Shown here: positions 1 to 64,000 of the stretch, one piece after another
Layout of the letters: every line of letters starts with the position of its first letter
Position numbering within the stretch: the stretch's first letter is position 1
NCBI RefSeq assembly: GCF_024171815.1
Contig: NZ_JAMTCJ010000003.1
Location: 1,085,155 to 1,149,154, forward strand
Direction: 5' to 3'
DNA length: 64,000 nucleotides
Source: Williamsia maris
GTDB taxonomy: Bacteria > Actinomycetota > Actinomycetes > Mycobacteriales > Mycobacteriaceae
Made by a program: the position numbers and the translations under genes
Notes under the pieces: generated by a model
What the model was told of the DNA's origin: nothing
Seen by the model: the letters and a program-made list of their open reading frames with translations, nothing else
Databases searched by the model: none

Positions 1-35
1 TCCGCGACTGCGGCGACCTTGTCGGACTTGGCCAT
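1..35 (-). CDS. rplJ: 50S ribosomal protein L10, N-terminal fragment
   Basis: Only the first 11 codons are inside the window, reading MAKSDKVAAVA, which is the typical actinobacterial L10 start. A strong Shine-Dalgarno GAGGAGG (43-49) stands 7 bases upstream of the ATG at 33-35. L10 anchors the L7/L12 stalk on 23S rRNA and in most bacteria represses its own operon through the leader. The long leader upstream fits that. The gene continues beyond position 1. Confidence 0.85.
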   Translation of the reverse strand, partial: MAKSDKVAAVA

Positions 36-49
36 ACTTCGCCTCCTCT

Positions 50-293
50 CATGTCGATTCGGGTTGGTCGAGACGACCCCACCGACGACGAACGCCCCGG
101 GCACAGGGCCACGGGGCGCAGAGGGCGAACGCTCGCATCGCGAGCAGTGCCGGACTTTCACCACGTTCACCCTGCGTGGGTCGCCGGCATCGGCCGGACC
201 TTCGAACATCCGCCTGGGGCGGACGTCGACCAACGGTCTGTGGTTGAACTGAGGAACCCGACCGACTCACGCCGACGCGGGTACCGAGGGTTA
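50..293 (-). promoter_or_regulatory. Structured rplJ (L10) leader
   Basis: About 240 bases separate the candidate promoter from the rplJ start and hold no gene. Several GC-rich stems can be read directly: 93-99 with 112-118 (CGCCCCG/CGGGGCG), 131-136 with 140-145 (GCTCGC/GCGAGC, 3-base loop), and a short GGTCG/CGACC stem at 66-78. Ribosomal L10 leaders, where L10(L7/L12)4 binds its own mRNA, are known in this position across bacteria. I infer the same role from position and stems only; no covariance comparison was made. Confidence 0.5.
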
Positions 294-323
294 AGAGTAG
301 CCGCAGCGTCGTGTCCTGGACAA
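294..323 (-). promoter_or_regulatory. Candidate promoter of rplJ
   Basis: On the minus strand TTGTCC (318-323) and TACTCT (294-299) are separated by 18 bases. They resemble a sigma-A -35/-10 pair and lie just upstream of the leader. The rest of the stretch 324-585, up to the divergent hydrolase gene, shows no gene or clear element to me. Confidence 0.35.
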
Positions 324-585
324 ATCCGTGCTGCGCAGCCGACAGAAAGCCGTACAAACGTACCTTTTGTGTAGATTTGATAACGACAATCGATGGTCGG
401 ATCGCGCTCTGGTCACAAAGTCCACAGCCCCCGTGTCGGCACTCAATAGGCTGGGTTACATTCGCTGGAGAACATCGGTCGTGATGTGCACCACACATTC
501 GTCCGGTCCACGATGACGTGGTCACAGGGTTGATGTGCACGAACACGCCCTCTGCACTCGTCACGCAACAGCGAGGCAGACGGCG

Positions 586-2619
586 ATGACGGTTCCAGCT
601 GATCCTGACGAGTCCGTGCAGCGGGGTGTCGCCCCCGACGCGTTCGGCGAGCGACGCCCACGACCCACTCCCCTCCCGACCCTGCCCCTCGGCGACCCCA
701 CCGGCGGCGCGGATGCGATCCGCTGGCGTCGGCTCGTCGACGGCCCGCTGCAGTACCCGCACGTGTCGATCGACCGTGACGTCGAGATCACCATGTCCGA
801 CGGAGTCCGCCTGCGCGCGACCGTCATCCGGCCGGCCGATGCGACCCGGCGCGCGGTGTCCACGCGCTACCCCACGATCGTCAACATCAACCCCTACAAC
901 CGGGCGCTGCTCGACCTGCTGGACCAGTCCGTCCACGCCCCGCTGATCGGGCGCGCGGTCGCGGGGCTCGCGGGCAAGGTCGATCTGAGCGGGACGGCCC
1001 TGAGCGGCGTCACCGATCTGACCCGGACGCTGTCCGGCGGCGTGTTCGACGTGTTCGGGATCAACCGCAACCTCGTCCGCAGCGGATACACCCAGGTCAT
1101 CGTCGATGTCCGCGGCACCGGGGCATCGCACGGCAAGTGGCAGATCCTGGGCGCGCGGGAACAGAGGGACTCCGTCGAGATCCTCGCCTGGGTCGCGCGT
1201 CAGGCGTGGTCGGACGGCCAGCTCGGCCTGGCCGGTTGGTCGTACTCGGCCATCAACTCCCTGCAGACCGCCGACAAGCGTCCGCCCGGGCTCAAGGCCG
1301 TGTTCGCCGTGGAGGGGTGCGAGGACATCGTCCGCGACATCTACATCACCGGCGGCCTGCCGTCGGCTTTCATCCCGCTGTGGCTGTCGATCGTCAACGT
1401 GCTCAAGTGGATCCCGAACCCCGCCACCGCCGCCCGCGACCTGCGCCGAGGAACCAGCCTGCGCTGGCTGGCCAACCGCGTCGCGTCGCCGGCCACCGAG
1501 GTCGGCTCGCTGGCGTGGGGGTTCCTCACCGGTCGCGACGACCGCGTGTACGACGACCCCTACTTCGACGAGCGCGACCCGGACGTCTCGAAGATCGACG
1601 TCCCCACCTTCCTGTTCGGCGGATGGCACGACCTGTTCGGGCGCAGCGCGACGTCGATCTACTCCCATCTGCAGATGGAGCCGGGACGCAAGCAGCTGGT
1701 GGTCTCCGACGGCTACCACCTCGACGCCGGGTCCGGCTTCGGCAGCGCGGCGCACCCGCCGCGGGTCGATGTCCTCGAGCGCGCATGGTTCGACAAGTGG
1801 CTCAAGGGAATCGACAACGGCGTCGACAACTACGGGCCGGTGACCCTCGAACAGCAGGGCGGATCGTGGACCGCGGGCGACAGCTTTCCCCGCTCCGGGG
1901 CGTCGGTACGCAGGCTCTTCCTGTCCGACTCCCCCTCGGGTACCGCGTCGCACTCGGCCTACGACGGCTCGCTGCGGTCCGACCGCTCGCACACCAGGGC
2001 CTCGCTCGGCGTCCGCCCGGACATGCGCGGGTTGCGGTCACGGGACATGACGCAGGTGACCGCAGGCATCACGATGGTCCTGGGCAAGGACTTCGGCCGC
2101 GACGCCCGCTATCAGGAGGCCGGCGGACTGACCTTCTCCTCCGCACCCGTCACCGAACGGACCCAGATCAGCGGCGCGCTGAACATGCGGTTGTTCGTCT
2201 CGACCTCCGGCCAGGAGGGGATCTGGGCGGTGACGGTCAACGACGTCGCCCCGGACGGCACGTCGACGGTGCTCACCAACGGCGCCCTGACCGTGTCGAA
2301 CCGGGCGATCGACCCGTCGCTGTCGGAGTACGCCGAGGACGGCAGTCTGCTGGTCGCGCACCACTACCTCAGCCGCAAGCGCAAGCTCCCGGTTCCTGCG
2401 AACACCCCGTTGCCGATCGACGTGGACCTCGTGCCCACCGACGCGGTGCTCGACATCGGTCATCGGCTGCGGGTCGACATCTACGCGGGCAGTGTGCCGC
2501 GGTACCTGACGGTCGTACCCGACCTGATCCGCGCACACGGGCGTCGCCAGGATCTCGTCCTCGACCCGCATCACCCGAGCTACCTGTCGTTCCGCGCCAT
2601 CGGCGATCCCGACTGGTGA
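586..2619 (+). CDS. CocE/NonD family serine hydrolase
   Basis: A 677-residue protein of the X-Pro dipeptidyl-peptidase (S15)/cocaine-esterase family. The alpha/beta hydrolase part carries the nucleophile in GWSYSA (Ser219), the acid in GGWHD (Asp349) and His378 in SDGYHLD. The C-terminal ~220 residues are the jelly-roll domain typical of the family. Such enzymes hydrolyse esters or acyl-amides; the substrate cannot be read from sequence. I chose ATG 586 because the 17 codons before it have no counterpart in the family. Only a weak GAGG lies upstream. The gene is divergent from rplJ and ends in a 21-bp repeat array. Confidence 0.85.
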   Translation: MTVPADPDESVQRGVAPDAFGERRPRPTPLPTLPLGDPTGGADAIRWRRLVDGPLQYPHVSIDRDVEITMSDGVRLRATVIRPADATRRAVSTRYPTIVNINPYNRALLDLLDQSVHAPLIGRAVAGLAGKVDLSGTALSGVTDLTRTLSGGVFDVFGINRNLVRSGYTQVIVDVRGTGASHGKWQILGAREQRDSVEILAWVARQAWSDGQLGLAGWSYSAINSLQTADKRPPGLKAVFAVEGCEDIVRDIYITGGLPSAFIPLWLSIVNVLKWIPNPATAARDLRRGTSLRWLANRVASPATEVGSLAWGFLTGRDDRVYDDPYFDERDPDVSKIDVPTFLFGGWHDLFGRSATSIYSHLQMEPGRKQLVVSDGYHLDAGSGFGSAAHPPRVDVLERAWFDKWLKGIDNGVDNYGPVTLEQQGGSWTAGDSFPRSGASVRRLFLSDSPSGTASHSAYDGSLRSDRSHTRASLGVRPDMRGLRSRDMTQVTAGITMVLGKDFGRDARYQEAGGLTFSSAPVTERTQISGALNMRLFVSTSGQEGIWAVTVNDVAPDGTSTVLTNGALTVSNRAIDPSLSEYAEDGSLLVAHHYLSRKRKLPVPANTPLPIDVDLVPTDAVLDIGHRLRVDIYAGSVPRYLTVVPDLIRAHGRRQDLVLDPHHPSYLSFRAIGDPDW

Positions 2620-2633
2620 CCGTCCCGTCCACC

Positions 2634-2696
2634 GGGCGGATGCGGACGTCGACTGGGCGGATGCGGACGCCGAGTGGGCGGGCCCGGACTAGGTCG
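2634..2696. repeat. 21-bp tandem repeat array A (convergent junction)
   Basis: Three units of exactly 21 bp start at 2634, 2655 and 2676. The first two share GGGCGGATGCGGACG; the third is degenerate after GGGCGG. The array begins 14 bases after the stop of the CocE-like gene and runs over the stop of the converging gene (2689-2691). With the base before it, the core reads (C/T)GGGC on the sense strand of the left gene. Arrays B, C and D have the same period, core and placement but different unit sequences. Function unknown; termination is a reasonable guess. Confidence 0.8.
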
Positions 2697-3630
2697 GGCG
2701 CGCGACGCAGCGGCTCGCGAAGTCGATGATCTCGCGCGCCACGTCGCCCGAGATCTCCGGTTCGTTGTGGACCTCGTGTCGGAACCCGGTGTAGACGCGG
2801 GTCCGGACATCGCCGTGACCGGTGCGGACGAGCTGATTGGCCACGCGGTAGGCACCCTCACCGAAACCCGTGACCGGGTCGGCGTCGCCGGCCAGGATCA
2901 ACACCGGTAGGTCACCGCGGACCGACGGGTACCACTCGTCGGCGTTGGCCGCGTCGTACAGATCGACGAAGCCGGCGAGGAACCGCACCGACATCGGCGC
3001 ACCGAAGTTGTTCAGCGGATCGACGGCGTGGTCGCGGACCACGTCGGGGTCACGGGCCACCCAGGCCGTCGGACCGGAGCCGGGTTCGTAGCGTGCGATG
3101 AACCCGTCGAACATCGACGCCACGTAGGCCTCCGGCGCCGGCGCCTCGGTGTCGGCCTCGGCCGACAGGGCCTGCCGGTCCAGCAGGTTCTCGATGCCGT
3201 GGATGCCGGCCGCGATGCCGCACAGGATCAGCCCGTCGACCTGTTCGCTGTCGCCGCTGACGAGGCCGCGCGCGATCATCGACCCCCAGGAGTGACCGAA
3301 GATCACGTACGGCAGGTCCGGGTGCAGTTCGCGCGTGATCGACCGCAGGGTGCGTTCGTCGACGACGACGACCCGGTCGGCGTGATCTCCCGCGTCGGCC
3401 CAGATCCCGGAGGTCATCGCGGTCTTGCCGTGACCGGCGTGGTCGTCCGCCGCGACGACGAAACCTGCGTCCAGCAACGCGGTGATCAGCGGGAGATAAC
3501 GTCGCGAGTGCTCGCCGAGCCCGTGGATCAGCTGCACGATCCCCCGCGCCGGTCGGACCGGCTCGTAGATCCAGCCGTAGACGGTGTCGCGCTGATTGCT
3601 CGACGTGAACTCGACCTCGCGAAGTGACAT
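2689..3630 (-). CDS. Alpha/beta hydrolase, monoacylglycerol lipase-like
   Basis: A 313-residue serine hydrolase of the Hydrolase_4/monoglyceride lipase type. It has an HGLGEHSRRY oxyanion segment (residues 36-45), nucleophile Ser114 in GHSWGS, acid in GDADP (~251) and His285 in RHEVHNE. No signal peptide or membrane segment is visible, so it is probably cytoplasmic. Mycobacterium has a lipase-like gene (lipG) in the same ribosomal-protein neighbourhood; equivalence is an inference. It is transcribed towards the CocE-like gene and its stop lies inside repeat array A. Confidence 0.85.
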   Translation of the reverse strand: MSLREVEFTSSNQRDTVYGWIYEPVRPARGIVQLIHGLGEHSRRYLPLITALLDAGFVVAADDHAGHGKTAMTSGIWADAGDHADRVVVVDERTLRSITRELHPDLPYVIFGHSWGSMIARGLVSGDSEQVDGLILCGIAAGIHGIENLLDRQALSAEADTEAPAPEAYVASMFDGFIARYEPGSGPTAWVARDPDVVRDHAVDPLNNFGAPMSVRFLAGFVDLYDAANADEWYPSVRGDLPVLILAGDADPVTGFGEGAYRVANQLVRTGHGDVRTRVYTGFRHEVHNEPEISGDVAREIIDFASRCVARPT

Positions 3631-3696
3631 CTTCGGCTCCTAGCGCATCCATCCGGTGACGTCGTCACGCTAACAGCGCGGGCGGGCCGAATCCGT

Positions 3697-4209
3697 TCAG
3701 CGCACCGCGATCCCGCTGTCGGTGAGGATCACGCGGTAGACGAATCCGGCTTCCGGGCCGAGTACGTCGGTGACCAGCTCGATCAGGGTCGTCGCGAACC
3801 GGGGACCGTGCGCGGCATGGCCGGGTTCGATCAGATGGTGCGCCAGCTCGTGCAGCACCACGAGCTCGCGCAGCGCCCACCGTCCGTCGGCCATCTCCGG
3901 CAGGGCGATGGTCGGCGGGAGCGAGGGATCAGCGGGCGATTCGTAGTGCGCGCTGCGATGACCACGACGCGAGCGCACCTCGACATCGATCGTCGCGCGC
4001 GGGAAGAGGCGACGGACCGAGTCCCGGGCGAGCACCTGCACGATGTAGCGCCGCGCCGACTCCACCGAGCCGAATCGCGCCTCGGGCGGCAGGGTCAGAT
4101 GTGCCCCGGCGATCTCGACGCTGGGTCCCGGCGCCGCGAACAGGTTGTGTACGGCCGACTCCGCCTCGTAGAACAGCGCGCGCTGGGTGTCGCGCGGAGG
4201 ACCGGTCAT
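3697..4209 (-). CDS. SprT-like metallohydrolase (TIGR04338 family)
   Basis: A 170-residue protein with a zinc-peptidase motif HELAHH (residues 120-125) followed by HAAHGPRF, where His134 is the likely third metal ligand. This matches the actinobacterial TIGR04338 metallohydrolase family, whose substrate is unknown. The ATG (4207-4209) overlaps the upstream gene's stop as ATGA, so translation is probably coupled. No signal peptide is seen. Pairing with a DUF2786 gene recurs in actinobacteria to my knowledge, suggesting a shared job. Confidence 0.8.
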   Translation of the reverse strand: MTGPPRDTQRALFYEAESAVHNLFAAPGPSVEIAGAHLTLPPEARFGSVESARRYIVQVLARDSVRRLFPRATIDVEVRSRRGHRSAHYESPADPSLPPTIALPEMADGRWALRELVVLHELAHHLIEPGHAAHGPRFATTLIELVTDVLGPEAGFVYRVILTDSGIAVR

Positions 4210-5066
4210 CGGTGGTCCAGCGCCCCCCGGGTGCCGTCGAGTTCCTCCGGAGCCCCGATCCGTGCCCGACGGCCGGCGCGGTCCCCGGCACGTCGAGCCG
4301 CCTCGGAGTACCCGGCCGACGCACTCGAGCCACGCCAGGTCCCCCGGGCGGTCGACTCCTCGCGATGGAAGTCGACGACGGCGATCTCCTTGTCGCGCAA
4401 CGCCACCTGCGTCGATGCACCCGGGCGGTCGACGGATTCGCGTACCGCGTCGGCCCGCGCCTCGTCCCTCGCCTCGGTCAGTCGCAGCCCGATCCGCTCG
4501 GCGAACGCCGACTGGAAGTTGAGCCGCGCGGTGATCGGCGACAACGGGGTGTGCTCGACGATGCGGCGCGTCCGCCACCGCGATCGGTCGGTGACGACCT
4601 TGGCCGCGGTCTCGGACCGGTAGTCCCCCGACTTCAGGTAGGCGTCGCTCGCCGCGACCATCTGCACGACCAGCGAGCTGTAGAGCGCCTCGGTGCTGTC
4701 GATGTCGCCCGAGAAGCCATACGCGAGAACGAATGTGGAGTTGCTCGCCACGTCGACCTTGATGTCGTTGGCGTGGGCGATGGCCACGAACAGCGCCACA
4801 TAGGTGCGTAGACCCCGCTTGCCCGCGGTGCCGATCGCGATCTGCCGGGCCACCGGCGCCGTGTGCGCCGCGGCCGGGTCGTGCGCACGTGCGACGGCGA
4901 GATCTATCGAGGCCGACGTCGCCAACCGCTGTGCCGCCTGCATGAAGGTCTGCGCCTCGTGCTCGTTGTCGGTGCCCTCGGCCTGGCGCAGGAGACCGGC
5001 GATACGGGTCAGGAGTTTGTCGTCGCGCATGGGGATAAGACTACTGAGAGCGCCGGACGGTTCCAT
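4206..5066 (-). CDS. DUF2786 domain-containing protein
   Basis: A 286-residue protein starting with a DUF2786-like helical segment (DKLLTRIAGLLRQAEGT, about residues 15-31) and a central region rich in Ala, Arg and Glu. The C-terminal ~60 residues are basic and probably disordered. The function of the family is unknown. ATG 5066 is preceded by CAGGTG at suitable spacing; the internal ATG at 5030 lies nearer the conserved segment and is an alternative. The stop overlaps the metallohydrolase start by four bases. Confidence 0.75.
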   Translation of the reverse strand: MEPSGALSSLIPMRDDKLLTRIAGLLRQAEGTDNEHEAQTFMQAAQRLATSASIDLAVARAHDPAAAHTAPVARQIAIGTAGKRGLRTYVALFVAIAHANDIKVDVASNSTFVLAYGFSGDIDSTEALYSSLVVQMVAASDAYLKSGDYRSETAAKVVTDRSRWRTRRIVEHTPLSPITARLNFQSAFAERIGLRLTEARDEARADAVRESVDRPGASTQVALRDKEIAVVDFHREESTARGTWRGSSASAGYSEAARRAGDRAGRRARIGAPEELDGTRGALDHR

Positions 5067-5130
5067 GGTTCACCTGTCAGGATGAAACGGACATCCCGCC
5101 GTCCTCACCGACCGATCGGAGCGTGATCCG

Positions 5131-5808
5131 ATGGCGACCTTCCTGCTCATCCCCGGCGGCGGCTCCGACCCGTCCTACTGGCGAATCCTGGTGTCGGAGT
5201 TGGCCGATCGCTCCCATCGGGTGGTCCCCATCGACCTCCCCTGCGAGGACGACGACGCCGATCTCACCGACTACGCCGCCGCCGTCGCCGCCCAGACACC
5301 CGCCGACACCGACCGGCCGATCGTCGTCGCCCACTCGTTCGGCGGCTTCACCGCGCCGCTCGCCTGTCCCCTGGTCGACGCGTCGATGCTGGTCTTCGCC
5401 TCGGCGATGATCCCGCGACCCGGTGAGCGACCCGAACAATGGTGGGCCGCCACCGGTACGGCGCAGGCCCAGCGCGACGCCGCGGCGACGCAGACCTACG
5501 ACCCCGACGACATGGATGCGTTGTTCTACAACGGGGTGGCGCCGGAGATCGTCGCCGAGCAGATCGAACGCACTCAGTCCGACACCCCCGCGACGCAGAT
5601 CTGGCCCGCGTCGGCCCTGCCGGACGTCGAGACCCGGTTCCTGCTCTTCCGCGACGACCGGTTGTTCCCCGAGCCGTTCATGCGACGTGTCGTCGCCGAC
5701 CGCCTCGGCGTCGAACCCGACGTCATCGGCGGTGGCCACATGGCGATGTTGTCGCACGCGGGTGAGTTCGCCGACCACCTCGACGGGTTGGTCCGGCGGC
5801 CGGGTTGA
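5131..5808 (+). CDS. Alpha/beta hydrolase
   Basis: A 225-residue compact hydrolase with an LIPGGGSDP oxyanion segment near the N-terminus, nucleophile Ser69 in VAHSFGG, and a C-terminal His203 in GGHMAML. It resembles small esterases and salicylate-ester-type hydrolases; no specific substrate can be assigned. GGAG eight bases before ATG 5131 supports the start. The gene is divergent from the DUF2786 gene (64-base gap) and converges on rplA through a strong hairpin. Confidence 0.8.
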   Translation: MATFLLIPGGGSDPSYWRILVSELADRSHRVVPIDLPCEDDDADLTDYAAAVAAQTPADTDRPIVVAHSFGGFTAPLACPLVDASMLVFASAMIPRPGERPEQWWAATGTAQAQRDAAATQTYDPDDMDALFYNGVAPEIVAEQIERTQSDTPATQIWPASALPDVETRFLLFRDDRLFPEPFMRRVVADRLGVEPDVIGGGHMAMLSHAGEFADHLDGLVRRPG

Positions 5809-5818
5809 CCCGGAGACG

Positions 5819-5855
5819 GCAACAGCCGCGACGCTCGAGGCGTCGCGGCTGTTGC
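5819..5855. terminator. Bidirectional hairpin terminator
   Basis: A perfect 16-bp stem (5819-5834 with 5840-5855) closes a 5-base loop between the stops of the hydrolase and rplA. Neither side has a run of T, as is common for high-GC terminators. The position between convergent genes suggests it serves both. Confidence 0.75.
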
Positions 5856-5873
5856 GCTGTACAGATCAGACGA

Positions 5874-6587
5874 TCAGACGTCGTCTTCGGTGTAGTTCCG
5901 GTTACGCGCCGGGTCGACCGGGATACCCGGGCCAGACGTGGTCGACACGGTCACCTTGCGCAGGTAGCGACCCTTCGAGGCCGACGGCTTCGCACGGAGG
6001 ACCTCGTCGAGGGCCGCGCCGTAGTTCTCGGCGAGCTGGCGCTGGTCGAACGACGCCTTGCCGATCACCAGGTGCAGGTTCGAGGCCTTGTCGACACGGA
6101 AGTTGATCTTTCCGCCCTTGATCTCGTTGACGGCCTTGGTGACGTCGGGCGTCACGGTGCCGGTCTTCGGGTTGGGCATCAGACCGCGCGGGCCGAGGAC
6201 GCGTGCGATGCGTCCGACCTTGGCCATCTGATCCGGGGTCGCGATGGCGGCGTCGAAATCGAGCCACCCGCCCTGGATCTTCTCGATCAGGTCCTCGGCG
6301 CCGACCTCGTCGGCACCGGCGGCGGTGGCCTCGGCGGCCTTGTCACCGACGGCGAACACGATGACGCGGGCGGTCTTACCGGTGCCGTGCGGCAGGTTCA
6401 CGGTGCCGCGGACCATCTGGTCAGCCTTGCGGGGGTCGACACCGAGACGGATCGCGACCTCGACGGTCGGGTCGTACTTGGTCGACGCCGTCTCCTTGGC
6501 CAGCCCTGCAGCCTCCAGCGGGCTGTACAGGTTGTCCTTGTCGATCTTCTCGACGGCGGCCTGGTAGGCCTTGCTCTTCTTGCTCAT
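5874..6587 (-). CDS. rplA: 50S ribosomal protein L1
   Basis: The 237-residue protein has the full L1 fold, including [12 protein letters not shown] and the signature around [17 protein letters not shown]1 binds 23S rRNA at the exit-side stalk and in many bacteria represses the L11-L1 operon. The start [12 protein letters not shown] at 6587 fits the family; a longer open frame upstream is not conserved-looking. It follows rplK by 112 bases on the same strand. Confidence 0.95.
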
Positions 6588-6699
6588 ACGGTGCTTCTTT
6601 CCTTCTCCGCAGCGGTTGCGGATTGGTGGTGTGCGGACCGAAGCCGGTCCTCCCACGCTCTCGAGTTCGTCGCCGGCGGACACCGGCGGCGAGGGGTTC

Positions 6700-7131
6700 C
6701 TAGGTGACCGTGATGCCCATCGACCGAGCGGTGCCTGCGATGATCTTCGCGGCCTGCTCGACGTCGTTGGCGTTGAGGTCTTCCTGCTTGGTCTTGGCGA
6801 TCTCACGGACCTGGTCCATGGTGACCTTGCCGACCTTCTTGACGTGCGGCTCTCCCGAGCCCTTCTGCAGTCCGGCCGCCTTGAGCAGCAGCTTGGCCGC
6901 CGGAGGGGTCTTCAGCTTGAAGTCGAACGAGCGGTCTTCGTAGACCGAGATCTCGACGGGGATGACCGTGCCACGCTGCGACTCGGTCGCGGCGTTGTAC
7001 GCCTTGCAGAACTCCATGATGTTCACGCCGTGCTGACCGAGCGCCGGACCCACGGGCGGGGCGGGGTTGGCCGCACCGGCCTGGATCTGGAGCTTGATGA
7101 TCCCGGCGAGCTTCTTCTTCTTGGGGGGCAT
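6700..7131 (-). CDS. rplK: 50S ribosomal protein L11
   Basis: A 143-residue L11 with the usual N-terminal [13 protein letters not shown] segment and C-terminal RNA-binding domain ending ARSMGITV. It forms the GTPase-associated centre with 23S rRNA. Length and start are those of the family. It lies between nusG and rplA in the classical order. Confidence 0.96.
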
Positions 7132-7238
7132 CTCTCTTTAACCTTTGTGTTGTCTCTGTGTGTGCCGGGTTCGAGAACCGATCGCACCGGTCCATCTCGC
7201 CTGGCGTATCGCGCCCGCTGGAGACGCGAAGTCTGTTG

Positions 7239-8066
7239 TTAGATCTTTTCCACCTGGGCGAAGCCGAGCTCGACCGGGGTCTCGCGACCGAAGATCGAGA
7301 CGAGCACCTTCACCTTGCGCTGCTCGGCGTTGACCTCGGAGATCGACGCGGGCAACGTGGCGAACGGGCCGTCCATGACGGTGACCGACTCGCCGACCTG
7401 GAAGTCGACCTCGATGGTCGGCGACGCCGACGCACCGATGCCGCCCTCGGAACCACCCGAGGACTTGCCCGCGGCCGGCTTCTTCGCCTCGACGCGGGGC
7501 AGCAGGAACTGCAGGACTTCCTTCATCGACAACGGCGACGGCTTCGAGGTCATTCCGACGAAGCCGGTGACACCCGGGGTGTTGCGCACGGCGCCCCACG
7601 AGTCGTCGTTCAGCTCCATGCGCACCAGGATGTAGCCCGGCAGCACCTTGCGCTGGACCTTCTTCGGCTGGCCGTTCTTGATCTCGGTGACCTCTTCGGT
7701 CGGCACTTCGACCTGGAAGATGAAGTCGCCGACGTCGAGGTTCTGCACGCGGGTCTCGAGGTTGGCCTTCACCTTGTTCTCGTACCCGGCGTAGGAGTGG
7801 ATGACGTACCAGTCGCCGGGGGCGCGACGGAGCTCCTTCTTGAGCTCCTCGACCGGGTCGACCTCTTCTTCCTCGGCGACGGGCGCTTCCGCGTCCTGCG
7901 CCGGGGCTACGACATCGTCGGAAGCGTCGATGGAACCCGCGACCGCCTCGGTCAGTTCCTCGGTGGCGGCCACGTCGACCGGTGCGTCCAGTACGTCGGT
8001 GCCGTTCTCGATGGCGTCGATGTCGGCTTCCTGGATGCTCTCGGTGTCATGCTCGGGGGTGCTCAC
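7239..8066 (-). CDS. nusG: Transcription termination/antitermination factor NusG
   Basis: The 275-residue protein has an acidic N-terminal extension of about 90 residues rich in Asp, Glu, Ala and Val, then the NGN domain ([15 protein letters not shown] onward), a linker with [10 protein letters not shown], and a C-terminal KOW domain ([12 protein letters not shown]). The long acidic extension is normal for actinobacterial NusG. GTG (8064-8066) is the start; an AAAGGGAG lies about 11 bases upstream, so spacing is loose. It couples RNA polymerase to Rho and ribosomes. Confidence 0.95.
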
Positions 8067-8142
8067 TGCAGCCCACGCTCCCTTTCAATACGGTCGTGCT
8101 CGCACCCGGCGCGGTGCGCGGATGAGTGTGTGGTCGGTCGGC

Positions 8143-8571
8143 TCAGCCGAACAACCAGAGGACAGCTTTCGCGAAGCCCAGGTCGATGCCGGAGATGAAC
8201 GCCGTCATGACGATCACGAAGATCAGCACGATGATCGTGTAGCGGACCATCTCCGACCGGCTCGGCCAGATGACCTTCTTGAGCTCGCCGACGACCTGCT
8301 TCAGGAAGATCCACAACCGGATGAACGGGTTGCGGCTCTGGTCCGTCGCGGTCGACGAGCGCGACGAACGCTCCTTGAGTGCGACGCTCGACGCGGTGTC
8401 CGCCTCGCTGTCCGGCGCGGTGTTCCGCTTGCCGCGCGGAGTGGACGACCGCTTGCCCGTCGGCCGGGCCGCGGTCTCGTCGGTGAGAACGTCGGCGGCG
8501 TCGGTGACGCCGTCGGTGGCTTCGGCCTCGGGGGTTCCCTTGGCGCGTGCAGCTCTGTCGCGCTTGCTCAC
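8143..8571 (-). CDS. secE: Preprotein translocase subunit SecE
   Basis: A ~142-residue SecE with a long basic, disordered N-terminus (about 95 residues) and the conserved C-terminal ELKKVIWPSRSEM followed by one membrane segment. This is the standard actinobacterial form. Two adjacent GTG codons (8571 and 8574) are possible starts. AGAGGA at 8579-8584 gives better spacing to 8571, which I chose. It lies between tRNA-Trp and nusG, as in mycobacteria. Confidence 0.93.
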   Translation of the reverse strand: MSKRDRAARAKGTPEAEATDGVTDAADVLTDETAARPTGKRSSTPRGKRNTAPDSEADTASSVALKERSSRSSTATDQSRNPFIRLWIFLKQVVGELKKVIWPSRSEMVRYTIIVLIFVIVMTAFISGIDLGFAKAVLWLFG

Positions 8572-8601
8572 CACATCATCCTCTCGTCGCACATCTTTGG
8601 G

Positions 8602-8674
<73 letters not shown>

Positions 8675-8676
8675 TT

Positions 8677-8696
8677 GGATCGGCTCACACCGATCC
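8677..8696. other. Small perfect hairpin 5' of tRNA-Trp
   Basis: GGATCGG and CCGATCC form a 7-bp stem with a 6-base loop immediately upstream of the tRNA-Trp 5' end. It may be part of the precursor processing region or an attenuator ahead of tRNA-Trp/secE/nusG. Nothing else is obvious in 8697-8794. Confidence 0.4.
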
Positions 8697-8794
8697 GTCT
8701 GGACGCGACCTCGCCATGGAACCATCGTCCCACGCCTGCAAGCCGGTCCATCTGCTGTTCCTCACACTCGCAGTACCGGAACACTCGCACTGCA

Positions 8795-8828
8795 CAAAAC
8801 CAACGCGCCGCCCTGAAGGGCAGCGCGT
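8795..8828 (-). terminator. Terminator downstream of hadAB
   Basis: ACGCGC-GCCCT (8803-8814) pairs with AGGGC-GCGCGT (8817-8828) around a 2-base turn, with one mismatch. On the minus strand it is followed by TGGTTTTG, a short T run that is rare among terminators in this window. It should end the rpmG/hadAB transcript before tRNA-Trp and secE. Confidence 0.6.
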
Positions 8829-8939
8829 AGCGTGAGTAACCTCAGACGATTCAGTGTACGACACGCGCCTGTGCGAACCAATTTGCCCACGTCGAGCGCT
8901 CGCAACGGGTCATTCCGGCCCGTCGCCAGGAGGGTCGTC

Positions 8940-10034
8940 TCAGTTGAACTGGACGCTCGCGACGGCGCGGCCGAAGATCTTCTTGCCGTTGGACTTGGCG
9001 GTCAGCGCGATCTGCCCGCGGCGGGTCTCGGGATCGAGCGACTTGATCTTGGCGGTGAGATCCATCTGGCCGTAGCCGTCCCGCGGGACGTAGACCGGCG
9101 CGGTGAAACGGACGTTGTACTCGTAGACCGCACCGGGATCGCCGACGAAGTCGGTGATGTATCCCGCGCTGATGCCCATGGTCTGCATCCCGTGGGCGAC
9201 GACGGTGTCGAGGCCCACGATGTCGGCGATCTCGTCGCTGAAGTGGATCGGGTTGGGATCGCCGGCGACACCGGCGTAGTTGATCAGGTTGCCGCGGGTC
9301 AGCTTGACCGTGCGGGGCTCGAGCTCCTGGCCGACGGTGAGGCTGTCGAAGTCGATGGCGCCATACGGCTTGGGATCGGCGGCCGGATCGGGCTCGGTGA
9401 AGAAGCCGCTGTGGTCGGGGATCGTCTGACCGTGGTCGTACGTCGCCCCTTCGACCAGCATGGTGTGCGCCACCGTCGTCATGAACGACGGAGCCGGGGA
9501 CTCACCCGCGCGGGCCACCAGCGTGGTCCAGGTCGTCATCACCGGGACGTCGTCCTGGTTGTGGATCTGGTTCTTGGTCACGAGCACGTCCGCGCCACCC
9601 ATCTGGCGGTACGAGTCGAGCGACACCACGCAGATGAGCCGGTCACCGACCTCGACGGGCTTGTGGAACACCAGGCGCTGGTCGGTCTGCAGCATCTTCC
9701 ACAGATCCCACCCCTCCACCATCTCCTCGAAGAGACGGCGCTGGGCGATCATGCCGGGGATGGCGACGAACGACAGCGGCGCGATCAGGGTCGGGTGTCC
9801 GTTCGCGGTCGCCGCGGCCTCGTTCCAGTGGACGGGGTTGCCGTCCTGGACGGCGCGGGCGTACTCGCGGACCTTCTCGCGACCGACCTCGTAGTAGTCC
9901 TCGACCGTGTAGTGGAAGCCGACCTGCTGAAGGGTCCGCTCGGCGATCTCCTCCGGCGAGAGGCTGGTCTGGTTCGCCATGATCGCCAGGCGCTCTTCGA
10001 CGGAGGGGATCGAGGATTCACTCACGTTGGTCAC
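8940..10034 (-). CDS. hadAB: Fused (3R)-hydroxyacyl-ACP dehydratase HadA/HadB
   Basis: A 364-residue protein made of two MaoC-like hot-dog domains. The N-terminal half (about 20-175) corresponds to HadA and lacks the catalytic pair. The C-terminal half (about 225-364) is HadB-like, with the hydratase-2 motif GDPNPIHF (Asp259, His264) and AHGM. In mycobacteria HadAB is a heterodimer that dehydrates 3-hydroxyacyl-AcpM in FAS-II mycolate synthesis. Here both subunits are one chain and no hadC follows. Start GTG 10034 has GAAGGG about ten bases upstream; ATG 9980 is an alternative. Confidence 0.9.
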   Translation of the reverse strand: MTNVSESSIPSVEERLAIMANQTSLSPEEIAERTLQQVGFHYTVEDYYEVGREKVREYARAVQDGNPVHWNEAAATANGHPTLIAPLSFVAIPGMIAQRRLFEEMVEGWDLWKMLQTDQRLVFHKPVEVGDRLICVVSLDSYRQMGGADVLVTKNQIHNQDDVPVMTTWTTLVARAGESPAPSFMTTVAHTMLVEGATYDHGQTIPDHSGFFTEPDPAADPKPYGAIDFDSLTVGQELEPRTVKLTRGNLINYAGVAGDPNPIHFSDEIADIVGLDTVVAHGMQTMGISAGYITDFVGDPGAVYEYNVRFTAPVYVPRDGYGQMDLTAKIKSLDPETRRGQIALTAKSNGKKIFGRAVASVQFN

Positions 10035-10233
10035 AGAACCTGACCCTTCACTGGTCGTCGGTGGGCGGCCGGGTCATCACGGGCGACACCCGCGAACGGG
10101 CTGTCGGACCGGAGCACTCGACCGTCTTGACCAGCCTCGACGCGATCGACTGTGGACCGTCGGAAGACTGGGAGATCGTTGTGTTGCTCGCGAAACGCTA
10201 CCAGTCGTGGCGTGGTCCCCCCAGACGCCACGA

Positions 10234-10262
10234 CGCCCCGGCGATGTCTCATCGTCGGGGCG
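10234..10262 (-). terminator. Hairpin after rpmG
   Basis: CGCCCCGGCGATG (10234-10246) and CATCGTCGGGGCG (10250-10262) form a 13-bp stem with one mispair and a 3-base loop, six bases past the rpmG stop. No T run follows. It may terminate rpmG or insulate it from hadAB 200 bases on. The rest of 10035-10233 shows nothing I can name beyond a possible hadAB promoter region. Confidence 0.55.
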
Positions 10263-10268
10263 AGATGG

Positions 10269-10436
10269 TCAGCGCGACTCTTTGTGGCTCTGGTGCTTGC
10301 CGCAGTTCGGGCAGAACTTCTTGATCTCGAGGCGATCGGGATCGTTACGGCGGTTCTTCTTGGTGATGTAGTTGCGGTGTTTGCAAACCTCGCAGGCCAA
10401 GGTGATCTTGGGCCGCACGTCTGTTGAGGAGGCCAC
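10269..10436 (-). CDS. rpmG: 50S ribosomal protein L33
   Basis: A 55-residue L33 with four zinc-binding cysteines in CEVCKHRNY (CxxC) and FCPNCGKH (CxxC). It is thus the zinc-containing paralogue, not the Cys-minus form induced under zinc starvation. The start is GTG (10434-10436), reading [15 protein letters not shown]. It sits between tRNA-Met and hadAB as in mycobacteria. Confidence 0.95.
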
Positions 10437-10532
10437 GGGGCTGCCTTTCGGTGGATCGATCTCGGGTACTGCACACGCGCCGGTGCGCGGAGGTCACCGC
10501 GCGTCGTCGCCGTGTGCAGCGTTGTCTCGCTG

Positions 10533-10606
<74 letters not shown>

Positions 10607-10644
10607 ATGGCCGCCCAGGCCGGCGACGGTCTGGGAGTCCAGCG

Positions 10645-10717
10645 AGCCCCCTAACGGAATCGAACCGTTGACCTTTTCCTTACCATGGAAACGCTCTACC
10701 GACTGAGCTAAGGGGGC
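10645..10717 (-). tRNA. tRNA-Thr (anticodon GGT)
   Basis: Seventy-three bases with a perfect GCCCCCT/AGGGGGC acceptor, anticodon stem TTTCC/GGAAA around loop ATGGTAA, and T arm GGTTCGATTCC. It lies 38 bases upstream of tRNA-Met and is probably co-transcribed with it. Confidence 0.94.
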
Positions 10718-10885
10718 GGGACCCGGAGCATCTTGCGACGCCCCGAGAGCCTTAACGAGATTACACAGCCGCCTGCGCAGTCGCCAAATCGCTGGGATCC
10801 GACGCCGTCGAGACGGTGCCTCTCTCTGTATTCAGGCAGCTCACAAGGGATTCGAAGGTGAATTCGAGGATCCCAGGTGAGGTGG

Positions 10886-10966
10886 TGGCACGTGTAGGAT
10901 TCGAACCTACGTAGCTTGCGCGACGGATTTACAGTCCGCTCCCATTGGCCGCTCGGGCAACGTGCC
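10886..10966 (-). tRNA. tRNA-Tyr (anticodon GTA)
   Basis: Eighty-one bases with acceptor GGCACGT/ACGTGCC, anticodon loop CTGTAAA and a long variable arm, as expected for class II tRNA-Tyr. The T arm GGTTCGAATCC is intact. Gap 10718-10885 to tRNA-Thr and gap 10967-11143 to the next gene show nothing further. Confidence 0.94.
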
Positions 10967-11143
10967 GCGCTGTGTCCCCCGGTAGTGAAACACCGCGGAG
11001 GCAACGCCGAGAAGACTACAACGCAGTGGCCCCAGTTGCGAAAACCGCATGTCGTGACGCGTGCTCCGACGAGCGTTCGCATCGTTCGTGGCCGTTCGCA
11101 TCGCCGACGCACGGTGCGAACGGCGCTCGCTGTTGCGAACCGA

Positions 11144-12081
11144 TCAACTCCGCGCCCGCTCGACCGCTCGGCGTATCCGTTCGATGACCACGTCCGGCCG
11201 GTGGAGCAGTTCGTGCCAGGTCCATCGGACGACGACGTAGCCGAGGTCCTGCAACTCCTGCGCGCGGAACTTCTCCTCGTCGAGGATCTCGCGCAACGAC
11301 TTCTCCGAGTACTGACCGAAGTACTTGCCCATGCCGTCGCACTCCCCCACGACGCCGAACTCCTCCCACAAGAAGTCGACCCGACCGACCAGGCGCGCGT
11401 GCTCGTCGAAGATCTCGCGTTGTAGGTCCGGCATCGGAAGGCGAGATTTTGCGATGACCAGTCGGCTCCACGACTCCAGGGGACTCTCTGAGCGACCGTC
11501 GAGACGCGCTACGGCCGAGCGAGCTCGACCACACCCGTGCACGGGCCCCATGCGCTCTAGCTGTGCGTCAGATCACTCTCGTCGCAGAGTTTCCGACGAA
11601 GAGCTGCGTCTCCTGCGCTGGTGGCCGCGCGCACCGATTGGGTGCGTGCGACATCGATGATCGTTCGCGCCACCGATGTCGACAGGACCCCTCCGATCTG
11701 GACCAGTTCCCGAGAAGCGATGTTGCGATGCAACACACTGATCGCCGTCACCTGTGTGCCAGAAGCGCGCATCCCGGGACGCGCGACGTGGACATGCGAC
11801 AGGTCCGCTCCGAGCACGGGTAGGCCGAGATTCACCGCTGCACTCACTCCGGCCAGCGCGGTCCCGTCCGCCATGTTCGCCACCACTCCGAGCGCAAGCG
11901 AGAGGTGACGGTGCTCGTCGAAGCGGCCCAACTCCGCAGGAATGACGTAGTAGCCGGGCGCGAGAACGGTCAGCGCCCCGTGTGCCACGGCGTCCGAGAT
12001 GTCCTTGCGCGTCATGCCACCCGCGATCAGATCTCGACGGGTCTTCGCTACTGGTGTCATGCATCGAGCGTCGGCGATCAC
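11144..12081 (-). pseudogene. Frameshifted AbiEi-antitoxin-like/DUF559 nuclease gene
   Basis: Two frames together encode one familiar actinobacterial architecture. Frame one (12081-11557) gives 174 residues with an N-terminal winged-helix antitoxin-like segment (RRDLIAGGMTRKDISDAV) and a middle domain ending AGDAALRRKLCDESDL. Frame two (reading through 11551-11144) gives RARSAVARLDGRSESPLESW and a DUF559/Vsr-like nuclease domain with VGRVDFLWEE and RWTWHELLHRP. The junction at about 11555-11575 needs a one-base indel to restore a ~300-residue protein. Start may be 12081 or ATG 12060. Either a genuine pseudogene or an assembly error. Confidence 0.75.
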
Positions 12082-12256
12082 GGCGACCGTCGCGTCGTCA
12101 TCGGAGCCGTCCCGGCCGGGTTGTCCCCGTTTCGCCGCGGCTCCCCAGGAACGGGGTTTGCAGGGTCAAGTGCGGTTTGCATGGTTCCGGTAGCGCGCAA
12201 ACGACACGAGACCGTGCGAAGAGCGGACCCGAGGCACACGTCGCTACCCTGAGCGC

Positions 12257-12748
12257 ATGGCAGATTCATCATTCGACGTGGTCAGCAAGATCGATCGACA
12301 AGAGGTCGACAACGCTCTGAACCAGGCCGCGAAGGAACTCTCGCAGCGCTACGACTTCCGGGGCACCAACACGAAGATCGACTGGTCGGGCGACGAGACC
12401 ATCGTGATCACCTCCGACACCGAGGAACGCACCGAGGCGGCTCTCGAGGTGTTCAAGGAGAAGCTCATCCGCCGCGACATCTCGCTCAAGGCGTTCGACG
12501 CAGGCGAGCCGGCGTCGTCGGGCAAGGGCTACCGCCTGTCCGGGAACCTGGTGCAGGGCATCGACTCGGAGAAGGCCAAGAAGATCACCAAGGCCATCCG
12601 CGACGAGGGCCCCAAGGGCGTCAAGGCGCTCATCCAGGGCGACGAGCTGCGGGTGTCGAGCAAGAAGCGCGACGACCTCCAGGAGATCATCGCGCTTCTC
12701 AAGGGCAAGGACTTCGAGATCGCCCTGCAGTTCGTGAACTACCGGTAG
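12257..12748 (+). CDS. yajQ: YajQ family nucleotide-binding protein
   Basis: The 163-residue protein begins [20 protein letters not shown] and ends in [11 protein letters not shown], matching YajQ over its full length. The family has two ferredoxin-like folds and binds cyclic di-GMP in some gammaproteobacteria. Whether the actinobacterial form does is unknown. It converges on htpX with only four bases between stops. The gene pair order matches Rv0566c/Rv0563 apart from missing intervening genes. Confidence 0.93.
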
Positions 12749-12752
12749 GGAC

Positions 12753-13619
12753 TCAGCGGGGCCCGCGGGCCATCGCCTCGAGACGGGCGATGCGGTCCTC
12801 CATCGGCGGATGCGTGGCGAACATCCGACCGATGCGCTCGCCGCCGCGGAACGGGTTGGCGATCATCAGGTGCGACTGCGCGGCCAGGTCGGTCTGCGGG
12901 GGCAGCGGCTTGGCCTCGACCCCGCCGGAGATCTTGCGCAGCGCGGACGCCAGCGCCAGCGGGTCACCGGTCAGCTCGGCCCCCGATGCGTCGGCCTGGT
13001 ACTCCCGCGAGCGCGACACCGCGAGCTTGACGACGGTCGCCGCGATCGGTCCGAGCAGCGAGATCAGGATCAGCGCAAAGGGATTGGCGCCGCCCTCGCG
13101 GTTGCCGCCGAACATCCCGGCGAACATCGCGAAGTTGGCCAGACCCGTGACGACCGCCGCCATCGCGCCCGCGATCGACGAGATCAGGATGTCGCGGTTG
13201 TAGACGTGGCTCAGCTCGTGGCCGAGCACGGCCCGCAGCTCACGCTCGTCGAGGATCTGCAGGATGCCCTGCGTGCAGCAGACCGCCGCGTTCTTCGGGT
13301 TGCGGCCGGTGGCAAAGGCATTGGGCGCCTCGGTGGGGCTGATGTACAGCGCGGGCATGGGCTGGCGGGCGTTGGTCGCGAGCTCGCGGACGATGCGGTA
13401 GATCATCGGCGCCTGCACCTCGGTGACCGGCTGCGCGTGCATCGCCTTGAGCGCCATCTTCGCGCTGTTGAAGTAGACGTAGGCGTTCATGCCGACCGCG
13501 AAGACCACCGCCACGAGGAGGATCGCAGGGCTGCGGAAGGCCGCGCCGATGCCGACGATGATCGCCGACATGAAGCCGAGCAGCAGTACGGTCTTCAGTC
13601 CATTCGCGTGGCCGTGCAT
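12753..13619 (-). CDS. htpX: Membrane zinc metalloprotease HtpX
   Basis: A 288-residue M48 protease with two N-terminal membrane segments (about 10-50), HELSH at 134-138 with the third ligand Glu206 in SREYQAD, and further hydrophobic segments at about 145-200. HtpX degrades misfolded membrane proteins. ATG 13619 was chosen because GGAGGAGC (13627-13634) lies 7 bases upstream; a longer frame to 13649 has no such site. Confidence 0.94.
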
Positions 13620-13723
13620 CGCGGTCGCTCCTCCGTGCCGGGTGGTCAACGCCGGGTGGGCGTTGTCGTCCCCTCAACGAGCGACCGGGCGGCAAAGTTT
13701 CCGTCGCCGGCAACGGGGTGCGG

Positions 13724-14758
13724 TCAGCCGATCCGCTCGACGGTGTAACTCACCAGCGAGGTCAACGCCCTCTTGGCCTCGTTGTCGGGCAGCTGTGCGA
13801 GCTCGGAGTAGGCCCGATCGGCGTACCCGGCCAGCGTCTCGCGGGCGCGGACCATCCCAACCGACGCGTTGAGCAGGCCGAGTGCCTCGGTGACCTCGGC
13901 GTCGTCGGTCAGCGGCAGACGCTCGCCGGAGGCCGAGAGCAACAGCTCGCGCAGGCGATCGGCGTCGGGGCCCTGCTCGGTGAGCGCGTAGAGGACCGGC
14001 AACGTGTGCACGCCCTCGCGGAGGTCGGTGCCGGGGTTCTTGCCCGAGTCGCCGGGCTGGGAACTGATGTCGATGATGTCGTCGGACACCTGGAATGCGG
14101 TGCCGATGGCGTCGCCGAGGCGCGAGAGCCGCTCGATGTCGTCGTCGGTCGCGCCCGAGGTCATGCCACCGAAACGGCCGGCCGCGGCGATCAACGACGC
14201 CGTCTTCTCCCAGACGACGCGCAGGTAGTGGTCCACCGGGTCGGTGCCCGACGGATTGCCGATGGTCTCGCGCATCTGGCCGGTGACCAGCTCGGCGAAG
14301 GTGTCGGCGATGATCAGCACCGATTCCGGGCCCAGGGTCGAGACCAGCCGTGAAGCGCGGGCGAAGAGGAAGTCGCCCGCCAGGATGGCGACGCTGTTGC
14401 TCCACCGGGCGTTGGCGCTGACCGCGCCGCGTCGCAGCTCGGCCTCGTCCATGACGTCGTCGTGATAGAGCGTGGCGAGATGGATCAGCTCGACGACGGT
14501 CGACGCGGTGATGACCTCGGAGGCGTGTGGGTTCGGGCCGAACTGCGACGAGAGCAGGGCGAACACGGGGCGGAAGCGCTTGCCGCCCGCCTTGGCGAGA
14601 TGGGTGGCCGCCTCGGTGAGGAAGTCCTCGCCCGACGACAGCTCGGCGAGCAACAGCTCCTCGACCTTGGCCAGTGAGTCACCGATCCCGGACGAGAACT
14701 CGTCCGAGCCCATGTCGATGCCCATGAACGTGGTCTTCACGGTTCCCAACCACTCCAT
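13724..14758 (-). CDS. Polyprenyl diphosphate synthase (menaquinone side chain)
   Basis: A 344-residue trans-isoprenyl synthase with GGKRFRP (58-64), first aspartate-rich motif DDVMD (100-104) and second DDIID (226-230). Position between htpX and menJ corresponds to Rv0562 (grcC1), so it probably makes the long prenyl chain for menaquinone. Product chain length cannot be set from sequence alone. It diverges from menJ across about 118 bases. Confidence 0.9.
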   Translation of the reverse strand: MEWLGTVKTTFMGIDMGSDEFSSGIGDSLAKVEELLLAELSSGEDFLTEAATHLAKAGGKRFRPVFALLSSQFGPNPHASEVITASTVVELIHLATLYHDDVMDEAELRRGAVSANARWSNSVAILAGDFLFARASRLVSTLGPESVLIIADTFAELVTGQMRETIGNPSGTDPVDHYLRVVWEKTASLIAAAGRFGGMTSGATDDDIERLSRLGDAIGTAFQVSDDIIDISSQPGDSGKNPGTDLREGVHTLPVLYALTEQGPDADRLRELLLSASGERLPLTDDAEVTEALGLLNASVGMVRARETLAGYADRAYSELAQLPDNEAKRALTSLVSYTVERIG

Positions 14759-14864
14759 CTACTCGCTGCCGTCGCGTCCGCGCCGGCAACTCTCATTCGG
14801 ATCACGCGTCGGGACCGGAGGCCCCACCTACGACCGAGCGTAATCGTTGCCATCGGTGTTCGGC

Positions 14865-14870
14865 GATAAT
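14865..14870 (+). promoter_or_regulatory. Candidate -10 element for a leaderless menJ transcript
   Basis: GATAAT lies six bases before the GTG start of menJ. This spacing puts transcription start at or next to the start codon, as in leaderless actinobacterial mRNAs. No matching -35 or Shine-Dalgarno is visible. Confidence 0.4.
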
Positions 14871-14876
14871 GGTCGT

Positions 14877-16127
14877 GTGACCTCCGACCGTTCTGTCCCC
14901 ACCCACGCCGATGTGCTCGTCGTCGGCGCGGGTCCGGGCGGTTCGGCGGCCGCCGCGCATGCAGCGTCGGCGGGCCGCGAGGTGGTCCTGCTCGACGACG
15001 CGGTGTTCCCCCGCGACAAGACCTGCGGTGACGGGCTGACCCCGCGCGCGGTGGCCGAGATGGATCGGCTCGGACTGGGCGAGTTCCTCTCGACGCGGCC
15101 CCGGATCGTCGGGTTGTCGATGCGCGGCTGGGGCGCCAGCCAGCAGATCCGTTGGCCCTCAGGCAGATTCCCGGAACACGGCAGCGCGGTGGCACGCACC
15201 GAACTCGACGACCGCATCCGACACGTGGCACTCGATCGCGGCGCGCGAATGGTGCAGGGCACCAAGGCGGTCGGAGTCGAGATGCGTGATGGCGCTGTAC
15301 ATTCCGTCGTCGTCGAGGGTGACCAGGGCCGCTCGGAGATCCGTGTTCGCCAGCTGATCATCGCCGACGGGGTGCGCTCGACGCTGGGGCGCGAACTCGG
15401 TCGCGAGTGGCACCGCGACACCGCCTACGGCGTGGCCGCGCGCGCATACGCGACATCGGGTCGGGCCGACGACACCTGGATGGGCTCGGACCTCGAACTC
15501 CGCGACGGCGCAGGCGAATTGCTCCCCGGGTACGGCTGGGTGTTCCCGCTCGGCGCGGAGAGCGGATTGGTCAACATCGGCGTGGGCGCGCTGGCCACCG
15601 GCAAGCGGCCCGCACACATGGCGTTGCGTCCGATCGTCGATCACTACAACAACTCGCAACGCGAGCGGTGGCAGATCACCGGCGATCCGATGCGGGTCAC
15701 CTCGGCACTGCTGCCCATGGGAGGTGCGGTCTCCGGGGTCGCGGGGCGCAACTGGATGCTCATCGGCGACGCCGCGGCGTGTGTGAACCCGCTCAACGGT
15801 GAGGGCATCGACTACGCACTGGAGACCGGACGGATGGCCGTCGAACGGCTCGATGAGACCGATCACACGTCTGCGTGGCCTGCCGTTCTCACCGAGCACT
15901 ACGGGACGGCGTTCTCCGCCGCCCGCCGCCTCGCCGGTGTGCTGACGTTCCCGCAGGCGGTTCCGGTGCTCGGCCGACCGGGCATCCGCTCGGCGGCGTT
16001 GATGTCGATGGTCGTGCGGGTGATGGGCAACTTGATCACCCCGGAGGACGGCGATCTGCTCGCGCGCGCGTGGCGGGTGGCCGGCTCGGCGTCGGTCCGC
16101 CTGGACCACCGCCCGCCCTTCGTCTGA
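14877..16127 (+). CDS. menJ: Menaquinone reductase (geranylgeranyl reductase family)
   Basis: A 416-residue FAD enzyme with the dinucleotide-binding GAGPGGS (17-23), a DKTCGDGLTP segment, and a distal GDAAACVNPLNGEGI FAD contact. It matches Rv0561c (MenJ), which saturates one isoprene of menaquinone, giving MK-n(H2). The GTG at 14877 is preferred because the protein then begins ten residues before the FAD motif and a -10 box sits just upstream. Its stop is followed directly by repeat array B. Confidence 0.88.
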   Translation: MTSDRSVPTHADVLVVGAGPGGSAAAAHAASAGREVVLLDDAVFPRDKTCGDGLTPRAVAEMDRLGLGEFLSTRPRIVGLSMRGWGASQQIRWPSGRFPEHGSAVARTELDDRIRHVALDRGARMVQGTKAVGVEMRDGAVHSVVVEGDQGRSEIRVRQLIIADGVRSTLGRELGREWHRDTAYGVAARAYATSGRADDTWMGSDLELRDGAGELLPGYGWVFPLGAESGLVNIGVGALATGKRPAHMALRPIVDHYNNSQRERWQITGDPMRVTSALLPMGGAVSGVAGRNWMLIGDAAACVNPLNGEGIDYALETGRMAVERLDETDHTSAWPAVLTEHYGTAFSAARRLAGVLTFPQAVPVLGRPGIRSAALMSMVVRVMGNLITPEDGDLLARAWRVAGSASVRLDHRPPFV

Positions 16128-16134
16128 CCGCGTG

Positions 16135-16272
16135 CGTCAGTTGGGCACGTAAACCCGTCAGTTGGGCACATAGACCCACCGATTGGGCACCTGCTCGACA
16201 GGTGAGAGCCCCGATGCCCACTCAGTGGGCTTATCTGCCCAACTGGCGGACTTTGTTGCCCAACTGGCGGGG
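16135..16272. repeat. 21-bp tandem repeat array B, mirror-symmetric
   Basis: TTGGGCA occurs at 16141, 16162 and 16183, spaced exactly 21 bp. After a spacer the reverse complement TGCCCA(A/C) occurs at 16215, 16236 and 16257, again 21 bp apart. The forward half starts within ten bases of the menJ stop and the inverted half ends at the menG stop (16274). Each converging gene thus runs into TTGGGCA copies on its own sense strand. Flanks read GTCAGTTGGGCAC and TGCCCAACTGGCGG. Proposed role: two-sided termination. Confidence 0.85.
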
Positions 16273-16273
16273 G

Positions 16274-16972
16274 CTACTTCGTGGCGTAGTGCAGCGCGGC
16301 GATGCCGCCGGTGAGGTTGCGCCAGCGGACGTTGCCGAAACCGGCGGCGGTGATGCGCTCGGCGAGACCGGCCTGATCAGGCCACGCCCGGATCGACTCG
16401 GCGAGATAGACATACGCCTCGGGGTTGCTGGCGACGCGCGTGGCCACCGGCGGCAGCGCCTTCATCAGGTACTCCATGTACAGCGTCCGGAACGGTCCGA
16501 ACACCGGCGTCGAGAACTCGCAGATGACCAGTCGCCCATTCGGTTTGAGCACCCGCTGCAGCTCGGCGAGTGCGGTGTCGACGTTCGCGACGTTGCGCAG
16601 GCCGAAGGAGATGGTCGCGGCATCGAAGCTCTCGTCGGCGAAGGGCAGCGTGAGCGCGTCGGCGGCGACCTTGGGCACCGGCCGACGGTGGCCGGCCTTG
16701 AGCATGCCGAGGGAGAAGTCGGCCGCGATGCAGTGCGCACCCGACTGCGCGAGTTCCTCGGTCGAGACCGCGGTCCCGGCGGCCAGGTCGAGCACCACGT
16801 CGTCGGGTCCGAGTGCCAGCGCGCGGCGAGTCGCCTTCCGCCAGCCGCGATCCTGACCGAACGAGAGCACCGTGTTGGTGATGTCGTAGCGGCGGGCGAC
16901 ACCGTCGAACATGGCGGCGACGTCGGCCGGCTTCTTGTCCAGTCCGGCGCGGCCCACTGAGGTCGAGGTCAT
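16274..16972 (-). CDS. menG: Demethylmenaquinone methyltransferase
   Basis: The 232-residue protein has the UbiE/MenG pattern: [23 protein letters not shown] motif VLDLAAGTA (about 60-68), [18 protein letters not shown] and a C-terminal [12 protein letters not shown]. It performs the last methylation of menaquinone. ATG 16972 was taken over the longer frame to 17023 because family similarity starts there. It lies downstream of mgtA on the same strand, as Rv0558 follows Rv0557. Confidence 0.93.
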
Positions 16973-17038
16973 GGGCTCAACCGTACGTGCCCGCGCGCCC
17001 GTCGAGTACGAGAGTCCCGACACACGCGGGCCGTGGGA

Positions 17039-18187
17039 TCAGGCCGTGCGGCGGTGGACCGCGAGGCTGCCCGCGCGTCCGAGGACCGCGTCGTAGTGGC
17101 CGAGCAACTGGTCGCAGACGACCGGCCAGGTGCGTCCCTGCACCCCGCGCCAGCCCGCCGTGCCGAACTCGGTGCCGACGTTAGAGTCGAGCAGGGTGTC
17201 GACCGCGCCGGGCAGTCGGCGGGAGAAGGTCGGGACGTCGAGCAGGTACCCGGTCCGCAGGTTCGCGATCAGATCCTTCGGGCCGCCGGCGTCGGGGCCG
17301 ATCACCGGGACGCCGCTGGCCTGCGCCTCCTGGACGGCCTGACAGAAGGTCTCGTGCTCGCCGGGGTGCACGAAGACGTCCATGCTCGCGTAGGCGCGGG
17401 CGAGTTCGACACCGCCGAGTTCGCCGGTGAACACCGCGTCGGGCATCAACTTCTCGAGGCGCGCGCGTTCGGGGCCGCCTCCGACGATCACGAGCTGACG
17501 ATCACTGCGTCCCGACAACACCGCGAGGCGCTCGACGTGCTTCTCCGGCGCCAACCGTCCGACGAAACCGACGATCGGCGCGCCGGAGGGACTCCACTGC
17601 GCGCGCAACGCGTCGTCGCGGCGCTGCGGGTTGAACCGTTCGATGTCGACGCCTCGGCCCCATCGGAAGACCCGCGGGATCCCGTGGTCCTGCAGCGCTT
17701 TCACCGACACCGACGACGGCGCCAGGGTGCGGTCGCAGGCCGTGTGCAGTCGACGCGTCCACGTCCACGCGGCCCGCGCACCCATGCCGATGCCGTAGCT
17801 CTCGGCGAATCCGGCCACGTCGGTCTGGAAGACCGCGACCGTCGGGAGGTCGAGGCGCCGGGCGGCGTGCGCACCCGCGGCACCCATCACGAACGGTGAC
17901 GCGAGATGCACGACGTCGGGCGCGAACTCGGCCATCGCGCGGTACAGGGACGGGTTCGGCACCCCCACCGGGAGAGACGAGATCTTGGGCACCATCATCG
18001 ACGGCACCAGATGCACCGGCACGCCGTTGACCTCGCGCGGGGCGGGTTGCGCGCCACGCGGGGTGTCGGGGGCGAACACCATCGCGTCGTGACCGCGGCG
18101 CTCGAGGTGATCGAGCACGCGCAGCACCGAGTTCACGACGCCGTTCATGTTCGGCAGGAAACTCTCCGCAACTATTGCCACTCGCAC
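17039..18187 (-). CDS. mgtA: GDP-mannose-dependent mannosyltransferase (MgtA-like)
   Basis: A 382-residue GT-B family 4 glycosyltransferase with N-terminal [28 protein letters not shown], and the C-terminal donor-site motif [17 protein letters not shown]. Its position next to menG and menD matches Rv0557 (MgtA), reported to mannosylate a glucuronosyl-diacylglycerol for lipoarabinomannan-like lipids. No signal peptide; acts at the cytoplasmic membrane face. Start ATG 18187 fits the family. Confidence 0.85.
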
Positions 18188-18278
18188 GAACGTCAGTGTG
18201 GCCAGCTCATCTGTCCCACAACGTTCGTCGACGTGACGTCGGCCGAAATGGGAGGTGAACTCCTCCGGCGCGGGCTCC

Positions 18279-18749
18279 TCAGGCCGGTGTGGCGACGTCC
18301 GGGGTCGACGAGGCGGTGTCGGTCGTGTCGGTTCGACGGCGGCGTGAGATCTCCGCGAGCAGGACCATCACCGCGACCACGAACAGCCACGTGTAGCCCG
18401 CTATGGACACGGCCGGGATGATCGACAGGCCCGCATCCCGACCCGCGACGCGCACGAGATCGGGGTTCGCGCTGTCATATTCGACGCTGATGCGTTGTCC
18501 GACAGCGAGTTCGGTGGGATAGAAGATGCCGAGGCGCGGGCTGCGGACCTGGCCGTCAGGGGTGTAGAAGCGCACCGTCGACTTGGTCGAGCCCGCCGTC
18601 ACGACGTCCGCGGTGGCCGTCGCGAGGTTGTCGTCGATGGACGCGTCGTCGCGGTAACACCCGGCCACCATCACGGCCATCATGATCGTCACGATCCCGG
18701 CGACGATCAGCAGACCGATCTGCGTGCGTCGGAGGTGGGTCGGGGACAT
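18279..18749 (-). CDS. DUF3592 membrane protein
   Basis: A 156-residue protein with two membrane segments (about 10-32 and 112-135) flanking an extracytoplasmic ~75-residue DUF3592-type beta domain ([16 protein letters not shown]). The C-terminus is hydrophilic and Thr/Asp rich. It corresponds in position to Rv0556. Function unknown. It lies between menD and mgtA on the same strand. Confidence 0.75.
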
Positions 18750-18771
18750 GCGTCAGAGACTACTTAGCCAA

Positions 18772-18867
18772 CGGAGCGAGAGCGGGCCCTCCGTCATGAA
18801 ACGGAGGGTCGCCGAGTGAGGATCGAGCGCAGCGAGGCCCGGAGCGAGAGCGGGCCCTCCGTCATGA
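18772..18867. repeat. 28-bp direct repeat with internal hairpin
   Basis: A 28-bp sequence occurs identically at 18772-18799 and 18840-18867, with the second copy covering the menD stop codon. Within the interval CCCTCCGT (18787-18794) and ACGGAGGG (18801-18808) form a perfect 8-bp stem with a 6-base loop. A GAGCGCAGCGAGG segment between the copies resembles repeats common in high-GC actinobacteria. Probably a menD terminator or repetitive extragenic element. Confidence 0.75.
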
Positions 18868-20508
18868 GCTCAGCCCGCGTGCGATGGCGGCGTGCAGGTC
18901 GCGGAGGCGGTCGCGGTCGGTGGGGACCTCGATGACCTGCAGACCGCTCGATTCCTCGGCGAGCGCGGCGGGCAGCCCGGCGAGGTCGACGCGACGGTGG
19001 GTGACGCCGAATCCGGCGCAGAGTGCGGCGAGATCGGTGCGATGCGGGGTGCCGAAGACGCGCTCGAAGGCGTCGTCGTACTCGACGCCGGAGAACCGTC
19101 GTTGCCCCTGCTCGAGCAGACCGAAGATGCCGCCGCCGTCGTCGTTGGCCACGACGATCGTCAGGTTGCGCGGACGCGGTTCGGCGGGCCCGATGAGCAG
19201 TCCGGACGCATCGTGGACGAAGGTCAGGTCGCCCATGAAAGCGACCGTGCGCACGTCGTCGGCGGTCAGCGCGGCACCGATGGCGGTGGACACCGTCCCG
19301 TCGATGCCGGCCACGCCGCGGTTGGACAGGACGCGCACCTCCGGCGACACCCGCCCGGCCAGCGCGACGTCACGGATGGGGTTGGACGCCCCGACCACCA
19401 GTTGCTCGCCGGGGCGCAGGGCCGCGCTGACGACCCGGGCGACGTGCAGACCGGTCACCGTCCCGGGCCGGTCCAGCTCGGCGTCGACGGATCCGACGGC
19501 ACGCTGCTGCACGTCGGAGCAGGCCTTGAGCCACTCCTCCGAGCAATGGCCGCTGACCTCGGCGCGGGTGCCGGTGGCCAGGACGTTGCCCGACACATCG
19601 GGCCAGCGCGGGCCGGTGGTCAGGGCGTAGACGCGGACGTCTCGGTCGGCGAGCAGGTTCGCGACCTGTCGGTGCAGCGTCGGCCGACCGCAGATGATGG
19701 CCTGCTTGGGCTTCAGCAACCCGAGTGCCAGCGGATGGAGCGGGTTCGCCGGCGCGGGCGCGGTGGGTTCGGCGACCGTCGGTATCCGGGCCAGCTCCTC
19801 CCGCACGCCGGCACCGTGCCCGGAGACGACCACGGTGTCCTCGGTGAGGTCGATCTCGATGGGCACGTCGAGGCGTCCGACCTCGGCTGTGGTCCACGGT
19901 CGTCCGCCGTCGCGTCCGACGAACTCGCCGAGGCCGTCGTGCGGACCGACCCCCTCCTCGGGCACGAGGGGTTCGCGCAGCGGGATGTCGAACTGGACCG
20001 GACCCGCGTTGCCCGTTCGCGCGCCGCGGGCGGCGGCGAGGACGCGACCGACGCCGGAACGCCACTGACTGTTGGTGTCGAGGTCCTGCTCGGCGAGGCC
20101 GAGGCTGATGGCCGCGCGGACCTGGGTGCCGAAGATGCCGAACTGTTCGATGGTCTGGTTCGCGCCGGAGCCGAGGAGCTCGTAGGGCCGGTTGGCGCTG
20201 ACGACCACCAGCGGGACGCGGGCGTAGTTGGCCTCGTAGACCGCCGGGCTCATGTTGGCCACCGCGGTGCCGCTGGTCATGACGATCGGGACCGGCTGGC
20301 GTGAGGCCATGGCCAGGCCGAGGGCGAGGTATCCGGCGGTCCGCTCGTCGATGCGCACGTGCAGTCGCAGCAGGCCGGCGGTGTCGGCGGCGTGCAGGGC
20401 GAACGCGAGCGGCGCGTTGCGGGACCCGGGACACAACACGGCCTCACGCACCCCACCGCGGATCATCTCGTCGACGATGACGCGGGCCTGGACGGTGGAC
20501 GGGTTCAT
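18862..20508 (-). CDS. menD: 2-succinyl-5-enolpyruvyl-6-hydroxy-3-cyclohexene-1-carboxylate synthase
   Basis: The 548-residue ThDP enzyme shows the N-terminal [14 protein letters not shown] with catalytic-region [29 protein letters not shown], and the C-terminal ThDP/Mg motif [13 protein letters not shown] followed by NDDGGGIF. It condenses isochorismate with 2-oxoglutarate in menaquinone synthesis. menC and bpoC, its neighbours in M. tuberculosis, are not beside it; an SDR gene is. Confidence 0.95.
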
Positions 20509-20562
20509 CAGACCAGGTTAATCCCGAATACAGATGGTCAACCGCGACGTCCGCCACACCGC

Positions 20563-21345
20563 TCAGGCGCCCGCGCCGCCGTCGACAGGAAGGATCGCAC
20601 CGGTGACCATCGAGGCACGGTCGCTGAGCAACCACGCGGCAGCCTCGGCGACCTCGCGGGGTGAGGCCATCCGGCCCATCGGGGACGCCGCGATCGTCGC
20701 GTCGATCACGCCCGGTGACCGCGCGTCCCAGTCGAGCATCATCTCGGTGGTGGTGCCGCCGGGGGTGATCGCGTTGACACGGATGCCTTCGGGAGCCCAA
20801 CTGACCGCCGCCGATTCGGTGATGCTGTTCAGCGCACGCTTCATGGCGCCGTAGGCAGGGAGCATGGGGTTGGCGCGGCGGCTGCCGACACTCGACGTGT
20901 TCACGATCGCCCCACCGCCGCTGGTGCGCATCACGGCGACCTCGGCGGTCATCGCGACCCAGTGCGCCCGGAAGTTCACGGCGAACTGGTCGTCGATGTC
21001 GACGTCGGTGGTTGTGTCGAGCGGACCGGGTTGCTGCACGATGCCGCCGTTGTTGAACGCACCGTCGAGCCGGCCGTGCAGGTCGGCGACACGTCCGACG
21101 GCGCCGCGAATGCTCGCGGCATCGGCCAGATCGACGGTGACGGCGTCGGCGACACCACCGGCGGCCCTGATCTCGGTGACGATGCGATCGAGTGCGTCGG
21201 TGCTGCGGGCGGCGAGGACGACCGACGCCCCTTCCGCCGAGAATAGGTGGGCCGCGGCGGCACCGATGCCGCGGCTCGCGCCGGTGATGAAGATGACCTT
21301 GCCTGCCAGCAGTCCGATGGGTGCGCTGTCGTGTGAGTTCGTCAT
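20563..21345 (-). CDS. SDR family oxidoreductase
   Basis: A 260-residue classical short-chain dehydrogenase with TGASRGIG (cofactor), FNNGG in place of the usual NNAG, and catalytic Ser in NTSSVG with YGAMK. Acidic residues after beta-2 are absent and AARSTDA follows it, suggesting NADP(H). Substrate unknown. It is divergent from an HTH regulator across 85 bases that contain a 9-bp palindrome GGTACTACC (21390-21398), so it is probably the regulator's target. Confidence 0.85.
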   Translation of the reverse strand: MTNSHDSAPIGLLAGKVIFITGASRGIGAAAAHLFSAEGASVVLAARSTDALDRIVTEIRAAGGVADAVTVDLADAASIRGAVGRVADLHGRLDGAFNNGGIVQQPGPLDTTTDVDIDDQFAVNFRAHWVAMTAEVAVMRTSGGGAIVNTSSVGSRRANPMLPAYGAMKRALNSITESAAVSWAPEGIRVNAITPGGTTTEMMLDWDARSPGVIDATIAASPMGRMASPREVAEAAAWLLSDRASMVTGAILPVDGGAGA

Positions 21346-21430
21346 GACGCCAGCCTGCGACGACGACCCGACCCTATTCAGGCACAGTCGGTACTACCCT
21401 GCGCCGTCGCGTAGCGCGCACACTCGGGAC

Positions 21431-22279
21431 ATGGACAAGCAGGAGTTGGGCGCCTTCCTCCGCAGCCGACGCGAGCGCCTCCGACCTGAGGACGTGGGGC
21501 TGCCTGCGGGACCTCGCCGACGCACGCCGGGTCTACGACGCGAGGAGGTCGCCGTTCTCGCGCACATCTCCACCGAGTACTACGTACGGCTCGAACAGGG
21601 CCGAGCCCCACGCCCGTCGGCAGATGTGCTCGCCGGGATCGCCGGAGCGCTCCGGCTCACCGGTCCCGAGTCCACGCATCTCCATCTTCTCGCCGGCACC
21701 GCCCCGAACCGATCGGGGCTGCACTCTCGGCAGGTCCGACCGAGCATCGCCGAACTGCTGCACCGCATTCCGGCGACCGCCGGGTTCGTGATCTCCGCCG
21801 CGTTCGACGTACTCGCCTGGAACGATCTCGCCGCGGCGCTGATGGAGGACTTCGGCGCCCGCACCCCGGACGACCGGAATCTGGCCCGGAACGCCTTTCT
21901 GTCGGGAGTGCCCGACGGCGAGGCGCTGTACGGCATCTCCGACGCCGCCGAATTCCGACAGAGCGTGGTGATGGAACTACGAACTGCATCGGCTCGCTAT
22001 CCCGATGACCCCTCGATCCGGACGCTCGTCGACGAACTCCGCAGCGGCAATGACGAATTCGCACGTCTCTGGGAGCGCAATGACGTGCAACCGCCATCGA
22101 TGCTGACCAAGACCTTCACTCACCCCATCGTCGGCCGGCTCACCCTTGACTGCGATGTCCTACATCTCGCCGACCGTGACCAGCATCTGGTGCTGTACAC
22201 CGCGCCGGTCGGATCCTCCGCTGCCGAGAGCCTGGCTTTCCTGGGAGCGCTCGGCGCCGACGGCATCGCGGCCCGCTGA
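21431..22279 (+). CDS. HTH regulator with MmyB-like ligand domain
   Basis: A 282-residue regulator with an N-terminal Xre-type HTH (RTPGLRREEVAVLAHISTEY, then RPSADVLAGIAGALRL) and a C-terminal MmyB/PAS-like domain (about 105-275) thought to bind a small molecule. ATG 21431 is the conserved start; the open frame runs far upstream without similarity. Its divergent SDR neighbour is the obvious regulated gene. Array C follows it. Confidence 0.85.
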   Translation: MDKQELGAFLRSRRERLRPEDVGLPAGPRRRTPGLRREEVAVLAHISTEYYVRLEQGRAPRPSADVLAGIAGALRLTGPESTHLHLLAGTAPNRSGLHSRQVRPSIAELLHRIPATAGFVISAAFDVLAWNDLAAALMEDFGARTPDDRNLARNAFLSGVPDGEALYGISDAAEFRQSVVMELRTASARYPDDPSIRTLVDELRSGNDEFARLWERNDVQPPSMLTKTFTHPIVGRLTLDCDVLHLADRDQHLVLYTAPVGSSAAESLAFLGALGADGIAAR

Positions 22280-22318
22280 GCACTGCACATGGCCACGACG
22301 CCTGCGAGCAGGTCAGGA

Positions 22319-22436
22319 GTTGGGGTCGACGTGCCCAACTGACGGCGTTACGTGCCCAACTGGCGGGGCTACGTGCCCAACTGGCGGGGTTACGTGCCCA
22401 ACTGGCGGGGTTGCGTGCCCAACTGGCGGGGTCACC
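22319..22436. repeat. 21-bp tandem repeat array C
   Basis: TGCCCAA occurs at 22332, 22353, 22374, 22395 and 22416, exactly 21 bp apart, in near-identical units (GTGCCCAACTGGCGGGGTTAC). On the minus strand, the sense of the cytochrome b gene ending at 22432, this reads TTGGGCAC and begins within the stop codon context TGACCCCGCCAG. The unit core is shared with array B. One degenerate TTGGGG on the plus strand (22320) faces the HTH gene. Confidence 0.85.
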
Positions 22437-23085
22437 CCCGCGATGCGTCGGAGTCGGGCGTGCTGTCACCGGCGGCCACCTCGTCGGCCCAGGCGCCGTG
22501 CTCGGTCTGGGCCCACCACTCCGACACCGACCCGGTGCGCATCCCGCGTCGCGCCTCGGCGTCACCGAGCGCCATCGCGATGTGCCCGAGCACCAGGATC
22601 CCGACACCGAGCGCGAACCAGTCGTGGGCGAACGTCGCGCCCGACCGGTACGACAGGCCCACGAGGCTGGGGAAGTACATCAGCACCCCGGTCCCGAAGA
22701 GCACGACAATCGACCCGGCCTGGAGTGCACCGTTGAGTTTCTGGCCGGCGTTGAACTTGCCGACCTGGATGGTGCCGTCGCGACGAGTCCTGCTGCGCAA
22801 CCACTTCCAGTCGGTCGGCAGGAAACGGTTGAGCCGACGCAGGTCGTCACGGTAGCCCGGCGACGCCAATCCGAGGATCAGCGGGACCGGCAGCGCGAAG
22901 CCGGCGTAGACGTGCACGATCTCGATGAGGTGGCGGTTGCCGACGAGAATGGCCAGCGACGAGACGTAGAGGAACGCGGCGGTGACGATGCAGATGATCA
23001 TCAGGACCGTGACCGACCAGTGCACCGCGCGGGCCGTCCGGCCGAAGCGCGGGAGGTCACTCGTCGATGGTGCCGTCGAGCTCAT
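22432..23085 (-). CDS. Cytochrome b561/b6-type membrane subunit
   Basis: A 217-residue protein with four predicted membrane segments and His residues placed as haem ligands (TARAVHWSVT, IEIVHVYAGF, TFAHDWFALG, LGHIAMALG). It overlaps the end of the molybdopterin oxidoreductase gene by 29 bases, so the two should form one membrane complex, like MsrPQ-type or sulfite-oxidase-type pairs. The C-terminus is acidic and cytoplasmic. Confidence 0.8.
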   Translation of the reverse strand: MSSTAPSTSDLPRFGRTARAVHWSVTVLMIICIVTAAFLYVSSLAILVGNRHLIEIVHVYAGFALPVPLILGLASPGYRDDLRRLNRFLPTDWKWLRSRTRRDGTIQVGKFNAGQKLNGALQAGSIVVLFGTGVLMYFPSLVGLSYRSGATFAHDWFALGVGILVLGHIAMALGDAEARRGMRTGSVSEWWAQTEHGAWADEVAAGDSTPDSDASRG

Positions 23086-23767
23086 ATCCGCGCCTCTCCC
23101 AGTAGCCGGGGATCTCCTCGGTCGTCAGCTCGATCCCCGACAGCCACTTCGTGCTCTTGTATCCGTACTGCCCACCGACATACATCCGCACCGGCCCACC
23201 GTGGTCGTGGGTGACCGGGGCGTCGAGCATGCGCAGCGCGACCAGGCAGTCGGCGCGGCGCGCCTTGTCCAGCGGGAGGCTCTCGGTGTACGTGCCGTCG
23301 AACGATCGGAACCGCACCGCGGTCGCGCCGGGGCGCGGGGCGGCGCGGTCGATCAGCGTCGACAGCGTGACACCGGTCCACGCGACGTCGGGGACCCGCC
23401 AGCCGGTGACGCAGTGGAACGTCTCGGTCAGGTCGGTCTGCGGCATCCGCTGCAGATCGGTCAGCGAGTACGTCCCGGGGGTGGCGACCTCGCCGCCGAC
23501 GGTCAGGCTGTAGTCGCCCGCGTCGCGCTCGGGCACCGACCCGACCACCGAGTAGAACCGGAAGGTGTCGCCGAGCGGGAGGAGCGCGACCAGTCCGGTC
23601 GGGTCGTTGGCCATCACCGGGGCGAGCCAGCGCGACAACGCGTTCTGCGCCTCGGATCCCGCCACGACACCGACGGCACCGAGCCCGACGAGACCGAGAA
23701 AGATGCGGCGTCCCACCGGTTTTCCGTGCGACGGGCCCACGCTCGGGTTCTCGGATGAGCCGGGCAT
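23057..23767 (-). CDS. Tat-exported molybdopterin-dependent oxidoreductase (YedY/MsrP-like)
   Basis: A 236-residue protein with a twin-arginine signal (VGRRIFLGLVGLG, about 18-30) and a sulfite-oxidase-fold Mo-cofactor domain. The presumed molybdenum-ligand Cys is in FHCVTGW. HDHGGPVRMYVGGQYGYK near the C-terminus is typical of the family. Known relatives reduce methionine sulfoxide in the envelope; substrate here is unproven. Partner of the overlapping cytochrome b gene. Confidence 0.82.
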   Translation of the reverse strand: MPGSSENPSVGPSHGKPVGRRIFLGLVGLGAVGVVAGSEAQNALSRWLAPVMANDPTGLVALLPLGDTFRFYSVVGSVPERDAGDYSLTVGGEVATPGTYSLTDLQRMPQTDLTETFHCVTGWRVPDVAWTGVTLSTLIDRAAPRPGATAVRFRSFDGTYTESLPLDKARRADCLVALRMLDAPVTHDHGGPVRMYVGGQYGYKSTKWLSGIELTTEEIPGYWERRGYELDGTIDE

Positions 23768-23771
23768 GGGG

Positions 23772-23963
23772 CTAGCGGAGACGCCCGCGTGCGCCGAAGA
23801 CGATCATCACGACACCGACGATCACCACGATCGGGCCCGCGATGGACCAGAAGACGGTGTTGCTCATCGCACTGCCTTCCAGGACACCGATTCCTTGGAG
23901 GAAAAAGACAAATCCGAACAGGGTGATGATGACCCCCGCGACCAGGTAGACCGGCTTGCGCAT
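23772..23963 (-). CDS. Small two-segment membrane protein
   Basis: A 63-residue protein with two hydrophobic stretches (YLVAGVIITLFGFVFFLQGI and IAGPIVVIVGVVMIVFGA) and a basic C-terminal tail ARGRLR. GAGGAG six bases before ATG 23963 supports the start. It sits 4 bases upstream of the molybdoenzyme gene, so is likely co-transcribed. No family name that I can assign with confidence. Confidence 0.7.
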   Translation of the reverse strand: MRKPVYLVAGVIITLFGFVFFLQGIGVLEGSAMSNTVFWSIAGPIVVIVGVVMIVFGARGRLR

Positions 23964-24001
23964 GGATACTCCTCGCGAGGTGGGCGACGCGACTGCGTCG
24001 T

Positions 24002-24463
24002 TCACGATCCTACGCGCGGCATCAGATGTCCTACGCGGTCCGCGGCGAGCCGCTCGAGCAGCGGCACACACAGCATGATCAGTCCGCGCTCGGTCTCGTC
24101 AAGGTTGTGCGCGACGGCCTCCGCGAGCCACTCGTCGCGTTTGGCCCGGTCGTCGAGGAGTAGTTCCCGACCCGCGTCGGTGAGTTCGACGAGCTGGCGC
24201 CGACGGTCGTCCGGATCGGTGCGCCGGACGATCAACTCCGCGTCGTCGAGCTTGTTCATGCTCACCGTCAGCGACTGCACGCGGACGTGCATGCGGGCGG
24301 CGAGGTCGGCGACGGTGGTGGTCCCGGACCGGTCGAGGTAGCCCAGCACCGTGACCTGCGTGAGCGTCAGGCCGTGGTCGCCGCGATGCAGGCGGGCGGC
24401 CCGCGCCACCGACATGATCGCCTCACGCAGCCGGGTCGCCTCGTCCGTGTCGATCGCCGTCAT
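24002..24463 (-). CDS. MarR family transcriptional regulator
   Basis: A 153-residue winged-helix regulator: TLTQVTVLGYLDRSG, recognition region VADLAARMHVRVQSLTVSMNKL and wing RTDPDDRRRQLVELT. MarR dimers usually repress a divergent gene and themselves. Its start codon is overlapped by TACCAAG, also found as an inverted repeat before the divergent transporter-like gene. Confidence 0.87.
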   Translation of the reverse strand: MTAIDTDEATRLREAIMSVARAARLHRGDHGLTLTQVTVLGYLDRSGTTTVADLAARMHVRVQSLTVSMNKLDDAELIVRRTDPDDRRRQLVELTDAGRELLLDDRAKRDEWLAEAVAHNLDETERGLIMLCVPLLERLAADRVGHLMPRVGS

Positions 24464-24546
24464 ACCAAGAAGATAACGCAGACAACGTCACCGACGGACC
24501 GAAAGGTCCGGTTCGCGTCCGTGGAATACCAAGAGTAAGCTTGGTA
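24463..24546. promoter_or_regulatory. Candidate MarR operator region
   Basis: TACCAAG (24527-24533) and CTTGGTA (24540-24546) form a perfect 7-bp inverted repeat with a 6-base spacer, three bases before the plus-strand ATG. A single TACCAAGA copy (24463-24470) covers the marR start. Both genes have a hexamer resembling a -10 box about seven bases before their ATG (TAAGCT at 24536, and TTATCT on the minus strand), so transcripts may be leaderless and blocked directly by the repressor. Confidence 0.6.
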
Positions 24547-24548
24547 AA

Positions 24549-25670
24549 ATGCTGCTGCGCTGGTCGGGACTGATCCTTCTCACCGCTGTCGCATCGGTCG
24601 GCCTGGAGTTGTTGTCGGTGCCGTCGGCGGCCCTGTTCGCGGGACTCGTGATCGCGGCCGCGCTCGCTCTGGCCGGTCTGGCGCCGCGGGCCCATGGCGA
24701 CCGACCCCCGATGCCCCGACCATTCGGCCTCGCGGCGCAGGGCGTCCTCGGCGTCTACATCGGCACGATGGTCTCCCCCGACGTCCTCACCGGACTCGGC
24801 TCCGCGTGGGTACCGGTGGTCGTGGTCGCGGTGGGGACCCTGGCGCTGTCGGTGGGCGGCGGCGCGCTGCTCGGACTGCACCGCAAGGTCGACCCGCTGA
24901 CCGGGTCGCTGGCCCTCGTCGCCGGCGGCGCCTCCGGACTGGTCGCCCTCACCCGCGAACTGGGCGGCGACGAACGCATGGTCGCGGTGATCCAGTACGT
25001 CCGGGTCGGGCTCGTGACGGTGACCATGCCGATCGTGGCGACGGTCGTGTTCAACGCCCACACCGGATCCGGCTCCGGAGGCGGCATCTCCGCATCCGTC
25101 CTCGGCACCGACGGTATCGGTCCGCAACTCTGGGGACTGTTGCTGACCGCTGTGTGTATGGGCGTCGGCATCACCCTCGGTCGCGTCGTCCGACTCCCCG
25201 CCGCGGGCCTGCTGGGCCCGTTGGTGCTGACGGTGATCGCCGAGCTGACCGGCATCGCCGGATCGGCAGCGGTCCCGTTGGTCCTGGTGACGCTCGGTTA
25301 CGCGATCATCGGCTGGCAGGCCGGACTCGGGTTCACCATGGACAGCCTGCGCGCGATCGGCCGCGTCCTGCCGTACGCCGTGGGCCTGATCATCGCGATC
25401 GGCGTCGGCAGCGCCGGCCTCGGCGTACTGCTCAGCCTGTGGACCGGCGAATCCATGTTCGACTCCTACCTGGCGACCACCCCGGGAGGTATCTACGCCG
25501 TGTTGGCGGCCGCGGCGGCCGCCGGGTCGAACATCACCTTCGTCGTCGCCGCGCAGATCGTCCGTGTCCTGCTGATGCTGTTCATCGCGCCCGCCGCGGC
25601 GCGGCTCTACCAGCGCTTCCGCAACCGGAACGTCGTCGCCGAACCCGAGATGGCCGACTCGACGACGTGA
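24549..25670 (+). CDS. AbrB-type membrane protein (duplicated AbrB domain)
   Basis: A 373-residue protein with about ten hydrophobic segments arranged as two repeats (FGLAAQGVLGVYIGTMVSP and VLVTLGYAIIGWQAGLGFT mark the repeats). It belongs to the AbrB/putative ammonia monooxygenase membrane family, probable transporters of unknown substrate. The name AbrB is historical; there is no DNA-binding domain. Divergent from, and probably controlled by, the MarR gene. Confidence 0.78.
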   Translation: MLLRWSGLILLTAVASVGLELLSVPSAALFAGLVIAAALALAGLAPRAHGDRPPMPRPFGLAAQGVLGVYIGTMVSPDVLTGLGSAWVPVVVVAVGTLALSVGGGALLGLHRKVDPLTGSLALVAGGASGLVALTRELGGDERMVAVIQYVRVGLVTVTMPIVATVVFNAHTGSGSGGGISASVLGTDGIGPQLWGLLLTAVCMGVGITLGRVVRLPAAGLLGPLVLTVIAELTGIAGSAAVPLVLVTLGYAIIGWQAGLGFTMDSLRAIGRVLPYAVGLIIAIGVGSAGLGVLLSLWTGESMFDSYLATTPGGIYAVLAAAAAAGSNITFVVAAQIVRVLLMLFIAPAAARLYQRFRNRNVVAEPEMADSTT

Positions 25671-25703
25671 CCGACCCTCGGGGTGCCCGACTAGGGTCAG
25701 GGC

Positions 25704-26957
25704 ATGACTGATTCCAGCCGCGAATTCGACGTCGTCGTCTTCGGAGCCACGGGCTTCGTGGGCATCCTGACCGCCAAGTACCTGGCCGAACACGCTCCCG
25801 CCGGGACGCGCGTCGCACTCGCCGGGCGCACCCAGGCCAAGCTCGAGAAGACCCGCGCCTCGTTGCCCGTCGCCGCGAAGGACTGGCCGCTGATCGTCGC
25901 CGACGCCGACTCCCCCGCATCTCTCGACGCGATGGCCGCGCGAACCCGCGTCGTCTGCACCACGGTCGGCCCCTACCTCAAGTACGGCGAGTCCGTGCTC
26001 GCCGCGACCGTCAACGCCGGCTCCGACTACGTCGACCTGACCGGCGAGGTCCCGTTCGTCCGACTGTCCATCGACAAGTTCGGCGAGCAGGCCGCGTCCA
26101 ACGGCGCCCGCATCGTCCACTCCTGCGGTTTCGACTCCGTGCCGTCCGACATCGGCGTCTACCTGCTCTACCGGGCGGTCACCGAGGCCGACGCCGGCGA
26201 ACTCACCGACACCACGCTCGTGGTCTCGTCGTTCAAGGGTGGCTTCTCCGGCGGCACGATCGACTCCATGCGCGTCATCGCGCACGAGGCGAAGGACCCC
26301 GCCACCCGGCGCACCCTGCTCGACAAGCACGCGCTGTCGACCGGCCCCGGCGAGCACCGAACGAAGCGGCCCTCGGAGCCCAGCGACACCCTGATCGTCA
26401 ACGCCAAGACCGTCGACCCGTCGCTGTCGGGAACGCTGGCGCCGTTCGTGATGGCCTCGCACAACACCCGCATCGTCCGCCGCACCAACGCGCTTCTCGA
26501 CAACGCCTACGGCGATCGGTTCCGCTACGGCGAGGCGATGTCGGTGGGCAGCATCCCCGGTGTGTCGACGGCCGTGGCCGGCCTCGTCGCCGGTGGGATG
26601 GGCGCGTTCCTCGGCGCGATGGCGTTCACCCCCACCCGCAAGCTGCTCGACCGCATCCTGCCGAAGGCGGGCGACGGTCCTAGCGAGAAGGCCCGTGACG
26701 CAGGGCATTTCACCTGCGATGTGTACACCACCACCACGACCGGCAAGCGTTTCCGTTCCCGGGTGCGCGCGAGCGGCGACCCCGGTTACAAGGCCACCGC
26801 GGTGATGCTCGGCGAGAGCGCTCTCGCGTTGGCCCTCGATCGTGACCGACTGCCCGACCGCTCAGGTGTGCTCACCCCGGCGGCCGCGATGGGCGATGTC
26901 CTCGTCGACCGTCTGCGTGATGCGGGCATGACGCTCACCGCCGAGCAGACCAGCTGA
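25704..26957 (+). CDS. Saccharopine dehydrogenase-like / trans-acting enoyl reductase family protein
   Basis: A 417-residue protein with an N-terminal Rossmann motif (FGATGFVG, 13-20), GRTQAKLE, and VGPYLKYGESVLAA. It matches the mycobacterial Rv2449c/Rv2953 family, where Rv2953 acts as an enoyl reductase in phthiocerol/phenolglycolipid synthesis. No polyketide synthase is near, so that role is not implied. It follows the AbrB-like gene by 33 bases and is followed by array D. Confidence 0.8.
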   Translation: MTDSSREFDVVVFGATGFVGILTAKYLAEHAPAGTRVALAGRTQAKLEKTRASLPVAAKDWPLIVADADSPASLDAMAARTRVVCTTVGPYLKYGESVLAATVNAGSDYVDLTGEVPFVRLSIDKFGEQAASNGARIVHSCGFDSVPSDIGVYLLYRAVTEADAGELTDTTLVVSSFKGGFSGGTIDSMRVIAHEAKDPATRRTLLDKHALSTGPGEHRTKRPSEPSDTLIVNAKTVDPSLSGTLAPFVMASHNTRIVRRTNALLDNAYGDRFRYGEAMSVGSIPGVSTAVAGLVAGGMGAFLGAMAFTPTRKLLDRILPKAGDGPSEKARDAGHFTCDVYTTTTTGKRFRSRVRASGDPGYKATAVMLGESALALALDRDRLPDRSGVLTPAAAMGDVLVDRLRDAGMTLTAEQTS

Positions 26958-26966
26958 CCCCACCGG

Positions 26967-27090
26967 TTGGGCCGTCCTTCCCGCGCGTTGGGCCGTTGTT
27001 CCCGCGCGTTGGGCCGTTGTTCCCGCGCGTTGGGCCGACGATGGGTCGCCACCAGGAGAAGAGCCCAACGCGACGCGAATGAGGGCCCAG
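26967..27090. repeat. 21-bp tandem repeat array D with inverted tail
   Basis: TTGGGCC occurs at 26967, 26988, 27009 and 27030, exactly 21 bp apart, in units like TTGGGCCGTTGTTCCCGCGCG. The array begins ten bases after the plus-strand gene stop. GCCCAA (27063) and GCCCAG (27085) follow in inverse orientation towards the convergent phosphatase. The core and period equal those of arrays B and C, while the remaining 14 bases of the unit are unrelated. Confidence 0.82.
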
Positions 27091-27107
27091 CCCGGCGCCG
27101 GACGGGA

Positions 27108-27620
27108 TCAGTGGGCGCGCAACCACCCGGCGAGTCGGTCGATGATCGGCTCGATCTCGTCGGCGAGACGGTCGAAGTCGGCCGCGGGTCTGCCCATCGG
27201 GTCGTCGATGTCGAGCTCGGGCCGATTGCGGTCGTCGACGATCTGCATCGATGCGACGCCGTCTCCGCCGGCGCGGATGAAGTGGTCCAGTTCGCGAAGG
27301 GTGACGGCCCGTCGCCACGCCATCGGCACCTTCGAGGTCGCGTCATCACGATGGGCGCGAGAAAGACCCACGATCAGGTCGTGTTCGCCGATCATGTCGG
27401 CGACGAGGTAGCGGGCCGAGAAGTCCTCGCCGTCGATGCCGCGTTCGCGCAACACCCGCAGACTCTGGGGGTGCATCGGATCGCCGTTGAGCGCACCAAC
27501 GCCGGCGCTGTGAACGACGACCGGGTCCGGCAGATCGGTCAGACGCGATCGGAGCAGGTACTCCGCCATCGGGGACCTACAGATGTTCCCCGTGCAGACG
27601 AAGAGGATCCGTGGCGTCAT
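27108..27620 (-). CDS. Low-molecular-weight protein-tyrosine phosphatase (Wzb-like)
   Basis: The 170-residue enzyme has the P-loop CTGNICRS at residues 9-16 (Cys9, Arg15) and the general-acid Asp140 in DDPMGRP, where Met replaces the usual aromatic residue. Such phosphatases dephosphorylate BY-kinases to control capsule export. Here the kinase gene is about 2.3 kb away in the same locus. It is directly upstream of the sugar transferase gene's 3' end, same strand. Confidence 0.88.
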   Translation of the reverse strand: MTPRILFVCTGNICRSPMAEYLLRSRLTDLPDPVVVHSAGVGALNGDPMHPQSLRVLRERGIDGEDFSARYLVADMIGEHDLIVGLSRAHRDDATSKVPMAWRRAVTLRELDHFIRAGGDGVASMQIVDDRNRPELDIDDPMGRPAADFDRLADEIEPIIDRLAGWLRAH

Positions 27621-27642
27621 TCCCGCCTCCTGACGGACATGT

Positions 27643-29157
27643 TCAGTAGGCGCCCGATCGTCCGACCACCGCGCGGAACGTACGCCACAGGATCATCGCA
27701 TCGGACATGATCGACCAGTTCTCGACGTAGGTGAGGTCGAGTCGTACGGACTCGTCCCACGACAGGTCCGAGCGTCCGGAGATCTGCCACAGTCCGGTCA
27801 TGCCCGGACGGACCAGCATCCGTCGCACGACGGGACCGTCGTAGCGCTCGACCTCGCTCGCCAACGGTGGGCGCGGTCCCACCATGCTCATCGCCCCGGA
27901 CAAGACGTTGAAAAGCTGCGGCAGCTCGTCGAGGCTGTAGCGCCGGATGAATCTTCCCACCCGGGTGACCCGCGGGTCATCGCGGATCTTGAACAGTGCG
28001 CCCGCGCCCTCGTCGAGCGCGATGAGCGACGTCTTCATGTTCTCCGCGTCGACGACCATCGACCGAAACTTCCACATCTGAAAGGGAGAGTTGTTGATGC
28101 CGATACGTTCGGCGCGGTAGAACACCGGCCCTCGGGTGTCGAGCTTGATGGCCACCGCGCACGCGACCAAGACTGGGAGCCCGATGAGCAGCAGCAGCGT
28201 CGCACCGACGCGGTCGAGGGTGGCCTTGAAGATGCGGTTGGCTCCGTCGTAGCTCGGCTTGTCGACGTGCAGCAGCGGCAGCCCCGCCACCGGTCGCACG
28301 CGCATCCGTGGGCCGGCCACGTCGACGACACCGGGTGCGACCACCATGTCGACGTCCATCCCCTCCATGTCCCAGGACAGTTCGCGCATCGCGGAGTGTC
28401 CGAGGGCTTCGGCCGAGGTCACCGCCACGGTCGTGGCGCCCGAGATCGACACCGCCTCACGGGCGTCGGCGAACTCCCCGACGATCGGGACCGCGCGTCC
28501 GTTCACGGCCACCGGACCGACGATGCCCGCCTGCTCCGGGGGTACACACAGGCCGATGACGTCGTAGCCGAGTCCGGGGTTCCGGTCGAGGTGTTCGATG
28601 AGCGGTTGGGCCGAGGAGAGTCCACCGATGACGATCACCCGGTGGAGGTCGAGACGCCGGCGACGACGGCGGGTGAGTCGCGCCCGCCACAGCCAGTGCG
28701 ATGCGAGCAGACCGATGGTCCCCGCGGGCAGGGCGATGGCCAGGAACGACCGCGCCATGTCGAGGTGGAACAGCAGGTCGATGATGGCCAACGTGCCGAA
28801 CATCCCGAAGCTGGCGCTCACGATCCGGCTGTACTCGGCGGGGCCGGCGGCGACGATCCGACGATCCACGCACTGACGGATGCGCAACGCGGACAGCCAG
28901 GCGACCGCGACGACGAAAGAGACCAGACCGGCCGGCGCGTGGTCGCGACCGACGGGGTCGTCGAACGACTGTGGGCCGAAGCGCAGCATCTGCGCGGCGA
29001 GGACGACGACGATCACCACGGCGGTGTCGGTCCAGAGCACCGCCCGGACGTAGGTGTCGAGCCACGATTCCGCCCGGTCGTGGGCAGCGATCCGCGATGC
29101 GACTCGCGTCCTCGGACGGACCGGGGAGCGGACAGTGGCAACTCGGGTGCGCGTCAA
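27643..29157 (-). CDS. Polyprenyl-phosphate sugar-1-phosphate transferase (WbaP/CpsE-like)
   Basis: A ~504-residue initiating transferase. N-terminal four membrane segments and a CoA-binding-like Rossmann region (VIVIGGLSSAQPLIEHL) precede one more membrane segment and the catalytic bacterial sugar transferase domain (FYRAERIGINNSPFQMWKFR, DELPQLFNVLSGAMSMVGPRP, RPGMTGLWQISGRS). It loads the first sugar on undecaprenyl phosphate. The start TTG 29157 is backed by GGAGGA six bases upstream; the frame stays open to 29316 without family similarity. Confidence 0.88.
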   Translation of the reverse strand: MTRTRVATVRSPVRPRTRVASRIAAHDRAESWLDTYVRAVLWTDTAVVIVVVLAAQMLRFGPQSFDDPVGRDHAPAGLVSFVVAVAWLSALRIRQCVDRRIVAAGPAEYSRIVSASFGMFGTLAIIDLLFHLDMARSFLAIALPAGTIGLLASHWLWRARLTRRRRRRLDLHRVIVIGGLSSAQPLIEHLDRNPGLGYDVIGLCVPPEQAGIVGPVAVNGRAVPIVGEFADAREAVSISGATTVAVTSAEALGHSAMRELSWDMEGMDVDMVVAPGVVDVAGPRMRVRPVAGLPLLHVDKPSYDGANRIFKATLDRVGATLLLLIGLPVLVACAVAIKLDTRGPVFYRAERIGINNSPFQMWKFRSMVVDAENMKTSLIALDEGAGALFKIRDDPRVTRVGRFIRRYSLDELPQLFNVLSGAMSMVGPRPPLASEVERYDGPVVRRMLVRPGMTGLWQISGRSDLSWDESVRLDLTYVENWSIMSDAMILWRTFRAVVGRSGAY

Positions 29158-29193
29158 CTCACTTCCTCCGTCGTGCCCCCCGTCGAGCACGAG

Positions 29194-29220
29194 GATATTC
29201 CGAGTAGCGGACCGAATATC
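29194..29220. promoter_or_regulatory. Inverted repeat upstream of the sugar transferase gene
   Basis: GATATTC (29194-29200) and GAATATC (29214-29220) form a perfect 7-bp inverted repeat with a 13-base spacer, 37 bases before the TTG start. The surrounding 29160-29362 stretch between two divergent genes is AT-richer than its neighbours (GCATATATTTCG at 29228). It may hold an operator and the locus promoters. Confidence 0.45.
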
Positions 29221-29362
29221 ACGCAAAGCATATATTTCGTGACCACCGTCGTCTTCGTGGTGGTACTTCTGTGGCATGCCCCAACGGGAGTGAACGCAGA
29301 CGCACATGTGATGCACGACATGCGTCAGGTCCCGGACGGCGTTCGCTGGCTATTCTCGGGCC

Positions 29363-29905
29363 ATGGTCCGAGCCCTCCGGAGAGTTGCCCTCTCCGTGAT
29401 CGCGCTCGTCGTGCTCGTCACCCTCATCGGTCTCCCGGTCTATGTCTTCCCGGTGGTCGCCGACTCGCCGCGCAAGGTCGACGTGATCATGGTCCTCGGA
29501 GGTCGGCAGGACGGACGCGAGAACTACGCGATATCGCTGGCCGAGAAGGGACTGGCGCCGGTGGTGCTCGTGTCCGACCCGTATCTCCGCCCGGATCCGT
29601 ACATGGAGGCGATCTGCGACGTCCCGCATCAGGTGAAGGTGGTCTGTTTCAACCCCGATCCGCGCACGACGCGCGGCGAGGCCCGCTTCCTGCGCGACCA
29701 GGCCGCGCAGAATCATTGGACGTCGGCGATGGTCGTCACCTTCACACCGCATCTGACGCGCGCCGACTACATCGTGAGTCGTTGTTTTACAGGCGATCTC
29801 GTGATGGCGGAATACAAGACCGACCTGACCCTGCCGTACTGGGCGTACATGTACGCCTATCAGACGGTCGGATTCGTGCGAGCGGTCGCGCAGAGCGGGT
29901 GTTGA
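29363..29905 (+). CDS. YdcF/ElyC-like (DUF218) envelope protein
   Basis: A 180-residue protein with an N-terminal membrane anchor (VALSVIALVVLVTLIGLPVY) and a DUF218-like Rossmann region: VDVIMVLGGRQDGRENYA, VVLVSDP and TTRGEARFLRD. Related proteins in Escherichia coli affect envelope polysaccharide lipid-carrier use. It is found here inside a polysaccharide locus, converging on the BY-kinase gene. Exact activity unknown. Confidence 0.75.
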   Translation: MVRALRRVALSVIALVVLVTLIGLPVYVFPVVADSPRKVDVIMVLGGRQDGRENYAISLAEKGLAPVVLVSDPYLRPDPYMEAICDVPHQVKVVCFNPDPRTTRGEARFLRDQAAQNHWTSAMVVTFTPHLTRADYIVSRCFTGDLVMAEYKTDLTLPYWAYMYAYQTVGFVRAVAQSGC

Positions 29906-29932
29906 CGCGGTCGGCGCCGACCCATCCGGGTC

Positions 29933-31384
29933 TCAGCGTTCGTCAGATCGTGGTTCGAGCACTTCCTCCAGAACCTTCGGCGCGCGCTTTCGGCGGAAGC
30001 GGCGCTTGGGACCCTGCGTGATCGCGTAGTAGCCGTATCCCTTCACCGCAGGCGTGTGTGTCAGCACAAAACCGATGACCGGGGTCTGACTGCCTGCCAG
30101 CTGGTCGAATGAATTCGAGAGATCTGCCTGCCTCGTGCTCCCCGAGCGGGCCACCAACAGCACACCATCCACCCATTGCGACAGCACGACCGCGTCGGTC
30201 ACCGGGAGCACCGGCGGCGAATCGAGGAGCACATAGTCGAACGACGCCGCGAGTTCGGTCAGGGCCTGCGCAGTCCGCTTCGACCCCAACAACTCAGCGG
30301 GATTCGGCGGTTGCGGACCTGACGCGAGTATCCACAGGCCTGCGATCTTGCTCGGTTGCACGAGGTCGCGGAGTTCACCGTCTCCGCGAAGCCAGTTGGT
30401 GAGCCCGACGTCGCCGATGAGGCCGGTCCGCTGATTGACCTGCGGGCGGCGCAGGTCGGCGTCGATGAGCACCACTCGCTTTCCCGATTCGACAAGGGAG
30501 GCCGCCAGGTTCATCGCGGTGGTCGTTTTTCCCTCCACCGCGGAAGGGCTGGTGATGACGATCACTCGTGGCGGACTGTCGACGCTGGCGAACGTCAGAT
30601 TGGTGCGCAGTTTGCGAAACGACTCCGCCGCCGCCGTCGCACCGTCACGGAAGTCGATCAGACCCCGGCGCCTGAGTAGATCGTCGTTGGGGATGGTCCC
30701 GAGCACCGGGGTGTCACTGATCCTGGCAATGTCGCTCTCTTCACGAATCGGGTCGTGGAAGCGGGCGCGCACCAGAACCCCGAACACCCCGAACACCAAT
30801 CCCACCACCACACCGAGACCCACATTCCGGGTCGTCTTCGGCGAGACAGGGGAATCACCCGCCGCCGCCGGTGTCACCAGCGTCAGCTTCGCGAGCGGCT
30901 GCCCTCCACCGCTCGGGGTCTCGAGCCGCGAGACGTAGGACGTCATCGCCGTGGCGGCCGCATTCGCCAATTTCTCCGCAACCGACTTCGAATTGTTCGT
31001 GGCCGTGATCGTCAGCAACACGGTGTCCGTGGTCGATGTGGCCAGCAGGTCCCGCTTTGCGTCGGCGACGGACAGATCCAGGCCGACAGATGCGACCGCC
31101 TGACGGACGACGGCATCCGAGGTGACGAGTTTGGTGTACGACGTCACGCGCTGCTGTGAGGCAAGCGAGCCCTGGTAAGCCGTCTGGGAATTGTCATCGG
31201 TTCCCGACGTAACGTAAAGCGTTGCCGTCGCGGCATATTGCGGCTTCTGCAACAGGCAATAGCCCAATACGAGGACGCCTACCAGAATTGCCACCGCGAC
31301 GATGGCGAGCCAACCGCGTCTCAGGCTCCCGAATACATCGCGTATCGACGCGCCATCCACGCCGCGTGTCTCGATGACCGTCAT
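29933..31384 (-). CDS. Wzz-domain BY-kinase (polysaccharide tyrosine autokinase)
   Basis: A 483-residue protein with Wzz domain and two membrane segments (about 25-44 and 188-206) fused to a cytoplasmic P-loop kinase. Walker A is SPSAVEGKTTT (279-289), Walker A' LIDAD (306-310), Walker B LLDSPP (386-391). The C-terminal tail has only a short Tyr cluster (GYGYYA) followed by a basic stretch. Such kinases set chain length and export of Wzy-dependent polymers, with the phosphatase at 27.1 kb as likely counterpart. The gap 31385-31581 shows no gene. Confidence 0.9.
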   Translation of the reverse strand: MTVIETRGVDGASIRDVFGSLRRGWLAIVAVAILVGVLVLGYCLLQKPQYAATATLYVTSGTDDNSQTAYQGSLASQQRVTSYTKLVTSDAVVRQAVASVGLDLSVADAKRDLLATSTTDTVLLTITATNNSKSVAEKLANAAATAMTSYVSRLETPSGGGQPLAKLTLVTPAAAGDSPVSPKTTRNVGLGVVVGLVFGVFGVLVRARFHDPIREESDIARISDTPVLGTIPNDDLLRRRGLIDFRDGATAAAESFRKLRTNLTFASVDSPPRVIVITSPSAVEGKTTTAMNLAASLVESGKRVVLIDADLRRPQVNQRTGLIGDVGLTNWLRGDGELRDLVQPSKIAGLWILASGPQPPNPAELLGSKRTAQALTELAASFDYVLLDSPPVLPVTDAVVLSQWVDGVLLVARSGSTRQADLSNSFDQLAGSQTPVIGFVLTHTPAVKGYGYYAITQGPKRRFRRKRAPKVLEEVLEPRSDER

Positions 31385-31581
31385 GTGCCTTCCGATCGCC
31401 GAAGCCTCCCGCGAAATGGTTGATCACTCGAATAGTAGGCACATTCTTTCTCGCCGAAGGCACCGAATAGCGCGGATCGTCATTCCCGGTACGAAATACT
31501 TATTTCATATCTCGACGTCGTGGGGCCGTTCCACCCCGGACGCAACCGCCACAACCACCACGACCTGCGCGCCGGGGTCGG

Positions 31582-32244
31582 TCAGGGTTGACCGGGGTTG
31601 AGCGCGATGAACAGGCCGTCGGCCTCGGCGCACAGACGCTCGCCGTCCTTCATCGTCGCGGCGACGAAGATCTTGCGACCCTCCAGACGCACGATCGACG
31701 TCGACACCGTCAGCTCGGTGTTCAACGGGGTTATCGAGCGGTAGTTGACGGTCAGGTACGCGGTGCGGGTGACCTTGCCGGTCGCGAGCGCCGACGTCAT
31801 GCCGAGCAGGTCGTCGAAGGCGGTGCAGATGAACCCGCCGTGCGCAGCGTTGTTGCCACCCAGGTGGAACCGGGTGAAGGTGACGCGCGCCTGCACGCCG
31901 TCGTCGCCGGCCTTGTCGACGAGGTAGGGCGGAAGGGTGATGTTGCCGCGTGCGGGCAGGTCGATCCGTGTGCCCGAGGGCGATTCCCACTCGTTGATCT
32001 CGACCGCGGCGAGTTTGGCGTTGACCACGGTGAGTTCGTCGATCAACTCGTCGACGAGTTCCTCGGACGGGAAAGCCGCGCGGGCACGGTCCATGAACTC
32101 ACGGACCTTCTCGATGAACTCGCCGTAGCGGGGGCCGCCGCGATCGACACTGATCATCATGTCGGTGCGGAAACCGCCCTCATGCGCGTCCTCGGTCCGC
32201 TCCCCGGTGACCGGGGCGGACTCGGACGTACCGTCGATACTCAT
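31582..32244 (-). CDS. PaaI-type hot-dog thioesterase
   Basis: A 220-residue protein with a C-terminal hot-dog domain (AHGGFICTAFDDLLGMTSAL, then LTVNYRSITPLNTEL). It resembles acyl-CoA thioesterases of the 4HBT/PaaI type. It is divergent from menB by 61 bases, so a role in hydrolysing 1,4-dihydroxy-2-naphthoyl-CoA is attractive but unproven. An N-terminal ~90-residue helical extension precedes the fold. Confidence 0.8.
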   Translation of the reverse strand: MSIDGTSESAPVTGERTEDAHEGGFRTDMMISVDRGGPRYGEFIEKVREFMDRARAAFPSEELVDELIDELTVVNAKLAAVEINEWESPSGTRIDLPARGNITLPPYLVDKAGDDGVQARVTFTRFHLGGNNAAHGGFICTAFDDLLGMTSALATGKVTRTAYLTVNYRSITPLNTELTVSTSIVRLEGRKIFVAATMKDGERLCAEADGLFIALNPGQP

Positions 32245-32305
32245 CGCATCAGGTTATCGACCCAGGTGAGCGGGCTGCGAAGCGGTTGCCACTAGCCTGC
32301 TACTC

Positions 32306-33241
32306 ATGAGTGACGACGCCGCGAATCCGTTCACCGCCGAGCACTGGACGGTGGTGGAGGGCTTCGAATCCCTCACCGACCTGACCTATCACCGCCACAG
32401 CGGGGCCGGACGTGAAAACGGGATCGTCCGAATCGCTTTCGACCGCCCCGAGGTCCGCAACGCCTTCCGCCCGCACACCGTCGACGAGCTGTACCGAGCT
32501 CTCGACCACGCCCGCCGTTCGCCCGACGTGGGCACGATCCTGCTCACGGGCAACGGACCCAGTGAGAAGGACGGCGGCTGGGCGTTCTGTAGCGGCGGCG
32601 ATCAGCGGATCCGGGGACGGTCGGGCTACCAGTACGCGGGCGGCGACACCGCCGACACCGTCGATTCCGCGCGGGTGCGGGCCGAGGGTGGTCGGCTGCA
32701 CATCCTCGAGGTGCAGCGGCTGATCCGGACCATGCCCAAGGTCGTCATCGCCGTGGTCAACGGATGGGCGGCCGGCGGCGGTCACTCACTGCACGTCGTC
32801 TGCGACCTCACCATCGCCTCACGCCAGCACGGGCGGTTCAAGCAGACCGACGCCGACGTGGGCTCCTTCGACGCCGGATACGGCAGCGCCTATCTGGCCA
32901 AGCAGGTCGGACAGAAGTTCGCCCGCGAGATCTTCTTCCTGGGCCGGGCCTACGACGCCGAGGCCATGCAGCGGATGGGCGCGGTCAACGAGGTCGTCGA
33001 CCACGCCGACCTCGAGGACACCGCCATCGAGTGGGCGCGCGCGATCAACGGCAAGTCGCCGACGGCGCAGCGGATGCTGAAGTTCGCGTTCAACCTCACC
33101 GACGACGGCCTGATGGGCCAGCAGGTGTTCGCCGGGGAGGCGACCCGGCTCGCGTACATGACCGACGAGGCCGTCGAGGGACGGGACGCATTCCTCGAGA
33201 AGCGCGATCCCCGATGGGACGACTTCCCCTACTACTACTGA
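32306..33241 (+). CDS. menB: 1,4-dihydroxy-2-naphthoyl-CoA synthase
   Basis: The 311-residue crotonase-fold enzyme has WAFCSGGDQRIRGRSGYQYA, oxyanion-hole NGWAAGGGHSLH and the catalytic-region DADVGSFDAGYGSAYLA, all MenB signatures. It closes the naphthoate ring in menaquinone synthesis. Its stop overlaps the converging acyltransferase by seven bases. It is separated from menD and menE by polysaccharide genes on both sides. Confidence 0.95.
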   Translation: MSDDAANPFTAEHWTVVEGFESLTDLTYHRHSGAGRENGIVRIAFDRPEVRNAFRPHTVDELYRALDHARRSPDVGTILLTGNGPSEKDGGWAFCSGGDQRIRGRSGYQYAGGDTADTVDSARVRAEGGRLHILEVQRLIRTMPKVVIAVVNGWAAGGGHSLHVVCDLTIASRQHGRFKQTDADVGSFDAGYGSAYLAKQVGQKFAREIFFLGRAYDAEAMQRMGAVNEVVDHADLEDTAIEWARAINGKSPTAQRMLKFAFNLTDDGLMGQQVFAGEATRLAYMTDEAVEGRDAFLEKRDPRWDDFPYYY

Positions 33242-33882
33242 CCGAGCAGCCCTGCGGGTCCCGGTGGCGTACGGGCCCTGTCCGATAAGGACTCACGTGT
33301 CAGCTCCACCGCGGGCGCCGCCACCATGGTGGTTCCTGCGGCGACATCTCTGGTGATCACGGCGTTGCCGCCGACCGTGCATCCGTCACCCAGGGAGATC
33401 GGCCCCACCACGATCGCACCCGCGGCGACCGTCACGTTGTCGCCGACCTCGGGCACTCCGCGGCGTGAGTAGCCCAGCGAGACGTGCTGGTTCACCCAGA
33501 AGTTCGCGCCTATGGATCGCGCGACGACAATGGTTCCCACGCCGTGATGAACGAAAAGTCCTGGACCTATGGTCTCCGCCTCGATGACCAGCCCTGGCAG
33601 ACCCCTGTAGACGCGCCGCAGCGGCAGCCGGATCGCCGGCGACAGATCGGTCGTTCGAATGTGAACCACCGTCCGGAATTCGGGAAGCGCCCCGGCCAGA
33701 TATGCGAAACGCTCTCGCTCCGACAGGGGGACGAGGTTCTCGTTTCCGATGCAGTCGACCCACCGGGCGATATCGGCGGCGATGTCGGCGCGATTGCCTG
33801 ATCTCTGCACGGCCCACCAGAGCGGCGCCGACCACAACCGAGCGACGTTCAGCAAAGCCCGCGGGATCGGAGAGTGCGCCAT
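33235..33882 (-). CDS. CysE/LbetaH-type acyltransferase
   Basis: A 215-residue protein whose second half is a left-handed beta-helix with hexapeptide repeats (IGPGLFVHHGVGTIVVARSI through CTVGGNAVITRDVAAG). The order HHGVGTIV plus GDNVTVAAGAIVVGP resembles serine O-acetyltransferase, but the genomic setting suggests sugar O-acetylation. The region 33883-34129 upstream is AT-richer and holds no gene I can see. Confidence 0.8.
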   Translation of the reverse strand: MAHSPIPRALLNVARLWSAPLWWAVQRSGNRADIAADIARWVDCIGNENLVPLSERERFAYLAGALPEFRTVVHIRTTDLSPAIRLPLRRVYRGLPGLVIEAETIGPGLFVHHGVGTIVVARSIGANFWVNQHVSLGYSRRGVPEVGDNVTVAAGAIVVGPISLGDGCTVGGNAVITRDVAAGTTMVAAPAVELTRESLSDRARTPPGPAGLLGQ

Positions 33883-34129
33883 CGCGCCGAGTTTAACCAG
33901 TTTCCACCGCTCCGACGGCGGATTGTGCGTTCGGTGATTCGACGCCCGGGGAACACGCAGATGAAAGACGTTCGACCATCGGTCTCGGTACGAGTCCGCC
34001 TCTGATCACGGCAGATTCGGGGCCGAACAGTGAGTACGAGGCATTTGTTCGTTCACGATGCGCGCGACACCGCCTGCGGTAGTCTAGGCCGACAAAAGGC
34101 GCACGAATACCGAAAAAGGTGCACGTCAC

Positions 34130-34993
34130 ATGCCACGTCCTCGCTCTCGAATTCGCGGAGACAAGTTCTCGGAGCGCGACATCAAACGGGCAGCTGATTC
34201 GGTTCGCCAGAATTTCCCGTTCTCGGATTATTTCGACCCCGTATTGAACGGTCACCTGTCGATCGCCAGGACGGTGGCCGGCCGGCTCGCACCGCCCGCA
34301 CGCCTCCTCGATTTCGGAGCGGGCCCCGCCGACCGAACCGCGGTCCTCGCCGAGCTCGGCTACCGCTGTACCGCCATGGACGACCTGGGCGACGAGTGGC
34401 ACTCCCGCGGCCGGGCCAGAGAGAAGATCCTCGCGTTCGCCGACGAGGTCGGGGTCGATTACGTGGTCCTCGATTCACACACGGTTCCCGCCACAGGTGA
34501 ATTCGACATGGTCATGCTGCACGACGTCCTCGAGCATCTCCACGACAGCCCGCGAGATCTGCTCAGCGAGTTGGTGTCTCGACTCGCCCCCGACGGACTT
34601 CTGTACGTGACGGTTCCCAACCATGTGAATCTTCGCAAGCGATTGGCCGTGCTCCGAGGCAAGACGAGCCACCCCATGTTCGAGATGTATTACTGGTACC
34701 CCGGCTCGTGGAGGGGCCACGTCCGTGAATACACCCACGGCGATCTCGTGGCACTCGCCGGCGCGCTAGGGCTCGACGTGGTCGAGATCCGAGGCGTGCA
34801 CCACATGCTGCAGAACGTCCCGCCACGGATGCGCCCCGCGTACCGGGCGATCAGCAGCCTGTTCCCAGGCGTCCGCGACTCGTGGTCCATGCTCGCTCGG
34901 AAGCCCCGGGGCTGGCAGGCTCGAACCGAACTCTCGGACGACGAATTGCGTTCGGTCACCGGACTGACCTCCTGGGGAGAGGTAGGGCATTGA
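34130..34993 (+). CDS. Class I SAM-dependent methyltransferase
   Basis: A 287-residue methyltransferase with motif I LLDFGAGPADRTAVL and a motif IV-like FDMVMLHDVLEHLHDSP. The C-terminal portion (YYWYPGSWRGHVREYTHGDL) resembles sugar or lipid-linked methyltransferases found in polysaccharide loci. It begins a three-gene plus-strand run with one-base-shifted overlaps. The acceptor cannot be deduced. Confidence 0.8.
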   Translation: MPRPRSRIRGDKFSERDIKRAADSVRQNFPFSDYFDPVLNGHLSIARTVAGRLAPPARLLDFGAGPADRTAVLAELGYRCTAMDDLGDEWHSRGRAREKILAFADEVGVDYVVLDSHTVPATGEFDMVMLHDVLEHLHDSPRDLLSELVSRLAPDGLLYVTVPNHVNLRKRLAVLRGKTSHPMFEMYYWYPGSWRGHVREYTHGDLVALAGALGLDVVEIRGVHHMLQNVPPRMRPAYRAISSLFPGVRDSWSMLARKPRGWQARTELSDDELRSVTGLTSWGEVGH

Positions 34994-35703
34994 GGATCAC
35001 CGCGTCGTTCGATCGCTCCTACGAGGCGTTGGCCATCCGGATACCGCCCAAGGTGGCCGGCAGGCTGGACACACGACGTCCGCAGTACAGCCGTTCCTGG
35101 GGTGGCCCTCTCAACGGTCAGCACCACCGCCGCGAGATGGTTCGGGAGATCGCACGTGAGTTCCGCCCCGCGCACGTCGTCGAGACGGGAACGTACCGGG
35201 GCACGAGCACCGAGTTCTTCTCAGCCGTCTTCGGGGTTCCCATCGACACCGCCGAGGCGAGCGAGCGCTACTACGAGTACTCGGCCCGGCGGCTGGCCGG
35301 CGACAACGCGATAACGGTTCATCGGGGCGACTCACGCGGTTTCCTCAGCCGACTGGCCTCTCGGGCGGATAACGACCGCCCGACCTTCTTCTACCTCGAC
35401 GCCCACTGGAACGATGACCTGCCGTTGGCCGAGGAACTACAGATCATCTCGTCGACATGGCGACGTTCCATCGTCATGATCGACGACTTCCAGGTTCCGG
35501 ACGATCCGGGCTATGCATACGACGATTACGGCTCGGGTAAGGCTCTCGTACCCTCGTATCTGCCCGGGGCCGTCGACGCCTGGTCACGTCGATACCCTTC
35601 CGCACCGTCCGGCGAGGAAACCGGTGCGCGACGCGGGAGCTGCCTGCTCTTCACCCCAGATATCGATACGTCGGATTACACGACGGTGCGTTCGATCACG
35701 TGA
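34990..35703 (+). CDS. CmcI/Methyltransf_24-like protein
   Basis: A 237-residue protein with VVETGTYRGTSTEFFSAVFG, DSRGFLSRLA and FFYLDAHWNDDLPLAEEL, typical of small class I methyltransferases of the CmcI/TylF type. TTG at 34990 overlaps the preceding stop (TTGA) and GGGGAGAGG lies upstream, so translation is probably coupled. The open frame continues back to 34882 but there overlaps the previous gene. Confidence 0.72.
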   Translation: MRITASFDRSYEALAIRIPPKVAGRLDTRRPQYSRSWGGPLNGQHHRREMVREIAREFRPAHVVETGTYRGTSTEFFSAVFGVPIDTAEASERYYEYSARRLAGDNAITVHRGDSRGFLSRLASRADNDRPTFFYLDAHWNDDLPLAEELQIISSTWRRSIVMIDDFQVPDDPGYAYDDYGSGKALVPSYLPGAVDAWSRRYPSAPSGEETGARRGSCLLFTPDIDTSDYTTVRSIT

Positions 35704-36767
35704 GGCGTGCGCTGATCGTCATCGTCGTGATGGTGATAGGCGTGTGCGCCGGATGTGCCGGTGGTCCAGAAGGCCCCGCCGAGTCGACCACTCCGTCAGC
35801 CGCGCAGTTCGCGTGGAGTTCGGCGACTTTGTCGGTCAACACCATCGGACTCGACGACCCCAATGCCCGGCCCGATGCCGAGCTCGACTTCGCCGCAGCA
35901 CAGGGTTTCTCAGCGGTTCGCATCCCCGTGCGATGGTCCTCGGTCGAGCCCGTCGAGGGAAAGCTGGACTTCAGCGCACTCGATCCGGTGATCCGTGGCG
36001 CCGCCGCCCGCGGCCTCGAGGTTCTCGGCGTGGTCACGTGGGCACCGGCGTGGGCGGTGGCACCGGAATATCGGACGGTGACGCACCCGGCACCCGAGTC
36101 GGCGGCGCGCTTCGCCGAGTTCGCACGCGTCGCCGCGTTCCGCTATCGCTCCCAGGTGTCGGCGTGGGAGGTGTGGAACGAACCGAACATCGCGGCGTCC
36201 TTCGGGCCGATTCCCGACGTCTCGAAATACTGCGCGATCCTGCGGCAGAGCTACACGGCCATCAAGGCGGCCAACCCGTCGGCCACCGTACTCACCGGCG
36301 GCACCTCGCCCACTCGGGATTCTCCCACCGGCGTGGCACCCGCGAACTACATCAACGCACTCTACAAATGTGCGCCCCGGTCGTTCGATGCCCTGGCGAT
36401 GCACCCCTACAGCACTCCGAACCTGTTGAGCAGACCCAGTTCGACGAACCCGTCTTCCCGAGATGTCGCACTGGTCCGCGAGGTCATGAAACTCAATGGC
36501 GACACCCGACGCAAGGTCTGGTTCACCGAATTCGGGGCTCCGACCACACAGTTCAGTCCGACCGGCGTCTCCGAGGAGAAACAGAAGCAGATCCTCGTCG
36601 ACGGCGTCAGCCTGCTGAAGCAACTCAGTTACGCCGGGCCGGTCTTCGTCTTCAACCTTCGCGACATCGAGACCGGCAGCCGGATACCCGATTACAACTA
36701 TGGTCTCGCCCGCACCGACTTCACGCTCAAACCATCGTTGAAAGCAGTGATCGGGCTCTACAACTGA
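35700..36767 (+). CDS. Glycoside hydrolase lipoprotein (GH-A clan, cellulase/GH39-like)
   Basis: A 355-residue lipoprotein: signal peptide with lipobox VCAGC (Cys19), then a (beta/alpha)8 domain with the acid/base in EVWNEPN (Glu161) and nucleophile in WFTEFGAP (Glu277). It is exported and membrane-anchored and could trim or edit the locus polymer. GTG 35700 overlaps the previous stop (GTGA). Its stop overlaps the converging glycosyltransferase by ten bases. Confidence 0.82.
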   Translation: MRRALIVIVVMVIGVCAGCAGGPEGPAESTTPSAAQFAWSSATLSVNTIGLDDPNARPDAELDFAAAQGFSAVRIPVRWSSVEPVEGKLDFSALDPVIRGAAARGLEVLGVVTWAPAWAVAPEYRTVTHPAPESAARFAEFARVAAFRYRSQVSAWEVWNEPNIAASFGPIPDVSKYCAILRQSYTAIKAANPSATVLTGGTSPTRDSPTGVAPANYINALYKCAPRSFDALAMHPYSTPNLLSRPSSTNPSSRDVALVREVMKLNGDTRRKVWFTEFGAPTTQFSPTGVSEEKQKQILVDGVSLLKQLSYAGPVFVFNLRDIETGSRIPDYNYGLARTDFTLKPSLKAVIGLYN

Positions 36768-37999
36768 CGGTCGCGGGCCAGCCGCTCGATCCATGCGTCG
36801 AATCGCTCGAGCGCCGTCGCACGGTCCATGTCCGTCCGCAGATGCGCTGCGCCCGCCGAGCCGAGGGTCGCCGAGCGATCGGCGTCGGCGGCCAGGTCGA
36901 GGACGGTACGTAACAGCTCATCCGGCTCACCCGGGTCGACGCGTACGCCCGCCCCGGAGCGGTCGACCTCGTGGGCGGTGACACTGCCCTCCCGCGTCGC
37001 CGCCACCACCGGACGACCGCTCCCGAAGTACGAGGTCAGCTTGCTCGGTACCGCCATCTCCGCGATGTCGGTCCCCTCGTTGACGATCAGCACGTCCGCC
37101 GCGGCGAGCGCCCGGACGAACGTCTCCTCCGGAAGCGGGCGGACGAACTCGAGCGTGTCGGTACCCGCGCCAAGTCGCTCCAATTTCTCGCGCTGATTCC
37201 CGTCGCCCAGCAGCACGAAAGTGACCCCGGCGGATATACGGTCCGAGAGTTGCGCCGCCTGCACCACGTTCTCCAGTCCCTGCTTCAGGCCCATGTTGCC
37301 TGCGTGCAGTGCGATCACCCGGTCCGCGGGCCAACCCAGCTGTCGCCTGGCCTCGGCGCGGTCGACCTGCCGTTGCGGGGGAAGGTGATTCCAGTTGGGG
37401 ATCACCGCCACGGCAGACCGGTCGACCTCGAGGTTGTCGGCGACATGATCGGCGAAACGCGGGTGGAGGACGGCGAGACCGTCGGCCCGTCGGAGCACGG
37501 CCGACTCGACCCGGTCGACCAGCCCCACTCCACGTCCGTCCATCATCCCGGTCTCGGCAACTCCGCGGGAATAGAGGTCCTGCACCCAGATACCGATGGC
37601 GGGACGCCGTTTTCGAATTCTCAGTCGTGCCATCACCATGCCGGTGGAGATCAAGGCAGGCGAGACGCAGACCACCACGTCAGATCGCATCACATCGCGG
37701 AACCCTGCGGTGGTCACCGCGCGGGCGCCGAACGAGATCTCCAGTCTCGTGCGCTGTGCGACCGTCATGGAGTGCGGCACGAAATGGCGAACCCGGTCGA
37801 CCGGTACGCCGTTCACGGTCTCCGACAGGGATCGACCGGCGTAGCGCGGGTCGATGTGCCAGCTCGGGTAGTGCGGGTACCCGGTCACGACGTGTACGTC
37901 ATGCCCCTGCTGCACGAGATGTTCAGCCAGTCCGGCCGTGTACGGCGCGATGCCGGTCGGCTCGGGGCAATAGTTCAGTCCGACGATCGATACGCGCAT
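36758..37999 (-). CDS. WcaI-like family 4 glycosyltransferase
   Basis: A 413-residue GT-B enzyme beginning MRVSIVGLNYCPEPTGIAPY, with VTGYPHYPSW, LHAGNMGLKQGLENVV and VNEGTDIAEMAVPSKLTSYF. This is the WcaI (colanic acid fucosyltransferase) pattern. Presence of gmd and fcl in the same locus makes a fucosyl donor plausible. It lies downstream of the flippase gene, separated by 105 bases. Confidence 0.85.
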   Translation of the reverse strand: MRVSIVGLNYCPEPTGIAPYTAGLAEHLVQQGHDVHVVTGYPHYPSWHIDPRYAGRSLSETVNGVPVDRVRHFVPHSMTVAQRTRLEISFGARAVTTAGFRDVMRSDVVVCVSPALISTGMVMARLRIRKRRPAIGIWVQDLYSRGVAETGMMDGRGVGLVDRVESAVLRRADGLAVLHPRFADHVADNLEVDRSAVAVIPNWNHLPPQRQVDRAEARRQLGWPADRVIALHAGNMGLKQGLENVVQAAQLSDRISAGVTFVLLGDGNQREKLERLGAGTDTLEFVRPLPEETFVRALAAADVLIVNEGTDIAEMAVPSKLTSYFGSGRPVVAATREGSVTAHEVDRSGAGVRVDPGEPDELLRTVLDLAADADRSATLGSAGAAHLRTDMDRATALERFDAWIERLARDRQL

Positions 38000-38104
38000 C
38001 CAAGTCTCCGTGTAGTGACTTCGAAGTCGCCCCGACGCTACTTCCGGACTCTGCAGTGGTGCCCACCATTATCTCCCCTCGACCCGGTTCGACACCTGAG
38101 TTCG

Positions 38105-39670
38105 TCAAGACGTCTCCTCGGCCGTCCGGCGCCGAACCAGCCGCGGTACCGACACGAGGTCGGGAATCACCTGGCTCAGCACCACCGCTGCGGCCGTCAC
38201 CGCGACGACCCCGGCCGCTCCGTGACGCGGTGCGACGTACACGCATCCCGCCAGTGTCAGCACCGCCATCGCCGCCAGGCAGAACGTCTGCCACCGTGCC
38301 CCGGACGGATTGGTGAGGAGCACACCAGACGGCAGATGTATCGACTGGGCGACGAGCAACAACGCGAACGCGCCGGCCAGTGTCGTACTGATGGTGATCG
38401 CACCACCGGAGATCAACTCGCCGATCCAGGGGCCGAGGAACACCATCGCAACCGCGCCCAGGATGGCGACCACGCCGAAGATCACGGTCGTGCGTACCCA
38501 CAGCGAGATCGTGGCGGCGCTGTCCGCGCGGCGCTTGATGAAGATCGGCCAGAAGCTCAGCGACGCGGTGGACAGCACCGACCAGCCGATCCCGAAGATC
38601 TGCGCCATCAGCGCATACCTCGACAGCTGCGTCGGCGTCGACAGATGTGACAACACGATTCGTTGGACCTGGACACCGAACGGGATCCCGAGAGAGACGA
38701 AGAACAACCACATCGACCCCCGGAGCATGGTCCGAGGGGTGACGCCGGTGGTCACGTGTCCGAAGATCGAACGACCGATGCCGGTGATCTTCAGTCCGAC
38801 CAGCATCGATCCGAGATTGCCGAGGAGCGCGCCGAGAAGCGCCGGGAGGACGAACCAGATACCACGGATCCCGAGTTGGTACATCACGACCGTGATACCG
38901 AGTCCGAGAATCGAATTGGCCATGAACGAGACGACGGCCAATTCGTTCTTGTCATGGCCGATCAGCAACCGGACCCCGATCCCGGCCGGGATCGTCCAGG
39001 CGAAGACCACGACGGCGACGGTGATCGCCCATCTGTCCTGCGAACCCGTACTCAGGCCGATGATGGTGTGCCACTGATCGAACGCCATCACGATCAGGGC
39101 CAACAGGGTGATGACCACTGCGACGACGGCCAATGACCGAAAAGCGGCACGCACGACGTCGAGCACATGGTCATCGGATGCCGGGGTCCGAGTCGTCGAC
39201 ACCGCGTTCATCGCGACCGCGCCGATACCCAAGTCGGCAAACGGGAGCAACAAGCCCACCGTGGAGACAAGGGTCACCAGACCGTAGGTCGTCTCCCCAG
39301 TGGCACGGATGACGATCCCCGCAGCGACGATGCCGGCGAGTGCGATGACCGGGGTGCCCAGGATTCGGAACAACGAACTCAGCACGAGGGAACGCTTCTC
39401 GACAGCGTTGAGATTCGACACATCGCTCTCGTCGGCATCCACTGGCGGGATCGGAGCGGTGATCGCGAGCGACGGGTCGACCGACACCACGTCCGGTACC
39501 TCGACCTCGCTTCGCCGCGGCCGGTGACGACCGACCCTGCGGTACCTGGACACAAGATCTCCGTGCCGTGGGGGGCGGGCCGCCGCACCGGGCCCCGGAA
39601 CCGGGCCCGGCCGGGTGATGACGATGACGGGCGCGTCCCTGGGGATGCGATGACGCCCGGTGGTGGTCAC
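38105..39670 (-). CDS. Polysaccharide flippase (Wzx-like)
   Basis: A ~521-residue MATE/PST-type membrane protein with about 12-14 hydrophobic segments after a ~110-residue hydrophilic N-terminus. Typical stretches are FRILGTPVIALAGIVAAGIV and FADLGIGAVAMNAVST. It should flip the undecaprenyl-linked repeat unit outwards. GTG 39670 overlaps the upstream stop (GTGA); an internal start nearer the first membrane segment is possible because the N-terminal part is low-complexity. Confidence 0.83.
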   Translation of the reverse strand: MTTTGRHRIPRDAPVIVITRPGPVPGPGAAARPPRHGDLVSRYRRVGRHRPRRSEVEVPDVVSVDPSLAITAPIPPVDADESDVSNLNAVEKRSLVLSSLFRILGTPVIALAGIVAAGIVIRATGETTYGLVTLVSTVGLLLPFADLGIGAVAMNAVSTTRTPASDDHVLDVVRAAFRSLAVVAVVITLLALIVMAFDQWHTIIGLSTGSQDRWAITVAVVVFAWTIPAGIGVRLLIGHDKNELAVVSFMANSILGLGITVVMYQLGIRGIWFVLPALLGALLGNLGSMLVGLKITGIGRSIFGHVTTGVTPRTMLRGSMWLFFVSLGIPFGVQVQRIVLSHLSTPTQLSRYALMAQIFGIGWSVLSTASLSFWPIFIKRRADSAATISLWVRTTVIFGVVAILGAVAMVFLGPWIGELISGGAITISTTLAGAFALLLVAQSIHLPSGVLLTNPSGARWQTFCLAAMAVLTLAGCVYVAPRHGAAGVVAVTAAAVVLSQVIPDLVSVPRLVRRRTAEETS

Positions 39671-40470
39671 CGCGAGAGACCGATGCCTCGTCGCACCAGC
39701 GACTTCGCCCAGGCCTCGCCCTGGACCGCCCTCGCGATCGCCGTCGATGCCACGCGCCCCGCACACGGGAACACCCCTGCGGCGGGCCATGCGTCGCGGA
39801 CGTCTCGGAAGTGGTCGCGTTGCGGACGGACGCTGCCCGCACCCGTGGTGTCGAAATCACACAGCACCTCGGAAACGACCACCGGCTCGGCCAACCGGCT
39901 CGCGCACAACATGAAGAGGTGATCGGCGGCCAGCCCGAACGAGGTGGAGTAGCCACCGATCTCGTCGACGAGGTCGGCACCGAACACGGCGGCCTGATGC
40001 GGGATGGGAGCGATACCGAGCGCGAGACGGCGCTGCGAGAACCCCTCGTACGACCACACCGTCCCATCCCGGTCCCCTCCGATCAGACGTGCACCGCCGA
40101 ATCCCCAGGCCCGCCGAGGATCCGGTCGACGGGACAGAGCGTCGACGGCAACCGTGATCGCACTGGGACCGGCGAACACGTCGGAGGAGTGCATGAACCA
40201 CAGCAGATCTCCGGATGCGTGCTGAATCCCTTGGTTCATACCGTCGTACCGACCGCCGTCGGGCTGCGATTGCCAATAGGCGACCCCGGATTGCCCGAGG
40301 ACCTGCTCGGTGTCCGCGCCTGACCCACCGTCTATGACGATGTGTTCGACGTACGGGTAGTCCTGATCGCGCGTGCTGGTGATCGTCTTCATCAGACCTG
40401 GTAGGTCACGAAACGAGATGGTGACGACCGAGACCCGCGGCCGGGCCGCATCGTGCGGTGTGCTCGTCAC
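39667..40470 (-). CDS. Family 2 glycosyltransferase (WcaE-like)
   Basis: A 267-residue GT-A enzyme: VSVVTISFRDLPGLMKTI, IVIDGGSGADTEQVL, GRYDGMNQGIQHASGDLLWF and a metal-site HSSD in place of the classical DxD. That pattern is shared with WcaE-type colanic acid transferases. Starts at GTG 40470 overlapping the upstream stop. The donor sugar is unknown. Confidence 0.83.
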   Translation of the reverse strand: MTSTPHDAARPRVSVVTISFRDLPGLMKTITSTRDQDYPYVEHIVIDGGSGADTEQVLGQSGVAYWQSQPDGGRYDGMNQGIQHASGDLLWFMHSSDVFAGPSAITVAVDALSRRPDPRRAWGFGGARLIGGDRDGTVWSYEGFSQRRLALGIAPIPHQAAVFGADLVDEIGGYSTSFGLAADHLFMLCASRLAEPVVVSEVLCDFDTTGAGSVRPQRDHFRDVRDAWPAAGVFPCAGRVASTAIARAVQGEAWAKSLVRRGIGLSR

Positions 40471-41390
40471 CGGCGCCCACGATCCGACGACGACGGGTCG
40501 CTGCCGGCGGGCAGCATCGCCTTCACCAACTTCGCTCCGGCATAGACGACGGCGCTCGGCCCCGGACGGCCGAATTCGAAGCCTGCACGGACCGCGTTGA
40601 CCACCCCCCGCGGTGAATGTGCTTTCGCTGCAGCCGATGTCGCACTCGTGAGAAAATAGTCGCCTCGGGCGCGAGCGGTGGCGTCCCCGAGATAGGTCTG
40701 ACCCCATCGGATGTAGCGCGCCGAGTCGTCGACCGTCGTGTTCGACACCGAACCGGCCGTCACGTTGTACACCGTGAGGCAATCGGGGACATGACAGAAC
40801 AGGAGTCCCGGGAAGACATGCTGGACGTGGTGTAGCCAGGTCGGCTCGTCGTGCACCGCTTCTCGGTCCGCGTCGAGCGGCACCTGCACCGCGATCTCCC
40901 GCGGGAAGCACAGTGTCGAGGTCTGCAGCATCGCGTTTCCGGCACGGGGCACCGTGACCTCGAACAGATAGTCGAGCACCGGTTCACGGGGCTCGATGAG
41001 ACGGCGTGGGATGACGCGGTCACGCCGCCCCGGCGCGCGCACCGCGGCACGACTGGACGCGATCCACGGGTGCCCCCGCGCGATCCGCCCGGCGAAACGG
41101 AGCTGGCGTTCGAGTTTGTACGGGTGCCACAGATCGTCGTCGTCGAGAAGCGCGATGACGTCACCGACCGCGGCGTCGACCCCGCGCTGACGCGCCGCCG
41201 CGCCGCCGATGTGGTCACCGACCTCGATGCAGCGCACACGGTGGTCCTGAACGCCGATCGAGATCGGTTCGGCCACATCGACCATCACGAGCACCTCGGT
41301 GACCGGGTGGGATTGGTCGAGAGCTGAGGCGATCGCGGCGTCGAGGCTCGTTCGTCCGACCGTCGGGATGATGACGCTGATGGTGGTCAT
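40467..41390 (-). CDS. Family 2 glycosyltransferase
   Basis: A 307-residue GT-A enzyme with MTTISVIIPTVGRTSLDAAI, ARQRGVDAAVGDVIALLDDDD (donor metal motif DDDD) and DEPTWLHHVQHVFPGL later. Its ATG overlaps the polymerase gene's stop (ATGA). It probably adds one residue to the lipid-linked repeat unit on the cytoplasmic side. Confidence 0.84.
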   Translation of the reverse strand: MTTISVIIPTVGRTSLDAAIASALDQSHPVTEVLVMVDVAEPISIGVQDHRVRCIEVGDHIGGAAARQRGVDAAVGDVIALLDDDDLWHPYKLERQLRFAGRIARGHPWIASSRAAVRAPGRRDRVIPRRLIEPREPVLDYLFEVTVPRAGNAMLQTSTLCFPREIAVQVPLDADREAVHDEPTWLHHVQHVFPGLLFCHVPDCLTVYNVTAGSVSNTTVDDSARYIRWGQTYLGDATARARGDYFLTSATSAAAKAHSPRGVVNAVRAGFEFGRPGPSAVVYAGAKLVKAMLPAGSDPSSSDRGRR

Positions 41391-42943
41391 CGCGCAGTGC
41401 GCTCCGGGGCAGCGTGTCTCGGGACGTGCTTCGTCGGAGGGCCCACGGAGTCTCGACGCCGGCGTCCGCCACCAGGGGCACGCGCGAGCGAGTCGGGCTC
41501 GCCCACGAGGGGGAAGGCGTCGCCGCGCCGACCGCCGCGGCGCCGACGTTCGCCAGGACCGGTTTCCGGGATGCGACCGCTCGGTGCACCACCCTGCGCG
41601 GGTGGTGACGGCGGCCGGGTGGGTCGCGATCGTCGACCACCCAGCGGCGGTGCCGACAAGGTCCGACGCACCGGACGGTCGAGATTCCCTGTGGTGATGA
41701 ACAGTGCTGCAACCGATATGGCCGCGTACACCACCGGGAGGTTGTAACTCCACGGGGAGAAGACGAGGTCCCAGATCCCCTGTATACCGAGAAAGGTCAG
41801 CGCGGCGGTCCACGCGGGGTGCCGGTGGGCGAACCGGATGAGCGTCAGACACGCCCAGACGAGCCACAGCGGGAGCAGTACCGCGAACACACCGCCCTCG
41901 GCCCATGACCCCAGAAGGATCGAGTGCAGCGAGACCGAGCCGTCAGGCAGGAACCAGATGTACCTGAACGGGTAGGACGCATCGAACCCGATGGAGACCG
42001 CCAACTGGTACGCGTGGTCGATGACACCAGACGAGATGTTGTTCGCATATCCCCATCCGAGCAGGGGGTGGTCGATGATGGCACTGATCGACAGGGGCGG
42101 TTCGGTCCGCCCGACGAGAATCGAGGGCACGTGTTGGGTCGATTGCATCTCGACCTTGTCGGTCAACGCACTGCCGAGAAGTCCCTCTCGCGCTGCGTAC
42201 TCCAACCCCTTGGCCACCGCTGCGCCGATCACCGCGACCGTCACCACCTTCACCGGTAACGATGTCGGGCGGCGACGTAGACGGTCGACGAACACGAGCA
42301 GCGCGGCGCAGAGACAGATGAGAGCGTGCGAGCGGAAGTTCAGCGCGACGCTCACCGCGGCCAGGATCACGAGGGCGGCGCACGCCGCCATCGGGCGATG
42401 GCGCGGCGATCGAGCGATCGCGTACAGGACGAGCAGGGTCACCGCGGGCGCAAAACCGTATTTCCACAATGCCGCGAGCACTCCATCGGCGGTCAGAGCG
42501 GTGCCGAGAACGGCATAGAAACCGATTGTTCCGACCGACACGCCTACCATGAGCGCAAACAATTCGTCGAGGTCGGAGACGAGAACGAGTAACCCGCAGA
42601 GGTACAGACCGTAGGCGGCGAATGCCGGGACATTCGGGGCGAGGAGCGGTGTTGCGTTGACGATCGAGGAAATGACGTAGGCAACAGATCCTGCAAACGC
42701 CAGGAGAAGGGGCGCACCCGCCCGACGATTGTCCAACCGCGCCGAGAAGAGGAGCACCAGAAGAAAGCAGAGCATCGAGAATCCGGTGACCGTGAACTTC
42801 ATCAGGGGGACGACCGTGGTGAACCCGGCCGCCATCAACATCGCCTCGCGGACACGGCCCAGGCCCACCGTCGCCGGGGCCGGCACGCGCGAGCCGGTTC
42901 CGCCGACACCGGTCGACTCCGCGGCGCCCGCGTGGTCACGCAT
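41387..42943 (-). CDS. O-antigen ligase/polymerase-like membrane protein (Wzy)
   Basis: A 518-residue protein with about ten membrane segments, a large periplasmic loop (residues ~240-310, containing RTEPPLSISAIIDHPLLGWG) and a hydrophilic, Arg/Pro-rich C-terminal tail of ~90 residues. The Wzy_C/O-antigen ligase family signature GWGYANN and HSILLGSWAEGGVFAV are recognisable. It should polymerise the repeat unit. ATG 42943 overlaps the preceding gene by eight bases. Confidence 0.82.
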   Translation of the reverse strand: MRDHAGAAESTGVGGTGSRVPAPATVGLGRVREAMLMAAGFTTVVPLMKFTVTGFSMLCFLLVLLFSARLDNRRAGAPLLLAFAGSVAYVISSIVNATPLLAPNVPAFAAYGLYLCGLLVLVSDLDELFALMVGVSVGTIGFYAVLGTALTADGVLAALWKYGFAPAVTLLVLYAIARSPRHRPMAACAALVILAAVSVALNFRSHALICLCAALLVFVDRLRRRPTSLPVKVVTVAVIGAAVAKGLEYAAREGLLGSALTDKVEMQSTQHVPSILVGRTEPPLSISAIIDHPLLGWGYANNISSGVIDHAYQLAVSIGFDASYPFRYIWFLPDGSVSLHSILLGSWAEGGVFAVLLPLWLVWACLTLIRFAHRHPAWTAALTFLGIQGIWDLVFSPWSYNLPVVYAAISVAALFITTGNLDRPVRRTLSAPPLGGRRSRPTRPPSPPAQGGAPSGRIPETGPGERRRRGGRRGDAFPLVGEPDSLARAPGGGRRRRDSVGPPTKHVPRHAAPERTAR

Positions 42944-43505
42944 TCGCAGACAGCTCCGACCGTGGTTCGGCATCGTCGAGAATTCGGATCAGCCGCGCCG
43001 GCGTACCCATATAGACGCCGTTGTCCACGCAGTCGGCCGTCACGACGCTCCCGACGCCGATGACACAACCGGCACCGACGGTCACACCCGGAAGGATTGT
43101 TGCCCGCGATCCCACCCACGCACCTGCACCGATGACGATCGGCCGGTTGTCAGCAACGCCGTATCGACGGTGACTCGGACCCATCTCGTGACTACACGTG
43201 ATCAGCATGACCTCGTACCCGACACCGGCGTTCTCCGCCATGGTCACCGGCGCTCCGAGGTCGAGGAAGCTGCCGTAGTTGATGATCGTCCCTGGTTCCA
43301 TCGTCAGTCCGGTCCGCGCCCCCAGGAACACCCCGGGACTGATCAGTGCCCTCGAACTCACGCCGCGGTGACCCACCAGACGTACGAGCGTGGCACGGAG
43401 AGTACGCGGCACCAACGTGCTCGAGATGACCGTGTTGATGACGACGTCGCGAAACAGGAATCCCAATTCTTGACGGGCCAGATCGATGATTTTGCCGAAA
43501 TTCAA
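42936..43505 (-). CDS. Left-handed beta-helix acyltransferase
   Basis: A 189-residue hexapeptide acyltransferase (GVSSRALISPGVFLGARTGL, PIVIGAGAWVGSRATILPGV, IGVGSVVTADC). TTG 43505 is favoured by AGAGAGG seven bases upstream; the longer frame to 43607 is hydrophilic and not family-like. It is first in the five-gene minus-strand run acyltransferase-polymerase-two glycosyltransferases-flippase, all with overlapping ends. Confidence 0.82.
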   Translation of the reverse strand: MNFGKIIDLARQELGFLFRDVVINTVISSTLVPRTLRATLVRLVGHRGVSSRALISPGVFLGARTGLTMEPGTIINYGSFLDLGAPVTMAENAGVGYEVMLITCSHEMGPSHRRYGVADNRPIVIGAGAWVGSRATILPGVTVGAGCVIGVGSVVTADCVDNGVYMGTPARLIRILDDAEPRSELSANA

Positions 43506-43651
43506 GATCGACCCTCTCTGAACACGTGACGAGCACCGCGAGCCATGAGCAGACGGCGCCTCGTCGGTGCACGATGACAGCCCGTCAGAACTCATTATCA
43601 ACGCCACGAAGTCACGTTGTCAGACGTTGCGACGCTATCCGATGATCTAAA

Positions 43652-44209
43652 TTGAAAGTTGTGGACATTCCGGGAAGCGCGCAGGTGACACATCGGAATC
43701 TGGCGGAGTTCAGTGGCCGGGGATATGACAAAGGACGCGGAATTCTCACGCAGATTCTGTGGATGGCCGCCTCAGGTCCGATCAGCCGATGGTGGTGCCC
43801 CGTCGCCGTCCGCGTTCGGGTGCTACGACTGTTCGGAGCGAACATCGGTGAGGACGTGATCATCCGACACCGAGTCCGGATTCACTGGCCGTGGAAACTG
43901 CAGATCGGGGACCGCTCCTGGGTGGGTGAGGGCGCGTGGATACTCAACCTGGAGCCCGTGACCATGGGCGCTGATGTGTGTGTCTCCCAAGACGTACTGC
44001 TCTGCACAGGCAGTCACGACCGCCACTCCCCCACGTTCGAATTCGACAACGCCCCGATCACGGTGCGCGACGGGGCGTGGATCGCGGTCCGCGCAACCGT
44101 CCTACGTGGGGTGACCGTGGGTCGGAGTTCGGTGGTGGGCGCCACCGCGCTCGTGGTGTCCGATGTGGCTGACGGCCAGATCGTGCGCGCGCCTGTGGCG
44201 CACCCATGA
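43652..44209 (+). CDS. WcaF-like acetyltransferase
   Basis: A ~185-residue acetyltransferase with GRGYDKGRGILTQILWM at the N-terminus, then hexapeptide turns (IIRHRVRIHWPWKLQIGDRS, VCVSQDVLLCTGSHDRHSP). This is the colanic-acid WcaF pattern. TTG 43652 or GTG 43661 may be the start; neither has a clear ribosome site. Its stop overlaps the next gene's ATG (ATGA). Confidence 0.8.
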   Translation: MKVVDIPGSAQVTHRNLAEFSGRGYDKGRGILTQILWMAASGPISRWWCPVAVRVRVLRLFGANIGEDVIIRHRVRIHWPWKLQIGDRSWVGEGAWILNLEPVTMGADVCVSQDVLLCTGSHDRHSPTFEFDNAPITVRDGAWIAVRATVLRGVTVGRSSVVGATALVVSDVADGQIVRAPVAHP

Positions 44210-45354
44210 CCGACCGACCGCTGCGGATACTCGACGTGGCGACTCTCGTCTCACCCGACGGGGCCTACGGCGGACCGGTACGTGTGGCGGTCAATCAGTG
44301 CGCGGCGCTGCGAAAGGCCGGACACACCGCCGAGGTGACCGCCGGTGTACGTGGATTCCTCACCCCACCCTCGGCGGTGTCGGGCGTTCCCGCTCATCTG
44401 TTCGCGGCTCGAAATGTGTTGCCTGGAAAAGGCTTCGCCGGGATGACGGCACCCGGAATGCTGCGCTGGTTCGTCCGGCACCATCGCGACTACGACGTGG
44501 TCCACGTGCACCTCGCCCGCGACCTCGTGACATTGCCCATCGCCCGCCTGTCGATGGCTCTCGGGTCCCCGACGGTCGTCCAACCGCACGGCATGATCGA
44601 CCCCAGCGCGAACACGCTGGCGCGATCCCTCGACGCCGCGTTGACCCGCCCGACGTTGCGCCGTGCCGCGCGCGTCTGGTTTCTCACCGCCCGCGAGCGA
44701 GATGACCTCAGAGTGGTCGGCGGACCCTCTGTCCGCCTCGAACACCTGCGCAACGGCACCCCGGTGGACAACGAACCGCCTGTGCGACAACGAACCGAGC
44801 AACCGGATGTCCTGTTCCTCGCCCGGTTGCATCCGCGAAAACACGCCGTCGCATTCGTCGAGTCCGCCATCGACCTGCTCCGCGAGGGAGCCCGTGCGAC
44901 CTTCTCCCTGGTCGGCCCCGACGAAGGAGACGGGCGGCGTGTCCGGCAACTCATCACCTCGAGCGGCTTCGCAGAACGCCTCCGGTGGGAAGGCGCCCTG
45001 GATCCGGACAGGACTCGCGAACGGATGTCGCGATCGGCGATCTACGTACTGCCCTCGGTGGACGAGCCGTACCCGATGTCGGTTCTGGAGGCCATGTCGA
45101 TGTCGATGCCCGTCGTCATCACCCACAGTTGCGGTCTGGCACCCATGGTCGCGAGGTCCGAGAGCGGGATCGTCACAGACCCCGGGACCGATGAGCTCAC
45201 CGACGCAATCCGTCGACTGATCGACGATCAGTCATTGCGCGAGCAGTTGGGCGACAACGCATTTCGAACCGTCATCACCGAGTTGTCGATGGATGCCGTG
45301 GCCGACCAGCTCGAGAACGCCTACCGAGTGGCTATCGCCGCGGCGCGCACCTGA
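44206..45354 (+). CDS. Family 4 glycosyltransferase
   Basis: A 382-residue GT-B transferase: LVSPDGAYGGPVRVAVNQCA, VVHVHLARDL, PHGMIDPSA, FLARLHPRKHAVAF and donor-site PSVDEPYPMSVLEAMSMS. Translationally coupled to the WcaF-like gene. Its stop forms one arm of a hairpin shared with the converging fcl gene. Confidence 0.84.
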   Translation: MTDRPLRILDVATLVSPDGAYGGPVRVAVNQCAALRKAGHTAEVTAGVRGFLTPPSAVSGVPAHLFAARNVLPGKGFAGMTAPGMLRWFVRHHRDYDVVHVHLARDLVTLPIARLSMALGSPTVVQPHGMIDPSANTLARSLDAALTRPTLRRAARVWFLTARERDDLRVVGGPSVRLEHLRNGTPVDNEPPVRQRTEQPDVLFLARLHPRKHAVAFVESAIDLLREGARATFSLVGPDEGDGRRVRQLITSSGFAERLRWEGALDPDRTRERMSRSAIYVLPSVDEPYPMSVLEAMSMSMPVVITHSCGLAPMVARSESGIVTDPGTDELTDAIRRLIDDQSLREQLGDNAFRTVITELSMDAVADQLENAYRVAIAAART

Positions 45355-45373
45355 CCGGCAGGATCGGTCAGGT
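45349..45373. terminator. Hairpin formed from two convergent stop codons
   Basis: ACCTGACCG (45349-45357) and CGGTCAGGT (45365-45373) form a perfect 9-bp stem with a 7-base loop. Each arm contains the TGA of one of the two converging genes. It is a compact bidirectional terminator candidate without a T run. Confidence 0.6.
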
Positions 45374-46321
45374 TCGTACCGTTGACTGGCGTCGATACCA
45401 GTCGACCGTGGCGGCCAACCCCTCCGACAACGGGATCTGCGGCTTCCATCCACTGTCGGTCAGGGTCGACACATCGAGCAACTTCCGCGGGGTGCCGTCC
45501 GGTTTTGATGTGTCCCAGCGGGTTTCGCCAGCATAACCGACAGCGTCGGACACGAGTCCGGCGATCTCGGCGATGGACTGATCCTCGCCGGTACCGACGT
45601 TCACCTGTTGCGGACCGTCGAAGTTGCGCAGTAGGTGAAGGCATGCCGCTGCCATGTCGTCGACATGGAGGAACTCCCGCCGCGGCGTGCCGCTACCCCA
45701 GTTGACGACCGCGGGATCGCCGGCGGCGCGAGCAGCGTCGTACCGCCGGATCATCGCGGGGAGCACGTGAGATGTCGTGGGCGAGAAGTTGTCACCAGGA
45801 CCATAGAGGTTCGTGGGCATGGCGGAGATCCACGGGAGTCCGTACTGACGTCGAACGGCCTGGACCTGAAGGATGCCGGCTATCTTCGCGATCGCATACG
45901 CATCGTTGGTGGGTTCGAGTTCGCCGGTGAGGAGGGCGTCCTCGCGGATGGGCTGTTCGGCGAACTTGGGGTAGATGCAGGACGACCCGAGGAAGAGCAC
46001 TCTCGGCACCTCGACCTCGAGCGCGGCGTCGAGCACGTTCACCTGGACCTGCAGGTTCTGGGAGATGAAGTCGACGGGGTAGGTGCTGTTGGCCATGATC
46101 CCCCCGACCTTCGCAGCGGCGAGCACGACCACCGCCGGCGTGTGGGTGTGGAAGAAGTCGAACACCGCCGCCCGGTCGAGCAGATCCAACTCGGCGTGCG
46201 AACGACCGATCAGATTGCCGTAGCTGTGCTCGTGCAGATGCCGCCACACCGCCGACCCGACCAGGCCGCGGTGTCCCGCCACGTAGATGGGATCTGAACG
46301 GGAGATCTTGAAATCGTCCAC
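45368..46321 (-). CDS. fcl: GDP-L-fucose synthase
   Basis: A 317-residue extended SDR with cofactor motif GHRGLVGS (16-23), LAAAKVGGIMANSTYPVDFI, GSSCIYPKFAEQPI and catalytic YAIAK. These are specific to GDP-4-keto-6-deoxymannose epimerase/reductase. Together with gmd 4.6 kb away it should make GDP-fucose. The gap 46322-46502 upstream shows no gene. Confidence 0.94.
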   Translation of the reverse strand: MDDFKISRSDPIYVAGHRGLVGSAVWRHLHEHSYGNLIGRSHAELDLLDRAAVFDFFHTHTPAVVVLAAAKVGGIMANSTYPVDFISQNLQVQVNVLDAALEVEVPRVLFLGSSCIYPKFAEQPIREDALLTGELEPTNDAYAIAKIAGILQVQAVRRQYGLPWISAMPTNLYGPGDNFSPTTSHVLPAMIRRYDAARAAGDPAVVNWGSGTPRREFLHVDDMAAACLHLLRNFDGPQQVNVGTGEDQSIAEIAGLVSDAVGYAGETRWDTSKPDGTPRKLLDVSTLTDSGWKPQIPLSEGLAATVDWYRRQSTVRT

Positions 46322-46502
46322 ACTGGTTCTCTTTCGCGAAACCCCGAACTCAATTCCGACCCTCAGTTTTTAGCATGTCCGGGCATTCCAGGCAGGCAAT
46401 ACGGAAATACTGTTCGGCCGGTGAGAAAATGAAACGCACGTGCAACTGTTTTCGAAATGCCAGGAACCTCAGCCTCTCCCGTCACTCCTGTTCCCTAGGA
46501 CG

Positions 46503-47156
46503 TCACGCGCGACGGGCGAACACAACAGTGTTGTCGACGCTCTCCGAGGCCGAGGAATCGAAATCCCCGCTACAGGTGACCAGAGCGAGATTCGATGTCG
46601 GTGCGTTCGCGGCGAGCGTTTTCTGGAGCGCGGCTGAATCGTTCTTCGGGATGTTGCGGACCACACTCGTAACACGGAATCGCAGTCGGATTCGGCCCGA
46701 TTCGTCGTCGACGACGAGCTCGGCACCCGGCGTGAGCTCTCCGATCCGGTTGAAGACCGCATACCCACCGCCCACCTGACTGTGGCCGAGCAGAACGGCC
46801 ATTCCCGGCGCGCCGACCCGTGGGCCGTCCGACCACCAGCCTGCCCGGGCCAGATCCGGCGGCACCTCAAAGCTCGTCACCTGCCGGTTGTCGAGGAACG
46901 GATCGGGCTCGACAACGGTACCCAGCTGCAAGATCGTGCTGTTGACCGCTATCGCCGGGATGTACAGATGGGCGGGAACGACCGGCTGAACCCGGTTCGC
47001 CGGGACGGCTGACACGCCGGTGTCGAGGGGTTTCGACGCCGCGACGGTGTCGCCCGTCGGGAAAGGACGTTCCCGTATGGGAGAACTCGAACATCCGGCC
47101 AGCACGGTCGTCAACGCCACCAGACAGACGATCGCCCTCTGACGCATGGACGTCAC
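46503..47156 (-). CDS. Class F sortase, lipoprotein-type
   Basis: A 217-residue sortase with catalytic His125 (LLGHSQVGGGYAVF), Cys195 (LALVTCSG) and a C-terminal Arg near 215. Unusually the N-terminus carries a lipobox VLAGC (Cys22), so it is probably a membrane lipoprotein and not a transmembrane-anchored enzyme. GTG 47156 overlaps the upstream stop (GTGA); ATG 47147 is the alternative. Its tight coupling with the small anchored protein upstream suggests a dedicated substrate or partner. Confidence 0.82.
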   Translation of the reverse strand: MTSMRQRAIVCLVALTTVLAGCSSSPIRERPFPTGDTVAASKPLDTGVSAVPANRVQPVVPAHLYIPAIAVNSTILQLGTVVEPDPFLDNRQVTSFEVPPDLARAGWWSDGPRVGAPGMAVLLGHSQVGGGYAVFNRIGELTPGAELVVDDESGRIRLRFRVTSVVRNIPKNDSAALQKTLAANAPTSNLALVTCSGDFDSSASESVDNTVVFARRA

Positions 47157-47530
47157 CGCCGCAGGCGGATGCGCCTGACCGCGTAGAACGAGGACAACAG
47201 ACTGATCAGCAGCAGGCCGACGACAACCGCGCGCGTAGCGGTCTCGGACGGAGGGGCGAGTACCGGACCCGCTCCGGTCCGCGCCTGCACCGGATAGGAG
47301 CCCGGAGCGATCACCGGCGCCTCGGCGCCGTAACGCACCGCCGGGGCGCCCGGTCCACCGAGCACCGGCGCCGGAACGGTCGCGACCGCGGGTACCTGTC
47401 CGGTGGGGAGCACCGGGGGGTAGGGCGCCCCAGAGGCCGTCGACCCCGTGGCGATGAACACCCCGATGCAGAGCGCGACCGTCACGACAATTCGCACGGT
47501 CTGCCGGCTCCCACCTCGATTTCCGCCCAT
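47153..47530 (-). CDS. Small exported Pro/Ala-rich protein with C-terminal anchor
   Basis: A 125-residue protein with an N-terminal signal peptide (VRIVVTVALCIGVFIATG), a Pro/Val/Ala-rich middle (PVLPTGQVPAVATVPAPVLG) and a C-terminal hydrophobic helix ending in a basic tail (FYAVRRIRLRR). The ending resembles a cell-wall sorting signal, but no canonical LPXTG precedes the helix; the only LPTG lies at about residue 42. It overlaps the sortase gene by four bases. No family recognised. Confidence 0.65.
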   Translation of the reverse strand: MGGNRGGSRQTVRIVVTVALCIGVFIATGSTASGAPYPPVLPTGQVPAVATVPAPVLGGPGAPAVRYGAEAPVIAPGSYPVQARTGAGPVLAPPSETATRAVVVGLLLISLLSSFYAVRRIRLRR

Positions 47531-47833
47531 GTACTCGGTCGCCTCTCGAAACTACACATCGCCGCGGATCACGGCCCATTCTCGACCGATTCCAATCTCC
47601 CCGGCGAAATGAAATCGACGAACCATGTGTGACAGCTCTATCGCCACAGTCCGAGCATCCGTTACCGGGTTTCCATGATCGTACGCCCACCATTTCGCCA
47701 GGCAGGCGTGAATTCTCGACCCAAGCCGATATGCGCACGATCATTCGACGCCATTTTCGTCAGACACCTGCGAGCGATGGTCCCGCGCGCATAATGAAAG
47801 GCATTCACCGGTGTCGGCGGAGGGAATGGGCGT
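47531..47833. other. 303-base divergent intergenic region
   Basis: No gene or RNA is recognisable between the small anchored protein (minus) and the DUF4012 gene (plus). The stretch is AT-richer than coding DNA. CATAAT at 47790-47795 could be a -10 for the plus-strand gene, but I find no matching -35. Confidence 0.4.
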
Positions 47834-49597
47834 GTGGCGCCTCACCGCAGACATCGTCGGCATCCACGCCGACGCTGGATCGTGCGGTGCGCAATCGCCG
47901 GCCTGCTGATCATGATCGGATTCGCCGCATGGTGCTCCGTCGACCTCATCACCGCGCGCGCCGATCTCACCGCCGCACGCGGGCACCTGGCCGCCGCCCA
48001 GGCCGCGATCGGGAACACCGCCGTGGTGCAACGAGAGGTCTCGGAAGCCGGGTCCGCATCCGCCTCTGCGCGGGCTGCTCTGGGTCGACGGCCGCTCAGT
48101 CTGGTCACGAACGTGCCGTGGATCGGCGCCCCCATCGATTCCGCGACTGCCATCGCCTCCGTGCTGGACGACGTGACGCACTCCGGGCTGCCACAGGCCG
48201 CAGCAGCCATGGAATCCCTCACCTCTCGACCCCTGCTCGACCGGGGGCGGGTCGACATCGACGCAATCCGGCGATCACAGGCCCCGCTCGCGGCCGCATC
48301 GGGCGCGACGTCGAGCGCACTGCGACGCGCGAAGCTGATCTCGGGTCGCACGTGGTTGCCGCCCGTCGACCGCGCACGCGACGAGTTCGTCGAACAGTTG
48401 TCCCGGCTCGACTCGACGCTCTCGGCGGCACGAACCGCAACGGACCTCGCACCGAGCTTGCTGGGCGCAGATCGTCGGCGGACGTTTCTCGTGGGGTTGC
48501 AGAACAACGCAGAAGCCCGCGGTACGGGCGGTCTCATCGGTGGCTTCATCCTGTTCTCCGCGGATCGCGGCAAGATCTCCCTGATCCGGGTGGTGAAGGA
48601 CCTGGCGTTGCCGCCTCGCCGACCGATCGATCTCGGTGCCGACTACGAGAACCTGTACGGATCGACTGATCCGACTCGAATATGGCAGAACTCGAACCAG
48701 AGCCCGCACTTCCCGTACGCGGCGCGGATCTGGCGTAGCCTCGCCCGTCAACTCACCGGTGTCACCCCGGACGTCGTGATCGGCATCGACCCGCCGGGGC
48801 TGCGCAGCATTCTCGGCGCCACCGGTCCGGTCGCACTGCCAGACGGCCGGACGGCAGCCGCCGACACCATCGTGGCCACGACCGAATCCGAGGCGTACGC
48901 CCGCTTCGCCGACGATCGCGACGAACGCAAGACCTATCTGGCCGACATCGCAGAGGCGACCTTCGATCGGATCACGTCGGGCCGGTTCCAGGTGACCGCA
49001 CTGGCGAGTGCACTCGGCGCAGCGACACGAGACGAGCGCATCGCAGTCTGGAGTCAGGCCCCCGCCGAGCAGGCCGAACTGGCCGGCACGGCCCTTGGTC
49101 ACGAAGTCCCCTACTCCCCCGGGCCGTACGCCAACGTCGTCGTCAACAATGCGTACGCGAGCAAGCTCGACTACTACCTGGGCCTTACCGTCCGGTACCG
49201 ATACGGCGCGTGTACCGATGAACGGCAACAGATCCTGATCGATGTCACCCTCACCAACAACGTCCCGGACGCCGTCCTGTCGCCCGAGGTGCTGGGAACC
49301 TACCTGCCCGGCGGTGGTTCGCTCCCCCCACGGACCAACCGCGTGACACTTGCGCTCTACTCGTCGTGGAGTTCACGGATCAAGGCGCTGACCGTCGACG
49401 GCAGTCCGGTCAGCTACGGCGAGGGCGTCGAGTTGGGACACCCCGTTCACTACGTGGTTCTCCCACTCGCGCCGCGTACGCCCACCACAGTGCGGTTCGA
49501 GGTCAGCGAACCGCAGTCGACGGTCGCGCCCGACATCCCGGTTCAGCCGCTGACGAACCCGGCCGATGTGCGGGTTCTCGGACAACCCTGCAGCTAG
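47834..49597 (+). CDS. DUF4012 domain-containing exported protein
   Basis: A 587-residue protein with a very basic N-terminus (PHRRHRRHPRRRW), one membrane anchor (IAGLLIMIGFAAWCSVDLIT), a helical segment of ~130 residues and a large extracytoplasmic DUF4012 domain (FLVGLQNNAEARGTGGLIGG onward). DUF4012 proteins recur in actinobacterial polysaccharide loci; activity is unknown, and I know of a distant resemblance to LCP-like organisation only in context. Start GTG 47834. Confidence 0.8.
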   Translation: MAPHRRHRRHPRRRWIVRCAIAGLLIMIGFAAWCSVDLITARADLTAARGHLAAAQAAIGNTAVVQREVSEAGSASASARAALGRRPLSLVTNVPWIGAPIDSATAIASVLDDVTHSGLPQAAAAMESLTSRPLLDRGRVDIDAIRRSQAPLAAASGATSSALRRAKLISGRTWLPPVDRARDEFVEQLSRLDSTLSAARTATDLAPSLLGADRRRTFLVGLQNNAEARGTGGLIGGFILFSADRGKISLIRVVKDLALPPRRPIDLGADYENLYGSTDPTRIWQNSNQSPHFPYAARIWRSLARQLTGVTPDVVIGIDPPGLRSILGATGPVALPDGRTAAADTIVATTESEAYARFADDRDERKTYLADIAEATFDRITSGRFQVTALASALGAATRDERIAVWSQAPAEQAELAGTALGHEVPYSPGPYANVVVNNAYASKLDYYLGLTVRYRYGACTDERQQILIDVTLTNNVPDAVLSPEVLGTYLPGGGSLPPRTNRVTLALYSSWSSRIKALTVDGSPVSYGEGVELGHPVHYVVLPLAPRTPTTVRFEVSEPQSTVAPDIPVQPLTNPADVRVLGQPCS

Positions 49598-49771
49598 AGA
49601 ACGGTTTCGACGCCTCACCGAGATGCTCGCATTGCGGTGAGCAGTTCTTTACGGGACGACAGGGCACCGTAACCCCGCTGATGCACCTCGCTGGTCAACT
49701 GGAACCCGAGCCGGTCCCCGACGACGCGAACCGCCGATCCCCACGTCCCGCCGAACCACTCGGAGACACCC

Positions 49772-50950
49772 ATGCCCAACCTGTTCTCACCGTTCACGCT
49801 CAAAGGCGTCACGCTGCGCAATCGAATCGTCATGTCCCCCATGACGATGTATCAGTCCACCGACGGGAAGATGAACGACTTCCACGTCAGCTACCTCGGC
49901 GCTCGCGCCGCCGGCGGTTTCGGCCTCGTGTTCCCCGAGCAGGTCGCCATCACCCCGGACGGACGGACGTCGACCACCTGCTCCGGCATCTGGGACGACG
50001 ACCAGATCGAGGGCCACAGGCGCGTCACCGACGCCATCAAGATGTTCGGCGGCGTCGCGGGTATCCAACTAGGACACACCGGCCGCAAGGGCAGCGAGGT
50101 ACCGAAGTACAAGACCATCGACGGATACCCCGGCGGATCGCAGCTACCGCCGGATCATCCGCAGGGGTGGACCTGCCGCGCCCCGTCGGCCATCCCCTAC
50201 GGCGGCGATCACTCCTTCCCCGTCCACGAGCTGACCCGCGACGAGATCAAGGACCTCTACAAGAGCTACGCGGATGCTGCACTCCGCGCGGTGGACGCCG
50301 GCTACGAATGGCTCGAGATGCACTACGCGCACGGCTATCTCGGCGCGAGCTTCTTCTCCCCGTTGGCGAACCAGCGGACCGACGAGTACGGCGGCAGCCT
50401 GGAGAACCGGACACGGTTCCACCTCGAGGCCCTCGACGCGGTCCGCGAGGTGTGGCCGTCCGAGTTCCCGCTCACGATGCGCCTGGGCTCCGACGACCTC
50501 AACCCCGACGGCACCCAGTTCGACGACGCGATCACCGCGATCGGATGGATGACCGAGCACGGTCTCGACCTCGCCGACATCTCGCTCGGGTTCAACACCG
50601 ACGACATGCGCAACAACCCGATGGGAAACCAGGGCTTCATGCTCTCGCGGGCCGAGCGCCTGCGGAAAGCAGTCGACATCCCGATCGCCACGAGCTGGAA
50701 CCTGGGCGTGCCGGAGAAGGCAGACGAGGTCATCAAGAACGGAACCATCGACCTCGCCTTCCTCGGGCGGCCCGCGCTGGCCAATCCGCACTGGCCGGTC
50801 TGGGCCGCACGAGAACTGGGTTACGACAACCCCTTCGAGCTCGTCCCCGACGACTGGCGGTGGTGGCTGGAGAACTTCCGCGGGCACGAGCCCAGCATCG
50901 GCCTGCCTCCGGCGGCCGAGATCCTGGCCGACGAGGAGTCCGCGGCCTGA
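49772..50950 (+). CDS. Old-yellow-enzyme-type NADH:flavin oxidoreductase
   Basis: A 392-residue FMN TIM-barrel enzyme with MSPMTMYQSTDGKMNDFH, QLGHTGRKGS, and the substrate-site HYAHGYLGASFFSP (His pair) followed by NQRTDEYGGSLENR. It is closest in pattern to YqjM-type ene-reductases. Function in a polysaccharide locus is not obvious; it may be a passenger. It converges on gmd with the two stops adjacent (50950/50951). Gap 49598-49771 shows nothing. Confidence 0.86.
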   Translation: MPNLFSPFTLKGVTLRNRIVMSPMTMYQSTDGKMNDFHVSYLGARAAGGFGLVFPEQVAITPDGRTSTTCSGIWDDDQIEGHRRVTDAIKMFGGVAGIQLGHTGRKGSEVPKYKTIDGYPGGSQLPPDHPQGWTCRAPSAIPYGGDHSFPVHELTRDEIKDLYKSYADAALRAVDAGYEWLEMHYAHGYLGASFFSPLANQRTDEYGGSLENRTRFHLEALDAVREVWPSEFPLTMRLGSDDLNPDGTQFDDAITAIGWMTEHGLDLADISLGFNTDDMRNNPMGNQGFMLSRAERLRKAVDIPIATSWNLGVPEKADEVIKNGTIDLAFLGRPALANPHWPVWAARELGYDNPFELVPDDWRWWLENFRGHEPSIGLPPAAEILADEESAA

Positions 50951-52006
50951 TCAGTGGGGGCCTCGACCACCGGTGACGTCGCCGCCCGACCAGGACGGCA
51001 ACGTCACGGTGTCGATCCAGGGCGTCGAGTCGTGCGCGAGTGCGGCGATGTCCGCGTCGACCATGATCCGCGCGAGTTCACCGACACCCACGGATGGTTT
51101 CCATCCCAGGAGCCGTTCGGCCTCGGTCGCGTCGCCGATCAACGAGTCGACCTCGGTGGGGCGAAGATACCGCTCGTCGAAGCGGACATGTTCCTCCCAG
51201 TCCAGTCCCGCGTGTGCGAATGCGGCGATCACGAATTCCTTGACGGTGCAGGGGATCCCGGTTGCCAGCACATAGTCCGAGGGCTCGTCGGCCTGCAGCA
51301 TCATCCAGGCGCCCTCGACGTACTCCGGCGCGTACCCCCAGTCGCGGACAGCATCGAGGTTTCCGAGGTACACGTGCTCCTGACGACCGGCCGTGATGTC
51401 GGCCACGGCGCGGGTGATCTTGCGCGTCACGAAAGTCTCCCCGCGGCGGGGTGATTCGTGGTTGAACAGGATCCCGTTGACTGCGTACATGCCGTACGCC
51501 TCGCGGTGATTCCGGGTCATCCAGTAGCCGTACAGTTTGGCGGCGCCGTACGGCGAGCGCGGATAGAACGACGTCTTCTCGTTCTGCGGCGGTGGTGTCG
51601 CACCGAACATCTCCGAACTCGACGCCTGATAGAACCGGCAGTCTGGTCGCGCGAGCCGGGTGGCCTCGAGCATGCGGGTGACGCCCATCCCGGTTGCGTC
51701 ACCGGTGTGTTCGGGTTCGTCGAAGCTCACCCGCACATGGGACTGCGCGGCGAAGTTGTAGACCTCGTCGGGCGCGATGTCGGAGAGCAGGGTGATCAGT
51801 CGCGCGCTGTCGCCGAGATCGCCGTAGTGCAGATGCAGCCGGGTCCGGGTCTCGTGCGGGTCGACGTACAGGTGCTCGATGCGCGCCCGGTTGAACGACG
51901 AGGTCCGTCGGATCAGACCGTGTACCTCATACCCCTTGCCGAGGAGGAACTCGGCGAGATACGAACCGTCTTGTCCGGTGATACCGGTGATCAGAGCCGT
52001 TGGCAT
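50951..52006 (-). CDS. gmd: GDP-mannose 4,6-dehydratase
   Basis: A 351-residue extended SDR: cofactor [49 protein letters not shown] and catalytic YGAAK. It converts GDP-mannose to GDP-4-keto-6-deoxymannose for Fcl. ATG 52006 matches the family start. Confidence 0.95.
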
Positions 52007-52079
52007 GACCCAGACTAGGCCGGACCGGTCTCCCCGGTCCCGAGAACCGACCACCGGCCCGTGTCGGACGCGGCGGGAC

Positions 52080-52976
52080 TCACGACGCGGGCCTGCCCAC
52101 CATCTCGGCGTAGGCCGCATACATGCGCCGACCGATCTCGCGGCCGGCCTCGGCGTTGAAGTGCGGATCCTCGCCACCGTTGAGCATGCCGTCGGGCGAG
52201 GGCACGAATCGCGTGTGCGGATGCCGATTCGGGGTGTCGCGGTGCACGGCGTCGATCCCGGCGAGCTTGGGCGGGCCGAGGCGCATGTACTCCGGACTGA
52301 GCTGACCGAGGATGAACGGCGCGGGGCCGTACCGGACCTTCAGCGAGGCGATCAGCAGATCGAACTGGGCCTGGTACTCGTCGGCGGGGGTCAACGGGCC
52401 GTCGGACTCACCTTGATGCCACAGGATCGCGGTGACCGGCTGCCCGGTGAACGCCAGCGCCGAGTCGATCTGTTTGCACGCGTACCGGAACAGGTTGACG
52501 CGGACCTGCGTGTTGCCGGGATCCCAGGAGTACCCGTTCTTGGGGTAGAACGACGTGTCGCCACGCGCGGTCGGGACCAGCAGCACGGGCTTGCCGGTCT
52601 CCTCGGCCAACTGCGCACCGAAGGTGGTCGCGAATCCGACGCCACCGCCCGGGACCTCGTGCAACAGAGGCTCTCTCGCCTCCAGGACGCGACCCTTCTG
52701 GCGCCCGCATCCCGGCCACTGGTGCACGCGGGGATGTGGAGCCGGGGCGGTGACGCCGGGCGCCTCGAGGCCGGCGCCGCTGGCGTTGGACTGCCCGAGG
52801 ATCGGCACCACGAGATACGGCTCGTCGACCGGTTGCGCGGGCACACCGGTCGCGATGGCCTGCTTGACGATGGTCTTCGCCCGCATCAGCAGCTGGAGCT
52901 TCAGGGGGAAGCTGCCATGGATCGCGCGGTCTTCGTCGTAGGTACGCAGTACCGGGTCGAACGGTGACGGCATCAA
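52080..52976 (-). CDS. Sialate O-acetylesterase-like carbohydrate esterase
   Basis: A 298-residue SGNH/SASA-fold protein with nucleophile Ser63 in [11 protein letters not shown], the WHQGESD block and a C-terminal DPHFNAEAG catalytic His. These are the marks of carbohydrate esterases of the CE6/SASA type. No signal peptide is visible, so it may act in the cytoplasm or be exported another way. It could remove the O-acetyl groups that the three acyltransferases of the locus add. Confidence 0.78.
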
Positions 52977-53015
52977 GACTCCTCTACGGGCACCCGCGAC
53001 GAGTTCTCGCCGCGA

Positions 53016-54068
53016 TCAGGCAATCATCCCTTTGAGAAGGCGGATCTGCTCGACGTTCGCGGCGTGGTCGGCAGCCATCGGGGTCGCCAACGCCATCGTG
53101 ACGCCGCCGGCCTCGAAGGCCTGCACCCGATCCCTGACCTCGTCGGCCGATCCGATCAGCGAGATCTGACGCACCAGATCGTCGGGAACCGCGTTGGCCG
53201 CCTCGTCCTTCTTGCCGTCGAGGTAGAGGTCCTGGATCTCCTTGGCCTCGTCGACGTAGCCGTAGCGCACGGCGAGGTCGTTGTAGAAGTTCTTGCCCCG
53301 CGCACCCATGCCGCCGACGTACAGCGCGACCTGATGCGCCACGAGCGCACGGGCGTTGTCCTTGGCGGTCTCGTCGTCGCTGATCAGCAACGCGGTGGTC
53401 ACCGAGATCTGCAGTTCTCCCAGCTCGGCCTCACGCTTGGCCTTGCCGGCCTTGAGCGGTTCACCGAACGCGGCGTCGACGTGGTCGGGGTGGAAGAAGA
53501 TCGGCTGCCACTCCTCGAACTTCTCCGCGGCCAGCGCCACGTTCTTCGGGCCGATCGCGGCCAGGGCCATCGGGATGCGCTCGCGCACGGGGTGGTTGAT
53601 GAGCTTGAGCGGCTTGCCGAGTCCGGTGCCGCCGTCCTCCTTGGTCAACGGGAGCTTGTAGTACTTGCCGTCGTACTCCAGGCGCTCACGGCGCCACACC
53701 TTGCGACAGATGTCGGCGTACTCGCGGGCCCGGCCGAGCGGGGCGTCGTATTTCACTCCGTGGAACCCCTCGATGACCTGCGGCCCCGAGGCACCGATGC
53801 CGAGCACCGCGCGGCCACCGGAGATGTAGTCCAGGCCGGCGGCGGTCATCGCGATGTTGGTGGGCGTGCGGGTGAACAGCGGCAGGATGCCGGTGGCGAG
53901 CTCGAGGGTCGTCGACTTCGCGGCGATGTAACCGAGCTGACTCACCGCGTCGTAGCTGTACGCCTCGGGGACCGCGACCCGGTCGAGTCCCGCCTTCTCG
54001 AACTCCAGGAGATTGTTGATCGTCTCGCTGAAATCTCCGGCGTAGTTGATGCCCATACCGATCTTCAT
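53016..54068 (-). CDS. LLM-class F420-dependent oxidoreductase
   Basis: A 350-residue luciferase-like TIM barrel with MKIGMGINYAGDFSE, AVPEAYSYDAVSQLGYIAAK, LGIGASGPQVIEGFHG and a C-terminal IGSADEVRDRVQAFEAGGV. It resembles mycobacterial F420-linked enzymes; substrate unknown. ATG 54068 is chosen with GGAAGGG upstream. It marks the right border of the inserted block: ancestral genes resume on the other side. Confidence 0.85.
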   Translation of the reverse strand: MKIGMGINYAGDFSETINNLLEFEKAGLDRVAVPEAYSYDAVSQLGYIAAKSTTLELATGILPLFTRTPTNIAMTAAGLDYISGGRAVLGIGASGPQVIEGFHGVKYDAPLGRAREYADICRKVWRRERLEYDGKYYKLPLTKEDGGTGLGKPLKLINHPVRERIPMALAAIGPKNVALAAEKFEEWQPIFFHPDHVDAAFGEPLKAGKAKREAELGELQISVTTALLISDDETAKDNARALVAHQVALYVGGMGARGKNFYNDLAVRYGYVDEAKEIQDLYLDGKKDEAANAVPDDLVRQISLIGSADEVRDRVQAFEAGGVTMALATPMAADHAANVEQIRLLKGMIA

Positions 54069-54189
54069 GCGCGAACCGCCCTTCCACGACGTCGTCGTCG
54101 ATGATGCCCGATCAAGTGATCGGGTCCGTCGCCGCCTCGACAATAACTCGACTTATGGTTCCGCCCAAGAGCCGGGATGCGATAAAACA

Positions 54190-54654
54190 GTGACGGTGGA
54201 GATCTTGAGTGCCCGTGTACTGCTGCGGCCCGCCGACGCGGACGCCACCCTGCGCTTCTATCGCGATCAGCTGGGGCTGGCCATCGCTCGCGAGTACGGA
54301 GCCGGAGTCGTGTTCTTCGCCGGTTCGACTCTCATCGAGGTGGCCTCGCACCTGGAGTCCGATGTCACCGGACCCGGCACCGACGCGACGGGTCTGTGGC
54401 TTCAGGTCCGCGATCTCGATGCCACCGAGGCCTCCCTGCGCGACGCCGGCGTCGCCATCGCACGTGAGGCCCGGACCGAGCCGTGGGGACTGCGCGAGAT
54501 GCACGTTCTCGACCCCGACGGACGAACGCTGATCTTTGTCGAGATCCCGGCCGGACACCCCCTTCGGACCGACGTCCGTAGCGCAACGGACCGGCGAGAA
54601 TCGGACACCACGCCGATCCAAGATGAACAATCGGTAAACGGTGGCTGTAGTTAG
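54190..54654 (+). CDS. VOC (glyoxalase/bleomycin-resistance) family protein
   Basis: A ~154-residue vicinal-oxygen-chelate protein (ARVLLRPADADATLRFYRDQ, LWLQVRDLDATEASLRDAGV, MHVLDPDGRTLIFVEIP). The last ~30 residues are a hydrophilic tail. Position before pitA corresponds to Rv0546c. GTG 54190 is preferred, with GTG 54196 possible. Substrate unknown. Confidence 0.8.
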   Translation: MTVEILSARVLLRPADADATLRFYRDQLGLAIAREYGAGVVFFAGSTLIEVASHLESDVTGPGTDATGLWLQVRDLDATEASLRDAGVAIAREARTEPWGLREMHVLDPDGRTLIFVEIPAGHPLRTDVRSATDRRESDTTPIQDEQSVNGGCS

Positions 54655-54725
54655 TCCAAAGGGCCAGGTGGAGCCGTGAGGACAGGTCACGGACGCTTAG
54701 ACATTTACGGCTTCGTGACATCACA

Positions 54726-55970
54726 ATGAGCGCCATGAGCGCAGAAATGTTGATCCTGGTGTTGCTGGTGGTCACAGCACTCGGCTTCGACTTCACGAAC
54801 GGCTTCCACGACACGGGCAACGCGATGGCCACGTCCATCGCGACCGGGGCCCTCAAGCCCAAGGTCGCGGTGACCATCGCCGCGATCCTCAACCTCGTCG
54901 GAGCGTTCCTCTCCGTCCAGGTCGCGGCGACCATCACCAAGGACGTCCTCAAGATCCAGCAGACCAAGGGCCCCGGCGCGGGCGACCTGGTCAGCGGACT
55001 CGACGGCCAGAAGGCCCTGGTGATCATCTTCGCCGGCCTGATCGGCGGCATCCTGTGGAACCTCTTCACCTGGCTGTTCGGTCTGCCCTCGAGCTCCTCG
55101 CACGCGCTGTTCGGTGGCCTCATCGGCTCCGGCCTCGCCGCCATCGGCACCTCCGGCGTCAACTGGGAGGGCATCACCCAGAAGATCATCATCCCGGCGC
55201 TGCTCGCCCCGGTGATCGCGCTGCTCGTCGCCGCGCTCGGCACCTGGCTGATCTACGCCATCACCTCCAAGATCGTCGACAGCAAGAAGGAGGGCGGGTT
55301 CCGCACAGGTCAGATCGCGACCGCCTCGCTCGTCTCGCTGGCCCACGGCACCGGCGACGCACAGAAGACGATGGGCGTCATCGCCCTCGCCCTCATCGCG
55401 ACCGGCCACCTGTCCGCGGGCTCGGTCAGCGAAGGCCTGCCGATCTGGATCGTCTTCTCCTGCGCCATCGCCATCGCCGCGGGCACCTACCTCGGCGGCT
55501 GGCGCATCATCCGCACCCTGGGCAAGGGCCTGGTCGAGATCAAGGCCCCTCAGGGTCTGGCCGCGGAGGCCTCCTCGGCCGCGATCATCCTCACCTCGAG
55601 TGCCGCAGGCATGGCGCTGTCGACCACCCACGTCGCCACCGGCTCGATCCTCGGATCGGGTGTCGGCAAGCCCGGCGCATCGGTGCGCTGGGGTGTCGCC
55701 GGCCGCATGATCGTCGCCTGGGTCACCACGCTCCCCCTCGCCGGCCTGGTCGGTGCCGCCACCTTCTACATCGCCAACTCCATCGGTGGAGCCGCCGGGG
55801 CCATCGTCATCTTCGTGATCCTGGTGGCGCTGTCGGGCTACATGTACTGGCGCGCACAGCAGCAGAAGGTCGACCACAACAACGTCAACGCCGACTGGGA
55901 CGAGAAGTCCAACACGGTCATCCCCGCCGAGATCGCCGCGGAGAACCCGGCCACCGTCGGCACCCGCTGA
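54726..55970 (+). CDS. pitA: Inorganic phosphate transporter PitA
   Basis: A 414-residue PHO-4/PiT transporter with both repeat signatures: GFDFTNGFHDTGNAMATSI near the N-terminus and SLAHGTGDAQKTMGVIAL in the second half. About ten membrane segments. It imports metal-phosphate by ion symport. Matches Rv0545c. Start is ATG 54726 or 54735; neither has a clear ribosome site. Confidence 0.94.
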   Translation: MSAMSAEMLILVLLVVTALGFDFTNGFHDTGNAMATSIATGALKPKVAVTIAAILNLVGAFLSVQVAATITKDVLKIQQTKGPGAGDLVSGLDGQKALVIIFAGLIGGILWNLFTWLFGLPSSSSHALFGGLIGSGLAAIGTSGVNWEGITQKIIIPALLAPVIALLVAALGTWLIYAITSKIVDSKKEGGFRTGQIATASLVSLAHGTGDAQKTMGVIALALIATGHLSAGSVSEGLPIWIVFSCAIAIAAGTYLGGWRIIRTLGKGLVEIKAPQGLAAEASSAAIILTSSAAGMALSTTHVATGSILGSGVGKPGASVRWGVAGRMIVAWVTTLPLAGLVGAATFYIANSIGGAAGAIVIFVILVALSGYMYWRAQQQKVDHNNVNADWDEKSNTVIPAEIAAENPATVGTR

Positions 55971-56005
55971 GCACCCACAGATTCAGAACCGAGGAAACGT
56001 AGAAG

Positions 56006-56290
56006 ATGGAAACCTTCGAAGCCATTCTCAAGGTGCTGGTCATCGGACTGGTGCTCGGAGCCGGCCTCCCCGCGGTCTTCGCGATCGGACTGCGGCTCTA
56101 CGCGGCCGGCAGCGGCGGTATCGGTGACGACGGCTCGACCACCGCACCCAATCCGGCCCTCAAGGCCGCGGGCGCGTTCCTGTTCCTGCTCATCGCGGCG
56201 GTCATCGTGGTCGGGATCCTCTGGATCACCCGCACCACGATCAACTACCACTTCGGGGTGAACCTCTTCCCGTTCGCGCCGGTGAAGTGA
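56006..56290 (+). CDS. Small membrane protein downstream of pitA
   Basis: A 94-residue protein with two hydrophobic segments (about 8-30 and 54-76) separated by a Gly/Ser/Thr-rich loop. GAGGAAAC upstream supports ATG 56006. It corresponds in position to Rv0544c and is conserved with pitA in Mycobacteriales, suggesting an accessory to phosphate transport. Function unknown. Confidence 0.75.
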   Translation: METFEAILKVLVIGLVLGAGLPAVFAIGLRLYAAGSGGIGDDGSTTAPNPALKAAGAFLFLLIAAVIVVGILWITRTTINYHFGVNLFPFAPVK

Positions 56291-56297
56291 GCTGACG

Positions 56298-56603
56298 ATG
56301 GCCGACACCAGGACATTCGACGCGATCCTCGACTGGGTCCGCGCGGGGTACCCCGAGGGCGTGCCCCCGAAGGACTACTTCCCGCTGCTGGCGCTGCTCA
56401 AGCGCTCGCTCGACGAGGAGCAGGTCACCCGGGCCATCCTCACCGTCTTCAAGGAGCACGGCACCGACGATCCGGTCACCGAGGACCAGATCCGCGGCGC
56501 GATCGCGAAGGTGATCGAGCTGGAGCCGAACCCGGAGGAGATCAACCAGGTCGCCTCCCGGCTCGCGTCGGTCGGTTGGCCGCTCTCCGCTCCGGTGAAC
56601 TGA
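56298..56603 (+). CDS. DUF3349 domain protein, copy 1
   Basis: A 101-residue helical protein with DWVRAGYPEGVPPKDYFPLL and ASRLASVGWPLSAP. DUF3349 proteins (for example Rv0543c) are conserved in Mycobacteriales; the known structure is a helical bundle without assigned function. Seven bases after the preceding stop; same operon as pitA. Confidence 0.85.
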   Translation: MADTRTFDAILDWVRAGYPEGVPPKDYFPLLALLKRSLDEEQVTRAILTVFKEHGTDDPVTEDQIRGAIAKVIELEPNPEEINQVASRLASVGWPLSAPVN

Positions 56604-56740
56604 GCCCGTCCCGAACGATCACCCACGGGCGCCGAGCGAGCAAGTACTCGTAACGGCCCGGATGTGCCAAAATCGACCGTACGGCGTGCAGCATCGCGCT
56701 CCGAGAACAGTTCGCCAGTCCACGCACGCGGGGAGGCAGC

Positions 56741-57076
56741 ATGGACCGCCCACAACTCATGCGCTCGATCATGAACTGGTTGCGTGCCGGCTATCCCAAC
56801 GGCGTCCCGACCAACGACTACGTCCCGCTCATGGCATTGCTGCGCCGTCAGCTCTCCGACGACGAGGTCCATGAGATCTCCGACGCGTTGATCGCTGATG
56901 CCGCCGACCACGGTGAGACCGAACCCATCTCCCGCGTCGACGTCGGAGTCCTGATCACCAAGGTGACCGAGGAACTGCCGTCCGAAGCCGACATCGCCCG
57001 CGTGCGAGCCATCCTCGAGGACGCGGGCTGGACCTTCGAGGCCGGCCAGCGCGGCGGGACGTCTGACGCGTCCTGA
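56741..57076 (+). CDS. DUF3349 domain protein, copy 2
   Basis: A 111-residue paralogue of the preceding protein: NWLRAGYPNGVPTNDYVPLM matches the copy 1 motif with few changes, and the ending DAGWTFEA corresponds to SVGWPLSA. GGGGAGGCAGC seven bases before ATG gives a good ribosome site. M. tuberculosis has one copy here, so this looks like a local duplication. Its stop overlaps a possible CTG start of menE. Confidence 0.85.
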   Translation: MDRPQLMRSIMNWLRAGYPNGVPTNDYVPLMALLRRQLSDDEVHEISDALIADAADHGETEPISRVDVGVLITKVTEELPSEADIARVRAILEDAGWTFEAGQRGGTSDAS

Positions 57077-57174
57077 GAACTCTCACCGCTCTCCCGCTGC
57101 CGTCCGGCCCCGCGGTCCTCGATCTCATCGGCTCACTCACCGACATCCTCGCCGGGGCCGTCGCCGCCCTGCCG

Positions 57175-58233
57175 GTGCCCGCCGCCGACCCCACCGAGAC
57201 CGATCGGCTCGCCGCCGCTCTCGGTGCCGGCGAACCGATCGACGACGCGGTGTCGCTGGTTGTCGCGACTTCGGGGACGACCGGGATCCCCAAGGGCGCG
57301 ATGCACACTCCCGCGACTCTCTCGGCCTCGGCCGCGGCGACCGAGTCCTTCCTCGGCGGGCCCGGCGGCTGGCTGCTCGCGTTGCCGCCGCACCACATCG
57401 CCGGCCTGCAGGTGATGCTGCGCAGCCTGCGCGCCGGACACACCCCGGTGATCATCGATGTCGCGGGAGGGTTCGACCCGGCCGACCTGATCGCCGGTAT
57501 CGACGCCATGAGCGGTCCCCACCGCTACACCTCGCTGGTACCGACGCAGCTGATCAAGACCCTCGACGACCCCTCGGCCACCGCAGCGCTTCGCGAGGTG
57601 GACGCGGTGCTCGTCGGTGGTGCCGCCACCCCGGCCCTACTGCAGCAACGCGCCATCGACGCCGGCATCCCGATCGTCCGGACCTACGGCATGAGCGAGA
57701 CCTGCGGCGGCTGCGTCTACGACGGCGTCGCCCTCGACGGGGTGCGGATCCGTCTCGCCGACCCGAATCCCGACGGCATCGGACGGGTGGTGCTGTCCGG
57801 TCCGGTGGTCGCGCTCGGCTACCGCAACCTGCCCGACCACCCGGCGTTCACGACACCCGGCGAGTACCGCACCGATGACCTCGGTCGGCTCGACGACGCG
57901 GGAGTGCTCAGCATCGTCGGACGAGCCGACGAGGCGATCAGCACCGGCGGTCTGACCGTCGTCCCACAGGTCGTCGAGGCGGTCATCCTGAGCGATCCGA
58001 CGGTCGCCGAGTGCGCGGTGCTCGGCCTGCCCGACGAGCGCCTCGGCGAGCGTGTCGTGGCGGTCGTGGTCGCAGCGAGCGGCGCCGTCGTCACCACCGA
58101 ACGGGTTCGCGCGGTGGCCGCCGAGCAACTCGACCGGACCGCGGTGCCCCGTGAGGTGTTCGTGGTCGACGAACTGCCCCGCCGTGGACCCGGAAAGGTC
58201 GACCGGGCCGCATTGCGACGCACCCTGTCCTGA
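57175..58233 (+). CDS. menE: o-Succinylbenzoate-CoA ligase
   Basis: An ANL-superfamily ligase of 352 residues from GTG 57175: P-loop TSGTTGIPKGAM, YGMSETCGGCVYDG, GRADEAISTGGLTV and the C-terminal GPGKVDRAAL lysine. It forms OSB-CoA, the substrate of MenB. In-frame coding-like sequence extends 34 codons upstream to a CTG at 57073 that overlaps the previous stop, so the true N-terminus may be longer. Matches Rv0542c. Confidence 0.9.
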   Translation: MPAADPTETDRLAAALGAGEPIDDAVSLVVATSGTTGIPKGAMHTPATLSASAAATESFLGGPGGWLLALPPHHIAGLQVMLRSLRAGHTPVIIDVAGGFDPADLIAGIDAMSGPHRYTSLVPTQLIKTLDDPSATAALREVDAVLVGGAATPALLQQRAIDAGIPIVRTYGMSETCGGCVYDGVALDGVRIRLADPNPDGIGRVVLSGPVVALGYRNLPDHPAFTTPGEYRTDDLGRLDDAGVLSIVGRADEAISTGGLTVVPQVVEAVILSDPTVAECAVLGLPDERLGERVVAVVVAASGAVVTTERVRAVAAEQLDRTAVPREVFVVDELPRRGPGKVDRAALRRTLS

Positions 58234-58245
58234 CCGTCGGGTCAG
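58230..58245. terminator. Short hairpin spanning convergent stops
   Basis: CTGACC (58230-58235) and GGTCAG (58240-58245) form a 6-bp stem with a 4-base loop, each arm carrying one gene's TGA. It is a smaller version of the hairpin at 45349. Weak on its own. Confidence 0.35.
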
Positions 58246-58466
58246 TCGACGCCGCCGGCCCGGATGCGCAACACCTCGTCGACCCGACGGATGACGTGGT
58301 CCCGGTCGAATTCGTCGAGCACGGCGATGTCGCCGAACGGCTCGGTCGCGTGCTTGCTCACATCGGCGAAAGTGAGCGCATCGGTCGGTATCGACCCGGC
58401 CCGCATCCGATCATCGATCGCGTCGATGATCGCCGCGGCATGCCGTTCCACCTGTTCCTGTTTCAT
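58242..58466 (-). CDS. Small hypothetical protein
   Basis: A 74-residue, mostly helical, acidic protein (MKQEQVERHAAAIIDAIDDR at the start). GGGGGTA precedes ATG 58466. No family recognised and no membrane segment. It converges on menE. Confidence 0.6.
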   Translation of the reverse strand: MKQEQVERHAAAIIDAIDDRMRAGSIPTDALTFADVSKHATEPFGDIAVLDEFDRDHVIRRVDEVLRIRAGGVD

Positions 58467-58614
58467 CAGTACCCCCGGCGGAAATGGTAGCCAAGGGCCC
58501 CGTTCTTCGTCATATTGCCGAGGGTGACGCAACGTAGCTAAAATTCGACCGGCTCGTCGGTACCGGTTCGGGTGAGCCCGTCACCACCCATGACCACGAA
58601 CGGCGCCGACACTG

Positions 58615-58884
58615 ATGCCCATCTCCGAACAGTCCTTCCACGCCCTGGTCATCCTGAACCTGCTCTTCGTCACCGGCGCGTGGTGTCTCGCACGCCCCAG
58701 CCTGCCCGCGGCAGCCGTGCTCACCGTGGTGGCCGTGCTGTGGTCGCGGTTCAACGGCCCGATCGAGGGCCGGGTCCTCGTGTCGTTCAACGTCGCGCAC
58801 GGCGTCACCGAGTCCGACCTGTTGTCGATCGTCGCGGTCGTGATCGCCGTGGTCGCCTTGTGGCGGGTCAGACGGTCGCGCTGA
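58615..58884 (+). CDS. Small membrane protein
   Basis: An 89-residue protein with three hydrophobic stretches (FHALVILNLLFVTGAWCLA, AAAVLTVVAVLW, LLSIVAVVIAVVALWRV) and a basic C-terminus. Hypothetical; family not recognised. Its stop abuts the converging nitroreductase stop (58884/58885). The gap 58467-58614 contains no recognisable element. Confidence 0.6.
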   Translation: MPISEQSFHALVILNLLFVTGAWCLARPSLPAAAVLTVVAVLWSRFNGPIEGRVLVSFNVAHGVTESDLLSIVAVVIAVVALWRVRRSR

Positions 58885-59541
58885 TCACCAACGATCTACG
58901 TGCAGGACCTCGTCGAGGGGTGCGCGTGACGCGGGCTTGAACGTTTCGCCGGTGTAGTACGCGGTCGGGATCAGGGCTCCCTGGGAATACCCGTCGGGGA
59001 TGCCGAGGATCTCGGCGACCTCGGCCTCACGAGCGAGATGCAATGTCGTCCAGGCAGTTCCGAGTCCGCGGGCGCGCGCGGCAAGAGCATAGCTCCACAC
59101 CGCGGGCAGCAGCGACCCCCACAGCCCGGCCTGATTGCCCTGCGGCAGAGCGCCTCCCGTCTCGATACACGGGATCAGCAGCACCGGGACGTCGCCCATC
59201 GTCTCGCCGAGGTACGCAGCACTCGCACCCACACGCTGCTGCACCTTCGCGCGCTCGGGGTCGTCGGCGAACAGAGAGGACGCCGACGCGCCCGACCCGA
59301 GGTACTTCTCGGTCACCTCCCCGTATATCTGGCCGACACGGCGTCGCTGCTCGGGATCGGTCACCACGATCCACTGCCACCCCTGACGATTCGACCCCGA
59401 CGGGGCCTGCAGTGCGATCTCCAGACACTCGCGGATCAGTTCCATCGGAACCGGCCGGTCGAGGTCCAGGCGCTTGCGCACGGTGCGGGTGGTGGTGAGC
59501 AGTTCGTCGACGGTGAGATCGGGGATGGTCATGGGTTTCAT
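58885..59541 (-). CDS. Nitroreductase family protein
   Basis: A 218-residue FMN nitroreductase-fold protein with TVRKRLDLDRPVP, QAPSGSNRQGWQWIVV (FMN contacts) and ARARGLGTAWTTLHL. It may reduce nitro- or enone-type substrates using NAD(P)H or F420. ATG 59541 was taken; ATG 59532 three codons on is also possible. Neighbours give no hint of substrate. Confidence 0.83.
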   Translation of the reverse strand: MKPMTIPDLTVDELLTTTRTVRKRLDLDRPVPMELIRECLEIALQAPSGSNRQGWQWIVVTDPEQRRRVGQIYGEVTEKYLGSGASASSLFADDPERAKVQQRVGASAAYLGETMGDVPVLLIPCIETGGALPQGNQAGLWGSLLPAVWSYALAARARGLGTAWTTLHLAREAEVAEILGIPDGYSQGALIPTAYYTGETFKPASRAPLDEVLHVDRW

Positions 59542-59653
59542 GGTGCCACCACGCCTACCGGAGTTGGGTGTCCCCTGTTCACGGGATTGTCCGATGCCCT
59601 GAGCACTGCCAATCTGGAGTCCAGGTAGCCGATCGTGACTAGTCACAGTTCAG

Positions 59654-59737
59654 ATGCAACTGGACGACATCGCCGGTAAGAATATCTCGGTGACCACGAA
59701 GAACACGCGACGGCTCAACGACGAGTCGGCGCAGTGA
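59654..59737 (+). CDS. Putative 27-residue leader peptide
   Basis: An ATG-initiated frame of 27 codons (MQLDDIAGKNISVTTKNTRR at the start) whose TGA overlaps the GTG of the response regulator gene as GTGA. It could be a translationally coupled leader peptide. No ribosome site is clear, and chance cannot be excluded. Confidence 0.25.
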   Translation: MQLDDIAGKNISVTTKNTRRLNDESAQ

Positions 59738-60420
59738 CCGACGATCAGACCGCGGCAGGCAAGGCGACACCCGAGCGGTACCGCATAGGAGTTGTCGATG
59801 ATCACGAGATCTCGATCCTGGGCCTCGAGGCGATGATGTCGACCACGCCGGACCTGGAGTTCATCGGGGGCGCACCGACGGCCGACGAGCTCCTCGCGAT
59901 CAGCACGGACCTCGATCTGGCCGTCCTCGATCTTCGGCTCGGCGACGGGACCTCGCCCCGCAGCAACGTTGAGAAGTTGCGCACGCACGGGATCGAGGCC
60001 CTCGTCTACACCTCCGCCGAGGAGGCCTTCCTGGTGCGCTCGGCGGCGGCCGCCGGAGTTCTCGGCGTCGTCCGCAAGTCGACCCGCGCCACCGAGGTCC
60101 TCGACGCGATCCGGTCGGCCGCGCGCGGCGAACAGGTCGCGACGATGGACTGGGCCGCGGCGATCGATGCCGACGCGGACTTCGTCGACGTCAATCTCAG
60201 TCCGCGCCAACGCCAGGTCCTGGAGCTGTACGCCGCGGGCGAGCCCGCCGCGCGTGTCGCCTCGGTGACCGGGCTGTCCGGCGACACCGTGAACCAGTAC
60301 CTCGGGCGCATCCGCCAGAAGTACGCCGCGGCGGGCAGACCAGCACCCACCAAGACCGATCTCTACAAACGTGCGGTGGAGGACGGATGGCTACCGATGC
60401 CCCGCCGATTCCGCCGCTGA
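59734..60420 (+). CDS. NarL/LuxR-type response regulator
   Basis: A 228-residue regulator with receiver domain (VVDDHEISILG acidic pair at 22-23, phospho-acceptor Asp66 in VLDLRLGDG) and C-terminal LuxR HTH (LSPRQRQVLELYAAGEPAAR, then GLSGDTVNQYLGRIRQKY). The receiver lacks the usual Lys-Pro and reads VVRKSTRATE. The C-terminus overlaps the kinase gene by 34 bases, so both are made together. Confidence 0.86.
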   Translation: MTDDQTAAGKATPERYRIGVVDDHEISILGLEAMMSTTPDLEFIGGAPTADELLAISTDLDLAVLDLRLGDGTSPRSNVEKLRTHGIEALVYTSAEEAFLVRSAAAAGVLGVVRKSTRATEVLDAIRSAARGEQVATMDWAAAIDADADFVDVNLSPRQRQVLELYAAGEPAARVASVTGLSGDTVNQYLGRIRQKYAAAGRPAPTKTDLYKRAVEDGWLPMPRRFRR

Positions 60421-61613
60421 GAGGCACGCCGGCCACGGCGACGCGAGCAGGTGCGGGAAGCGCCGAGACGCGGATCCTAGGCCAGTTCGGCATCTTCGTC
60501 GGCGCCGGCTACATCGCCTACCTGGTCATCACGTCGACGTATTTCCCGGCGGCTGCCCGCGTCTCCGCGGCATGGTGGTCCATCCCGTCGATCGTCATCG
60601 TGTTCGCGGCCGGCATCACCATCGGCATCGCAGGTATCGCCCGATCGGTGCGCGGCATCAACATCACCACCACCATCGCCCTGCTCGGCTTCCTCGTGGT
60701 GATCGCCATCTGGCCACTGGCGTGGAACGGCGGCGTCATCGACGATTCGCACGGACTGTGGTTCGTCCAGTTCAACGGTCTGCCCGCACTCGCTGCGGCA
60801 CTGATCTGGCGGCCGCCTCGCGCATTGCTCTATCTCGTCATCGTCGTGGTCATCGCGGCCTACGACAACTATCTCGTCCGGACGCCGAACGTCGCCAGTC
60901 CGTTGCTCACCGAGATCGCCTTCGCCGGCGGATTCTGTCTGGTACCGGTGGCCGCCGCGCTGATGGGAGTGCGCACCGCCCGCCTGCTCGACCACACCCG
61001 TGAACGCGCGTACGGCGTGGCGCGTGCCGCCGCGTCCGCGCAGGCCGTGGCCACCGAGCGCGCCCGGTTCAACGCCCTGACCCATGACGGCGTGATGGCC
61101 ACACTGCTGGCCGCAGCACGTCAGGGCAACACACCGACAGTGACACGTCAGGCGAACACCACTGTCGACAACCTCCATCGCCTCGACGCGGAATTCGTGG
61201 TCGCCCACGACCTGGACGCCCGCGCGGCGGCGGCGGTGATCCGCAACGGCATAGCCGAGGTGGACCAGTCGATTCCGATGAGTGTCACCGGAACCGGAGA
61301 TGTCGGCGACACCGGCTACGCACCCGAGGTGATCCGAACGATCTCCGCCGCAGCTGCCGAAGCGGCCCGCAACACCGTCCGCTACGCCACACCCACCGGC
61401 CGACGTGCCCAGGTGGAGTTCGCAGCAGGGTCGGTAACGGTGACCGTCTCCGACACCGGGCCGGGCTTCGACACCCGCGCGGTCCCGGCACATCGCATGG
61501 GTATCGCGGTGAGTATCCACGGCCGAATGGCTTCTCTGCACAACGGAACTGCTCACATCGAGTCGCAACCAGGGACCGGTACGACCGTCACTCTGGGGTG
61601 GACCACATCGTGA
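60387..61613 (+). CDS. Membrane sensor histidine kinase
   Basis: A 408-residue kinase with about six N-terminal membrane segments (residues 30-200), a helical segment with ERARFNALTHDGVMATLLAA, in which His is placed as the phosphorylation site, and an HATPase with N box AAAEAARNTVRYA and G box SDTGPGFD. It should phosphorylate the preceding response regulator. The signal is unknown; there is no large extracellular domain, so an in-membrane stimulus is likely. Confidence 0.84.
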   Translation: MATDAPPIPPLRGTPATATRAGAGSAETRILGQFGIFVGAGYIAYLVITSTYFPAAARVSAAWWSIPSIVIVFAAGITIGIAGIARSVRGINITTTIALLGFLVVIAIWPLAWNGGVIDDSHGLWFVQFNGLPALAAALIWRPPRALLYLVIVVVIAAYDNYLVRTPNVASPLLTEIAFAGGFCLVPVAAALMGVRTARLLDHTRERAYGVARAAASAQAVATERARFNALTHDGVMATLLAAARQGNTPTVTRQANTTVDNLHRLDAEFVVAHDLDARAAAAVIRNGIAEVDQSIPMSVTGTGDVGDTGYAPEVIRTISAAAAEAARNTVRYATPTGRRAQVEFAAGSVTVTVSDTGPGFDTRAVPAHRMGIAVSIHGRMASLHNGTAHIESQPGTGTTVTLGWTTS

Positions 61614-62692
61614 CGAAGCTGACGAGCGCGCCGCTCACGACGACGACACCCACCGTCGACGATTCGAGTCTCGACCGCGGCCCCCAAGACGCGCGCGCTC
61701 TGCTGGGCATGCACACCGTCGGAGCGCGATTTGTGCTCGCGGCCTACCTGGCGTGCATGGCGTACGTGAACTTCACGTCCCTGGAGGGTGTCTCGACAGT
61801 GTGGCCGTCGGTGATCGCGCTGGTCGCACTCACCGCGGCTGCGGTGGCGTTGATCTCGGCCCCTGGCGATCCGCTCCCGGTTCGGTGGGCGTTGCTGATC
61901 GCGGCGGCCTGTCCGGTGACGGCGGTGCTGACGTTGTCGGTGTCTCCCGCCCCACTCGCCGTCAGCACCCAGGGGTGGGCCCACGGTGCGACGACGGTGC
62001 TGCTGTGCTTCCTGTGCGTGCGCGGACGTACGACGTTCGCCTGGCTCGGACTCGCGGGAAGCGTGGCCGTGCACACGATCTGGGCGTCGCTCGTCGGTCT
62101 CGGGGCGACGACCGGACTGGGAATGGTGCTGATCGACTTCGGGCCGGTGGCCATCGGCGCGGTCTTCTCACTCACCATCCGCCCCGCTGCCAAGGCCATC
62201 TTCGAGCTGCGGGCGGCCGGGGCGCAGCAGGCAGCCGTCCTTGCCGCCCGTACCGCCGCAGCAGCCGAACGCGACACCCAGCTGGCCGAGCTCGATCGTC
62301 TGGCGCGGCCGATGCTCGACCGGATCGCCTCGGGAGCCGAGCTGACCGCCGCCGAACGCTCCACCTGTGAACTCCTCGAGGCCCACCTGCGCGACCGACT
62401 ACGCGCGCCCGGGCTGGTCTCTCCCGCCATCGCCGACGCCGCGCGATCGGCCCGCGCACGCGGCGTCGAGGTCATCCTTCTCGACGACCGCACCGCCGAA
62501 CCGCTTACCCCCGACGCCCGCGAACGCATCCACACGGAGGTCGTCGACACGCTCGTGCGGGCGCGGTCCGGCGATGTCCGGGTCCGTCTGCTCCCGCCGC
62601 ACCGTGCAGCCGCGGCGTCGATCTACGTCCGCAGTGGCCACGACACCGGCCGTCGGGAGTTCGACGCCACCGGAGCCGACGTCGACCGGTGA
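61610..62692 (+). CDS. Kinase-like membrane protein, degenerate ATPase region
   Basis: A 360-residue protein with about five or six membrane segments (residues 35-200) then an Ala/Glu-rich coiled coil (AQQAAVLAARTAAAAERDTQ) and a ~110-residue C-terminal domain resembling the kinase family's DHp/ATPase region (ELTAAERSTCELLEAHLRDR). It lacks visible N, G1 and G2 boxes. GTG 61610 overlaps the kinase stop (GTGA). Likely a partner or modulator of the two-component system. Confidence 0.7.
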   Translation: MTKLTSAPLTTTTPTVDDSSLDRGPQDARALLGMHTVGARFVLAAYLACMAYVNFTSLEGVSTVWPSVIALVALTAAAVALISAPGDPLPVRWALLIAAACPVTAVLTLSVSPAPLAVSTQGWAHGATTVLLCFLCVRGRTTFAWLGLAGSVAVHTIWASLVGLGATTGLGMVLIDFGPVAIGAVFSLTIRPAAKAIFELRAAGAQQAAVLAARTAAAAERDTQLAELDRLARPMLDRIASGAELTAAERSTCELLEAHLRDRLRAPGLVSPAIADAARSARARGVEVILLDDRTAEPLTPDARERIHTEVVDTLVRARSGDVRVRLLPPHRAAAASIYVRSGHDTGRREFDATGADVDR

Positions 62693-62888
62693 CCGAGTCC
62701 GGCAACCGTGATGCGGGCGGCGCTGTGCGTCGTGAACCTGTCGGTCGCCGATGCGAACATGTCCGCAACTAAAGGTGACACCAGCTCGGGGGACACCATA
62801 AGTCGGGTCTGTCGCATTGTCGGACCCCCGCCCTACTCTCGGGTACGGCCGGATACGAGACGACGGCCCCTGCGACACGAGGACCTCG

Positions 62889-63149
62889 ATGACCACCCTG
62901 ATGGAACCCGTCACCATGCCCGCCCGACCCGATCTGAGCGCCCGCGAGGTGGAGGTCCTGCGCATGTGGGTCCTGTGCGACTCGAAGGACGAGGTCGGTA
63001 CGCGGTTGTTCATCGCGGGCACGACGGTCAACACCCACATCTCCCGCATCCGCGCGAAATACGAGGTGGTCGGTCGGCCGGCGAACACCAAGGCCACTCT
63101 GCTCGCGCGGGCCCTGCAGGACGGCTACGTCGAACTCGACGATCTCTGA
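62889..63149 (+). CDS. HTH-only LuxR family protein
   Basis: An 86-residue protein that is just a LuxR-type DNA-binding domain (DLSAREVEVLRMWVLCDSKD, then GTTVNTHISRIRAKYEVVGR). No receiver domain. GAGGA seven bases before ATG 62889 supports the start. The HTH resembles that of the nearby response regulator (both contain a TVN-type recognition helix followed by RIR/RIRxKY), so it may compete for or share its sites. Gap 62693-62888 shows no gene. Confidence 0.78.
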   Translation: MTTLMEPVTMPARPDLSAREVEVLRMWVLCDSKDEVGTRLFIAGTTVNTHISRIRAKYEVVGRPANTKATLLARALQDGYVELDDL

Positions 63150-63151
63150 GT

Positions 63152-64000
63152 TCAGTCGACGCAAGGGACGCCGAAGGCCGAGGTGGTCACGGGCGCTCCC
63201 TGGTCCGGGGTCGGGTCCACTCCCGTGGTGGCCGTGCCCGACAGGGCCTCTACCGACGGACGCGGATCGGCAGACGTCGGCGCGGGTGGGATGAGTCCGA
63301 ATGCGGTTTGGACCTGGGTTCTGATGGCGGTGGGGTCGATGATGTTGACGTCCTGGCCGTCGATGGTGTCGTACCGCTGGACCGGCAGTGTGGTGAACCG
63401 CGTGCTCTGGCCGTTGATGTCGCCGATGCGGTGGGCGTAATCCACGACGTTCCATCCCGCCGACAGGGTGACGTCGCGTTGGGCCACCGTGACCAGGGCG
63501 TCGAGTTTGTTCAGGTCGCCGAACACCCCCGATGAGGACAGGGCGTGGGTGACCGAGAGCAGGAATGCCTGTTGGCGGTGGGTGCGGTCGAGGTCGCCGT
63601 TGTCGAGGCCGTGGCGTTGCCGGACGAACGCCAGTGCCTGGGCTGCGTTCAGGGTGTGCACGCCCGCGGCGAAGTGCGCACCCGAATAGCTGTCGGAGAC
63701 CGCGTGATTCAGGCAGACCTGCACCCCGCCCAAGGCTTTGGTGATGTCGTAGAACCCCACGAGACTGACCTCGGCGAACCGGTCGATCGGTACCCCGGTC
63801 AGGGCTCGGACGGTCTGCAGTGTTTCGGCGCGTCCGGCGTCGCGGCTGCGTGATTCCAGCGTCGCCTGGTCGGTGACGCCGGCATCGATGAGGTGTTGTT
63901 CGGTCTGGGCTTTCTTCAGTCCGTATGCCTCTTTGATCTTGGCGTGGTCGTAGCCGTCGATGCCGACGACGGGCACGTAGTCGTCGCGCGGGATGGAGAA
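63152..64000 (-). CDS. LytR-CpsA-Psr (LCP) family protein, C-terminal part
   Basis: At least 282 residues, with the N-terminus beyond the window. It shows the LCP core: FSIPRDDYVP, IKEAYGLKKAQ, VSLVGFYDITKALGGVQVCL, AQALAFVRQRHGLDNGDLDR with Arg residues binding polyprenyl phosphate, and TLPVQRYDTIDGQDV. LCP enzymes attach glycopolymers (arabinogalactan or capsular chains) to peptidoglycan. The C-terminal ~50 residues are Pro/Thr-rich. Stops three bases from the converging LuxR gene. Confidence 0.88.
   Translation of the reverse strand, partial: FSIPRDDYVPVVGIDGYDHAKIKEAYGLKKAQTEQHLIDAGVTDQATLESRSRDAGRAETLQTVRALTGVPIDRFAEVSLVGFYDITKALGGVQVCLNHAVSDSYSGAHFAAGVHTLNAAQALAFVRQRHGLDNGDLDRTHRQQAFLLSVTHALSSSGVFGDLNKLDALVTVAQRDVTLSAGWNVVDYAHRIGDINGQSTRFTTLPVQRYDTIDGQDVNIIDPTAIRTQVQTAFGLIPPAPTSADPRPSVEALSGTATTGVDPTPDQGAPVTTSAFGVPCVD

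Follow-up and report, generated by a model that had tools for sequence, protein, structure and literature searches.

Polar, helix-phased 21-bp repeat arrays at gene 3′ ends in Williamsia, putative sites for a DNA-binding protein

What are the short tandem arrays that separate convergent genes in Williamsia maris, and why do they keep an exact spacing? The window analyzed here is a 64,000-nucleotide stretch of a W. maris contig. A sequence-only reading of it had described four arrays at convergent junctions with an exact 21-bp period, a TGGGC-type core and a start within about 15 bases of a stop codon, and had guessed at a protein-bound or RNA-based terminator. Taken as a whole, that interpretation was partly supported. 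When positions were checked in the window sequence, the 21-bp step was present in all four arrays, and all four lie between convergent genes, with stops at 2619|2689, 16127|16274, 22279|22432, and 26957|27108. This confirmed the basic claim, and the pattern proved far larger than the window.

The first array (2634..2696, + strand) consists of about three units of CTGGGCGGATGCGGACGTCGA with GGGC at 2634, 2655, and 2676. It is in sense with an X-Pro dipeptidyl-peptidase family gene (Peptidase_S15; 586..2619, +) and faces an alpha/beta hydrolase gene (Hydrolase_4; 2689..3630, −). Here the TGGGC-type core proposed for all four arrays takes the variant form C/GTGGGC, which defines a family of its own (family C) that recurs in five of eight genomes of the genus Williamsia. 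Between a FAD-binding oxidoreductase gene (14877..16127, +) and a ubiE/COQ5-type methyltransferase gene (16274..16957, −), a family-A array at 16135..16230 (+), in sense with the oxidoreductase gene, carries TTGGGC at 16141, 16162, and 16183 and an in-register degenerate copy at 16225. It is opposed, at a core-to-core distance of 54 bp, by a family-A array at 16216..16272 (−) with GCCCAA at 16237 and 16258 and a degenerate copy at 16216, which is in sense with the methyltransferase gene (stop 16274).

The third array, also of family A (22329..22432, −), has five copies of GCCCAA at 22333, 22354, 22375, 22396, and 22417 and lies in the 3′ flank of, and in sense with, a cytochrome b561-like gene (22432..23025, −; stop 22432). 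The facing gene encodes an HTH regulator with an MmyB-like ligand-binding domain (21431..22279, +). The claimed proximity to a stop codon needs a correction at this junction. The array belongs to the minus-strand gene, which explains why 9 nt separate it from the right stop and about 50 nt from the left stop. An exact TTGGGC was not found on the + strand at 22320..22325, where the opposing side is represented by a single degenerate core, TTGGGG, 13 bp in front of the first of the minus cores; opposed cores this close could pair with each other. The fourth array, of family B (26966..27037, +), has TTGGGC at 26967, 26988, 27009, and 27030 and is in sense with a gene for a 417-aa protein (25704..26957, +) that gave no Pfam match and has relatives in Williamsia, Gordonia, Rhodococcus, and others. 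Opposing minus cores at 27063..27090 (GCCCAA at 27063, a degenerate copy near 27085) begin 33 bp away, core to core; the convergent gene here encodes a low-molecular-weight phosphotyrosine phosphatase (27108..27620, −).

Across eight Williamsia genomes, we counted 635 same-strand pairs of TTGGGC at 21 bp, as opposed to 15 at spacings of 11-20 bp and 28 at 22-31 bp (43 over all twenty). The reversed pattern gave 33 pairs at 21 bp, and in the W. maris genome the corresponding counts were 147 versus 4. At the other spacings, reversed matches outnumbered forward ones (223 and 136 versus 15 and 28) because the reversed word is itself more frequent; the fair control is therefore other spacings of the same word. 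In a 464-kb sample, made up of the window and 20 stretches spread across the genome, same-strand pairs up to 100 bp apart occurred only at 21, 42, 63, and 84 bp (30 in total, 20 of them inside the window itself). At loci that had been picked for carrying arrays, neighboring cores (≤70 bp) were exactly 21 bp apart in 113/120, 56/59, and 17/19 cases in three genomes. The exact period is a property of the main array families; a minor one runs at 22 bp.

Adjacent fillers differ at a mean of 5.1 of 15 positions (n = 186), and indels are far rarer than substitutions. Filler families are common to arrays within one genome, and the core is retained while fillers diverge between families and species. 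Depletion of TTGGGC in coding DNA was not clear (93 observed versus 102 expected under a fourth-order Markov model; in 60 permutations the rank, counting from zero, was 10). The proposal that spacing and core are under selection, with the cores facing one side of the helix, held up, and it is strengthened by the phasing of opposed arrays described below.

The scan also spoke to placement, since arrays at random positions had been named as the result that would overturn the earlier reading. Random positions were not seen: 48 of 55 array calls in the W. maris genome lie behind a gene and in sense with it, and the same orientation to the upstream gene was found for 20/23 and 10/10 calls in two further genomes. 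Among the seven exceptions, some are intragenic or gene-calling errors. Sense arrays started 6-16 nt past the stop in 31/48 cases in W. maris and in 8/20 and 3/10 cases in two relatives; this close spacing is clear in the former and less so in the latter. A convergent gene faces 42 of the 55 calls, as the earlier reading would have it, but the remaining 13 are followed by a co-directional gene, and at one locus (L119) the array ends up only 11 nt ahead of that gene's start codon. The element is therefore a mark of gene 3′ ends, most of them convergent. Several arrays (e.g. L113, L132, and L137) are one-sided, with no opposing partner. A fixed polarity of sites located past gene ends is what a protein roadblock terminator calls for, and the arrays show it.

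What is new here is a shared helical register: the distances between opposed arrays fall on a 10.5-bp lattice. We measured the phase distance from the last TTGGGC to the first GCCCAA at a junction, having first noticed the lattice in 21 distances with one core mismatch allowed. For the first set of 31 groups, a scan over periods did best at 10.5-10.75 bp, and at 10.5 bp R was 0.81 with p 1.5e-9, a p-value not independent of discovery since the discovery loci are also in this test. At most junctions the GGGC and GCCC centers are a near-integer number of turns apart, with 26/31 at most 1.5 bp off the lattice. Eight new groups from later loci gave R 0.89 and p 0.0017, with a phase of 2.18 versus 2.5 in the first set; this later set was not blind, as the spacing was already visible for four of the eight groups, and the other four alone gave p 0.05. 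All 39 groups combined gave R 0.82 and p 4e-12. Loci L167-L186 were chosen from listed pairs, and under a rule of at least three cores per group L167 and one L275 pair were dropped. Because some isolated pairs of five genomes (G001, G002, G003, G005, and G006) had been left out of the phase groups, we repeated the test on only those three genomes for which every pair was listed. There, 25 junction groups with distances up to 66 bp gave R 0.88 and p 4.6e-9, and the half-unit steps alone gave p 0.0015 (10 groups); for the W. maris genome by itself, 22 groups gave p 1.2e-6. Half-steps had initially been weak (p 0.022, n = 10) and later reached p 0.005 or 0.0005 (n = 13). A large share of the lattice signal lies in whole 21-bp steps, which unit decay could produce. 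Opposed pairs were not in excess over reversed-pattern matches (63 versus 234 at gaps of 0-30, 114 versus 222 at gaps of 31-60); spacing alone, not number, sets them apart.

Arrays persist at orthologous junctions despite filler turnover. Six orthologous locus pairs in two species carry arrays at both members, and at a seventh (L104/L133) the array was kept while its family switched from A to B. Unit number differs even between close relatives: one junction in the window has 4 and 1 exact cores where its counterpart L009 has 6 and 5, with flanks 84-90% identical. A second array family (family D), of other sequence, opposite polarity, and equal period, was found by pattern search in 17 of 301 genomes of the bacterial family, and its pair number is sporadic between species (0 to 271). 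Its polarity was reversed relative to the main-family orientation in 58/66 cases. Family D is phased as well: its 12 groups, all but one of which come from other genera, gave R 0.78 and p 6e-4 with an optimum at 10.5-10.6 bp, and half-steps alone gave p 0.22 (n = 5). In 18 stretches (0.35 Mb) from other genera, TRF found no 21-bp repeat at a convergent junction; the intergenic tandem repeats that it did report had various periods, with 21 bp at two loci (L151 and L159).

We then asked what accompanies the arrays. Counting short-loop strong stems with the array cores masked, we found strong hairpins in 4/46 array-bearing versus 11/18 array-free convergent gaps (Fisher p 3.4e-5, which is optimistic because orthologous junctions, and some gaps that reflect gene calling, are among those counted). 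An earlier count with other limits (4/43 versus 8/33, p 0.11) was not significant because the array-free group still included weak arrays. With so few short-loop GC-rich stems in array-bearing gaps, the intrinsic hairpin terminator was rejected as an identity for the arrays. Two terminator-like hairpins bracket the arrays at L104/L133, so at that junction the arrays cannot be the primary terminator. At gathering scores, Rfam matched only four tRNAs in the window and nothing at the arrays. Families A and D gave no plasmid or phage matches, and such an origin was set aside. Predicted curvature (wedge model, compared with 200 shuffles) was above nearly all shuffles at 22330-22432 and 26966-27090, borderline at L184 (0.025) and L126 (0.095), and without excess in 16135-16272, 2626-2689, and L187, and is thus inconsistent from array to array.

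No named element for these arrays was found in the open-licence PubMed Central literature. CRISPR arrays have identical repeats of about 30 bp, unique spacers, and adjoining cas genes; the Williamsia arrays, with head-to-tail units of 21 bp whose fillers are related and which recur at many scattered loci, do not fit this identity. Plasmid iterons are initiator-bound, helix-phased direct repeats near 21-22 bp, which the 21-bp step resembles, but they serve one origin, whereas the Williamsia arrays occupy many chromosomal gene ends. The dispersed loci, and the lack of a Rep domain in the eight genes next to the window's arrays, led us to reject an iteron origin. Roadblock termination by a DNA-bound protein is exemplified by Reb1 in yeast. 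In passages of PMC10310618, DNA-bound LacI halts RNA polymerase in E. coli. Next to these cases, the Williamsia arrays would be many dispersed, oriented, phased multi-site targets of a putative protein. As portrayed in parts of PMC3733652, REP/BIME elements are dispersed extragenic repeats 3′ of genes, often convergent ones, that form opposed pairs and have proposed roles in termination and supercoiling, a likeness the arrays share in dispersal, extragenic position downstream of genes, and opposed pairing. REPs are, however, palindromic and 20-40 bp long, carry GTAG or CGTC at an end, and are frequently linked to RAYT transposases, whereas the arrays are 21-bp direct repeats on a helical lattice. 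Membership was rejected on a unit-composition table, from which the palindrome was judged: 220, 96, and 36 units show a one-sided core, variable filler, and no such constant end tag. The TAACTGA repeats of Beggiatoaceae also form genome-wide, gene-oriented intergenic direct-repeat sets, but in the excerpted text of PMC4679880 they have a 7-bp unit and lie mostly directly upstream of start codons rather than past stops, and the word "convergent" is absent there. Passages of PMC5217627 describe uptake-sequence terminators and other spaced motif pairs as opposed word copies at 3′ ends, some of them between convergent genes; these are single spaced pairs, of which those made of uptake sequences form an RNA hairpin, and phased tandem arrays do not appear in those passages.

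The core with its 21-bp step, the fixed polarity past stops, the lattice, the arrays at orthologous junctions, and the few hairpins point to phased sites for a DNA-binding protein, a putative roadblock terminator between convergent genes, a reading we consider an even call. Such a protein would bind the core GTTGGGC, together with a C that is conserved roughly one helical turn upstream of it, cooperatively along one DNA face at sites two helical turns apart, and might stop or release RNA polymerase coming from the upstream gene. Head-to-head halves would protect both convergent genes, and the filler families would be the sequence that is tolerated where the protein makes no contact, homogenized via local duplication. 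The co-directional followers, L119 above all, are awkward for a strict terminator. More tentatively, a lineage-specific protein may polymerize in a fixed direction along the arrays, so that opposed filaments meet in register as a bidirectional boundary that has largely replaced hairpins.

It is unlikely that the arrays are instead topology sites, functional analogues of REP/BIME that wrap or load gyrase or a nucleoid protein, which would absorb positive supercoils between convergent genes. Convergent 3′ ends, symmetric phased arms about a short center, and the co-occurrence with hairpins at L104/L133 would suit this role, and parts of PMC3733652 place REPs likewise commonly between convergent and unidirectional genes and report E. 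coli REPs as gyrase targets; yet a site with a purely topological role would not be expected to keep a fixed polarity relative to the gene, one-sided arrays occur at several loci, and modeled curvature is inconsistent. Action at the RNA level, with + and − arrays pairing into long bidirectional hairpins or offering repeated sites to an RNA-binding protein, would explain sense polarity after the stop, head-to-head arrays as inverted repeats, and the scarcity of ordinary hairpins beside them. We judge it quite unlikely, as a 10.5-bp lattice matches the helical turn of DNA and would serve no evident purpose in an RNA loop, one-sided arrays cannot fold so, family D presents the opposite strand in sense, and the arrays lack an Rfam match. 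The RNA-based half of the earlier terminator guess is thus disfavored by the lattice and the partnerless arrays; the protein-bound half is what we infer. Selfish or neutral repeats, grown by slippage and spread among tolerant gene-end gaps with core and period inherited rather than selected, would fit the unit-number turnover, shared filler families, and sporadic copy number of family D. That account is very unlikely given the core kept amid diverged fillers, the rarity of indels, the lattice of opposed arrays including its half-unit steps, and polarity fixed in two families.

The protein-site reading makes a sharp prediction, that 5-bp shifts break arrays and 10-bp shifts do not, and the array itself can serve as bait sequence for finding the binding protein. 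Bacterial termination is taught as a matter of RNA hairpins and Rho; a polar, helix-phased, hairpin-poor element points either to proteins as the means of separating convergent genes or to a topology site dedicated to these junctions.

The four 21-bp arrays with a TGGGC core that the sequence-only reading had placed at convergent gene ends (2634-2696, 16135-16272, 22319-22436 and 26967-27090) were all found at those positions, and each lies between convergent genes according to the ORF list and to our own gene calls, which used a codon-periodicity model trained on the sample. Of its two flanking stops, the third array is near the right-hand one rather than the left-hand one. The Rfam search gave no match at the arrays; elsewhere in the window it identified four minus-strand tRNA genes, at 8602-8674 and 10533-10966. 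Searches of open-licence PubMed Central papers turned up no description of these arrays.

Across the W. maris genome that holds the window, TTGGGC(N15)TTGGGC occurs 147 times versus 4 for the reversed pattern. All eight Williamsia genomes contain it (30-147 copies each; 635 in total versus 33 reversed), and a search of relatives found at most 5 copies in each of 53 genomes outside the genus. Among 301 genomes of the family, GTTGGGC(N14)GTTGGGC was counted 24-132 times in each of the 8 Williamsia genomes and 0-3 times in each of the other 293. Other spacings of TTGGGC pairs are nearly empty in the eight genomes, with 15 matches at 11-20 bp and 28 at 22-31 bp. Same-strand pairs within 100 bp in a 464-kb sample including the window all lie 21, 42, 63 or 84 bp apart (30/30), the window alone supplying 20 of the 30. 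At loci picked for holding arrays, nearest cores up to 70 bp apart were separated by exactly 21 bp in 113/120, 56/59 and 17/19 cases in three genomes, and adjacent fillers differ at a mean of 5.1 of 15 positions. Since the core step stays at 21 bp while fillers diverge, indels are very rare relative to substitutions.

The units share (C/T)TGGGC or TTGGGC, mostly preceded by G, and a C six bases upstream; because they were found by the core itself, only the flanking positions are independent evidence. By filler, they were sorted into families A (ACGTAACNNCCGCAG), B (CCTCGTTCCCGCGCG), C (GGATGCGGACGTCGA; in five of the eight genomes), E (GGCAGGAACCGTCTG; prominent in genome G007) and the minor family D (GGGCACGGTCGGCGGGTTG), which has a 22-bp period. 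Family D in turn pointed to a relative of 21-bp period in other genera, present in 17 of the 301 family genomes, with 54 pairs in G144 and 271 in G280, a member of another genus. Most sampled members of the genus of G280 have none, and the abundance in G280 (loci L187 and L207-L216) may come from a burst in the recent past or from a factor specific to that species. Separately, an inverted short pair, TTGGGCGC...GCGCCCAA, is similar in three species (G000:C3:635122, G001:C1:2365853 and G005:C165:23594) and apparently lies outside arrays.

Arrays have a consistent polarity. In the W. maris genome, a co-directional gene precedes the array in 48 of 55 classable array calls, and the next gene is convergent in 42 and co-directional in 13, counts in which a nested call at locus L129 was entered twice; for comparison, convergent junctions make up 81/396 in the sample. 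The array is in sense with the upstream gene in 20/23 calls in genome G004 and 10/10 in G007. The first core lies 6-16 nt past the stop in 31/48, 8/20 and 3/10 cases in W. maris, G004 and G007, respectively; one value among the distances (-788) is an artefact of gene calling. Family D follows the same rule on the opposite strand, with 58/66 array calls lying behind a gene that runs in the direction of the GCCC strand. A layout with gene X between two arrays (A>, + array, X>, - array, <B) recurs.

Small genes were also seen between outward array pairs, at L126:4183-4737, L138:4116-4670 and L124:4224-4640; that in L126 encodes a DUF308 protein and that in L124 a DUF11/CARDB protein, and the L126 layout, including both arrays, is kept in a second species (L138). 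In L119 (11495-11601) the last core is 11 nt upstream of the probable start of the following co-directional gene's coding sequence, and in L140 (3968-4079) it is 21 nt upstream, so that a promoter would have little space outside the array.

Seven of ten G004 loci align with a W. maris locus at the same junction, with arrays on both sides of the comparison (L126/L138, L119/L140, L123/L136, L110/L139, L128/L142, L129/L141 and L104/L133); the W. maris loci were mostly chosen for their arrays, so this fraction is no conservation rate. L141 shares its array at one of two junctions, and at the second W. maris has different DNA and no array. L104/L133 carries family B in one locus and family A in the other. 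The G007 array at L146 is missing from the corresponding gap in L101, which is 8 bp long. More units, on both sides, are present at the 26957 junction in a relative whose flanks are 84-90% identical. The protein of the conserved neighboring gene (25704-26957) is 98% identical to one from a Williamsia metagenome genome, 83-85% identical to those of W. serinedens, W. deligens and an uncultured Williamsia and, among the matches listed, at most 73% identical to the remaining records. W. maris also has ∼2 kb extra, with two more genes, between X and one array (L128:1273-4022 versus L142:3907-4781); this DNA, absent from the other species, is an insertion within the array-bounded interval.

For + arrays that face - arrays, the spacing between the final exact TTGGGC and the first exact GCCCAA falls into clusters at 13-14, 23-25, 33-35, 45, 52-56, 64-66, 75-77, 86 and 97 bp, which places the GGGC and GCCC centers near-integer turns apart (1.05, 2.0, 3.05, 4.1, 4.95, etc.). 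A first set of 44 junctions, collapsed to 31 orthology groups, gave a phase concentration R of 0.81 on a 10.5-bp lattice (p ∼1.5e-9), with the best scanned periods at 10.5-10.75 and the observed value never reached in 20000 jitter trials; 26 groups lie within 1.5 bp of the lattice, and the five worst deviate by 2 to 3.5 bp. Eight further groups from later loci gave R 0.89 (p 0.0017) and a phase of 2.18 versus 2.5 in the first set, although four of their spacings were known beforehand and the other four alone give p 0.05. All 39 groups together yield R 0.82 (p 4e-12). A test restricted against the choice of loci (G000, G004 and G007, distances up to 66 bp, opposed pairs accounted for) gave R 0.88 in 25 groups (p 4.6e-9), and p 1.2e-6 for the 22 groups of W. 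maris alone. Opposed pairs as such do not outnumber matches to the reversed pattern (63 versus 234 at gaps of 0-30, 114 versus 222 at 31-60); the signal is their spacing. In family D, whose 12 groups all have the reverse order (- then +), R on the 10.5-bp lattice is 0.78 (p 6e-4); G003 supplied one of these groups, at 22 bp, and genomes of other genera the remaining 11.

Because 21-bp steps could stem from decayed units around one fixed spacer, the half-steps are decisive. Alone they gave p 0.022 (n=10), in the enlarged set p 0.005 or 0.0005 by two ways of picking the group member (n=13), and in the restricted set p 0.0015 (n=10); those of family D were too few (p 0.22, n=5). Spacings of ten orthologous pairs differ by 0.19, 1.9, 2.0, 2.0, 2.29, 4.1, 5.9, 6.19, 9.05 and 16.29 turns, eight of them within 0.2 of a whole turn, although one of these eight is just a 2-bp change; the 9.05-turn change equals 4.5 units.

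Strong short-loop hairpins were counted in convergent gaps of 45-350 bp with cores masked. In the sample and window they occur in 11/18 gaps without arrays and in 1/6 that carry arrays; gaps at array loci, orthologs included, have them in 4/46 (Fisher p 3.4e-5 versus 11/18). Setting aside three probable gene-call gaps and one family C array leaves hairpins in 10/14 array-free gaps. When hairpins had been counted earlier with shorter loops and a lower score limit, the result was 4/43 versus 8/33 (p 0.11); weak arrays were then still present in the array-free group. Hairpins and arrays occur together at L104/L133, where two hairpins flank the arrays.

As described in published accounts, REP/BIME elements, roadblock termination, TAACTGA repeats and uptake-sequence terminators resemble the arrays in one or two traits apiece and differ in another. 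Iterons likewise have one or two traits in common and differ in another. That the arrays are topology sites is the main rival to a protein terminator; an RNA element or neutral repeats fit less well. Taken together, the helical lattice, the polarity and placement of the arrays and the rarity of hairpins beside them match an array of DNA-bound protein, and we infer that such a protein would bind the arrays and end or block transcription there.
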